64,000 nt of DNA from Ectocarpus siliculosus (lineage: Eukaryota > Sar > Phaeophyceae > Ectocarpales > Ectocarpaceae), in NCBI GenBank assembly GCA_000310025.1, contig FN649736.1:2873247-2937246 (forward strand), in the 5' to 3' direction. The position numbers were made by a program, and so were the translations under genes. Of the stretch, positions 1-64,000 are shown one piece after another. The notes below the pieces were generated by a model. The model was not told the DNA's origin, made no database searches, and saw nothing but the letters and a program-made list of their open reading frames with translations. The stretch's first letter is position 1. Each line of letters starts with the position of its first letter.

Positions 1-4
1 AATC

Positions 5-165
5 TAGACACACCTACCTATGGACTTGCCAATGCACGGCGCGAAGGGCTGCAGGGCGGCAACTCCACGACTTGTCACTACACCAGCATTTGCAAATGAT
101 CAATCAATGATCAGTGAGAACGCCTGAAGACTCAAAAGGGTTAGTACAAAAAGCTTGCGAAGGAT
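5..165 (+). repeat. Dispersed repeat, copy 1 (left edge)
   Basis: This stretch upstream of argC matches the reverse complement of about 34610-34766. Both begin GACACACCTACCTATGGAC and share the blocks CAGGGCGG, ACACCAGCATTT and TGCAAATGATCAA, with scattered differences (roughly three quarters identical by eye). The match fades after about 165. The element may extend left beyond the window. No coding potential was seen, and its class is unknown. Confidence 0.75.
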
Positions 166-249
166 ACTGACTGGCTGCATACACAGGCAAACATTCTCCA
201 CCATATTCGGAACGGCACAGCAGTGCCCTGTCTCCTGTCTCACTTGACG

Positions 250-5278
<5,029 letters not shown>

Positions 5279-6173
5279 TCGGTTTTGGCTTGTAGAATCT
5301 TGCGTGCGGCACGGCTTGTAGTATCTGCACACATCAAGGATTGTAGTATCTACGTAAGTCGGACAAACTTGAAAGCCTAGTGGGGCCGATTGGCGTAGAG
5401 GCATATCCGGACTTTTCGACGTCGAACAAAACTAGACATGCTTCATGGCGCCGATTCCCCATGCGTTGTCGACGCGCTTAAAGGCGGGATGGCGCTGGCA
5501 TTCGGGATGGACGACAGCGGGGTGTATCCACAGGTGGACTGGGGTGGCTGGCCTTTAGCCGCGGGATCAATAGGATACGACCCAGGATTCCTAGCATGCT
5601 TCGCATGAGGCGCTGCACCGTTGGTTGGTTCGATTTTTCGATTGTGCTGGAGGCCTTGGAGGCTTGGTGTGGCGCTCTCCCCTCTCATGGTCAGGGGAGA
5701 AGACAGACGGATTCGCGTGGTTCATCGTAGGAATCCGATCGACGACGCATCGATGTGCCGTGGGCCCAAACAAACCCTTTTCTGATTTACTTTCCAGAGG
5801 GAACAGAAAGGGCGTGCCGTCTTTTTTGCTGGCCTCCAAAACGTGTGTATCTGTGTGTCTGAGTAGTTTCCGTAGGTTACAGAACACTTTGTCCAAAACT
5901 AGCCCCCTCTTTTGTCGTGTTGCTAATATAGGATGGACGCATGGCGTGGTTTTAGGGTGGGAAGGAACCGGTGTGTTTGTTCGGTGGCTTCAAGGCGTGA
6001 GACGACTCGTGACACGACACAGCAAAAATTGAACACAATATTTTCAACACACTATGTGGCCGCAAGGCCCGGTTGGCGGTAGAGAACAATACTAAATAGA
6101 ACTTGAACACATTCTTTCCGCCCGACATTAAGCCTCAAAATGCCTTGCAAAAATTTCGCCGCAATGCGGTTTT
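5279..6173. other. Intergenic region between argC and the small minus-strand gene
   Basis: No exon with matching splice sites and protein-like composition was found here. The argC 3' UTR and polyadenylation site must lie in its left part, and the 3' end of the convergent small gene in its right part. I recognised no specific signal. Confidence 0.5.
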
Positions 6174-8429
6174 TTAGGACGAGGGCGCTTTCTCTGCGAC
6201 CTGTGCGAACCCGCCGCCCCGTTCACCCCCCTCGCCTGTAGCGGTAACCCCAAGGAAGAGGAGCACGAAGACCACTCCTACATCTAGCGGACACCGTTGG
6301 AAGAATCCTGCCTGTGACTCCTCATGTACATGCACCCTTGCATTCAGAAGTACCACAGGAAAATCGCGACAAACACGCAGCAAGCAGCAGCAGACGACCC
6401 TTCACGCGTGGCTTTTTCTGTTTTTTTAGGTTTGGAACGCCGATCCACCACACAACTTGTTGTTAAACAACGGTAAAGATTATTGTCGCCTTTAGCCCCG
6501 CCCGCCCGTCTCTCCGAAACGTGCGCCACTCTTGGCGGGGACAGCATTAATCCACTACCAGTACGATACAACCACACTCTTATGTACAAAGAGGAAACCA
6601 AGGCGCACAGCAAGTACCGGATTCCCCCGTGCCTTCTACCACAACGCCAAGTCACACACACATACGTCGCAGATACACCCACCACAAACGGTGGGAGGGC
6701 TCGATAAAATCGGATTTTGATCAGCACGTCACAACGCCCAGATGCTGGTTTGCACATGGCCTCTTCCGGTTGACCTCTGCCTCTACCCCCCCCCCCAAGG
6801 GAGCAAAGTCTATCGTGATCTCTCGGTCGTCCGGCAAAACGAGCGAAACTAAGGTCGGCCCGAGCTGGTGCCAACCAGTGCGTGTATGTCAATGCGACAT
6901 GGAAGCGCAACGGCGGGCACATGTGGCGGTAATGCCTTCTACGGTCACCTTGCCGCCGATTCCGTGCAGAAAGAACGACAAGGAACGACAAAACAAACGT
7001 AGGTTGTCGCAGTGCGAAAAACACGTTCCACCGACCCCTCGGCGTCCACTTGGTAGCAGCGGAGGTGGCCGTATAGCGCCCTGTAAAAGGTGCACTCGGG
7101 TCGCGCTCTTTTTACGAGATTGCGGAACGTTCAAGCCCAACCGCGAGGCGCGACAACCCCCCCCTCACTACAATCTCGTCTCTCACCCAGCAAACACCCG
7201 CGTGCTGCCCACTACATTACTTCCCCCTGCCGATCATGCACGAACAGCCCAGCCCGTCGGGAGTTCGTGCCGCACTTTTCCTGCTTCGCCGGGAGATTCC
7301 AACGCCAGAACATCCGTCTGTGCGAAAGCGTTCGGGGTTGCACTACACACGCCTTCGGCGGGATTTCCAACTGTTTTTCGCCGTCTGAATAAGTACTGCC
7401 TTTTGCTAGTAGATACTTGTAGACAAAATCCCTGCTTCATGTCTTCCATCCCTTTTTTCGCTGGTGCTCCATGTACCGCACGTCTGTTTCGTGATTCCAT
7501 CAAAAAGGGCAAAAAAAACGTGACACGTTGCAAACATGCAGGGCGATCGGGGCCGTCGGGAGGATGCAAGGGAAAAAAGGGCCTGAGACTCGGAAAAATG
7601 GTGTCCGGCAAACATGTTTCTCGCCCCCTACAGGTACCCACGTCAGTAGAGCGGAGGCGTGTACAAGGGCGGGTAACCTACGGACCGACATGCACAGAAA
7701 CGCAGACAGGAGCGCACGCCGCTGACATAACTGCGCCCCTTGATGAACCTGCACGTTGACATAAGTGCACGGCTGCCCGCCGAAAGCCCATACGCACTGA
7801 TGTGCAGGATCTGCTCTACGCCGTAGTCACGGGGCGGCCTGGGGCTGAGCGCTACGTACAACGGCGGGGAGAAAGCTCAATAGCCGCCTGTCTGTCGACC
7901 CCTACTCCGTATTTTCTTCTGCTTCCAATCGTACCGTAGTTGCGGACCCCGCTCTCTCACTGAAAAGTCCAGCCTGACTCACTTCCACCTCTCGTGTTGG
8001 CTGAAACCACCCAGCAACCAAAAAATAGACGGGGGCGTGCTTTCATGTTTTTCATGTCTTAACGGTTAGGTCATGAGGGGCGCGAAGAGATTTTGGGCCT
8101 CACGTAACAGCTTACACTGTGCCGCGCACTCACAGTCTCCCCAGATTTCGTTGTGGTTGACCTCGCCCGCGGCCGCCTTCTCGACGTCGAAACCCCGAGA
8201 GGAGTTCCCGGTCTCGGCCTTGGCGGGGTCTACCTTGACCGCGATTGGGCCCGAAGGAGGGGTTCGGTCCCCGTAGCGCTTCAGCAGCGCGGCCCTCTTC
8301 GCCGCCGCCTCGCCCAGAGCTTCTTCATCCTCCTCCCCGCCCTCGCCCCCTGCCGTGCCCCCTTCTGCTGGAGGGGCGGTAGCAAGGCCGCTTCGTATTG
8401 CCGTCGTTGCTGCTGGAGTCCTGCTGCTG
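6174..8429 (-). CDS. Unknown small gene, two 3' exons (5' end unresolved)
   Basis: I do not recognise this product. On the minus strand the exon at about 8429-8134 reads an acidic/Ala-rich stretch, then KRAALLKRYGDRTPPSGPIA and GEVNHNEIWGDC, and ends at a strong GTGAGT donor in phase 1. The next plausible acceptor (CTACAG) opens the exon 6235-6174, which starts in the matching phase, reads EGGERGGGFAQVAEKAPSS and ends in TAA. The phase match and charged, low-bias peptide are the evidence. The 5' border of the larger exon is unclear because CAG triplets offer several AG sites between 8400 and 8430. A possible first exon is 9748-9704 (ATG, 15 codons, GTGAGA donor, phase 0), but it does not join the 8.4 kb exon in frame without another exon. 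It would be divergent from the gene starting at 10190. Confidence 0.4.
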
Positions 8430-8730
8430 CTGCGGGTCCGCGAATGAATGTGGGCGAGAGCGGGGGTAGCACATGAACGACACCGGAAAGCATGATGTGC
8501 ACGAGGAGGTTGTGTTGGGTAAGGGTGGAGTCATATTCAGAGCGAAGGACCTTCTCGCGCTAAACTTGAAGGCGCATGTACCGCCGAGGAACTACTTCAA
8601 TCTTCTGTTGTGGCCCGGTGGAAGGTACTGCAGGTCTTCGAAAGCGGCACGGCAGATACGCTACTTTGAGATTTGAGGGAAGGACGAAATTTGAAATTTG
8701 CTCTTTTGTTAAATGCACCAGGTTGTGTTT

Positions 8731-9141
8731 GGTAAGGTACAGGGATGAAAAAACATACCGAAGCGCACCGAGATTTCGGCAAGATATGGAAGCTTGTACC
8801 GAAGAGTACCAAGAATTTCGGTAGGGCGTGAAGCCTGTACCGAACCATACCGCTCGGTAGGGTATATCTGCCGGTACTGCTGTAGGTATGCCTCGGTATA
8901 CGTACCCTCGAACACACCCTTTTTGTGTATAGGGTTGCTCGGTAGGGTATGAAAAACTTACCGAAGCGTTAACTATTCTTGGCAAGGTATGGAGGTCTAT
9001 GCAGATCGTACCGAGATTTTCGGTACAAGTTATGGAAGCCTGTAGCACCGAGGAGCTCCGTAGAGTATACCACCAACGGTATTTCGCGAGGTATGCCTCG
9101 GGAAGTATGCATACCTTGCCGAACAAACCCTTTTTACCCTA
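8731..9141 (+). repeat. Diverged tandem duplication, GGTA/TACCGA-rich, about 205 bp unit
   Basis: Unit A (about 8731-8936) and unit B (about 8940-9141) share the same order of blocks: GGTAnGGTA, ATGAAAAA, TACCGAAGCG, an AGATnTTCGG block, GTATGCCTCG, and an end in CCCTTTTT. They are interspersed with many short TACCGA/TCGGTA inverted motifs. No protein was recognised. It may be a decayed mobile element, or the 5' part of the small minus-strand gene may read through it. Confidence 0.7.
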
Positions 9142-9748
9142 TCCGCCGAAACCCGAACCCGAACCCGAACGACACAGCGTCCTAACAAGGGTATATCTGC
9201 ACCAGGTGGCCTTCATATTGCCTGTGCAACGCAAGCTTGAGTATGTACAACAAGAACGTTACGTGTGGTCGGGAAAATGAAGAAATCGGTGTTGTATACC
9301 ATATGTAGTACTTGTATGCATACAAATGAAAATACCTGCTACAGGTCTACAAGGTGACACAAATATCCGTCTACACCGAAGTATCCACTGCTGAAGTTAC
9401 TGAATAGAGTGCGGCGGCGGCATGCGCTACCCATGGACGGAGAGGTTCACAAGCAGATGACACACGCTATAGGCTGTATATTTCTCCTGACGACCCACGA
9501 CTTCGGTCGAAGGGTCCGCTCGGCATCCAAGCACTTCGCGTCTCAGCAACTGCTGTCGTTCGCTGCTTACCTCTCTTTTTGGCCCTACTAAATAAGAGAG
9601 ACGGCAAGCAACGCTTGCTGCTGACTACGTCATACACGTACAATACTTCCGAGGTTCAGCAGTTCAGCCGACGCAGGCAATACATTACCGCTGCAGCTCT
9701 CACCTTCTCCGCTGAGCAGCAACACTCTGGGACAACGCCGTTCTCCAT

Positions 9749-10189
9749 AATAATCGGATGACTCCTGCTTCTCTCACCATGGCGTTCCTCACCACCTTGC
9801 TTGCTCTCTCCTCTCTGCTGCTGTGTGTGTGTGACAAAATGTGAGAAAGGAATGTGTGATCTACGAAGGTGCTACAGTAGAGCGCAGGGGGGCTCCGCGG
9901 GCAAGGTCTCCCAATCTCGCCGCATTGTTGTGGCGAATTTGTGCATAGTCCCTGCCCTACATATCAACACACTTTGGCATTAGCGGTACTATATATGGCA
10001 TAGAGGCATGTGATACCATCTCCCAATCACCTCGTACAGTCAGTGTGCGCACGATACACTGGAAATACCCCCCCCGACAACAGCAGTGGTGTTACTTGCT
10101 CTTTTTGTGGACGCGTGTCGTCGCACGCCACAGCGGTGAACAACGCCAGCAGCAAGCACCACCGCGTGTGAAACGAGGGGTTGGAGAGC
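9749..10189. other. Intergenic/promoter region upstream of the PDZ-like coiled-coil gene
   Basis: There is no supported exon in this stretch. It must hold the 5' UTR and promoter of the plus-strand gene whose ATG is at 10190, and possibly the divergent promoter of the small minus-strand gene. A TATA-like ACTATATATGGC lies near 9987-9998, about 195 bases upstream of the ATG. No other element was recognised. Confidence 0.35.
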
Positions 10190-13100
10190 ATGTCATCTCC
10201 ACGGAAGCGGCACCGGAAGCCCACCACCCAACAGCCACAACCGGCTCCCAACGTTGCCAAGCGGATACACGTCTCTCTGGAAGAGGACAAGCCCATCGGG
10301 CTGGAGCTGGACTTTAGCGCTGAGGTAAGGGTGCATATTTTCTCCGCAGCGCACGTCGAGAACCACTGCTGCTGCTGCCGTGCTCTTGTCTTCGCAAGAA
10401 CCAAAAAACGTGTGGTTTGCCCGCAGTTTCCAGTCGGTTTTCCCTCCACTCGCTGAAGAGTCTTCAGCACATCCCTTTCAGCTGTTGTTATATCTCTAAC
10501 GGGTAGTCTTTCTGTGTTTTTATTATGCATGTGGGTAACTCGTAGCGAAGTAGACTATTTGCTAAAGAAGGAGCCAGCAACAATCGCACAGTCCCGTATT
10601 CAAAAATAACTTGCCACGAAAAGTCTGGGGGAATGAGGTCCATTTTACGGGGAGGATAGAGCTTGTTTACACAAAGGGGGATGTCTCATTTTGCTGCGCA
10701 GGGAATCGTAGACACACAGGTAGCGTGTCCGCTAGCGCCATAGGTTCATGCTAAATAGTTGTAATCCCGGACTCTTATTGTATCTGTGGGGATGAAATTC
10801 GTTGTGCATGTGGGGAAAAAAAGAAAAAACGATTACTCCGTGCTTTTACAGCTCTTCTGCATTAGAGGCACCCGTACATTGTACTTCCCAAACCTGGAAA
10901 ATATAAAACACCCAAAACAAAAACACAAGCAACACCCCAAACCATTCCATACCAAGAGAACAACATCAATAATTGAAGCCCCATTCTAGTCGAGCCGCTG
11001 TCCAAGAAATCGTGCTTGGGCTGTTGGTTGTGTTCCGAAAAAAAAGTAGAACAACGCCTCTAGACTAACCAGAGGGACATTCTGTGAAGTTCGACGGTAC
11101 GACTGGCCGAAGGAAATTGTTGCAAACAGCAAAAGACTTGTGTTTAGTCGTTTTCCCCACGTTTGTTGCATCCCAATTTGAACCCTATACCCTAAAAGCT
11201 GAACACCCAACACCCAACCCTAGACCACACTGACTGGCGACCACCAATTCCACCAAGTGTCCAGGCAAGTGTCGCAAAGGACATGGCATTGACCAAATGC
11301 AAAGAGACAAGTGTTAAAAAGGACAAGTAGCACGGAGCTCTGCTTTTGGAGGCAGCCTCCGAAACACCTATCGCCTATCCTCCGGCCGTGCGCAACTCTG
11401 TGGCCCCCACTGCGTTGTTAACGCTCGAGCATTCTCTGCCAATAGGATCACGTTCAGATTACGAGCAAAGGTGGAGAGGCACACCAGTCGCCCCGAGGAG
11501 TATTTGTCGTGGACAAGTTCTGCTGCAGTGGGCGTGATAGTCACCAAGAAGTAGGATGTGGGCATGTTCCCCACGTTTTGCTGGATCTACGGCCGGTCTT
11601 CACCAATTTTCATACGAGCGTTTTGTCGAATACATCAGCTGGGGTCACACGTAAGGGCAATGAAGGAACAAACAGGTGGGGTGGGGGTAGTGACGATGAT
11701 CACCTCCCTGCCTTTTACTGCCCCTCAAGGGGTTGCGTCCGCTGTCCATCAACGCCCAAAGATAGCCTTCCCGCCCCGCCGACCTTCCCAGCGCCCCGCG
11801 CGCTGACCAACCGCACCCCACCATTGCTCGCGGATTTGTGCATTTCGCCAGGCGACAACAGGAGTACGCGTGTCTCATGTCAACGCTGGCGGCGCCGCGG
11901 AGAGCGAGGGGGTGGAACAAGAAGATCGGCTCATTCACGTTTCGTGAGTGAGAATTCGAGACAGCGCGAGCGGGAGTACGCTCGTATCCAAAGCCGGGTA
12001 GTGTCGTGGTTTGGTCTTCTCTTTGTCTAAGGAGAGGTTTGAAAGTGATATCTGCGTTTGTTTACGTGAACGCACTCAACCGTCGTAGCCCCCCCCCCCC
12101 CCCCCCGCAAATTGAAACCGCGTGGTTGACCAAGACCTCCCCAGACAGCTAAATAAATGAGTATGCAGAGATCGCCAAGCTCAACGGTGTGTTGTTCATC
12201 GGTGACGGACTGCTCAGATTCTTTTTGTACGGTTGATTTCGTGGTGAGCAGAACGCCTCCATTGTGTACCTCCTCCACCACCCCGTGTAGAACCCTCGTG
12301 GGTGTGTAATGGCTTTCGAAACTGTTTCACGCCCAGCCGCCGCCCCCTCCCCGTGCTCCGCTCATGCGGGTGCAGAAGGACACTGACGCGCTGCCTGTCG
12401 TCCTTGGATGCACCGTTTATGTCGCAGGGGGCAAGATGTTCGCGAGATGGGGCTCGTGGAGACGAGGGAGATGCTCCTGAGGCGTGCCAAGACCACCCTG
12501 CTCGTGTTTGAGCGGCCGTTGCCGCCGTCGCCGCCGCCGTCGCCCCCACGCCCGCGAAAAAACATGGGCACCAAGAATGCCCGCCGTGAAAAAAATCGTC
12601 GACAAAAACGTCCCGCGGGCGGCGGCGGCGGCGACGGCGGCGGCGGTGGCAACGGTGTTTTTTCATCTGGCGCGCAGCCAAACGTGAGCCCGGTGGTGGC
12701 GGCAGCAGCAGCAGAAGCAGGGACTACATGGCAGCGCAGAAGCACGGCTCCCGCTGCCGCACAGCGCCGGCGCGGATACCAGCAGCACCGCCTGTACAAT
12801 AGCGGCGGCGGCGACGGCGGAAGCGGCAGCGGCGAGGAAGCTCCTTCTACCGCCGAGGCGGCGGCGGCCCTGGCGGCGCTGGCGGGTAGGGGCAGCTTTG
12901 GGGCGAAGGCGGCACAGCGTGCGGCGCAAAAGCGACGTCGACGAAAGGCCGCGACGGCTACGGCGGCCGTGACGCCGACAGCGGTCGACACCGACCCGAA
13001 GGTGAGGGCGAAAAAATAGAGTTTGCAAGCACGGGTGCTTGGTGCTGCCCGGCCGTGAGGGTGTACCCGACTACGTAGAGCTCGCTTGGCTGGTTTCATG

Positions 13101-16100
13101 TGCTTTGGGTGCGCGTGCGTGCTCCTCTCAGTCCCCCCCGCCACCTCTCGGCAAAGTAGGGAGGAACGATTGGCCATCGGTGATCGGTTCTGTGGGAACA
13201 GTGCTCCGTCCTCTCGACGACGCGTGGTGAACCGTCCAACCGCAGCGACATGCAAAACATGAGCACACACACACCCGCGCCTCTCCCTTTTTGTAGGTGT
13301 TGCCCCAGTAATATTATAGTAATTGCTGTGTCCTTTTCGGTGATCACTGAAGGATGGACCTCAGACCGATTTAAGAGGGAAAAATAGCATGCCATCGTCG
13401 CCGACGTGTAGCGAGGTCCGTCGAAGGTGCTACCCGTTGCCTGTTGTTTGACCACAAGAACAGACAAGGGTGCATCTACTGTAGGAGGTGACTGCAGGCG
13501 TTGGATAGGCTCAATCCGTTGGTGACAAGCCCAAAGCTATGAAAAAACCCCGGTAAAAAATGTACGTACACGATTTGTGTAATCAACCACAACGCGTACA
13601 AGGCCACAACAAATGGTGCCCACGTCGTGTTCGCATCAACGCATTTGAATGACGGAAGGCGTGTTGCGGGTGGAAATACTGTTGCTCTTTGGTTTGTTTC
13701 ACAGCCGCCGCAGGCTGTGCAAGGCATCCTCGAGCAGCTTGATTCCCTCGCGGCTCAGCAGCAGCAGCAGCAGAAGCGGCAGCAACAGCGACGGCGGCGG
13801 CGGCGGGTGAGGCACCAATCTTCTGAATCCGCTTTTTTTTTTTCGTTTGGCTCCGTTTACGCCTGACGCGACTGTCACACGGCTGTCTGCTGTAGGGACA
13901 AAATCATACGCCGAAGACGACGCACGTTCGTGACGGCTCAGAAGCAACAAACGAGACACCTTTTCCGCCTGGTTTGTCCGCAACGAAAAAATGCCCTCTC
14001 TTGGTCTACCTTCTGTCTCGAGCCCCCCGAAGCCTTTCGAAGGGCGCTATGTACCATGCTTTATTCTTCAAGAGCTGTTGAGGGGATGAAGCTATTACTT
14101 TGTACGAAGCCTTTCGAAGGGCGCTACCATGCTTTTATTTTTCAAGAGCTGTTGAGGGGATGCAGCTGTTACTATGTACGAAGCCTTTCGAAGGGCACTA
14201 CCATGCTTTGTTTTTCGAGAGCTGTTGATGCAGCTATTACTGCTGTGTACTAGTATTCGCTCTTCACTCTTTGCTTTTTTGCTCGTTACCCTGAGCGCCT
14301 TTGCTTCACGGTGGTTCCTCGTGCTTGATAGTGAGAAGCCATCTCGTTTCGGTCGACGACGAAACTCCGTGCTATCGTGCGCCCGCGGTCGTTTTGTTTG
14401 CGGTAGAAGGCGCTCTGTTGTCTCGCTACTGCTGTACGGCCGACCTGGTGTAACAACTACTATTTGCTGTGCCCCTCCCCTGTTGTCTCTCGCTGCCGTC
14501 GCCTGCTTTGCTCCGTGTGGCCACGAACCAAAAATGTTGCGAATCCGTGCTTGTTCCCTCCTACGCCCCCTCGCGCGGGTGAAAATGGCGCAGGAGAGAC
14601 AAGTCCCGGTGCCGCCACCCCCGCGCCGTTCGCCCTTGCGCCCGCCGCCCCAGAAGGCGGTGGGCGAGGCGGCGACGGCGGCAGAGATAGAGACAATTCG
14701 TCGGCAGCTTGAGGAGGAGGAGGACCACGAGCGAGAGATGGAGGGGCACCGCCGACAGCGGGCGCAACAACAGCCCCCGCCGCCGCAGCAGATGCGACAG
14801 CGACGGTTAGCCGCCGAAGAAGCGCGAAATGGGGTGGGGGTTAGAGCACCAGGAGGAACGGGAGCAGAGGATCGGTCCGAGACTGAAGAGGTGGAAGCGC
14901 AAGCAGCCCGCGGGGCTGCTGCCGCAGTCGACACGCCCCCCACCACAGCGGCGGCGGCGGCGACTGCGTCGCCGCCCCCGCCGTCCCAGCGACACGGCAA
15001 GCGAGAAGGCTCTCGAAAGCCCGGAAGTCGGAGTCGCCCCGGAGAAGAAGAGACAATGGCGAAGACGGCGGCACGGCCACAACCTCGACGACCAGAGGAC
15101 AGCGGAGAGGGGGAACGAAACGGTAGTGGCATGACCACGATCCTCGCGTCGCCGCGGTCGGAGATGCCGAGGGCGGCGGCAGCTGCGCCTGCTTGGCTCG
15201 GTGTGTTAGTCGGGCTGGGAATGCCGGAGTTTGCCGGGACGGGAGCGGCACGGGCGTCAGTCGTCGTGAGAGAGGCGAGGGACATGGAAGCCAAGGAGCT
15301 GGCCGTCCTCCAGCGGCTTCAGAAGGTGGGTGCGAGAAAGGGCGATTCGATGCTGCTCTAAAGAGGCTGTTACTGTTTAGTTCGACGCTGCTGTGCTTCT
15401 TCGTTTGTGTGCGTTTTTGCTCCGCTCTGTATTTGACGGCGAGGTGGTATGTATGCCTACCGGGTGCGAACGGTGTCGTTTCATCGCCCCGCTCTTATGT
15501 TGCAAGGTGCCTTTCCTCTGCTCTGTTGGATACTCTTGTCCATCCTCTCCTCTACTCACGCAGCACAGGTAGTGTTGGTTTCATAAGCCAGGAATCGTTG
15601 AGTTTTTTTATTTTTTATTTTCTTGTTCTGTTCTACCTTGCGTGCCTTGCGCGCTGCCGGGGAAGCTCAAGCCGGAGGTGACCCTCGACGACTACACCGC
15701 ATTCCGCGGCGCCGGCCTTCGCTCGTCCTCACCGGCCTACGCTAGCTTGGAGGCGCTGCAGGGGCAGTACCTCAGGCGGCCGCCCGAGGACCACCAGCAG
15801 GAGTTGGCCGACCTCGCCATGAACGGGTCCTTCGTGTCGGATCTCCTTGCGGTGAGGCTCAAGTCACCGTTACCGTTTGGCCCCTACCCTGGATGTGGGG
15901 TGGGGCAAGCGGCAGAACAGACTCTACCGAACCGGTTGCTGTTTTCTCTTGCAGTTGAAGGTCTCGCGCCCTCCTTTGAACATGACCGGGTTGTGTATCC
16001 GTGAACACAGCAGTTCGTTCGCGGCATGGACGTGAGGACCCAACAGCAGTCCCGTTCTCCTTCTGTTTTTCTGGCGGGTTCGCCCAACTGCTCTTGAACT

Positions 16101-19100
16101 AAATAAATACCTCGCCGAGATGACTTCACAATATTTTTCATGAAATGGCATTCTAGCACCACGGCTCTAACGGACGGGCCGAGTCGCCAACGTTATGCGT
16201 TGCTGCAGTTTCCACGCTGATGGTTCGGCAATGTCAGCCGGAGACTGGGATTTTTTTTGTGAAAATGTGAGGCCCAGCTATTGCCGGTCGCCGCAAACCT
16301 CCGCCTAATTTTGATGGAGGTACAAAATCTTAGTCTTGCCACGGAACGGTTTCTTCGGCAGTAGGGAAGGGCGAGGACACGGCGGGTGGCGCCGGTTTTG
16401 CATTCTTTGGCAGGAGGCGGAATACATGTTGAAGCTCTCGCAGACGGGTGTGTTTGTTTGTGCAGCTACAGGTATTGCTGTAGCTCACTGCCCCTTTCCC
16501 CAGCATTTGCCGCGTACTCCCCATTTGTCAAGCCTAGTACCTAACGTTGGCTGCTTTTCTGGGTTCCGGGGGATGACACGTTCGAAGCAATACCTACCCA
16601 TTCTCGTGGGTTCTCCATCACCCGACGTCTGTTTTACCTATGCGTATGGACGACATCGGCACGCCGACGAAAGTGGCCCCCCTTTTCACACTACTGCCTC
16701 CCCCTGCCTTCAGGGAAGTGGCGAGTCTACTATCGGGACGACGCCCACCACCACCACGGCAACCCCGCCCTCCTCATCATCACCGTCGCCTGCGCCACTC
16801 GTGGAGATGGCAGAGGCGTCCACCCCACCGGCTTGTGCCGCCGCCGAGGCTGCCGGTGGCTACAGCAAGAGGGGTTGTAGGCCTGATGTCGCCGCCGCCG
16901 CCGCCGCCGCCGCCTCGAAACCACCGTTGCCATCGTCGTCGTCGTCGTCCGCACCACGGCTCCCACACGGCGATGGCGTCACGGAAGCAGGAGCCCCGCC
17001 TGGTTGCGCCGCCGCTGAGGCCGGCGAGGGTAACCGCAGTGACGGCGACGACAAGAGCAGCATCAGCACCACCAGCAGCAGCACCAGCAGCAGCACCAGC
17101 AGCAGCAGCAGCGGTGGCGACGGTGGCGGCAGCAGCAGCGGCACCAGCAGCAGCGGCACCAGCAGCAGCGGCACCAGCAGCAGCGGCAGCGCCAGCAGCA
17201 GCGTCAGCAGCGACAGCAGCAGCAGCACCAGCAGCAGCAGCGGCGGCGGCAGCGACAGCAGCAGCAGCGGCAGCGACAGCAGCAGCGGCGGTAGCGACAG
17301 CGGCAGCAGCGGTAGCAGCAGCAGGACCGCCAACGGCACGAGTATCAATGGCAACGGGGACGGCAGTGGTCGCGGCGATGGTAAACCGCTACCGCGGCGG
17401 CGGCGGCAACAGCAACAGCAGCAGCAGCAATCTTCGTCGGGGGAAAGGTTGTCAGAGAGACATGTGCAAATCGCGATGGCGCAGCTGAAGAGAACGGCGG
17501 AAAGGGTCAAGTTTATCGAGGTATGGTGATAAAAACGGGGGCGTGCAGCTACCCATTTTGGGGGCTGTTCCAACAGAGGATTTCTTGCACGGCAGGATGT
17601 GTCACCCCCCCCCGCTCCCCTCCCCCAACTTGCCCAGTTTGTGAGTTTCGCGGGGTTGGATAGGACGTTCACCCTTCGACTACCGTCCAATCCCACCAAG
17701 TGTCACCCCCCCGCCCGCTCTATATGTAGCTTCCCGCTGCGTTAATACAACCCCTCTTAATACTCGTTACACACGCGTTGTTACCCTCTCTCCCACAGGA
17801 AAGCCGCGGCGCCTTGCAGGACGTGGTCCGGAGGTCGTCGGCGTTCCGCGAGCGCGCCACCGCCATCACTGACACCCATCGAGCCGTGCGGGTAAGCCTG
17901 CCTCCCCCCTCCCGTCTCCCTATCCATCTGGACTTTTGGGAGAAGATTCCACAACAGTTCAGCACAGCAAACGAAAACCACGTGCAAGTATGCGTATTTT
18001 TGTTTTCTTTTGCAATCGGAAGGGACATCCCGGGGGGTTGGACGGGGAATATCTTCCATTCATCCAAACGGCGCCGATGAGCAATTCAGCGTGGGGGTTG
18101 GGTCGTGGACACTGGCGAGACGCGGTAGTGCACGTATTTCATTTCACAAAGCCGTGTTCGTTCCTGAACCTTGCGGCAAAAAGACGGCAGAACTCACGCA
18201 TAGTCGCTCTCCTACTGCTCTGTCTGTCTCCCATGCTACTTGCTTCCTTCGTTCCATGTTCGGGGGGGGGGTGTCACAGCGACAGTCTCTGCACGACGTG
18301 AAGGAGACGAGGGAGGCCGGGAAAAAGACGGAGAAGGAGGTATGATGCGGTATGGTACGGCAGTACGGTTCGGTACAAGGAGCCGCCGCGCTCTACTTTT
18401 CCCGCGCGCTCGTTTTCTTCGGTGTGGTACGGTTGTACGCAGACCGTCCGCTGTTTTGTGCTTGTGCGCGTGTGGTGGATGCAAAAACTGTTGTATGCAT
18501 AGATAGTCCTCACTCCTGTCTCTTTTTCTTCACCCCGGTGCGGAAGCATTTTTCTGAAGACAAAGAAGTAGGGACTCGCTGCAGAGGCCCTAGCTCGCTT
18601 TCGTTGCTATCTGACGTCTACTGCGAGGGCGATGTACTGCAACACGCCGACGCGGGGGTGGCTTCTACGTCCAGGCTTGGCCGTGGAAACAAACGTCGGG
18701 AAATTTTGATCGTGTGTTTACATGTAGAGGCAGAGAAGGAGAGGGAGAGGGAGAGGAAGAGAAGGAGAGGGAGAAAGAGAGAGAGAGAGAGACAGAGACA
18801 CAGAGAGAGAGGGAGAGAGAGAGAGGAGAGGGAAGAGAGAGGGAACGACCCCGTGAACAAAGACCGCGTTTGACGTGCTCGTTTTTTTTTTTTTTTTGTC
18901 TCCACACCTTATTTTTTTTTCTCCGCTGTCCTGGGACCCCTCCCCCACGGAGAGAAGGCCAGGGAAGTGCTCGCCAAGATCCGGCTCTGGGAGAAGGCAG
19001 CGCGAGTGAGCGAGGAGCTGGCCTTCAAAGAGGCCGACGCCGTGGCCCGCCGGGCCGAAAAGCTCGGGGACGCTGTGGAACTCCTGGCGGGCTGGATGGA

Positions 19101-19809
19101 GAGACAGAACTCTCACATGGAGCGCCTCGCGGTGGTGAGTGGAGCGAGGAGGGGAGGGGAGCGCAAGCACGTGCGATCGCCGCCGTGGCCGGAATGTGTC
19201 GTTTCGCGTATATACCTTTTTTCGTTTGTGACGTTGAATGAACGTGAGTTCGCTTGCTCCGTTTGAGTCAGTCGGCGCGGTCTGCTGCTGCTGCTACGTT
19301 GAAATGCCGACATGGGGTGTTTTTTGTTTTTCAGAAGGTCGGTGCTATCTATTGCGTAAAGGCAATGATGGGTGTCGGACGATGCAGCAAAGGGTGTCCT
19401 CGAAATGGTGGTGCGAGGTTATCGTTTCCCCCCCCTTAGTCGGGAGAAGGACCCAGGTGATTTTTTTGGGTGCATGCATTCCATGCTCAAGAACAAAATG
19501 TTCCCGTCGCCAACTAAACACAGCAGTGCGGGCGGGTTGACCCACGCGCGCGCGCCCAACCGACGATACATTTAGCCAGAGGCAGGCTCTCGACCACCTC
19601 TTGCTAACCTTTCCCCCCCCCCCGTCCCTCGTTTGTCTGCCTTTTTTTTTTTTCGGCCGTGGCTTCTTCGTGTTCTTGTGGGTGTCGCTGGTCGCTTCCT
19701 GCACGGTGCGATGACATACACAACCGGACGATGGATCGCGCAGTTCCGCATGCTGAATGGCCCGCTGGCAGCCGCAGCAGCGGCTTCGGACCAGGAGACC
19801 ATACAGTAA
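10190..19809 (+). CDS. Unknown large coiled-coil protein with PDZ-like N-terminus and Ala/Gly/Ser-rich expansions
   Basis: Function unknown. Exons I can support are 10190-10324, 12428-13001, 13705-13806, 14594-15325, 15666-15851, 16714-17520, 17799-17891, 18280-18339, 18955-19134 and 19744-19809 (TAA). All donors and acceptors are GT-AG, and every intron from 13002 onward is phase 0. The exon at 12428 needs two bases from a preceding exon while exon 1 ends in phase 0, so at least one small exon between 10325 and 12427 is missing. The N-terminus (KPIGLELDFSAE) and the start of the 12428 exon (GQDVREMGL, then REMLLRRAKTTLLVFERP) resemble the beta1-beta2 and alphaB-beta6 ends of a PDZ domain. 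Then follow Gly/Ala-rich basic sequence, a Gln/Arg stretch, long Glu/Arg/Gln heptad-like regions, a Ser tract and a C-terminal coiled coil. Total length is about 980 aa plus the missing piece. A scaffold role is only an inference. Confidence 0.7.
14028..14255 (+). repeat. Three-copy tandem repeat (about 75 bp) in an intron
   Basis: Three near-identical units start at about 14028, 14105 and 14179. Each begins CGAAGCCTTTCGAAGGGC and continues with ACCATGCTTT and GAGCTGTTGA. They lie in the intron between 13807 and 14593 of the coiled-coil gene and make open frames with repeated peptides on both strands. Confidence 0.9.
17035..17330 (+). repeat. Poly-Ser (AGC)n expansion inside the coiled-coil gene exon
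   Basis: A nearly uninterrupted run of AGC codons with ACC, GGC and GAC substitutions encodes roughly 95 residues of Ser/Gly/Thr/Asp within exon 16714-17520. It is in frame with coding sequence on both sides. The same DNA gives poly-Ala and poly-Leu in other frames, which are shadows. Confidence 0.9.
18724..18842 (+). repeat. GA-rich microsatellite in an intron
   Basis: A GAGAGG/GAGAGA-rich run lies in the intron between 18340 and 18954 of the coiled-coil gene. The long Glu/Arg ORF reading through it is an artefact of the repeat. Confidence 0.85.
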
Positions 19810-22384
19810 ATAGGGTAGATACCGATACCTTGGACGATGCAGCTCACTCCGATACCGCCCCCCCTCTGAGCACGAAATAAGACCCTTTTGGTCCCGGAAA
19901 CGAATGGCACATCGGCGCGGCAACTGTGAGACACGGGGACAATGACAATGGTGAACAGGGGAAGCTCGTCGTTGCGGGTGTTTGGGTCGGGGGGATGGTG
20001 TAGAGTACCTGTCTTCCTTATTTGCTTCAACTTGTACCACCTTAGGGTTAGGGTTATAGGGTTAACAGCCCCACGGTGGCCTAGGTACCGCCTTTCGGCT
20101 GCCTCCCCGTTGTTTGGAAAAACCAAGATGCTGCGTGTAGGAGCTGTGTGTGGCAGAGGAAAGTTTGAAGCGACTTCACCGCCGAGTGTTGTATCTGTTT
20201 GTTGTCTCTCCCCCCAGGCACAGCGGTAGCAGAGAGTACTCCTGTGGTTGTGTGTTTGCGGGGTCCGCTCTCGTTGTTGCTTCGAAAAAGGAAGCTCCGC
20301 GCAGGGTGGAGAGGCTCGATGAGAGCGAGAGATGGCGCTCGTGCACCGTCTAGATTCGTGATGAAAATTTCCGGTCGTGCTCCCCGCAGCCGGGTGCTTG
20401 TTGTTGGGTGTACTTTTTTTTTTGTTGGAGCTCTCGGTGTTTCGAATATGCACGTGTGAGTGAGGTATGATGTGCAGTTTCAACTATGTAGCTTCGGTGT
20501 TGATGAAGGAAGGAGGTTGGCTGGCCTAAGAAATTCAGGGCGATTCGTGTTCAATCTCGGGCGTTGTACCAGTACGTCCAGGGCATCGTTCGTTTGTTGT
20601 TTGGAGGGGGCAGCAGGGAAAGATTATGTTGTTGTACAGTAATGAAGAATGCCCCCCCGGAGGGCCGCGAAAAAAGTTTTTGAAATATGTATGAACCAGT
20701 ATGAATGAGATGAGGAGGACACCTGGCGTGGGCATAGAACGACGTGGCTCTCTGGGATACCCGCCAGTTTCATGGAATGGGAATTTGAGCACCCAAGTGC
20801 CTGCCTCTTGTAGTAGTATTATCCAATGTACGTCTCAGTCCATTGTTTAGAGGTCATTTTATGGGATGATGCGTTGAGGATGTTTTCTGCAAGCTTTTTC
20901 TGCTTTTGGGACTCGAAAGGGGCAGGGTAGAGAGATGGTTAGGCTTTGAATAGGTTACCGGTGTTGGACTAGGTTCGGTTGGGGTACGCCAAGTTTGTGG
21001 TTGAGTTGCATTGGAGTGGAGTGGGTGCGCAGTGCGCAGGGGGCAGAATGCGTTCGAGAAAAAACGAGCTATATATAATAGATAATTCCAACACGGTGTG
21101 TGGCACAAAGCGCCACTGGTAGACTCTACGAGTATACTGCGTCGTAAAGTACCTTTAGGGCCCAAGAGAGCCATCGACACCCTCGACACAGCGTCCCTCC
21201 GTACATTATGTATCGTACAAGACGTTCGGGCTCAATCAAGCCACCGCCAAAACGTTACGGATCACTAATAATATATATGTAAATATGTAGTCTCCACCGA
21301 ATCGACAACTAACAGCCGCTCTCCCCTGCTACAGGGTACCATGGAACAGAATATTGGCATCGCGGAACGGCAAGTTCCTTGGTCGTGCCATGCACGAACA
21401 CCCACACCACGACCTATCTATGTAGATATCCCACAAATCCACAAAAATGACAACGAGACGCTATCTATACTCTCGCTTCTCTTCAGATAGATTGCCAGTC
21501 TCTGTTTGCGGTCTGTGCGTCATATGCATAATAACATAAGAGATAAATTTCAAGCACAGAGGGACCACATGTGGAAGGGGGCGTTGGCACCTCTCGCCTT
21601 GCAACAAATTGAAGGAATCAAGCACCACAAGCGGAAGCGGTGGAGACACATTGACTACCACGATAGTTGTTTCTTCGTCACCCCGGCTTTACACATGTAT
21701 CCAATCTTTTGGGCTGGTGCCGGTCACACGTAAGAAAGACCATTTAGTAAACGGAAGTTGTACCACGTACATAGTAGACTGGCGCCATGAACAGATCGGA
21801 CAAATTCACACGCATGCAGAACGTGGAGAGTAACGACAGAGTCCTCTTCGCGGCGCGAACTGCTTCGAGACTGCGTACGTTGTAGGCACAGCAGACATAT
21901 CGTACGCATGTCAGCCGTTTCCTTACATTGTCCAGAGGAGGCGTTTTCCCGAAAAAAGTCATGCCGCATCTGCATCCGCTTCGCAGATTCGAGGTTTTAA
22001 AAAATCTAGCCGGCACCTCACCTACTGTTCACGGGAATCTCGGACCTCGGACAAATAGCGCAAACCTTCCCACCACCACACACCCCCCTGGCCGCCTGGG
22101 CAGCGCGCTCCGACAGCCCGAGACCTTACAAGAGAGGGAAGTGCACCGAGTTTCATTGTCCGGTTGTGTCGACAGCAGTGTCGCTGTCGTCGTTTGCTTC
22201 CAACAACTGAGGTCCGCGTATCGTTGCTTCTCCAAGCAACACACGCAAGTGCGGAGTATCCTGATCCTGGGGCCCTAGGTGTACGTACACCGCGGCTTAC
22301 ACGCGGGGGCCTGCGAGCTGACAGCAGCTGCCTTCTACGGGGCTCGGGGCGACTATCTTGCCAGTGGGGGGCGCAGGGCTCCAG
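19810..22384. other. Intergenic region between the coiled-coil gene and the phosphatase gene
   Basis: No splice-supported exon was seen in about 2.6 kb. There is a short telomere-like TTAGGG/TATAGGG run at about 20043-20062 and an AT-rich patch around 21060-21290. The promoter of the phosphatase gene would be at the right end if its first exon is 22385-22609. Confidence 0.5.
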
Positions 22385-25300
22385 ATGGTTCGGCTTCGAG
22401 CGGCACCATCTCAGCTCAACGCCTCTGGCGGCGAGCCCTCGAAGTCGTCCAACAGACAAAATGACGTCGAGTTGGAGCTAACAACCGCCAGCAGCCACAG
22501 CACCTTTAGCAGCGGTAGCAACAGCAGCAGCAGCAGCAGCAGCAGCGGTGGCGGTAGCAGCAGCAGCAGCTCCCTTCCTGGAGGCGTATCTACGTTGAAG
22601 GTTATGCGGGTGAGTGGGTGTACACCTTCGTGTCTAACTAAGCACCACACGTGCTCGAGTGCTGAAGGCTGCTGCTGTGTCGTCATTTCCAGGAACATGA
22701 TTTAACCCAAAAGACAGGTCAAACAAATGCGGGGAATCAATTGCGGTAGCTCAGAGTGTTGTGCCTGCGCGCTGCAATGTGCCATGCCCCGCCATCAAAT
22801 GCGCCGGTGACCGTGGCCAGTAGTTGAGCAGAACCGAGAACGACTAAGCAGCGCGCAAGGATGATTTTCGGCACATTATGTGCTGATTTCTGGAACCAGG
22901 AAACATGACTCCTGCGGGCATGACTTAATACAGCGATACGTACTGGGCAACCTGCGATTCGAGAATCTGGGGAGTGTATGCTCAAGGCTGTTGTATGCAC
23001 ATAGTGGTAGTGTGATGATACGCGTGTTTCTGAAACATTACATACTGTAGTAGTTTACGCGTAGGTTACCTCGAATGCGTTTGACACCCAGTAGCTTCAC
23101 GCCGTTGTTATATTGTAGAAGTGCCGTGGTACATTGCAAGAAACAACTTGAGGGGACTGCTCGCGTTTTTTTTTTTTGTTCGTAATAGTATCGTTTGTTG
23201 GTTTTTCATCATGTTCTCGGATGGGAGGCACAACCCCGAGTATCTTTCTGACCTCTAACGAGTACACTCAATCCATTACAAGGAGCCTAAGGGTTCGTTA
23301 CTATGTACAGAGTCAGACCGAGAATGTGAAAACACAAGACCGGCCCTGATGGCGACAGGAGCGTCAAGTTCGGGTCGAGGGTCGAGGCTCTCCGTGCCAC
23401 TGCTGTCGAGGACAAGGGTTTTGTATACCACAGTTTGGTGTAGGATCGAGATCCTCCGCTGAGCTGTGCATGTTTCTCAGATCTATTCTTTCTTGTATTT
23501 CGTGAAATTTTGAGCCTCCGTTTCTTCGGGTCTCCCACACTTTCTATGTGTTTTGCTAGAACGCCAATGGGACACCCATGGGTCGTTCATGGGGACTTGG
23601 TTGCCCATGGTTGACCCGTGGTTGCCCACACGGGCAATGCCCATGGGTGACCCATGGTCGTTCATGGGGACTTGGTTGCCCATGGTTGACCCGTGGTTGC
23701 CCACACGGGCAACTCATGGGAAGGCCATGGGCAGCCAATGAGAGCCTTCAACCGGAAAGAAATCCTAAGGCCATTTCTTACGGTTCTTTTTTGGAGCTGT
23801 CTTTTTCTTTTTTACTTGTCAAAAAAGACAACTGGCCGCAGAACCCCTTCTTACGGTGTCTTTTTTCAGGGAAAAAAGGCCAACAAAAAAGACAACCCGT
23901 TTTGGAACAGCCCATCCTGTCTTTTTCTGGGGCAGTTTTGGATATATTGGGGCTGTCTTTTTCTGTGATCTTTTCTTGGTCACAACCACATGACGCCACC
24001 TGCAAACTTAATCTCTCGACGGTTGATCCCCGCAAACTCTAACGGTGTTCACACGAGCTGTGTCATGTGACTGGTGCAGAGTCAGTAGCATCAGCGGTAG
24101 CGTTGTTTTTTCATGCTGGACCAAGTGGACAACCCGATGTGTGCGGCGCAAACAAGCGGCAAATGAGCCGAGAGAGTCTGGACGCAGCAGCGGGGGGTCT
24201 TTGTTGGTGTTGTGTGTTGTCAAATTTTGCGAACCCAACTTTTGGGCGCCCTATAGCCTCCTGATCTGTGTCAACCACCACACAAGAAGGACCATACGCG
24301 CAGCTCATGGCGGATACCTTTGTCATCGCTGTTGCCGGTGTGGGTGGCGAGGGAGCATCGATGAACCAAAGTTGCGACACGGGCGAAAGAGCAAAAAAAA
24401 TTGCTTGAAGACGAGGCGGGTCATTTTTCCCGCTTGTTCACGACTCTTGCGCTCAAAATTTTTGAGCGCCCTTCAGCCTCCTGGTCTATATCAACCACCA
24501 CACAAGGCGGACCATACACACAGCTCATGGCGGATACCTTTGTCATCGCTGGTGCTGGAGTGGGTGGCGAGGGAGCATCGATAAACCAAAGTTGCGACAC
24601 AGGCCAAAGAGCAGAAAAAACTGGTTGCTGGCGCGGTGGGTATTTTTCCGGCGTGCTGTTGACCCTCGCCACCTCAGTTTCCGTGCCTCCAACCGCCTTG
24701 TGGTCTCTAATAGCCACCACCCAAGACGGACCATACACACAGCTCATGGCGGATGCCTTTGTCATTGCTTTTGCTTCACTGTATGCGGAGACATCACCGA
24801 AACACGACACCGGTGGAAGGTGTATGTATGTGTGACGAACGGCCGTTGCAGGGTCTCTTTTTTTCGGTCGATGACTCGGAATAGAAAAAAGGATGAACCA
24901 GCACCCGCAAGAAGGGGGTCATCTTTTTTGTAGATCATTTTTTGGGTCGTCTCTTTTTGGGGAAAGCACATCTAATAAAAAAGACACCGTAACAAATGGC
25001 CTAAGCAATAGATTATTTGCTTTGCAACGGGCATTTAGCGGCAAATAAAACCCTAACCCTAACCCTAACAACCCTAACCCTAAACGGCTCAAATGAAACA
25101 CGGAGGGCCGCAACAAGAGTTCCACTCCATGCATAGTAGAAAGAAAATTCCTGGTTCCGAAACGATGCGCACATAGACCTCCCGCAGGTTTTCTAGAGAA
25201 GGAAGTTGGAATCGGGTGGACTACAATTGTACTTCGCCCCGAAAGGAAGTTGAGTCCATGGCCCGAACTCAAGTCTGAGGGTAGCATGTATTTTTGGGGA

Positions 25301-28300
25301 ACCATCTCAAACGAACAGCGAGTGATCAGGCCGGTGACCCATCGCCATGGAGCTCTGGAGGAGGTCTCACCCGAGCCAATCTCCTCGGCGTTGGCGCTCT
25401 TCATATATAGGCGTGGAAATTTCGAGTTTCATCCGCGGTGCGGTTCGGAGTTTTTTTTTTCGCTGCTACAGCCAGTAGTAATCATTTCGGCTGGGCGCCG
25501 AAAACATTTTCACGCCTTCTGGGCGGTTGGAGAAGGGTCCCCTCACCGCAGCCCTCGGAGCTACCTCGGAGCTACATAGCTTCGCTCGCTTGATAACAGA
25601 CCCACAAGCGTGAACGGTCCTACAGAGAGACAATGTCGACAGCACAATCAAAATTAGCAACCCCATGGGAGGTGGTATACCTTTTGACCCACCCACCCCC
25701 CTCTACGTATATTTCTTGCAGGAGGAAGCAAGCATGCATGCACTCGGTACGTATATTAGATCGACACAAACCTTCCTCTTCATTTTTTTTGCGCGCTCTC
25801 CTCGTCAACTGTCAACGCAGGGGTCGTCTTTCCGCAAGGCCACTCCCCCGGCCACTCCGCCGCTAAGCCTAGCTTCGTCCCACGGCATCGGCGGCGACTG
25901 CAGCTGCCACAGCAGCAGAAAGCGTCCGAGAAGAAAGACTCTAGGAGGACCTATTATTCACAGCGGCTGCGGCTGCGGCTGCGGCTGCGGCGGCGACGGC
26001 ATCAACGGCAATAACGACGTCGGCGGCGTCGACTACCGGTACGGCGGGTCGTCGCCGCCGCCTCCGTCGCAACACGGCCACCGTCATGCTCGGACCGGCT
26101 TCTGCCGCTACGCCGAGGGCGACTCCGAGTGCGATGACGACAGCATGGGCGGCGGCGGGAACAAGCTGGGGCCGCCAACTGGTATGACGCCGGCAATCAA
26201 GAGGCCACGACGCCGTCGTGTCCGCTGCTGCCTGAGCAGCCGGTGCTTGTTGGTCGCCTGCCTCTGCCTGGTCGTGGCGTGGGGAAGCTTCAAGATCGTC
26301 TGGTATTTCCAGTGGCAGGCGCGGTGCGTGGAGGGGTGCTACGACGCGGAGGCGTCGAAGACGGGCTCCCAGGGACCAGAACAGGTTCGTGGAAGTCGTT
26401 TCACACTGCGTTCCTTCAGAACCATGCATCACACAAAGGGCCCGCTTTTTATAGTGTTATTTAATATTGAAACATTCCCTACAATTTGAAACAAAATTCC
26501 CCAAGGCTCGTCGAAGCAACGTGCATTCTCTGCTGCGACGATAAAGGAGTCGTCACACGTTATATCAAGTATAATCACCGTTATATCAAGTATAATAATA
26601 CAGTATTGTAGTAGCAGGGTCTTGTTTCGTCATGTATGATAGGAACCCAACGACAACACACACACACACCACGGCAACGATACCCCCCTTCCAGCCGTCC
26701 GTTGCTGCTCAAGAGGGCATACGGTAACCTTCCGACCAACAGAGGGCAAAGAGGTGTCCGTTTCGAGTTTTTCAGCCAAGTTCCGAACGAATACAGCCGA
26801 CGCCGCCCCTTTCCTTGGCGGTTCTCTTGTTCCATGCGCATCCCATATTATTTGCCGAAGGCAAGCACCGCAGGAGGGGTAGGTAGGAGGCCTTACGGGG
26901 AGAAATATAACCCTCCTGTGTGATGTGACCACGGATAGGAGCTAGCTCCTACACACGGCAAATATGCAATGTGTGTGAGCGCCGATGTAATGTGAGGACA
27001 CAAAAAAATAAATCCCGTGAAAAACTAAACGTTTTTCCCACCGGCGTTTCTTTTTGTTGCTTGTTTTGCTTGGTTTAGGTGCACCTCGCGTACGGCGGGG
27101 TCGACGCAGAGGGGAACCCAACGGGGGTGACGGTGGTGTGGACCACCGCGGCGGGCGAAGCCCCTCCGGTGGTGGAGTACGGGCTGAGCAGGGCTGAGTG
27201 AGTGGTTTGACGTCGAATCGCGCACTTCAACACACTACGACGATACGCACTATTTTTTTTTTTATTGCCAGTCAGTAGCCTTCGGAGGGTTTTGTGTTTT
27301 ATGGAAACGTGTTGGATAAAACATACAATGGGGGGAGTTGGGTTGAGGTTAGGGACTAAATAGGGTGTGCTACCCCCCTCCCTGTTACAATTTCCTCATA
27401 GTACTAAATTTCCCGCAAAGGCGGTCGTTGATCGTAGAACCGCTCCGTGCAAGTAAAAATAATCTCACAACTCAGGGCTTCACTCTAACACAAAACTTAG
27501 TAGCCCAAGGCTGTAGCCAACCGGACAGGTAGCCACCCACCCCCTGACCCTTTTCTTGCCCTTCCGCCCCCCCCAACCCCCAGGCTTAACCTGACGGCGC
27601 ACGGCAGCTCCGTCCGCTACCTGGACACGGTTCACCACAGGGCGCCCCTCGAAGACCTCGCTCCGGGCACCCGGTTCTTCTACCGCTGCGGCAACCCGTC
27701 TTCTCCGACGGCGGCGGCGGCGGCGGCAACGACAGGTGGCGGTGCCGGAGGGCGTGAGGGTGGCGGCGAAGGTGCCCCTGAGGGCCGCCCTCCAACGCTA
27801 GACGTGTCCGTTGGCGGCGTCGGCGGGGGTTTGGATTCAGGGTCAGCTTTGGGTTCGGACGGTTCTGTCTCGTCCGAGACCGGCTCTACGCCGGGGGCGG
27901 CGGCGGCGGGAGCTACGGTGGGAACAGTGGGAGTGCGTGGTGGTGGTGGTGAGAGCGGGGGCGACGGGGTGGTGACGGCGGCTGTGGTTACGGAAGGCGG
28001 AAAGTGGTCCGGAGTTTCGTCCTTCGTGACGGCACCGGAACCTGAAAGGTGGGGACCGATTTTTGGATTTTTCTACGAATGTTGTCCGATGGTCGCCCAA
28101 GGGGCAAAAGCTGAAATTGTAGGTTGGGGGGTATTCTGAGATGTGGTTGTACTTCGGATTCTCTCGCAAGTTTTTTTGCGGAATGCTTCGTGGCTGCAGC
28201 AGTCTAGACAGAGCAGTGCGGGGCGCGTTTTTCTCGGGATCAGAGCGTGGCGTTCTTTTTTTTTTGCCGGGCCCAACCCTCACACTTCCCGAGAGCCTTT

Positions 28301-28850
28301 TCTTTCAACCAGTAGACGATTGGCCCAGGCCGTATGCATACAACAACAGCGGCTTGTTCTGTATGTATCGCTCGAGACAGACGAGAACGACCCTTAGCTC
28401 ATGTGACAAGCTTTAGTCGGCAGGTGGTCTACATGTCTGTCTCGTGGTTACAGCAGTGTCAGGGTCAGGGCAGTCGTGGGGTGACATATGAAGTGGAGTG
28501 GGTCGGTGCACGAAAAGGGACCCCCGAGCGACTACAACGATACACTCCGCAGTGCCCCCTCCCCCCCCAACGAACAAAAAGAAACGCCTTCCCTGTGTTC
28601 AGTAGTCTACGCAGTGTTTTCTACTTCAGCAAACATGCTGGATAAGGTATAGAATCGACTAAGTTGGGATATGGTTAGGGTCTGCGTGCCCCCTGTCTGG
28701 TCGTTTTCGGTAATAACCTTACCTTCTTTTTCGTAGGCAGTCCCCCTGTTTTCCCATTCTTCCCGCTCCTCTCGACGCTCACCTTCGTCGCCAATTCCGT
28801 CGTCATCGTCATCGTCGTCGTTGTTGTTGTTGTTGTTGTTGTGGTTGTTG

Positions 28851-28891
<41 letters not shown>

Positions 28892-31800
28892 ATTATTCTT
28901 TATGTCTACCGCTGTTGCTTATCCCATCCAATCCACACCGCAGGTGGGAAGGGGACGGCCCGTGGGACCGGCCCGTGTCCGTGGCGGTTGTCGGCGACCT
29001 GGGTCTGGTGAACGGCGGCGCCACGTTCGACCGCCTGCACCGGCTGGTGGAGGACGGCGAGGTCGATTTCGTTCTGCACCTGGGCGACATCGGATGTGAG
29101 AGAGGGTTGTGAAACGCTGTTGTACGACAGCGTTTTATGTATGTTTTTTTTTTAGCACAGGAATACGCTGCTGCTGTTGAATATGTATATGGAGGCACTG
29201 TGACCCGCAGTTCGGTGGGTGGCTGCCTTATCTATCTGCGTCTAATTTCGGGCTATTTTTCGTCGGACCTTTCACTTTCACGGGATGAGTGTTCGCGTGT
29301 GTACAGCGAGCAGCATATGAGTGTTTGTGGCTCAGACCCAGGCAGCAAGCCTTGGACTTCGAGCTTTAAACGCCGATGGAATTGGGGGGGGGGGGGGGGT
29401 AGACGAAAATTATTGTTTTTCTTGCGGGCGAGTTTGTTGGCGTGCACGCTTCCCTTCGTGCTTGCTCTTCTTTGTCCATGCTCTTGTCCGTTGGTTGATG
29501 CATGCCGTACTTCTCCTTGTTCATTCGAGAGGGGCTGACAATCGCGCGATAAGCAACCACCGTAAACGAATGAGCTGGCACGATGACAACCCCGACCGTA
29601 CATGACGGTGATGAATTTCTGCGTCAAGGTAGATCGCAGTAGAACAGAGCTCTCTCGTGAGTGGCTGTTGTTGTTGTCGTTGTTGTTGTTGATGTTGTCT
29701 TAACATCAATGAAAGGGGGTGGTGTGCGATCTTTTTTGTGTTTTACCTGGTACAGTACTTGTTTTTTTTTCTTTCGTGTACGTACGTAAATGATAGTACT
29801 TACTCCTCTTCCCATCGCGCCCCAACTCTCGTGTGACCGACAATTTGCGTTCCGTTCCAACCAAGACGCTGACGATGCCTTTTTGGAGCGGCCTTGGTCG
29901 TTCGGCTACGAAGACAAGTGGGATGCTTTCATGAGAAGGTATGTACGACCCGAGGGAGTTGATAAAACTTATCTGCTTGTTTGGCGGAAACGAGTACGTG
30001 TGGCTTTTTTTGTCAAGAAGTTGGTGCGAGGATGCAATTGTACGGTGGGACGAGGTCGGCAAGCCTTCGTCTGGCGGCGGTCAAGCAGGAGGGCGGGAGT
30101 TGAGAATCTGATCTGCTTGTTTGGTGGAAATGAGTACGTGTGGCTTTTGTCAAGAGAGGGTTGGCGCGTGGATACAATCATGCGGTGGGAAGAGGTCGAC
30201 AAGCTTCCGTCTGGTGGTGGTCACGCTGAAGGACGGGGAGATAGGACGGGGTTGGGGGCAGAGGCGGAGGAACAATGACGGTAGATTGACGGCAGTCACT
30301 CCAGAGGGGAGGAAGTACAAGGTTGAGCTTTGCTTGCTTCTGTCTCTGGTTCAGGCGTCGTGATCGTATCGTTTTCGGTCGCTGTGGTACGCACAGTCGG
30401 CTGGATTTAGCAACAGGGGCGGAGGTAGCGTGCCAGGTGATCCGTCTGAAATCGCCGGGACGGTATCTACTGTTTCTGTTGTCGTTTTCGGTGTCCTGCC
30501 GTCGTCGCCAGCCATTGCCGTTTCGTGGCAGTTGCAGTTGGCATCACTGCATCGCCTGCACACTAGGAAAGAAAGAAGAAAAAACAAATGCCTCAAGGTA
30601 CAGCAGTACTAAATACCTTTTCGTGCTGCATCTTGCCCGCAACCACCATATTTGTACTTTTGGCGGCACTGCATGCAGCCTTGTGACTTGACCATTACCC
30701 CACCTGCTACAAACTTCCGTGTTTTTTTTTTGTCCCGCCGCTTGCTGGCACAGGGCTTCCCACGAGTTTGCCGCTAAGGTCCCGTACATGGTCGTGCCCG
30801 GAAACCACGAGGCTGAGTGCCACAGCCCCGCGTGCCTCTCCTCTCCGCGGAGACTCAACGTGAGTTGTATGCCCGTCACCTTGCGCGCGCCTGCACACAC
30901 GTGCACGCTCGCCTGCCGAAGAACATGTTGTTCGTGCGACCGTGTGGTGTACGGTTTTCGATCATCAGCTTGGTGTTGGTGTCCGAATGCCATGCTTTTT
31001 TTTCGGGTAATGTAGGGATTCGCGTGTCTCGTGGCCCCAGCCGTTCTCGACTGGTGCGATAACATACAGTCAATTTTTTTTTTCTTCTGTCGTCCAGGCG
31101 GCGAGCGCCCAAGAACGACTACCAACGCGGAAGGCCTACAACACGAGACAGGCTTTTGAGAACGGGTTTCCATCAAGGAGGCGAGCTTTCATACCGCAAC
31201 TCTTTGCCCCCGCCCCCACCTCCCGCGCCGCGGCCCCTCGTGTTTTTTTCACGCAGGCGCTGAGCAATTTCGCCGCCTTTAACGCGCGCTTCCGGATGCC
31301 GTCCACCGAGAGCGGCGCGGATCACGGGGTGTCCATGTGGTACTCGTTCAACGTCGGCCCCGTCCACTTCGTGGTCGTGGACACGGAAACGGACTTCGAG
31401 GGAGCGGGAGGGGACCACCTGCACTGGGTGGGGTTCGAGCACGGGAACGGGGGGTTCGGGGACCAGGTCGCTTGGCTGGAGCAGGTGAAAGAAGGGAGGG
31501 AGGGAGGGAGGGAGGGAAGGGAGGGAAGGGGAGCGCGTTGCTCGCGCTGCTGCTTTCACACCCGTCCGTTTGTGAGGTGGCAGGGAGGGAGACGTCTCCC
31601 ATGCGTGATAGGTTGCTGCTGCTGCTGCTGCTGCTGCTGCTTGCTGTCGTGCCTTAGCTTGAGGGCTGTTCACAAGTGCCCTGCCGGTGTTTTTTTTGCA
31701 TGGGGTCTATGGTAGCCCCTGACCTACCCCTGTTTCTATGTTATACATTTTCCCCCTCTCTTGTCTGCAACTTTAGGACCTCGCTGCAGCGCACCAGGAG

Positions 31801-32413
31801 CGCGACGTCCGGCCTTGGATCGTCGTTGCGGGCCACCGTCCGATGTACTCCACGGAGAAGTCCGACAGCGAAGGCCTGACTTCTTTCGGTCATTCCAACC
31901 GGTACGCATTACACCGCGAACACCCTGGTTCGAATGCCCGTTTTTTGTTTTCTTTGTTCACCCCTTCAGCGGTCACTCAAGTTCAACAAGTAGCGCAGCG
32001 TCGCTGTATGGGGTCGGGTTGGTGGCAGGTAGGATCGTCAGTGTGTGATGGCCAGGCGCCAGGTCTCTGTGGCGAACGGGGTTCATATCAACCGGCAGGT
32101 ACCAATACGTGCAGCATCACGGGTCAAACAATTGCTTTCCTCGACCGCGTGTGGGACTAAATAGTCGTAAACACCTTTGTGTTGCTGAATGCCTTGACAT
32201 GTTTTTTTTTTTTTCTTTCTCCAACAGTTAGTCCTTGAGCCCCCGGTTCCCCCCCACATTGACTCCACGCAGAATACGCAAGGCGTTCGAGCCCATTTTC
32301 GAGAAGAACAAGGTCGACGTGTACCTCAGCGGGCACGTCCACGCCTTCGAGCGGTCGTTACCGGTCCTCGACAATGTGCCGTACCCCAACGATGTTAGCG
32401 GTAGTGGCAACAA

Positions 32414-32445
<32 letters not shown>

Positions 32446-33743
32446 GAGCCTCTCCGCAGTCTCTGCGCACTTCTTCCTCGAGCAGGATGGTGTACGAGAG
32501 CCCCGTTGCGCCGGTACACATCGTCAACGGAGCGGGCGGCTGCATAGAGGTGAGCACAAAAGAAGGGCGAAAAGACAACAGCAAGCACATGGGAGGGTTT
32601 CCGCGAAAGCAAAGTGTGCTACGCAGAAGCAAAAGACTCAGGAATTTATCTCATCAAAAGTCCCACGCCGATTGGCCGAACCTCGTCCGTTGCGATATAG
32701 CTGAAATCAACAGTGCTACGCAGAAGCAAGACTCAGGCGTATATCTCATCAAACTCCCACGCTGATTGGCCGAACCTAGTACACATGTAGTCCGTTTCAA
32801 TACCGGAAGTTTCATCTCATTTTTTTTTTTTTTTCTGGCCTTGACTCTCCGGTGTCGCCATGCGTGCCCGCGCATGCAGGGGTTCACGAAACCGGAACCG
32901 GTGTACCCGGCGTCCTTCCCGAGGTGGCGCGCCGTGGCGACGAGCATGGTGCCAGGCGTCGGCATCCTCACGTTCTCCAGCAAGGCGGAGATGCGGTCGA
33001 CGTTTGTGACGAGCGATAGCCCGGCAGAGGTGTGTTGTTGTAGCAGTTGGCACCGCGCTAACCGGCTGACCGACGAATAGACGTCAGTCTCGGTGCGGTT
33101 AGAGAGCATGCTTGTAGTATATATTTATCATCAATCGTGTTCGCCGGCTGCCCAATGGAATGACGCCACTCTCAGTGCGGTTTAACGTCGGAAACCTCTC
33201 CTAGCAGTCATGATGGGGGGCGGGTGGCTGGGGAAGCTAGGGTACGTAGTCCGGATTCCGATGTCCGTGTATGCGTTGTTGACTGTGGATCAGTCTTGCT
33301 GTTCCGTGTGTCGCATAGTCGATGTCGGCCACCGCCGCCACTGCGTTGTTGTGTCATGATTTGCCCAGGAGCGGTTCTTTTCGTGACCGTCGTGATGCCC
33401 CTCAAAGACGAGAGAAAATAGAAAGCTGGACGTTCATGGCGATCGACAGCCAGGTGGCAGAAACGTTGGTCCGGCCGAGACTACCGGGAGCACACGCCTC
33501 TGACAACGTAGTCAACAGACGTCTGGCCTTTCGATCCCGTCCTGATACTTGTGGTTAACGCCGCTCAGGCCATCTGCCTTATAAGAGTGACAAGGGATAA
33601 GATAGTCCCCCCATCGGGCTGAAGACAGTATTTTTCTCAATCCGTGCTGTGCCCTTCCCTCCCTTTCTCTCCTCGCCCCTTGGCTTTGTGGACAGATCCT
33701 CGACGAGCTCACGATTCGGCATCAACGTCCACCACTCCGTTAG
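22385..33743 (+). CDS. Membrane-anchored purple acid phosphatase (12 exons, 843 aa)
   Basis: This is a binuclear metallophosphoesterase releasing phosphate from esters, probably displayed outside the cell or in the secretory lumen. Exons are 22385-22609, 25821-26384, 27079-27197, 27584-28048, 28944-29095, 29866-29938, 30754-30859, 31257-31484, 31777-31901, 32273-32549, 32880-33029 and 33696-33743; all junctions are in phase. All purple acid phosphatase metal ligands are visible: D476 in GDLG, D506/Y509 in GDIGYAD, N550 in GNHE, H664 in VAGHRPMYS, and H707/H709 in GHVHAFER. Residues about 217-240 form a hydrophobic signal anchor after a long basic, Gly/Cys-rich N-terminus. Residues about 264-330 resemble the fibronectin-III-like N-domain of plant enzymes. 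A roughly 100-residue Gly/Ala/Ser insert splits that domain, and a Gly run follows GHVHAFER. Exon 1 is the least certain: exon 2 may instead begin at 25722, or translation may start at the in-frame ATG at 25734, with TATA-like CATATATAG near 25402. Confidence 0.85.
23581..23712 (+). repeat. Perfect 57 bp direct duplication, CCCATGGG-rich
   Basis: A 57 bp segment at 23581-23637 is repeated without change at 23656-23712 (period 75). Both copies and the spacer are dense in CCCATGG, CATGGG and GTTGCCCA, so single strands could fold back. It lies in intron 1 of the phosphatase gene, 56 bp left of a TIR element. Confidence 0.9.
23769..25001. mobile_element. Non-autonomous TIR DNA transposon (PIF/Harbinger-like), 1,233 bp
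   Basis: The left end GGCCATTTCTTACGG (23769-23783) and right end CCGTAACAAATGGCC (24987-25001) are inverted copies with one mismatch in 15, extending inward into similar T-rich sequence. Both are flanked by TAA (23766-23768 and 25002-25004), a 3 bp direct duplication. A TAA/TTA target duplication with ends beginning GG is typical of the PIF/Harbinger superfamily. No transposase-like reading frame is visible. The inside carries T-rich repeats at the left and three tandem units of about 220 bp. The element sits in intron 1 of the phosphatase gene. Class assignment rests on termini alone. Confidence 0.7.
24246..24815 (+). repeat. Three tandem 220 bp units inside the TIR element
   Basis: Units begin near 24246, 24466 and about 24690. 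Each contains a CAACCACCACACAAG-like block, then GGACCATACnCnCAGCTCATGG and CGGATnCCTTTGTCAT. Units 1 and 2 are closest and unit 3 more diverged. Open frames on both strands repeat the same peptide, but neither strand looks like a known protein, so I regard the units as non-coding. Confidence 0.85.
25048..25086 (+). repeat. Interstitial telomere-like tract
   Basis: Five CCCTAA units in two groups (three then two, with extra As) lie 46 bp right of the TIR element. This is far too short for a chromosome end and has coding genes on both sides. Confidence 0.8.
28800..28895 (+). repeat. GTC/GTT/GCT trinucleotide run before phosphatase exon 5
   Basis: A run of GTC, GTT, TTG and GCT triplets ends about 50 bases upstream of the exon 5 acceptor at 28942-28943 and produces a spurious poly-Leu ORF. 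Confidence 0.85.
29961..30225 (+). repeat. Two-copy tandem duplication (140 bp period) in a phosphatase intron
   Basis: The block starting TCTGCTTGTTTGG at 29972 recurs at 30112 with the same order of motifs: GAGTACGTGTGGCTTTT, CAATnnTnCGGTGGGA and GAGGTCG. Copies are about 80 percent alike by eye. The duplication lies in the intron between 29939 and 30753, just after exon 6. Confidence 0.85.
32616..32775 (+). repeat. Two-copy tandem duplication (97 bp period) in a phosphatase intron
   Basis: GTGCTACGCAGAAGCA at 32616 recurs at 32713, each followed by GACTCAGG, ATCTCATCAAA and GATTGGCCGAACCT. The pair lies in the intron between 32550 and 32879. Confidence 0.9.
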
Positions 33744-34609
33744 TTGAGGCCCCAAAAGTTGCTGTTGGTGTTGCGTGTGTGAGCGGGGTGGAGGTGACCC
33801 GCCGAGGCCTTCCGGCCAATGAGTGTAGCGCAAGTCATACCCTTTGGATGTTGCGTTATTTTCCTTGTGTGTTTGGTTGGGCCAGGAAGGGGAAGGAAGA
33901 CGAGAAATACGAATTCGCCACCGGGCCCCCAAAAAGATCCCGGCCGGTGGACCCCCGTCGGCACCGTTAGACGCGGCAGAGGTTTTTGTAGTGTTTGGTT
34001 ATGTGTGAATTGTGCAGGTAGGCTGGCGCTCGTATCATGTGTTGTTTCCCAACAACCGGTTCTCGTCTTCATTTTTTTACTATTTTTTTTACCTTGTCTT
34101 CGTCTCGGCAAGGTCGTTGTGTCGTTGTAGAGCGACCTTGCCGTCCAAAACCCCACGGTGTTGTTTTGTCCCCGCTTGCGTGTGTTTGACGTTTCAAAGT
34201 GGTTGATGTCGAGGGTTTGTTGTCCTCAGAAGATTTTTTGACTATCGCTTCCACCATCGCGGACTGTTAACATTCAAGGCCCTCGACACGGCTCGGTCGC
34301 CTCAGAAGAATATTGTTGGTGCCTGCGTGGTTTGTTTATTGTTGCTGTCAGCGTGGTTTGTTCATTGCTGTTGTCTGCGTGGTTTGTTTTCGTTTGCGAA
34401 GCACAGCAGCATGGGCCTCTTCTGGCGATTGTTTCTAAATCCATGAAAGATCGTTGTCTCCGAAGCACAGCAGCACAGGCGCTGACTGTTGTTTGTCAAC
34501 ATTTCAGAGGTTAAGGGTGAAGATGCCGAGGTAGGGGATTTACGCGTACGCAACAAACCAACCAGCTCACTGCGCCTTTTTGAAGAGAGACGTCAAGTGC
34601 CCCCCGGTT

Positions 34610-34766
34610 CCCTTGCTACGGTAGTGTTTACAATCCTTTTAGGTCTACAGGCATCCTGACAGATCATTGCTTGATCATTTGCAAAATGCTGGTGTGGTGG
34701 CATGCCATGGAGTTACCGCCCTGTATCCCTCCACGCCTGTTGGCATGTCCATAGGTAGGTGTGTCT
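34610..34766 (-). repeat. Dispersed repeat, copy 2 (inverted relative to the left-edge copy)
   Basis: Read on the minus strand, this begins GACACACCTACCTATGGAC and follows the left-edge copy (5-165) block by block, including CAGGGCGG, CACCACACCAGCATTTTGC and AAATGATCAAGCAATGATC. The two copies are inverted with respect to each other and about 34.6 kb apart. Confidence 0.75.
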
Positions 34767-34948
34767 TTCTTGTTAGCATCGACCGTGCTAACCGGTAACC
34801 AATGAAACAACTTTAGTGCCAGCGGGTAAAATCAAGGTCCCTAGAACGACAAAATTCGAAAGATGCACCATGCCAACTTGACCATGCGCTTAATGCGAAT
34901 GCCACAATGAATCTCTCCCCATATCCTTTCACAGAGACACACATCAAT

Positions 34949-35006
34949 TGCCCTCGCCCGAATCTAAGAAGCCGCTGTGCCCTCGCCCGAATCTAAGAAG
35001 CCGCTG
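34949..35006 (+). repeat. 29 bp perfect tandem repeat
   Basis: TGCCCTCGCCCGAATCTAAG plus nine more bases is present twice in direct tandem (34949-34977 and 34978-35006). A third, diverged copy (CCTCCGCCCGAACCTAGAGA) lies at about 35210-35236. This could be part of a decayed mobile element near the dispersed repeat. Confidence 0.85.
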
Positions 35007-37662
35007 AATAACGCAAAGAGCGGAGGACAGCAGAAAGGGGCATTTCAAGCCCAACCAGGCCAGGATATCGTGGCATGCTGCATATTCTCCAAATTTGAAG
35101 ATCGTACACTACCAAGATCCAGCAGTCATCGTGTCAGCACCTATGCTACACAGCAGCAACAGTATAGACGAGTCCAACATACAGTTGTACATCATAGCCC
35201 CACACATACCCTCCGCCCGAACCTAGAGAGCCATTGATCCAAAGGAAAGTGTATGCTGGTGTGCTTGCGTGCTTGAGGGAATTATGGGGAAATCCCACGA
35301 GCTGTAGTGAGTCGACCGCGCTCACATTCGGAGGGACAGAGAACTACAGAAGCACACAGCTCTGGGTCTGCAAGCGCTCTCGCTGATCATTTTCACTGAT
35401 CATTTGAATGTACTCAAAATCGAGAAATGTAGACAGCTTGAAGACTGACCTTTTCAAGCTGTACAAGCCGAACCTGCCCTATATGGGCAGCACCACGACC
35501 ACGGATGAACCCTGTCTGTGCCCACCGTCCTGTCGCGGGCTGCCCTCATGATCTGTGGGTGGAGACAGCTGTCGCATCTACAGAAGTACACTTGTTTTTT
35601 GTGCTGCACTTCTCTCTCCCGCCCTATCTATTCTTGCCGCAGAATCAAGAAGAGGTAGACCCCAAAGGAGTTAAGCAAGACTGGTGCCGCTGAAGCTGAT
35701 ACGGCCGAAATTGTTTGACCGGTGAGCGGCCAGGGCCAAAGCTTGTTCCTTTTTTTTTCATGAAAGGAAATGATTGTGAAATGTGTGATAAAACAACTCA
35801 CGACCCATCAAGGGAGGGTTGGGGCAACAGGAATGAATGTGGGAAGGAAAAGGGCGAGAGCAATCAAAATGGTGAGTATTTCGCAGGATGAAGGCTGACT
35901 TTGCAGGGCGCACAACTCTCCTGTCCTATGATATTCCACACGGTGCCCGACCACTTTGATGGAAGTATTCGAACGGATGAGGCGAATGTTGGAGGCCTCA
36001 TGGCTGTGTAGAGGCGGCTCCGCCATGAATATTTCACTCGATGAGCTCGCGCCGCCGCTGTCACCCTCCAAATGAAAGCGTGAGAGAGCCCTCACATGTA
36101 GGGGCTTTGGTGTGTTGTATCCCCGGCTCTATTCTCGCATTGATTGTAGGATAGTAGCAATGGTCCATCAGATTGCGTTCGTTTTTCCGGTCGTGAAAGC
36201 CGGTCGCCCCGAGAGTCTATTGGTTAGCCTTGAAATATTCAAATGAACGAATCACAAATACCATTAATTAATTTTGCTTGCACAGAGGGGGGTCGTGGGG
36301 GGTCGTGCATGCCGTAGTGGTGGACTATTGACCTCACATCCCTAGAAAGCCCGGAAGGAGCACGCCGTTCTCAACGGACCAGGCCCTCACATCACCAAGC
36401 GCAAAGCGCCGTCGTGAGGTATTCGGTGAGTCGCATGGAGGGTGCGCTGCATCCTGCGAATGTTCAGCATCTTGTGCCTATACAATCATTCTTGCTACGG
36501 ATGACAGCCACTAAATTACCAGTTTTCTGATGTTTTCACTTTCGGAGACAGTTGTACTGTATAACTGCCTCGAGGGGGCTTGCCCGACTTACCACAACAC
36601 GGTGCGACCATCCCCTTTGCGCGCAGTGAGGGTTCTCGACTCCGGGCAGCATAATCTACTCGACTACCATCGTGCTTACCGCAAATAGAAACCAAACGAA
36701 AATACAAGCGGTAATAACCTGATCTGTGTATTATACAACGTTGTTGCCATGCGACAAAAACCGACAACGGGAGGGATGGTGGGGAAGGGTGTGTACGTTT
36801 GCAGGGTGAGCACCAGAGCGAAAAGCATTACAGCCACGGAAGATAAATTAGAATTGCACACCCTGGGAGCACGAATGAAATGAACGAGTTTGGAGCTTTC
36901 ACAGCGAGACACACACTGCGGTTACTGTGCAGGTGAGACTGTGTTTAGGACTCGCTTTCTTTTGGTCGCCGCGTGGGTCCGCCGACATCAACTATTGATG
37001 ATTCCGTGTTTAGGCTGGAGCGAGTGAACAACCGGAGCTGTTCTATCAACGTCTACGTCTACATCAATACCTGTGTTTTAAGGAATGTATGAATGTGCCT
37101 TCATCTTCGGGGAACATACATACAAGTAGGCCCGCCTATATATTTTGTGTGATGATGGTGCCAATTTCTTGACAAGTTGACGGGCGTCCCGCATCAAAAT
37201 GCCAATGCGTCGAGACGACGCAAATGAATGGGGTGAACGAAGAGCAATACAGAATCACGCTCCTCATGACATGGGATAGAAGCGTTGTGAAACTCGCGCA
37301 CCGAAGCTGTGTCGTTGAAATATTTTGGAGCATGTTTCTGGGGATGCCGTTGCAGAGGTGGAGTATTCAATGAAACATACCGCGATGACGCTGCAGATTT
37401 CATACGGACAGGCAAGGACTTAGTCTTGTCAGCGACAATCTCGCACAGGTCCCTGTGACTCGATGGATCATACCACTGCTGCGGAATCACTAATATGGTA
37501 GCTATCCTGCGCGAGCACAAGCCCGAGACACAAGATTTTTCTGCTGTCGCGCAGTGAAAACGCTCTCCCCCTGTGCAACTATCCACCAGCACTCAACACA
37601 AACAACCCAGGATGCTCAGTTTCCCTATGAACCAGACGCCGTCTTTAGGCAAAATAAACGAT

Positions 37663-38527
37663 TTACGGGTCGGGCGTTCTCTCCACTGCGACTTTTTTCC
37701 TGCTGCCACCGCCACCGGCCGACTTGGCTCTCGCGGCAGCCCCCTGCCGCACGGCCGCCCGTTCCGCCGCTCTCGCTGCCGCTGCCGCCGCGATCGGGTC
37801 CACCACAGGAGCCTCTTTCTTCTCCCCCCCCGTAGTCCGGTCAGTCCCTTCGTCACCTGAATACGAGAACATGCCGTGCGGGACGAGGGTTCGTTGCTTG
37901 GACCAGTTTCTTTTTTCTCGGAAACGTGATGCTGTTTCATTTCATATACCAATGTGATGAAGGAAGCTAGCTCACTCTACGGACTAGACCACTTTGAATG
38001 GGGACGGGCAAATGTGGTTTGGGGCACCAGCAAGGCGGGAAAGACCCTGGTACTGTACATTTTCTATCTATCTAAAAGTCATGGTGGTGGCATGGTGCGA
38101 CCGCGACGGGTGTCTCCCCGGTTGTGATAGATTAATTCATGAATATTCCGCAACGCTCATGAATCACATGGGATTTCCAGCACAAACCTGTCCTAGTCTA
38201 CCGTGAATCGTCGGGAACGGCGGTGCTTTTCGACAGAGGAAAAGACACGATAGGGGCTGAAACATTTCGTATGTGGAGAGCAAAACGTATATCAGGGCAC
38301 GCAAAGTACGGTGGACGCGGTGGATATAACCTGCCATCCTGAACCATCGATCGTACCGTTCCTCGAGCCAAGCGACAACATTTGCTCTGAACGCATTTCA
38401 TAAGTCTACCAAAGGTGAGTATGTTCACCCAGCCAGTCCTAATGTGAAATATTTCGTCTCGTAAGTGTTTCTGTTTTACTCCTTCTCTCTCTCTCTGTCT
38501 CTTTCTCTCTCTGTCTGTGTGTGTGTG

Positions 38528-38612
<85 letters not shown>

Positions 38613-41600
38613 TTTCTCTCTCTCCCTCTCGACAGTAGTGCGCGCGTGTCCACAATCTCGATATCTCGATTTTTCTCCTTCTCATTGCCCTCTTGTCTCA
38701 GCCTCATGGCCCTGTTTCTCTCGCTCTCGCTTACCTTCGGCGTCGTTAGCGTCCCAACCGTTGATCTTGTTCGTCAGGTTCTTGGCTAGCTGCCGGGCTA
38801 CGAGTCCTATCGCCCCCCCTGCCGATTGCCCTGTACCTTCTCCACCAAATGCTCTCGCTCGTAGCGTCTTCACGGCCCCTGCTGCCCGCACGAAGCGTCC
38901 CGTCCTCCTGTTTGTAGGTTGGGCACAAAGAGGGTCGCGGCTTATCCAACAAGATTGGTTCGGAGCCTGAACCAAACAGGATACGTTTGTGAAAGGGACT
39001 ATCGACCGACTTTTCAAGGTATGAACAAACGACGGCATCGTGACGTGCACAATATCCCTGTGGCCGCAGGTCAGAGGAGCGCGGGGCACAGGGAGGAACT
39101 GCGGCGGGGGTGAGGAGAGTGGTCGAAACTGGATGGAAATACATAACTAGGAAATGGCACACACATACAAGTATCGTGAGTGCCTCTGATGCCCACACGT
39201 ATTCCGGGAAGCGACAAGAGAGCAATTTAAAAGCCGAATCTGAACACTTGTCTATATTTCCGCACCGAATTACTAGTATGAATATCGTCGGCAATCAATC
39301 GCCTTTCACGTGTTGTGGCCCTCGTCCTATCACGTTCGTCCCGTAAACGGGTAGTGCATGCCGGCGGTGTGCATCTTTTCGAGGCCTCATTCATATCCAT
39401 CGATGCCAACAGAAACTAGAGATAAAGGTCTTGCCTTCGACTCTCCCTCTCGTCGGCCTCTTTCTTCAGCCGTCGTGCAGCCACCTCCCTCTCGTGGTAG
39501 GCCTCACGGGTCTGCGCCGAGGCCGCGCGCGCTGCCTCTGCCTCCTTATCCTGCCGGCGCAGCTGGCGCTGGTACTTCTTGCGGCGTTCCAGCAGTACCT
39601 GTCGCCTCTCTTGCTGGGCTTTGTGCCTAATAGATGTTGTTGTTGTTCGTGGCGGAGGTGTCAGTGGTCATGTGTCGGGGGAGCGTGTAGAGAAGAAGGG
39701 AAGGTCAACGTTCGTGTGTTGGGTGGTAGACAACGATGGAATAGTTAGGTAAGCAAGAAGAGAACGGTGGAGCCCCCGCGATAGGAAAAGGGCGACGCTC
39801 CGAATGTGTTGCAGCGTATCAGGATGCTCGGAAATGGGTCGGCGATCTACAGAGAGATTTTGCCACTCGAGAACGAGCGGAGTCATTGGTGGCCTGGCCG
39901 TCGTAAGAGCCTTCGCTCAATCCAATACGCGTACGACCAACGACACACCATTCCGTTTTGAAGGTGCACCCTGATCTCTGATTGTTCATTCTGGTCAGCA
40001 TGTCTGTTGAAGGGTCACTCGGCGCGGGGTTTGCACCAAGGAAGGGCCCCGGCCGGAGTTGAAGGAAATTTGCATCATGCCGGTTCGTTGAACGGTGTAT
40101 CCGGGTGTTGGCACGTATACAGCACGAACAACCCCAACATTTATCGTCGGTCGCCCCAGTGTATCCTCGACACCTTCTAGAGGTCAGGTCAGGGGTTCGA
40201 ATCCCAGCGCAAGCGAGCTTTTCTTGCAAAGTGAGTTTTTCTCTCGCTTCCGCTCCTGGCCTAGTGGATAGCGCTAGTTCGTGTGTACACAGAGGGAAGA
40301 GAGTGCTGACTTCTGCTCGCATTAAAAATCGAAGGCAGAGTACCGCAGAATGGGAGGGTAGAGAGGGGCTCTTCTGTGTGACCACGGGTTGGAGTAAACG
40401 GCACTAGTGCTGTGAGCGTTGATTTGAAGTGAAGGCAAAAAAAAAAAAAAACGTCCAGGGTGGCGACACAACGGATGAAAACAGCTCGCCTACGAAGCAA
40501 ACAACGGCGGTAGCCCTCCTTTAAGAACATCGACGCCTGGGATAAAATGCACCGTTCGTCCTTCTCACGCACCTGGTCTGCCGGATCCGAATCCTCGCCG
40601 CCCGCCCGGGGTCGATCACGTCCAACACCTCCAGGTCAGTGTAGCCTCCGCCCATTTCTCCGTCATCAGTGACCTGACGGTTTCGCACCACAGCTTCCCT
40701 ACCAGTTCGGTTGCCATTGTTGAGAAAGAGATCCCAATGTCAATCAACCGCACGTGGGATTCAGAAGACTGACAGCCTTGCCACACCTCGTCGTCGAAGT
40801 TTCTGCGGATCCCGTTGAGAGGTCAGTAGCTCGCGAAAAAGGTTCGAGACTTCAGTTCGTTGTCAGGTGTACGCCGAACCATGACGACATGCATTCAGCT
40901 GAAACAAGGTGACGTCACAGTGTTGGTGTCGAACCAATGCCGAACGGTTGATCTATTGCTAGAGGTTGACCTGCGGAGAAACTTCGACGGGCATCAAGCT
41001 GCAACCGCTCACCCTGTGGTCTGGTGGCATGACGTTTCGAGAGGGGTTTCAACGGATTCCGTAAATTGAGTTGGAATGATCTTGTTAGGAAGGCTTGAGG
41101 GTTGGAAAGCGAAAATCACGAACTCATGGCAGCGCGGAGGAGATTTTTCTGGTGAACCACGGATCGGTCTTTCAGCTACTGGAAGTTTCGAACCGCGAGT
41201 CTCAGCAATCGAACGGAACGTTGGAAGGAAAACAAATCCTGCCTAACGACCAATTTCTTCGCCTCTGTCTTATCCCGGCTGCGGTAACCCAAGGCCGTGA
41301 ATGTGCGTGCGTCATACGCAATATGTTATCAACCGGGCGACAGAACGAATCAACCGGCCGACCAGACCAAGTGCCACAAATCCACGAGAATCTCACCTGC
41401 GCGTGTCGTTAAAGTGGCCGTCCTCTAGCTCCCCCCCCTCCTCGGACTTCTTGAGCTTGTGCGCGGCGAGGGCCTGCTTCCTCTCCTCGTCGTCCTCCGG
41501 GTGCTCTCGCTCCCACCAGAACGGGTCCTCCGGCTCGAAGAGAGTCACACCGACGCCGAGGCACTCCCAGGAGTCGGAGGGGCCGGAGGCGGCCACGCTC

Positions 41601-42330
41601 GCGGCGGGCGACAGGCCTTCGAACAGAGCGACACACCTGGTTGTTTCACTTTCCGGGGAGGGGGGGCAGAGGAGGTAGAGGAAAGGGGGGAATACGAAAA
41701 TGGAGAGCATGGGTGAGACCTGACCCCTAATTCAGCAAACGATGAATTCGTACAATGTCATTTGCTGTGTTTTTCGACTGATGTATCGCAATGCGCGAGC
41801 GATACACGCTGTTGAAACGCTGACGAATAATCCCAGACCCATGCTCCGGAGGTTCTTGAACTCAAGTGCGTAGTGAAACCTACGTAGTCGTAGATCTCGC
41901 GAACCCCATCTATAGACTGATCTCTAAGGCATTGACAAGATGGTTTGAAAGAAAAATCGAATGGATTATTTTATCTCTCCCAGCGACGGAAAAGTTGTCG
42001 ACAAAACAACATGTTTCTTCTGATGCCTGTGCTTACCTGTCTTTCACATTGCTCCCTCCCTCCTGTCCCCGTGATTCGTTGCCGACCTCGTCATCCACCT
42101 CCTTGTTGGCTCCATGTTCGTTTCCTCTGCCGTTCTCGCCGACGCCCGCGTCCTGATCCTCATCGTTGTGGTCGTAGTTGCGCCCGGGACCCTCGGTCGC
42201 GAAGCTGAGGTTGCTGCTGAACAGGGCGAGGAGCATCTCCCACTCCTTTTTTCCTCCCGGCACAAGCAGACCCTTTCCGTTCTCGCTGTTCTCGCTCTCA
42301 CCTTGCCCGTCTGTCCGTCCGTGGCCTTCT

Positions 42331-42362
<32 letters not shown>

Positions 42363-45300
42363 CGCCGCCTCTGCTACCGCTTGAGGCGGGCCTGCGCTGC
42401 TTCGAGCGGTTGGTTTGGGCGTCGTCGTTGACGAAGACGGTGGTGTTGACGGCCTGGCTTTGCTCTCGCTTGCTGGGTGGCTGTGTGTTCTTGAACCCGC
42501 TTCCGCCATTGCCACGGCAGCCTGCGCCAGGGCAAATTGAGGCGCCATCGTATCAGTTGCAATGTTCTTGGTAAGGAACAGCGTCTCACAGCCGGATGGT
42601 CTGGTGGGGCCGGCCACGTACACCCTTTTCGGCTACATCGCCCGAAAGCCGAAGGGGATACTTGGCAGGCGCTTTATGCCGAACGCCCAACCTTTCAGCC
42701 GGTACGTTACACGCAAGCCTGTTCCGCAGTTGTTAAAGCGTGTCGCACCTGGAGAAGCATGCGCCCTTCCGCTGCGTGGACGGATTCTCGCTCCGACTGG
42801 TCCACGAGAAGCACACCGAGGTTGTTCACAGCCGCCGCGGCTCCGGCAGTGCCCTTCCGGCGTCTCTGCCTTATCGCGACCAGGCGTCTCCAGTGCTTCT
42901 CTGCCTCAGCCTTCTCGCTCTCCCGGGTGGCTGCCCGCTGCCTGTTTGTTGATTGTTGATTGTTTTCGTTGTTTTGTGTTCTTAGGGCGTGTGTTTGTGT
43001 CTCTACTGTTTTTCTTCAAACATTTCCGTGTTCCGGTTTGCTCTGTCATTGCGGAACAACCCCGCTTTCCTGCGTGTTTCTCGCCTTCTTTGTTCTATTC
43101 TGTTCGCTTTGCTCGTCTCGACAGACAAGACTTGGCTCACGAGAAGTACGGTGGCGGAAACCGTTCCGTGGGATCTGAAAAGCATGGGGTGGCTGCTACG
43201 GTAAACGCGATAAAACAGAAAAACATGGAGTGAATATTTGAACAGGGCGAGATGTGGTAGCATCGCGTGAGAAGATTATGAAAAAAGGGTTGAAGACGGA
43301 ATGGCGCCCAAAGGAGTTGTCGATAACACTTGTCGAGACGATGAAAACTAAAAGGATTCATAGCAAACATGTCTAACCCAGTCTTCGACGCTCGGCCTAG
43401 TGCTCCCGTACCTGGCGCTGAGCCCTCTTTCGTAGAGGTCCACTTCCTCTTGCATCTTCTCCTCTTCCTTCAGCCGCAGCTTTTCCAGGTGTTTTCTTTC
43501 CCTCTCTTCCTCCTCACGCCTCTGCAGTACGCACCCAGACGTCCAAAGAATCAAGGCAGATAGCAACGTGTGTTTCTTCTCGCTTTGAGAAAGCAGACAT
43601 ATGCTACATATTCAACAGTATAGGTCCTCGTTTCGCTGTTGGGGGCAGCTACTTTTTCAGAATACGCACGCCCGGACGATGCACTGGGATTGTCGACAAA
43701 ACTGCGAGAACGACCGAGACCTCAATGTTGAGGGGGATAGGAACGACAGACGGGTCCTCTCCAGGTGGTGCCCGCCTTCCGGATATCGTTTGTATGAATG
43801 ACACTTCTTGCCCGTACTCCAAAACAAGGGCATACCACCAACTTCTCATGTCGTCGTGGTTGTTCGTCTCAGAGCGCGCGACTCGCCTGGCGGTCCTTGG
43901 CCCGATCGATTTCGTCCAGCGCCACCCTTCGACGAGTCTCGGCTCGCGCCTCGCGGGCCCCTTCTTCGAGACGCCCGGCCATCGGCTCTCCCATGCCCGC
44001 CGGAAGAAGCGAAAATATGGGAAACCCTGTCACCTGAAGCCGCGCTGTAACCTTGATCGGCGGGTCGGAGGTGTGACCGAAGCACCGGAAACGTTTCGCA
44101 GGGGGGTGAGAGAAAGCGGCTACAGGGTGAACTGAAGAGGGAGGAGGATACGAGGAAGAAGTGGCAGGGTGGACCGAACACCCGTCGAGGTCGTAGCGTG
44201 AAAGCTGAGGCTCCTTGAGATTGGATTCGAGGATGAGGCCGCGAGAAATTTCGGGGTGTTCAATATATCTCAGGGGGTCTGACGTCGTGCTTTGTGGTCA
44301 CTGCCTCATAGGGCTACGGACGAGGGGAAAGAAGAACAGGCAAACAATTCACTGGTGTTGTGTGAAGAGCAAATAACACACAGCAGCCATCATTCCCACC
44401 GATGGAGGCACCAAGTTTTCGCAATGGTGCCGGTGATCCCACCTCCCTTCGTCAGAATTTCAACGCCAGATTGCCCCAAACCGAAAGGGTACCATTGCCG
44501 AAACGGACGTTATGGATCTCGAGGACGTCCCTGGGGCCTATCGCGCCTGTTTTCGTACCCTCATGGCTGTGGAGCGTTTGCGCAACGGAAGCCGGTCTAG
44601 GGGGATGCGATTTCTCGCACAACTACGACACCTCTTATGGCCAACCTCAGCTGACATCTGGACGTCAAAAAGTATCTCGCTGACTGTGCCGCCAACCATG
44701 ACGAGTAAGCCTTCTTGTTGACATCGTTACACGACATCGTACCTTTCGGGTACCGAGTCCTAGTGTAGCCACTCCTTCTAGACGGGCGCGAGCGGCGTCG
44801 TAGGCCCTCAGCCCCCTGGCGATTGCCGTAGCAGTGGCAGCCTAATCGGACAAGGGACGGTTCGTTGTACACCAAGTGATGGAAACCCAACCATCCATGT
44901 TTCGATCAGGTTTTGGTTTGGCTCACTACTGTAAAACGTTGTTATTCCTCGTTCGATTAATAACTGGCAATGCTGAGTATCTAAAGATGGCCGGGAGGGG
45001 CGGAAGCTCGGTCACCTCGGGATGCCACGGATGGTTTGGTCGATTTGGAGGACGAGAGGAGACCTCGAGTTGAATCTTGGGGCAAAATGAGATGACTTGT
45101 GAACAGGAGTTTTGGGGAGCTGACTGCTACTTGCCACAAGGTATTGCCGAAGCTGAAAATGCACCTTGGCAGTTCGTGTCCCACATTCCCGTGACAAGAA
45201 AGTCGTTCGTGAAACGAGGGAGTGAACCCTGCCCTGCAGCAGGTAAGTGCACGACGCCGACTACCACACTTCCTGGGACGCTACTTGATGTATCCTTTTT

Positions 45301-48300
45301 CTCCCGAGACAGGAAAAGCACACACTACAGTAAGGCTAGCCTAAACATGCATCGTTTCTCGAAGGCCTTGGCGCACTTTCTTTCCAATGGTGCCCAGACT
45401 CTCACTGGTGGTATCGCCAACAACCGTGTGGTGTTAGTGTTGTGAAAGAAAAACTGCGAGACCTGCGACGGGACCCACCATACCGACGTTTACCTGCAGG
45501 CGCTCGTCTATCCCTCTCGCTTTCTCCTCGACTATCTCGAGCTCCTTCCACATGTCTTCTTCGATCTGAGGGGGGCGAGGTGTAGCAGGAAATTGTGACC
45601 TTTGTATTTCTCGAGAGCAAACCCATGGAATTCACTGACAATGTTGCATCGATCTGCGACAACCGCTGACTGTTTTTGGTCAAGTGCGGGGGAGGGGGAA
45701 CGAACCTTCGACGGGAGGCCAGAGGCGAGCATCGCCTTTAGCGCTTTGGCCTTTTCCAGGGCCGCCTTCATGTCTCCCAAAGCACCCTCTTCCACGAACA
45801 CGTCCTCCAGGTCTGGGACACCTTCTCGTTCGATTTCGTCTTCGTTTCCGTGTGTCTGTTCAGGGGGACGGTGACACATCGTGTGCTTACATCGTCGGTA
45901 TCACTTTCGCGGTTGTCGTTCATGTTGCATGGATATTTTCGTCATGGTAGTTATTGTTGTGGCGTGTAGTAGAATTTTGGTGGGTATTTTGCTCGTGAAG
46001 GCTGCGATATAGGATAACCGCAGGTTACGACATATTCAAGCGCATGTCGCGTATACGTATGAGCGACGGTGCGTGTACAGCACATTCCCAATCATGGAAG
46101 CAAAACGGTTTCGTTTAGAACCTCACCGCACATAGCGGGCAGTTGGAATTAGTGCTACGAAATCCACGTCCAACAAACGTCTGAATCGAAGCTTATTCGC
46201 TTTCAGACGGGTACGCCGTTCAGAACGAACGCCCCGCCCTTTAATCCCAACCCTTCTCGGTGCTAACACACTGTGAGGTTGCTTTGACAGCAGGAAAATG
46301 TTTTTTTTTTATTTCCTCTTGCCATGCTCGGTGTTGGCGGGAAGAACGCTGTGACCGAGTGTCGGGTACGCCTACTGCGATTGCGGTCCATGGATGCCTC
46401 CCCCTTCCCCGCACCTGCACGCTCTCGGTACCCCCTCCTTCTTCGCGTACCCCGTCCATCTGTGCCCGCTCCCGGCCGTCCACGCCCCCCTTCCCTCTCC
46501 CTCTTCCCCCCCTTCCTTCTTCACCTCCCGTCTTGCTGCCGTTTTCTTTGTGGCTTTCTTCCTCGCTGACCCCCAAGTACTGCGCCAGGTCCTTCGCGTT
46601 ATTCCTCTCAGTGGTGTGCAGTCGTCGCGTTGTGCTACCATCAGCACCGCCGCCTGTGCCGCCTCTGCCAACATCTCCGCTGCCGCCGCCACCGTCTCCT
46701 CTCCCGCCGCGACCGCCACCGCCGGTCTTGTTGCTGCCAGAAGGCTCGGAAGAAGGTGCCATGGTCACGTTTCTAAGGCGACCGCCATCCCCACCATCGC
46801 CACCCGCGGTGTCTGCAGTCACAGTCGTTGAAGATTTCGTTCGGGGTGGGGTAGTCAGGCCGATGGACATGGTCTCGGTGTTGCTACCTCTCGGTCCTGC
46901 ACCCCTCCTGTCCTGCTCATGCACTCTTCCTCCGAACGTTGTTGGCGTCGTGCCACGAGGGCGGGCGCGATGTCTGCGTGTGCCTCCTCGGTTGCCGCTC
47001 CTGTTACTGCCGTTTCCACTGCCGTTGTTGTGGTCGCTGTCACTCTCGCTTCCCCCGTCGAAGAGGCCGGCGGCAACGAATGAAGGCATGTCGCCACCAG
47101 GTTCGTACCATCCCGAAGGCGTACTTGCCCACCTCTCCCCAAACGCAGCGGCGGCGGCGTCTCTGAAGCTTGGGATCACCTTCAGGTGGGAAGTGCAGTG
47201 TGCAGTGGTGACACCGAGTTAATTATGTGTAGCGATGACAAGTTTTCGACCACAAGGTGGCGTTCCGTGATGGTGGAAGGCATAACGTATCCTGGGTCAG
47301 GATCGTTTTTTCATCCTAATTGAGTACCACGATTTACCCTGTTGCCCCTGGATTGCCCGAAAATGGCGTGGTGGCAGCTAGTGAAATGAATGAATTGACA
47401 TCAATACGAGTAACGTTCCCGGTCAGGTAGGACCAACTTTGTGTATTCAGTCATCCATCCACTCCATTGGACCACGGCTTTTTGTTGCATACGGAGTATA
47501 ATATCTGACATAATTTCTTCCGAGATAGACTGCAGTAGATGTATCTTTCAGCGCAAAATGGTTTCTCGATTCATCGATATCAACAGCGGCGAAGGGATTT
47601 GTATCCGCCGCACACCAAAGGTGGGCGGGTTATTGGCGCCATACTCACCCCCTCATCCCCATCGGCCAACCACTTTTGTATCTCTTCCACAGCTCTCGAA
47701 GCCCATCCAGGGCTCAACAACCACTCCTTCAGTCGCCTTTATGGCAACGAGCGACCCCAGATAACCACAGAAGTTGGAGAGATGAGCAACCCAAGGGCAG
47801 CGGGTGAGAAGTGGAAGGACCGTCTCAATAGGAGAAGAAGTCGAGATCATATCATTCATTTTCTCATTCTACATAGTTTGAAACTATTGACGACGCGTGG
47901 TTCCTAGAGCCTAGAAACGCCTGAGAAGTTCCACGTACACAAGCATTGCATCGCGCTCACCCCCAACCGTTTGAAGTCGACCAATCAGCGCATGCCTGTC
48001 CAGCTCGTTCACGTACCAACCTGCCTAAGTAACACACCAACACAAATACAGTGCACCCGGAACACCCCAAGACGAACAGCAATGGAAACGTAGCCTCTCC
48101 TTCTCTCACGAGCTACCGAAACAATCAATTACAACAGTTCATTGCCAACATGACCGTATCCCTTTTTGTCTCAGAAAGTAAACGGGGGCGTACTTACACG
48201 TCTCCATCTGCGGGCGCCAGCCAGTCAGCGATGCTTTCCCCAGAGCAATCCAGGTGCGAATCCACTGCAAACCTTAGCAAAAACGACAGGGCCTTTTCAG

Positions 48301-51300
48301 CGCGGCCTAGCTGAGGGTGCTCCTCTATGGTCATGTCTTCTAGTCGCTCGGCGGCAAGGGCGTCGACTTGTCCCACGGCGGATACCTTCACCCCCAACAG
48401 TGAATTAAGCGAAGCAACCTGACCGCATGGGGGCGTGGCGTGATGGGATTCAATACCTATCTCGTCATCTGTGGCCAACACTTTTTTGTCAGAAAATTGA
48501 GAGCAGCTTTGTGGTGTAGAAATGGACAGAACGGATAACCCGGTAGGTATGTTCTAGTTTGCATCTGTACGCCTACGAAAGAGATACGTCATCTGCGCCG
48601 CATCTCTCGTGAAGTAAACTATCATATTTTGATGTTTTGCGCATCACAGAAGCAGGTTGTTTTCGAAACCAAGTACTGGTGCGTTTGGAGGATGTCCAAG
48701 AACGAACAGCTGCACGAACGTGAAACGGTGGGGGTTACACCCACGCCAGATGATGCGGTTACAGGCGGCGGAGAGCCGACGAAAAACAGAGTGGCTTCGA
48801 TGCCTCGGTTACGAGCGGTCAACTAGGAAATACGTGAATCTGACAGAGGCACGACCCCTCTTTCTTGACAAATGGGGCTTGCAAATCACTTCTGTAGGAG
48901 CCGAGGGCAGAAGACGTGGTCCGAAATCCCGCTCTTCGGCCACGGAGTAGTGGAAAATACTCACCCCGCTGGCCTCGATATCGTCCCCTAGGCGACCGAA
49001 GTCCCGGTAGAAGGCTACGAGCCCATCCTCCGTCACGTAGCCTTGTCTGTCCGTCTTGACTCCCATTTCCTGGTCGTTTGTTTTTGGGTGAACGGGCCGA
49101 CGTATGGTATGGTGGACACGACTGGCACGCTCCGAAATGAACAGCGACCGAGCTCTCATTGGCCGGGTTTTACGTATGGGATGGGCTAGTAAGTGGGATA
49201 GGGCGGAACTACGCAGCATCGGCATGGCGACAGTAAGCTTTGAAGGGATGTGATATAGCCGGCATAACGCAATGGACGAGCCGACCTCAACCGGAACGGC
49301 TTGGTTGGACGCATTCAAAGCCATGAGTGGCCTCATCCCCGTTCGTGCAGTTGTCACTTCCAAGGTGTTCAAAATACCAGACTACACAGTCTATGCCGCA
49401 GGAACGCCCGTTCTATTTCACGTAGACGCATTTTCGCAAGTCTCCTTCATCTTCCGTCGGAAACTAGTCGCGGACATGGGCCTTGGGCGTATATGGGAAT
49501 AGTTGGACGGGCCCACCCGCCGAAGAACAGGACAAACCATACAACAAACCAGTCGCCCCTTCACATAACTTCGACGTTGGGGGACACTCGACATGTTCCT
49601 AACCTTCCTTAATCGCATGCTGGCTTGCTTATTGCGGGACCAACTCAGCGTTCTGAGTGCTACTCACCTTGAGGGTGTGGAGGTAGTCGAGTTCAGTGGG
49701 CATCGCGCCATGCGTGGCCCGCATCCCCATCCGCCGCAGCATTCCTACCATCTCCGAGTAGCTCAAGCCTCCATCGAGATCCTGCGTCCGAGGAAGGCAA
49801 AGATTTTGTGTTGTTTCCAAGGGTGAAAGAATAATCACGGATGAAACCACGGGAGGTGTGATGTCCCATCGCGCTCAGCGAGACCGTTCGGTTTCGATAG
49901 CTCTGTCCGCCTGCGACCATAACCTACCGTTTTCATCCCGCAACCTAACGCGTTCTCCTATCCCGACTCCCTGAGATCTCTATCGAAGCACGTCATATCC
50001 CACTTTTCTTCAAATTGCCCCTTTCTCGGTGGGATATATGTCCAACGTTGGTGCCTGATGTCCTACGACCATAGGATAATTACCGAGTGGGAACAAACTG
50101 TGTCCCGCCCCTCATCGTTACTGCCCTGTTTTCCATAAGCTTTCCTGCCAGTCCACCCGCGTCTCTAACTCTGCGCGTGCATTAATTCACGAATCAGATG
50201 GACCCCGCGTCGTAGGCATGCACTCATCTTTGGTTTCCACGTAAACCACGCTCCGTTCTGCTCTCGGCTGACAGCGCTCGGTGGTGTTCAGATGCAATCC
50301 CCCCCCTCCCGCCCCTCCTTTCCATCAACACAGCCAATTTTTTCGCTACACCAAACGCACGGTTTCCTATCCAACAAAAGAAATGCAACAAGTTTTTCCG
50401 TGTCCCGTCCGGAACGACCCGCTTCCTTTGCAACAGCAACAGCTCTTTGTTTCATGGTTTCGAAGTCTCGACTAACCAGGGCGGGCGCCCTGCTTCACAG
50501 GCACGCACTTCATTACCGCGTGCCGATCCGACCACATGAACTCGCCCCAGCTGCTCGCGACCGGCTTTAGCACTTGCTGTGTTCATGTCATTGTTCGAGG
50601 GTCAAACATCTATTCATATCCACATGAGAGTATCCAATGACTACCTTGGGTACACCTCTGTGTTCTACTTCCTTTGCACGTCCTTCAATACAGGAGTACG
50701 CACCTTGTCGGCCGCTCGGAACAACATTCTGGCCGCCCTCTCCCCGAACTTGCTTAGCGCCCCGCCCCCCGCCGCGCCCTTGATCCTCCCCTCCAAGGCC
50801 CTTGTAACCCTGGCCGAAAGATCGGCGAGAGTGCCGACCTCGCTCAAGCCATGCTTGGCGAGGACGGGGCGAAGTCGGTCGAAGCTCATGGACGGCACTT
50901 GCTCCAGGAGTTCTGAAGCTCGCTCGATCTCTTCTAGAACCTCCCTGATTTAGTAGGTGTGCGCATGGAAGAGACGAAAACATAGAAGGTTAACGGGGTT
51001 CGACAGACGGGGTTCGACAGGGGATGATGGTGAAACCAGTGCTTGAGCAAATTGGACGTAACTTCGACGCACCCTAAGATGGCCATAACGTCCTTCTCGG
51101 AATGGTCTCGTGGTTTCAACAGCGGAAGCATATGGTAGAACAGGCGGGAGTCACCCTCAACGGTTTGCATGTGTGATGTCTTGTTTGCTGAGATCGTTCC
51201 CCGTGTGAAACTGGCGCTCTACTCCCCGACAACAAAGTGAAAGCTACGAAAAACAAAGCACACAAACAGAACGCTTCTGGAGAGCACGTGCGCCGAAGGA

Positions 51301-54300
51301 AGACAATGTAAAACAAACGCTCACTCCCGTCACTCCCGTCACTCCCGATGGGTGCGGCATGTTATTTGGTGCGCCTTACCTGGCATACGCTCTTGGGTCG
51401 ATTGAGTCGTTCGGCAGCTCTTCCTCTTGAGGGCCGTACAATCTGCAGGGGTTATGGAAGGGGGCCATTGGGCATTGGACCCAGGGTTGATTTTCGCAGG
51501 GGAGTGAGACAGTTGGAAGAAAAATCACAATCTGTTCAGGTCAGCGACTGTGTCCGTTTTCCCATGAACGTTCGTCGGGGATCTCTTTGACACGTCGCAC
51601 ACACATACGGACTGTCCGCGTGCATCAGAAATCAACCGTAAGCCTCTGTTCAAGGATTGGCGACATCATTGCGCCACCTTGAGCATGCAGGATAGATGCA
51701 CACGGAACTTCCGTGAGTTAAAGCTTCGGAGAAGGGCATGAATGACACTGAAAGAACGAAACCTGTCGTGGGGTAAGTTCAGTAAGTGAAGATTGTGAGA
51801 CATGTCATTTACCGCAAAAGAATCAATTCACCTTTCATTCTTGCCTATCCCACGGTGGCTACGTTGACTACAAGGGCTACGCGAAAGCTCCGACAGTGAT
51901 AAGTAATCCAGATTTTAACCAAAATGTATCGCATATGGTCTTGTCAACTGGAGATTCTGAAAACTCGTCGACGAATTGAAACTGTTCTAGGACATGTCCT
52001 ACACCCAACGTCCGAATCGGCGGAATAGTGTGCAGGAAACATAGAAAGTAGCGATCGTTTCAATACGTTGCTACTGAAGCAACAACACCCGTCTCTCCTA
52101 ACGCACGAAGTCCGCACGTACCTCCGTTTGAAGTTTTTCCACGGGTCCATGAAGTCTAGCACCTCTCCCATCGAAGCTGTCATTTCCAGCTTTTCCGACC
52201 GTGCGTAAAACATGTTTCAGCACAGCACCCAGTCACCATTAGCGCTCGCGTCAGCAACAACTAGATGAGGAACAGCAAGATGGTGATGGTTGCTTTCGGG
52301 GTTGTTCAGAGCACGAACAAAAACATATGCGTCGCGGACACAGACAAAACAGTAAATAGGATAGGCAGTATTCAAACCGGGGCATATCCGCCCACATGTA
52401 TGTCTGGAACACGTCCTGAACCATTCTCGATATTTGTCTCAAGTTACTCTATCCACCCCAACTGGTTTAGCAGAATCTTGCTATTCTCCATAGTTCTTCG
52501 AACAGTATCACGTCTTCTTCTTGTCCTTTTGGCACCCTCCCTACCACCCTTCACGCAAATGCTCTCACGAATTCCACATCTGACTTCTGCGTAGCGAACT
52601 GCACCAGGTGTGCGAAGAGCAAGCGTTACCATGATGGAAGCTCCCGCTGGGTAGGGCTATACCTGCACAGTGAGCTTGTACACTAAATCCGCCAACGGGT
52701 GATGGACTGTCGCCGACTGGTCGTCCGAGCCCTGAATCGTTACCATTCAAGGAATGGCATGTCGAAGGGCAAAGGTGGAAAAAGTAGGTAACAGGTGAGA
52801 TTGTTTGAGGCCAAAGGTCGGTCAAAAGGGAGCGCAAAAAAACAAACCACAGGGGTCAAGGAAGAAACAATGCTGGAAACAAAACTGCAACACAAGCACA
52901 AAGAGTAGCATCAATGGTTGAACCACATCTTTGGCTGGAAAAAACGATTTTTCGGTGCCCATGTGCATTCAGAGGTCACTACCGGTTGCGTCCCTTCTCC
53001 CCAGCAACAGCTGGTGTTCGCATCCATCCCGAGCTGTTTCACACCATCCACAAACCTCTGGCGTCACAGGGAGAAGAGGTTCAAGATCTACGACTTTGTT
53101 CGCCGCATGCACTTTTCTTCGCGATTACGTCTGAAATCCACGCAAGTAGACTGTAAGACAAGTACCTCGTTACGTTCCGTCTTGGGGCGGGCAGTCATTT
53201 CAAAGGGGTCCCTTTCCCAGAAAAAGGCCACCCTGAGCACGCGCCGCGCCCCTCGACTCGTCGTCGAAGCGCCTACACCTCCGCGTGGGCTGACATTCGA
53301 CGAAGCTGCCGCCGCCGCGGCCCCTATAGGATGAACGCCCGAAACGTGAGCGAAATGCTAAGTTGGAAAAACGGCCAAAGCTCTTTCACTTTGTGGTTCT
53401 ATCGAAGGCACGGTGATTGCGGACAGTACAGTATCGTTGAGCGATACCTCTCTGTTCCTGCGCTTGTATTCCGTGAATTGGTTTTGCGGTGGGGGTTTGT
53501 GCGTATTCCATGCAAGCATTCTCCCCTCTAACGGACAAATTTGTTCGTTTGTTGAGGAAATTTCCTCGATAACCCATCGGTTTTGCCGCTGATGCTATGG
53601 AGGTGCTGGGTAGAATGGAGGCCGTGAATGAACTCAACACGACAACAGAGGTGGTAGATGGGTTCTCTGGGGTGGACAACGAGCGCTTGGTGTGCGGTGT
53701 GCTCATGACTGGTCATAGCGTCCGTTGAAGTAACGTGCCAGATTGTAACGACTCCGACCGCTCTCGTGACGTATTGCGTACAATCTCCCGTTCGTGCAGT
53801 GAGATATGTAGCTGCCGCGTCGCCCAGCAACACCACTTCGCTGCCGTTGCCAGTATCGTCGTTCTTCGCACGGGCGCTCCGCTCGTCCGTATTAAGGACA
53901 TCGCTCTCTGGCGCGTGGTAAACCACCTACCCGCCGACTAGGGTAAACATTTTCCTCGTCGAACAATGCCCTAGTTCTGTCTACCTGTTGTGGTTGTTGT
54001 CGGCTTGGAGCCACGGCCCACGGGCTGGCGAGGGGATCGAGGAGTTGCGGCCCCGGCCCCAGCAAAGGTTTTCGGGGAGTTGTTGCCGTAGCGGATGCGA
54101 ACGACCGAGACGAGAACATCGGTGAATCCGAGCTCGTTTCGGTAGTCCTTGGTTGTCGTTGCCGTATTTGAATCCGGTAGCGTTGGGGCGGGAGGGGGGC
54201 GACGATTGAGGTGTGGAATAGATATATCGTTGAAAGTTCTCCATACTCAGCGCGCACGGCGCACCCCTGTGAAGAAGCTCGTCCCCTCGTGACAGGCCCG

Positions 54301-57300
54301 ACTTTGTTTGATGTCGCAACGTTCGGGAAAAGGGGACGGAAATGAAGAATAAAGTTGCCTTGCAACAACAGCGCCGATCCACATAACAATATATCGTTTC
54401 TGACCTCACACCGCCTTCGATGAAACGACTTCCCGGCCCACGCAATAATGACGGCTTTGCACACGCGTCTCTAGGTAAACATCACGGAGCCAAAATACAA
54501 CCAGAACGACGCCCCTCCCCTCCCAACATACCTACCCTAGGGATGTTTTGGAAGAAGCCCCTGAACTCCCGCGCCACCCTTTCTGCTGCAGAAGCCTCCG
54601 CCGCCTCTAGCTCTAAGGCCGCATCTCGCTCCGCCGCCAGCGCCGCAAGAAGCGACGTCTGCCCCGACCCTGACCCTGACCCTGACCCACCCCCGGCGGT
54701 TTCGATGCTACCTGGGGGGGACCCCAACGACCTGGGCAAAACAGCGGTGGCAGCCAGGTCCCCGTGTTTGGGTGCACAATGCGTCATCTCTCGTCCGCTC
54801 TGTTCTTCTTGGGGCCAGTCCATAGAAAAATACGTATTATCCCGGATTCCTACGTGCGTCGACCCAGTTCGCTTCATGTTGTTAGACATGGACGTCGTCA
54901 GGGTTTGATCGTCTCGAAACCTGTGGATAGTTGTGCTGTGTCGGGGTTCTTTTGCGTCGACAGTCCACATTTATAGATCATAGATGTGGCCAACATCCCG
55001 TCCCCTCCCCCCCTCAATGGTCTAACGACTACGGCATGCACGACTATGAGTACACCCCCCCTCCCCCCCCCTCTCTCTCTCTTTCTCACACACACAGACA
55101 CAAACACATTTTGACTCCCTCATTCCCCGTGTTTCTCTCTCTCTCACCCTCGGCCATCACCGGGAGACTTCGCGGCTGTACGACGAACGCTTCCCCCTGG
55201 GGTGGCAGCAGCAGATGTTGACCGAGCACTGCGTGGTGTAGCGGACGATGCCTCTCGACCTCGTCCCTGGGCTTCCTCAAGAGGAGACGGCGGAGGGGCG
55301 ACCGCAAGAAAGGGCATATCCAGCCAGGCCACGGCGTGCATCTCTTTCACCTGCTCAGATCGTTTGGTGTGGCCCGAGAGTGCCCGAGCAATGTAGACGA
55401 CATGTCAACAACGTATTCCTGATTTCCCTATCAGCTCTTGTCTTGCTGTCTCGTGTGTGGGCCCAGGCTACGACGGTGAGCGCCCCCATCTTCCGCCGTA
55501 TCCGCCGGTTGGTGGCGAGGTTGGCTCGGCGGCTAAACTATAACCGCTGTACGAATGAAGGGCGCCTTGTTGGACTGCAATCGCTCGCTCGTCCACTCCC
55601 GTCCTCACCTCACCAAGAACGGGAAAAAAAACTTCACACTAGCGCTGCTGCTTGGTTGGTCGTCGCCGTGGATTATCTAGACTTCAACCGTTCGGATCCG
55701 TCCTCGTACCGATCAATTCATGCTACCATCGCATGACACCACGCGCGAGCAACTCAGGTGCGGCCTTAGGTGCGGCGAAATTTGCTGGGGGCGAGCGCAC
55801 ATAGTTGCGCCGAGGAATCATTTACCTCAAGCTTCAGATTCACGCCTGGAATGGCCTCAACGTTGCTACACAAGTTTTAAAGGATCGGGATTGGACGAAC
55901 CTGGGGGGCCTCTCTGGCGGCCTTGCGCCCTTCTTCTGCTTCAGCCGCCTCTCGTTCCTTTTTGGAAACCCCTTCTGCCTGGAAATGGTCCAAAAAAGGA
56001 GTCAACTCAAGCGATCGGGGAGGTTCATTTCGGTTATTTGTACTATGCGGTTGCCTCACAACCAACTAGACATCGGCCATTCAACCTGCTACCCATGACA
56101 TCTACAGTAGGTGCCGGAGGATGGAAACAAAACCACTATCATGGGCTCTACACCTGTGGCCCCGCGGGAGTCTGGACGTACTCGCTCACCTTGGCCCTTT
56201 CCTCTCGCTTCTTTCTGGCCATCCCTTGCTCCTGCCAGAAAACTAACTGCAACTTTTTCTGAAGCGCGGGGGGGGCGGAGGGAATGGCATGCAGACGGAG
56301 TCTTCAGGCGAGGCTGGCGGGTAGGGGTGAATTAGTACAAGTCCAGGCGCAACACGGGATGTTTTCACCATGTGCCTTGTGAGCAACCACGCATTGGGAA
56401 GTGCCATGGTAAAGCTCCTTGGCATTTCCCTCTTTGGCATATGCGGATGTATATTCATCTTCAAATTATGCTGCAGAATAAGGCTCGGGCCTCACACTCG
56501 TGCACACGCCAATGCACGTCGAGACCGAAGAGGCACGATACCAGCTTCTTCGTCTGGGCGGCCCTTGTTTCTCCTTGAGGAAGTTCCATAGGTGTGCTAT
56601 TTGTACCCTCGATGAGAACATGCCGTCGTAAGAGTCTGTTTGTCCACCCACCATCGACCCGTGTGATTGTTGTTTTCACAAGTACTAGCACCTCTCCGAA
56701 GCTGGTACTTGTCCACCCACCACCCACCTGTTCATCTTCGTACGCTTGTAGCAGCTCTCTCGCGGGGGGGTCAAATCTAGTTGACGCAGCTGCCCCGCCA
56801 CCTTCACCCCCAGGACGCGGGGAACGGCCTGGGGAACGTGGAGTCAACCCAGCACCTCTCTCCGCGTCCGCCCTTACGATATCCAGCCTTATCTTCGATC
56901 CCCACGCCGCCGCCGCCGCCGCCGCCGCATTAGTAGTACCAGTAGGGCCACCGCCACCGCTGCCACTCCCTCCACCAGAAGAATGATATGCTGAATTTGT
57001 CTGGCCGTTTGTCGAAAATGGAGAAGAGGACTTGTTAGCATGACTGCCACCACGTCCCCTTCCGTCGTTGTTGGACGATGAGGCCTTCCTCCCCGCGCCC
57101 TTGCTACCACTGCCTCCTGCCCCGCCCGGTCCATCGCCGTCGCCGCTACCACTACCGTTGGAAGGGTCTACAGAATCGGATGCTGTCAACCCGTCATGCT
57201 GAGTCGGACGCGGGATCGTTATCGAGCAGGCGAACCGAGAGAAGCGCGGCTCTGGCGAGAGCTTCGCCCCGTTAGCATGGCGTTTCCCTCTCCCGCTTTG

Positions 57301-60300
57301 TAGATGCCCACCCATCTTCCCACCGATGACGGCCCCCAGAGCTTCAAAGCTGCTTTCCGTGCTCGAGGCCAAGCTTCCACTCTCGTTGTCGCCCGCACTC
57401 ATGTCGGCCGTTCGGGCGTTCTTCTGAAGGGTGTTTCGAGCGAGGATGCTCCTCTTCAGGCGCGCTAGCTCTAGGATGACACCTTCGTTCCACACCTGTA
57501 TCATAGTATGACATGGTTGGTGCCAGGGTGGTGGAAAGGGTGGAAAGCCCGTGGAAAATTGTCTAGCGTGGGCGGGCCTCAGTTTTTGTCTTTCGCAGAC
57601 AAGTCGGGGCTGGTGTCCTTAGATGCCGCCTACGTTGGGGGCGCAAGCCCCTAAGCGTTCTGAAGTGTTCAAGTTCAGCCGCTCGTACATCATCGTCAAA
57701 GTCATGAAATAATGGAAGACTGAACTAAGGCAAACCAACGCCGATGAAGCACGGGGCCCATTCGCAATGCACACCAACAGTACGCCACATCGTAGCAGAG
57801 AAACCTCGTAGGAATTCTTCGAGAGTCGGTGAACAGAGCCCAAAGTAGGGCATGCAGGAGCAAGGGAACATGGCAAACCAGAGCGCCGAGGCAAAAGGTA
57901 GCCATGAAAACAAACTTGGAGGACGTTTTTGTGTCGCTTTGCGTCTTTTTTGGTAACCTTGTGCCAGTGTTTTAAGCGCTCCTTCCACGGAGGCGGGGGG
58001 TTGTGACGCCTGGCTTCCGCTTCCAGCCGCCTCTTTTCCCTCAGACGGCACCAACGAATGAATCCCAGGAGGGTCACCCTGCCCAGCTGGTCCTTCTCGA
58101 GGTCCCCCCCGTCAGCCAAGGCCTCCTCCGCCTCCCTGAGAGAAGACCACGAGAGCATTGCAGGCAACTATGGGAGTAAGTGTAGACGGGGCCATGTGTC
58201 TTGAGCTCGCGAAATCTGGTCTCATGCGCCTGCTTGGAAACAAGAAAGGAGAGAAACTCCGTCCGATCGCGTGGGGGGTTTCAGGCCAATGGAAAATGTC
58301 GATCATACCGTTCCCGAAAGTCGATGGGTATGCTACCGATACGTGTCAAACAAGTGGTCTGTTCTCGCTATTGTGGTTGTTTCGACACCAAGCTCCTGTG
58401 AGGGTAAAGGTCCCCCAGTCTCTAGACTCGGAAACGGGGGTAAAGGAGCAAACGAGTAGAAACCAATGCTCTTTCAGCCACCCAGCCATTCCAATACTCG
58501 CAAGCACACCGAAAATCAATGGCATGAAGCATGTACATGGAGTGGACATTTTACCGACCGAAAAAGGGTGATGGCGTGTTTTTTTACGGTACAGAGGTTT
58601 GCTAAAATTGTTCGGCAGTTTCGGGCGGATGTTCTCTTGGACTTTCAACGACGGGGCTCACGTTAAATTGCAGAGCTATTCCCGGAGGCATTCTCGACAG
58701 TCCACACATGGAAGAAACCATCAAGCAAGGGTTGAAGGACGACGCAAGTGGGGACAAGTTCGAGGTCATGAAGCACCCGTGCTGTTACGTGCCTGTCCGT
58801 AACAAACCCCCCGGCGCCTTCCACCAGGTCTTCCAGAGTATCTACATCCAGGCGGGCCGCGAACGGCGCAGTCCACTGCGTGTCCTTCTCCACCTCCCCT
58901 TCCCCCGGCGAATGCGGGCAAAAGTGTACACCAGGGTAAACACAAGGCTTAGAGCTTTGAGCCCGAGGGACAGCTTGGTTTTGGAGTTGATAAGTGATTG
59001 GGCTAGGTTGCGCTTACAGTTCGCGCTATGTTGGGTCAGTTTCGAGTCCAGCGGAATGGGAGGGTTGGAAAAACAGCACTTTGATCATTTATTAGTGCTA
59101 TCTTCGTTTTTAAGTCTGCCTAAGCTCTAAACACTTCACCTGAAGAAAATGCCACTATTATTCCTCCGTGGTGGCAATCAAAGCTGGTGTATGCCTTCAA
59201 AGGCGGCGAGTTACACCGGAACGAGTTCTACCGAGCCAACGGAGCATCTCCGCATACCTTCATTGCCGTTGGCCGCGGCATGCTCCGCCTTGAGCAGGTC
59301 CCAGTCCCGAACGCTTCGCATCTCCCCTCCGCTAAGTGATGCCCGCCCTTCTCCACCCCTGGCGAGCGCAGCAAGTCGCATGCCTCCTTCCGCACCCCCT
59401 CCTGTTCCCTTGGACTGGCGTTGATTCGCCTTTTCCATTTGAAAACGAATGATGAGAGCATCACTCCGCGGCTTGGGTTGACATGGTTTCCGCGAACGGA
59501 TATTTTGGGTTACTAATCGGTGATGCTTGCGTTATTGCGTTTTGGGGCGGGCGGTGGGAAAGGCAGCTTCTTCGATTTTTGTACTGCACCATGCCTGCGT
59601 TGTTTGCTTTCCTGCATTCTCGGCGTACCTAGCAAACAGATTATGCCTTCGGCTGATCAGATTGCCGGCCACCCAAACGCCAAGCGCCGTCATCACCAAC
59701 AACCAACCGCAACCAATCGCAGCGACAACACCGATCAGAAGTACAACCGTCCGCGCGACAGCAGGCGCACCCTTTTGGAGATGCCCAGCTTGTACGCCCT
59801 CGCAAAGCTCGTGCTATCCGCTGCTCCCGACGTCTTCCACTCTCCTCGCCCGAGGTTAAGCGCGGCTTCGCGGGCGCGTTCGTTGATTCCCCTCTCTCGC
59901 TCCGCCCGCCGGGCGGCCCTCCTTTTGTTCTGCTCCTCAAGCGCCCGCGTATCCTTAGCGGCAGCCATTAATCCCGCAGCTATCGTGCGACATGGAGAAA
60001 GAGACCACAGGAACGAAACAAAGCACAATCAACCTTGTGTTGCTTGAAGACGGTTCCCCAATGGAGCCGTTGAAGGCGGGGGTGTCTTCAGTCTGAACTC
60101 AGGCGGGCAGATCTGCTGCGGGTGGCCATTGTGTGTCTCGTGGCGTACGTGCGAACCAGCACGAGCGCAAGAATAAAAAAGAAATGACCGTTGTGACTTG
60201 TTGTTCTCGTCGTCATCGTTGTTACTGGTGCTGTTTCTGTGACTACATAAGGCGCCCGTTTGGGCCACGTGCAATTCTTACGTCAGTCGATGTTAGAACA

Positions 60301-63300
60301 ACGGACAAATGAGTGTGTGGTCAAGACAAAGACGTTTGATTCGTGGGGCCTCACATTGCGCCCCGCTCGCGGCCCCTATCCCCTTCTTCGCGGCTGCGCG
60401 CACGAGCCTTCCAACCTCCGCCAAAACTTGCATCTGGACCTCCGGTAGCGAGGCGAATCCATCCGACCAACCCAAGGCGGTCGCAGCATGCAGGGATCGA
60501 CTGCTCCCTACTCTTTCGACTCCCGCGTTGGTCCGCGGGGTTGCAAGAGGGCTTGGGGATCCAAGAGGCTTCACCCACGATATTCGGCGACCACCACCAC
60601 CACTACTGTTACTAAGACCATCACGCTGCTGTGACGCAGCAGGTATCGTTGATGTTGGATCTGCTTTGTCGTGATTTTCTTGGCTGCTGTTCGCCATGGT
60701 GAAGGGAGAATCATCGTTCAAGCCGCCTGGACCTCCTGTTGTTCGGGGAGTTCCGCAACACGTCATCGCGCGGTGAGGAATAGTTGGTCTCGCCGAAACT
60801 TCAAGAATTTTCCCTGGGTGGGGAAATCCTTCCACTGTAGAATCTAACAACACCTCACTTCCTTTGGACACAAACAACGTCACACAATGAGCGAATACAA
60901 ACGCTCGTAAAACTCCTGAAACACGCCACAATGTTCTTGACGTGCAGATGCCGCGAAGTGGTGAACATTACCCTACTGGTATGGTTCAATCTGCTTCGCG
61001 TGGTTGCTTGTGTCTGGTGTCAAAAATGGAGAATGAGAAAGCGCGGCAGGGCGATTCTTGTTTGTCCCTCGGGAGTTATTTTCTAACTCGTGCCCGTTTG
61101 TTGCCACAACTCGCATGAGTGCCATCTACTTTGATTTGACTTTGCAGAGATGAAGCTTGAAACCACTTGGCCCTGACCGTCACCAGTGTTTTCAGACAGA
61201 GCAATGAGTTGGGCCCCACACAAAGCATGGGAGACAGACAAGCTTCCTCTCAAGTTTATTAATCTCCAAAAGACAATGCTATCTCAGCCCGCCCTCTTTT
61301 GCATCAACTTCGTCTTCCACAACACTTCACGTCGCCAACGTCAAGCGAAGTGGGAATCATGTGCTGATTTTGCCACCTCTCGATATCTTGCACGCCAATT
61401 GCAGCAATGACGTAAATAGCAGTTCACAACATGTTTTCTGCATCTCGGTGTACGAGAGCGCATAATTTGTCAGCACATCAAACGTTGCTGAGCGATTCGA
61501 AGAGTACGCCTTGAACACAAGCCACCTTACCTGCTGAGTTCCCGTCACCGCCTGGCGCCCGTTTTTCGAGCAGTGCGCGGATGGCGGCGGGCTCCAGAAT
61601 CCTCCCGACCCCCCACTTCTCTGCAAGCGTACGCACCCTCGCTCGGGTAACCACCAGCCTACGTGCATCACCGCCTCTCTCTGTGGCGTACGCCCTGACT
61701 TCACTTGCGGCATACTTCACGAACGCCACCCCGGGGCAGGACAGAAACGACCGTAAGGGTTGTGGCGCTAGATGGGAAAGGGACAACTAGGGACAAATAC
61801 AGCGAGACCCTCTCCGTCTGGGGCGTCCACCGTAAGCGGGTTCTGACGAATCTCAGACAGGGACGAAGGAGGGGAACACTCGCGTTGCTACCGATGGGAT
61901 GCAGGGATAGGGCATGTACTGCGGTTTGTCGCAATAGCGCGAGAAATGGCTCAAGAACGTTAACGGCAGGGCAAGTCGCAAAACAATCATACCTCCGCCC
62001 GCCTGTCGTAGTCGTCAAGAGCACTGTCCACCTCAGAAAGTTCGCGAAGGAGCTCGTGCTCGTGACGGTAGAGCTGCACAGTAGATTTCGGGCAGATTGA
62101 AACAAGACGAGGCAGGAGGCTTCGAGTGCTGGAATGAGACACCGACTGAAACGCATATCCCCGTCGTCGCAAGAGCGAATGTTTCAAACATCATGGCTTA
62201 GCAAATAGAAGTTGAGGGAAAACACTTATCGAAGTAGGTCGGATTTTACTTTGCGTTGAACCAATTGACGGTAAGCAACACTCGTCCAGGTACTAGTATT
62301 TCAAAGCCCAAGCGACTTGGCCCCTAGTTAAGTGTTAGCTATATTCCTGGGTACAGGATTCAAGCTGACAAGAAACCATCCGATTATCTCTCCATAACAA
62401 ATCACACAAGGAGAAATGGGAATCTGCGATTGGGTGAGCTACGAGCACTATTGTATCCGGAAAAAAAAAACAAAGAGGATCCTTTCGTGTTGCTTGCCCA
62501 CCAGAACGAGGTCCGCGGAGCCCGTGGCCCCCACGCCCTTCAAGAAGTTCCGGCATCGCGAGTTTGCGCAGCAGAAACTTGATACCGCTGCTGCCGAAAT
62601 GCTCGCGCTAACCAGGACAGCACCGGTGCTCTTTGAGGTCGGACCAGTACCACCGCTGCCGACGGAGCCGGTGGGGGCGGTCTTGGCGACGCAAGTGGCC
62701 GTCGACGTTGCAGAGGCGGTTTCCTCGCCCGCGGTCTTCTGCCCCCCGTCAGCTGCCGTGCGAGTGGCCAACGCTTCTGCCACGGCCGCCTGGTCGGAGG
62801 TTTTTGGCCGGGTGACGAGCGCGTGGGGGTGTGTGGGGTGCGAGTGGATCCTCCTCTGATGGGAAGAGCGTGTCAGGGAATGTCGATTCATGGTAATCTT
62901 TGGGCAGGGGATGTTTTCCGAGACTCCCTGAGCAATGGTACAATCTGCAGCACGGTTGCCTGTATGGCCAGGTGATAGGGGACATGTGTCGCGTATTTTT
63001 CTGTTTCAGGTGGGAAAATCGATGCGGGCAAAATATATCCCTGAGGTCAATGACCCGAGATCCTGTTCTGTGCGACTGACTCGGGCCTTCGCTGTTGAGG
63101 GACAACACCAAAATGTACAATTTTGTAGCGCGTTCTGCGTGTTTCAAGCTCTCTTCCGACTCCTGAGCGGTTGGTGACTCCCCGAAGGTAAAAACCTTCG
63201 GTGAAGGCTATAATTCAAATATGTATGATAGCTCGACATTTCTCCCTTGCAGAGTAAAACCAAAAGGGTACCAATGGCTTGCGGTTAGAGGACGTGGAAT

Positions 63301-63735
63301 TTCCGTCTGCTTTCGTGGCAAGTTGAAGCCTTGGGGTTACCACCCCACTCAGCTCAATACACAAAAAAATGTTCAGTTGGGAGAGGGCCTCGCAAAACGA
63401 ATTACCTGCTGAAAGCATAGACGGGATTGTGTGGTTGTGTGTTTCTTCAAACGAGAGGGATTCACGCACATGTAGAGCGTTATCTCCAAACGTCAAGGTA
63501 TTCAAAAGGAAAATGAACGCGAAACCCCATGCCTCCCTGCAGTCTAGACAACGTACGAGCGCAAGGACGCTGCAGCGCCTTCAAGGGTATGATCGGCACC
63601 TGATGGAGGAATGCTTCTTGGGCTAGGGAATGAATTTTGCCATCTGGCGGGGGCTCCACTCTGTGCAGTCGACAAAACCCCGTGGCGCACGCACTCATGG
63701 CCATCCGGAGCTCGGTCTCGTTGACCATCCCATCT
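37663..63735 (-). CDS. Very large EF-hand and coiled-coil protein (at least 33 exons; 5' end unresolved)
   Basis: I do not recognise the family. In transcription order, exons are 63735-63600, an uncertain one near 62.5 kb, 62073-61993, 61714-61531, 60735-60355, 59979-59771, 59429-59258, 58898-58793, 58135-57916, 57495-56728, 56258-56190, 55978-55901, 55350-55148, 54731-54532, 53323-53166, 52189-52122, 51442-51380, 50944-50704, 49781-49668, 49069-48965, 48418-48198, 47736-47649, 47179-46415, 45855-45706, 45565-45494, 43985-43887, 43521-43412, 42941-42749, 42521-42037, 41636-41397, 40698-40573, 39626-39435, 38907-38735 and 37856-37663. From 62073 down, lengths sum to 6,528 nt: 2,175 aa plus stop, each junction in phase. 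Features are a canonical EF-hand across the 50704/49781 junction, weaker EF-hand-like segments, Arg/Glu-rich coiled coils, low-complexity Gly/Ser/Thr inserts and an Ala/Arg/Lys-rich tail. No signal peptide or membrane segment was seen. A calcium-responsive scaffold is inference. The donors after 58793 and 57916 and the acceptor at 59429 (or 59414) are ambiguous; ATG at 60697 (CACCATGG) is an alternative start. Confidence 0.72.
38482..38607 (+). repeat. (CT)n microsatellite in the last intron of the EF-hand gene
   Basis: About 125 bases of almost pure CT dinucleotides, with a short TGTGTG interruption at 38515-38528, lie between exons 38907-38735 and 37856-37663. On the minus strand this is a GA run, which gives spurious Arg/Glu ORFs. 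Confidence 0.9.
39435..39626 (-). CDS. Coiled-coil exon of the EF-hand gene ending at a GC donor
   Basis: The exon opens after CTATTAG, reads HKAQQERRQVLLERRKKYQR and continues as a Glu/Arg/Ala heptad region to DERESR. The only donor giving the phase needed by the next exon (38907) is CGAAG|GCAAGA, a GC donor close to the AG|GCAAGT consensus. GT donors nearby give the wrong phase or a stop at the junction. Confidence 0.65.
40190..40280 (+). other. tRNA-like B-box and A-box motifs in reversed order (weak)
   Basis: GGGGTTCGAATCCC at about 40192-40205 resembles a tRNA T-loop/B box, and TGGCCTAGTGGATAGCGC at about 40257-40274 resembles an A box, but the B box precedes the A box. The stems around the T-loop do not pair beyond three bases, so I do not call a tRNA gene. 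A tRNA-derived SINE fragment or a chance match are alternatives. Confidence 0.2.
43887..43985 (-). CDS. Coiled-coil exon of the EF-hand gene ending at a GC donor
   Basis: This 33-codon exon starts PMAGRLEEGAREARAE and ends IDRAKDRQ at CCAG|GCGAGT. The next exon (43521, RREEEERERKHLEK) begins in phase 0, as required. There is no GT donor in the right phase before the frame stops. Confidence 0.65.
49668..50944 (-). CDS. Two exons encoding the canonical EF-hand of the large minus-strand gene
   Basis: The exon 50944-50704 ends in MLFRAADK and the exon 49781-49668 starts in DLDGGLSYSEMVGML. Joined in phase 0 they give the loop DKDLDGGLSYSE, with Asp at positions 1, 3 and 5, Gly at 6, Leu at 8 and Glu at 12, flanked by suitable helices. 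This fits a calcium-binding site without substitutions. The next exon (49069-48965) carries a weaker EF-like segment, KTDRQGYVTEDG, which lacks the acidic first and last ligands. Confidence 0.85.
62502..62816 (-). CDS. Ambiguous coding segment (either strand) between EF-hand gene exons
   Basis: The minus strand is open with Ala/Thr/Ser-rich sequence ending GSADLVL before a GTGGGC donor in phase 0, which would join the 62073 exon. The plus strand of the same bases is also open with strong GC third-position bias: it follows a CCACCAG acceptor at 62504, starts near TPFKKFRHREFAQQKLD and ends before GTGACG. I favour a minus-strand exon because both flanking exons are minus, but cannot decide from sequence alone. 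Confidence 0.25.
63600..63735 (-). CDS. EF-hand exon nearest the right edge of the window
   Basis: This exon has one leading base plus 45 codons, preceded by a CGGCAG acceptor and ending CATCAG before a GTGCCG donor (phase 0). It begins DGMVNETELRMAM, which is the second half of an EF-hand loop (Asp-Gly, hydrophobic at position 8, Glu at 12); the first half must lie in an exon further upstream, probably past the window edge. A second, weaker EF-like loop follows at PPPDGKIHSLAQEAF. It is placed with the large EF-hand gene by strand and content. The phase link to the next certain exon (62073) depends on an unresolved exon. Confidence 0.55.
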
Positions 63736-64000
63736 CTGCCGTGTCACGTTTGGTCGGATGAAGCGCGAAAACTCATGTTTTTTTTGCGATGAAACGCGAA
63801 CATTGCGGAGCGGATCAAATCATCTGATGAAAAAGCAACCTCCCGCCACAACTGATGCTGTATCGTGTCCAGTGTTCGTGGCGTCCCAAGGGTGCACGAA
63901 GAATGTCATCCCGCACACCTAGGTACCCCCCCCGGGAGGGCCGACAAAAGGTTTTCGACTTTTTGCTTCTCATGGGGCTAGAGCCCACTGCACGCAAGTA

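Follow-up and report, generated by a model that had tools for sequence, protein, structure and literature searches.

A many-exon Ectocarpus siliculosus locus whose predicted N-terminus resembles calcineurin-B/NCS-type calcium sensors

NCS and calcineurin-B proteins are usually about 170-200 residues long, and MGxxxS/T is the start motif of myristoylated calcium sensors. EML proteins bind microtubules, and trypanosome BILBO1 and animal ninein are EF-hand/coiled-coil scaffold proteins. The locus described here, on the minus strand of one contig (C11) of the Ectocarpus siliculosus genome (189 Mb, 492 contigs), holds an interesting calcium-sensor-like gene that belongs to an already known kind of protein. 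The window, that is, the whole stretch of 64,000 nt that was analysed (C11:2873247-2937246), has a G+C fraction of 0.495-0.606 in 2-kb steps, and no tRNAs were found in it. The sequence was extended to C11:2963000 and the overlap checked; coordinates marked ext carry the window numbering on into the contig. Two scans of viral contigs gave 0 relatives. According to figures excerpted from the source, Ectocarpus genes have an average of seven introns, with medians of 137 nt for coding exons, 531 nt for introns, 4,772 nt for genes and 2,529 nt for intergenic spaces; 99.6 % of introns are covered by 5,000 nt, and 3′ UTRs average 845 bp (PMC6337836). The exons that we curated at this locus (median exon 168 nt, median intron 483 nt) are near the medians for that genome.

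Genuine coding exons are present on the minus strand throughout 63735-37663. The coding model was trained on 6,589 codons of the same genome, comprising 36 kinase and four ABC-transporter match pieces and four longer open frames (three with EF-hand matches, one ankyrin-like by eye), with a third-codon-position G+C of 0.743; of the seven frames in the first set, three were left out, two of them retroelement-like (L021) and the third from L007. Exons were then picked in 37600-65100 by acceptor plus coding plus donor score, using hand-set splice matrices and no phase rule. The minus strand gave 40 exons scoring at least 10 (6,009 nt), 34 scoring at least 12 and 27 scoring at least 15, against 26 (3,008 nt), 12 and 5 on the plus strand, while 20 order-1 Markov controls, which preserve dinucleotide composition on average only, gave 6-16 exons of at least 10 and 0-2 of at least 15. 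Because these exon scores far exceed those of the plus strand and the random controls, the minus strand is taken as coding, and the long, intron-rich coding region proposed in the initial annotation is borne out by phase-free picking. There is overlap between some plus-strand candidates and strong minus exons, and the frame is probably wrong for some of the 40 minus picks; two of the 40 lie outside the window and six single ones (58898-58789, 55865-55826, 55196-55148, 53926-53782, 48020-47961 and 41923-41884) are not counted among the exons described below. The reading frame closes at a TAA at 37663. The expectation that simple gene finders would fragment the locus also proved correct, a finder run on 66000-37663 giving 10, 3, 1 and 1 genes at gene penalties of -6, -10, -14 and -20 respectively. 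A self-trained gene finder was rejected, since it gave a 545-exon 'gene' on the minus strand and a 117-exon 'gene' on the plus strand.

The initial annotation had relied on 32 exons that join in phase and sum to 6,528 nt, exactly 2,175 codons. This structure was not reproduced, as none of 24 splice-search settings from ATG 63728 gave 6,528 nt; with the start forced at that ATG the models ran to 29-63 exons and 1,834-2,151 codons, depending on penalties. Nor can in-phase joining serve as proof. Chains selected for phase are always in phase, on either strand, so such junctions are no evidence, and the phase-constrained chain was discarded as an argument when a 42-exon plus-strand 'gene' (ext 58708-85180) was obtained too. 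Among unconstrained picks, 21 of 39 minus-strand junctions match in phase, where permutation gives a mean of 14.36 (P 0.018), and 4 of 25 do so on the plus strand; the minus-strand excess modestly favours joint transcription. The hand-curated chain has 35 exons and 6,943 nt; six of its 34 junctions do not match in phase, and all gaps between exons but one are shorter than 1 kb. Its exon 43987-43887 was entered in a frame differing from that read by eye.

The 5′ boundary at 63735 has to be given up. A splice acceptor (cggcag before A), weak at a score of -1.0, precedes this position, which lies inside an EF-hand loop begun outside the window, and 63735-37663 is not the whole gene because the exon with the first half of that loop lies past the window edge. 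The upstream exon, ext 64556-64375 (independently picked as 64643-64375), ends ...KVKFILGMYDAD and has a good donor at ext 64375 (5.0) in matching phase; splicing joins ...FILGMYDAD-R to DGMVNETEL and yields the loop DADRDGMVNETE. Exon 63600-63735, which is entered in phase 2 and encodes the second half of the EF-hand 3 loop followed by GFCRLHRVEPPPDGKIHSLAQEAFLHQ, is absent from the 40 independent picks and is skipped by a second finder too; the grounds for keeping it are the EF loop and a phmmer alignment with CBL4 that extends into it. One exon further upstream, the frame MGAQYSTGTLSADWKGWLEERCSLEHVRRIYNEFRALVSSRRDDDGFFINHRDFLK has an ATG at ext 65097 (C11:2938343), which is 1,097 bases outside the window and eight codons downstream of an in-frame stop. 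The true start is likely to be this MGAQYST..., a myristoylation-type N-terminus outside the window, with acceptors at 65121 (3.4) and 65108 (1.7) leaving an internal exon possible instead.

With the two out-of-window exons included, the N-terminus is predicted by alignment to be an EF-hand module of the calcineurin-B/NCS type. Joined together, the three 5′ exons align with CBL4 over residues 23-130 at E 1.8e-6 (phmmer). This significant alignment runs through the consecutive hands EF1-EF3 and across both junctions; without the MG extension the E-value is 4.7e-5. Of the four EF-hands in two lobes that characterize the superfamily, EF1-EF3 only are aligned. EF-hand 4 was not found by eye in the frames of 63610-61980, nor did Pfam scans of three minus frames show it, scans that also missed known intron-split EF-hands. 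An EF-hand match of joined exons to PF00036 scores 25.4 bits, equal to the cut-off of 25.4, and 24.5 with a longer query.

Similar modules occur elsewhere in the same genome. Searched against it, the window module gave a weak match at C3:2874485 (E 0.0036); the C3 peptide finds copies on C138 (E 6.9e-7) and C14 (E 9.8e-6), and the C14 peptide finds those on C138 and C3. Back-searches with the C3 and C14 peptides (E <= 1) did not return the window gene, in which an intron interrupts EF3. The window module is 22-27 % identical to the three others, which share YDxxxxxxLxxxE...G(L/M)CKL at and after EF3 where the window gene has YDADRDGMVNETE...GFCRL; their closing motif was not found by eye in the window gene. 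The C14 copy appears by eye to start MGQRHGK. A four-sequence profile, in which the three relatives outnumber the window module, matches a calmodulin/calcineurin-B fusion best in PDB (5.3e-14) and NCS-1 at 5.5e-12. Kinship between the window module and the in-genome modules is weakly suggested, by the match at E 0.0036 in one search direction. When the C3 peptide alone was searched against PDB, the top four rows were designed PPR repeat proteins, chance hits that are sums of many tiny matches, and the next was NCS-1 at 2.7e-4. The C3 module is followed by EML propeller exons (Beta-prop_EML, E 2.7e-34; PDB EML1, 2.7e-21), which makes C3:2873.5-2879.3 kb an EF-hand plus EML gene. For the window gene, the three minus frames of 36502-64000 yielded no Pfam match at E 0.05, to HELP and WD40 or otherwise; intron-split domains can escape such frame-wise scans for HELP/WD40.

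The body of the protein is read from the remaining minus-strand exons, given here in the direction of transcription. A probable exon at 62502-62855 (score 21.0), encoding an Ala/Thr/Gly-rich linker and having an alternative frame from 62607 (EHFGSSGIKFLLRKLAMPELLEG), is followed by exons at 61993-62073 (LYRHEHELLRELSEVDSALDDYDRRAE, 16.5) and 61531-61786 (...VKYAASEVRAYATERGGDARRLVVTRARVRTLAEKWGVGRILEPAAIRALLEKRAPGGDGNSA), the latter with its acceptor at 61786 or 61767 (17.3 in the 61767 version). The exon at 60355-60735 is uncertain, its whole coding score being negative and 60433-60355 alone being picked (12.4); ATG 60697, the possible internal start of the initial annotation, has the context CACCATGG. 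Then come an R/E/A-rich exon at 59771-59979 (20.1), an exon at 59258-59429 (19.8), and one at 57916-58135 (short form to 58078, 21.9) with charged helices and a stretch, EKDQLGRVTLLGFIRW, that looks by eye like a degenerate EF-hand. The segment 56728-57495, of Gly/Ser/Ala-rich low complexity and ending ARELLQAYEDEQ, may contain introns and was split in three by independent picking, the last part in another frame. Two short charged exons, 56231-56190 (17.2) and 55978-55901 (16.3), occupy 55901-56231, and the exon at 54532-54711 (picked as 54731-54532, 24.2) encodes Gly/Ser-rich sequence and then AAERDAALELEAAEASAAERVAREF; if donor 54532 is unused, its frame reaches a stop at about 54482. The exon-poor gap that follows, 52213-54482, is either long intron(s) or intergenic and has one candidate of at least 10 (53926-53782, 11.5). 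The segment 52122-52213 (MFYARSEKLEMTASMGEVLDFMDPWKNFKR), not picked independently, may open a second gene or be an internal exon; its phase fits the exon from 51442 (51380-51442, score 14.3), which has strong splice sites (5.8 and 7.6).

The EF-hand pair at 50944-48965 consists of a canonical loop and a degenerate partner. Exon 50704-50944 (27.6) has a helical-looking stretch and then the first half of the canonical hand, FRAADK, ending at 50704; exon 49668-49781 (24.7) supplies the second half, DLDGGLSYSEM, from 49781, and the two give DKDLDGGLSYSE with phase 0 on both sides, so that both canonical EF loops of the locus are completed by splicing only. The partner, KTDRQGYVTEDG by eye, is in exon 48965-49069 (15.6). 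The joined exons match EF-hand_6 at E 9.6e-5 and EF-hand_7, which aligns over both hands, at E 1.4e-3, both below the curated cut-offs; with PF13405 the pair scores 22.3 against a cut-off of 25, the loops being canonical by eye. A genome-wide PF13499 profile search placed none of the 41 matches listed inside the window, and neither three frames of L009:4000-10000 nor a single frame of L010:5000-10000 yielded a Pfam match at E 0.05. The silence of the Pfam frame scans is weak evidence, because they also missed the intron-split EF-hands. Against PDB, the EF-pair piece finds weakly matching EF-hand proteins, mostly calmodulins (best E 0.0093).

Beyond an exon at 48198-48418 (16.3), a long Gly/Ser/Thr-rich linker is encoded at 46415-47179 by one or more exons, picked as 47179-47008 (11.8) and 46812-46415 (34.0). 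Two acidic exons, 45855-45706 (20.3) and 45565-45479 (18.7), span 45479-45855 and precede a weak exon at 44743-44841 (11.2) and the highly charged RREEEERERKHLEKLRLKEEEKMQEEVDLYERGLSA at 43412-43521, picked with a longer 5′ end as 43582-43412 (18.8). Exon 42749-42941 (...AVNNLGVLLVDQSERESVHAAEGRMLLQ, 21.1) is TPR-like by eye and has no Pfam match to TPR. A low-complexity exon with WEMLLALFSSNLSFATEG lies at 42037-42521 (42370-42037 in the same frame, 46.0; 42521-42378 in another, 12.0), followed by 41397-41616 (...DSWECLGVGVTLFEPEDPFWWEREHPEDDEERKQALAAHKLKK..., 37.0), for which no significant second copy was found in the genome (next best E 0.066). The last exons are 40573-40673 (18.2), the R/Q/E-rich 39485-39626 (picked as 39613-39485, 15.0), 38735-38907 (16.3) and the terminal exon 37663-37856 with its TAA stop (21.4, as 37856-37667).

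The composition of 12 exons, in which charged (R/K, E/D) exons alternate with Gly/Ser/Thr-rich ones, and the EF loop agree with the proposal of an EF-hand protein with charged, probably helical stretches and Gly/Ser/Thr inserts. An AF2 model of the 58134-57916 piece, made without an alignment, has two long helices (mean pLDDT 77, pTM 0.38); from composition, inspection by eye and this one piece, the charged stretches are probably helical or coiled-coil. The remaining joined exons that were searched contain one EF-hand pair; no further Pfam family is credible in them, an SLT_3 match at E 1.2 being put down to chance, and PDB searches with body pieces gave one insignificant match (E 0.59) and otherwise none. 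Genome searches with three body pieces found no significant second copy (for one piece nothing else at E 0.1, for the other two a next best of 0.29 and 0.066), and the E 0.29 match at C6:2793794 was rejected by eye as an unrelated-looking frame. The statement that the protein matches no family is thus upheld for the body pieces in Pfam and PDB beyond EF-hand/calmodulin and is contradicted at the N-terminus by the CBL4 match (E 1.8e-6). The literature as far as its excerpts extend yielded no such protein, and an earlier description may exist.

Our tentative reading, which falls just short of an even chance, is a single minus-strand gene from ext 65097 to 37663 encoding a calcium-sensing scaffold, and we lean slightly towards one gene rather than two. 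Somewhat more doubtful is a pair of same-strand neighbours that the initial annotation over-joined, with gene 1 (ext 65097 to about 54482) comprising the calcium-sensor module and a helical body and gene 2 (about 52213 to 37663) the EF-hand pair, linkers and a helical body. Forced models give 441.8 for one gene and 453.7 for the best two-gene sum before the start penalty, which at 10-14 per start is a tie, and the total scores are therefore equal within uncertainty. From 54.5 to 52.2 or 51.4 kb (2.3-3.1 kb) there is one independent candidate exon of at least 10, which suits intergenic space or an intron equally. An in-frame stop is available at about 54482, the length of the exon-poor gap 54482-52213 is close to that of the median intergenic space in Ectocarpus (2,529 nt), and a plausible first exon whose phase fits exon 51442 could begin at ATG 52213 or 52171; however, such genomes do have introns this long, and little room for intergenic space is left because 3′ UTRs average 845 bp (all genome figures as excerpted from PMC6337836). 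The one candidate in the gap, though weak, also speaks against two genes, and the finder's best gene 1 end and gene 2 start fall elsewhere.

It is improbable that three or more genes make up the locus, or that a gene of its own starts at 60697 and the 5′ module is a short stand-alone calcium sensor. The usual size of NCS/calcineurin-B proteins (about 170-200 residues) and the 3 or 10 genes made by the finder at low gene penalties would suit this, as would the ideal start context CACCATGG at ATG 60697, but the frame upstream of that ATG is open to 60967, the flanking curated exons are just 0.8-1.1 kb apart, and inspection of 63610-61980 by eye showed no fourth EF-hand with a stop after it. That there is no gene, and that open frames have been assembled by chance, is scarcely credible: phase-consistent chains can indeed be had on either strand, as the 42-exon plus-strand 'gene' illustrates, but the exon scores exceed the controls, and two EF loops and a calcium-sensor domain are restored across introns.

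Taken as a single gene, the locus would encode a protein with an N-terminal EF-hand module of the calcineurin-B/NCS type, probably N-myristoylated and having one canonical loop, followed by charged, probably helical or coiled-coil stretches with Gly/Ser/Thr-rich linkers between them; a second EF-hand pair, again with one canonical loop, would lie in mid-protein. Calcium binding would change the shape of the lipid-bearing head and the EF-hands, and this change would switch what is held together by the long helical body. The site of action would most likely be the cytoskeleton or the flagellar/basal-body membrane, a location proposed because a similar module heads an EML-type protein in the same genome. 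From the module, the EML-linked relative and the helical-looking body we infer a membrane-tethered calcium-sensing scaffold. In its fullest form, a protein of about 2,300 residues or more that unites a myristoylated NCS-type sensor, a giant helical scaffold and a second EF pair as a calcium-myristoyl switch in a cytoskeletal tether, the proposal is rather unlikely. A parallel has been reported in animals, where a myristoylated NCS protein acts together with a distal-appendage protein at the mother centriole (PMC11984960). If true, the gene would add a type of calcium sensor to the algal repertoire, and similar EF-hand modules would be carried on at least two kinds of body, an EML propeller and a helical scaffold. 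The locus also shows in practice how a long gene of many exons, lying at the edge of a window or contig, is given a wrong start and perhaps joined to its neighbour, and why exons that join in phase carry no evidential weight.

Compared with the calcineurin B-like/NCS superfamily (CBL4/SOS3, calcineurin B, NCS-1, KChIP and the NADPH oxidase 5 EF domain), the window module is alike in the EF1-EF3 alignment with CBL4, the canonical EF3 loop and, if its predicted start is the true one, the MGxxxS/T motif. It differs in that its EF1 and EF2 loops are degenerate, EF4 was not found, and GFCRL..PP is added after EF3, as in the in-genome modules; moreover, whereas known members stand alone, it is apparently mounted on a long body. 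The C3 EF-hand plus EML (HELP-WD40) protein shares the EF module and, behind EF3, its G(L/M/F)C(K/R)L motif but carries an EML beta-propeller, whereas the window gene has no WD40/HELP match in three minus frames, a search of limited sensitivity. With BILBO1 and ninein, likened by description, the predicted protein has in common EF-hands and long charged helical segments.

The minus-strand, intron-rich EF-hand gene contains a long AG/CT-type microsatellite at approximately 38442-38697, which lies within a presumed intron and whose minus-strand translation reads ERERERER. A possible GC-type splice donor (CGCCAG/gcgagt) is located at 43887, at the end of a charged exon. Upstream of the gene and outside the window, a Gly/Ser-rich open frame of 1.3 kb occupies the minus strand of the same contig at 72735-74038 (window numbering continued past the edge); its coding score is 124 under the coding model used before retraining on kinase and ABC-transporter pieces, and it is probably a separate gene.

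The plus strand of the window carries at approximately 403-4000 a putative N-acetyl-gamma-glutamyl-phosphate reductase, the translation of which resembles ArgC by eye, and at roughly 28-33 kb a putative purple acid phosphatase, also recognized by eye from a translation that includes GDLG, GNHE and GHVHAFER motifs.

Elsewhere in the genome, contig C3 encodes at 2873555-2879276 an EF-hand module, weakly similar to that of the gene under study, followed by an EML beta-propeller (Beta-prop_EML match, E-value 2.7e-34), and EF-hand modules of the same type as that on C3 are present on contigs C14 and C138, all outside the window.
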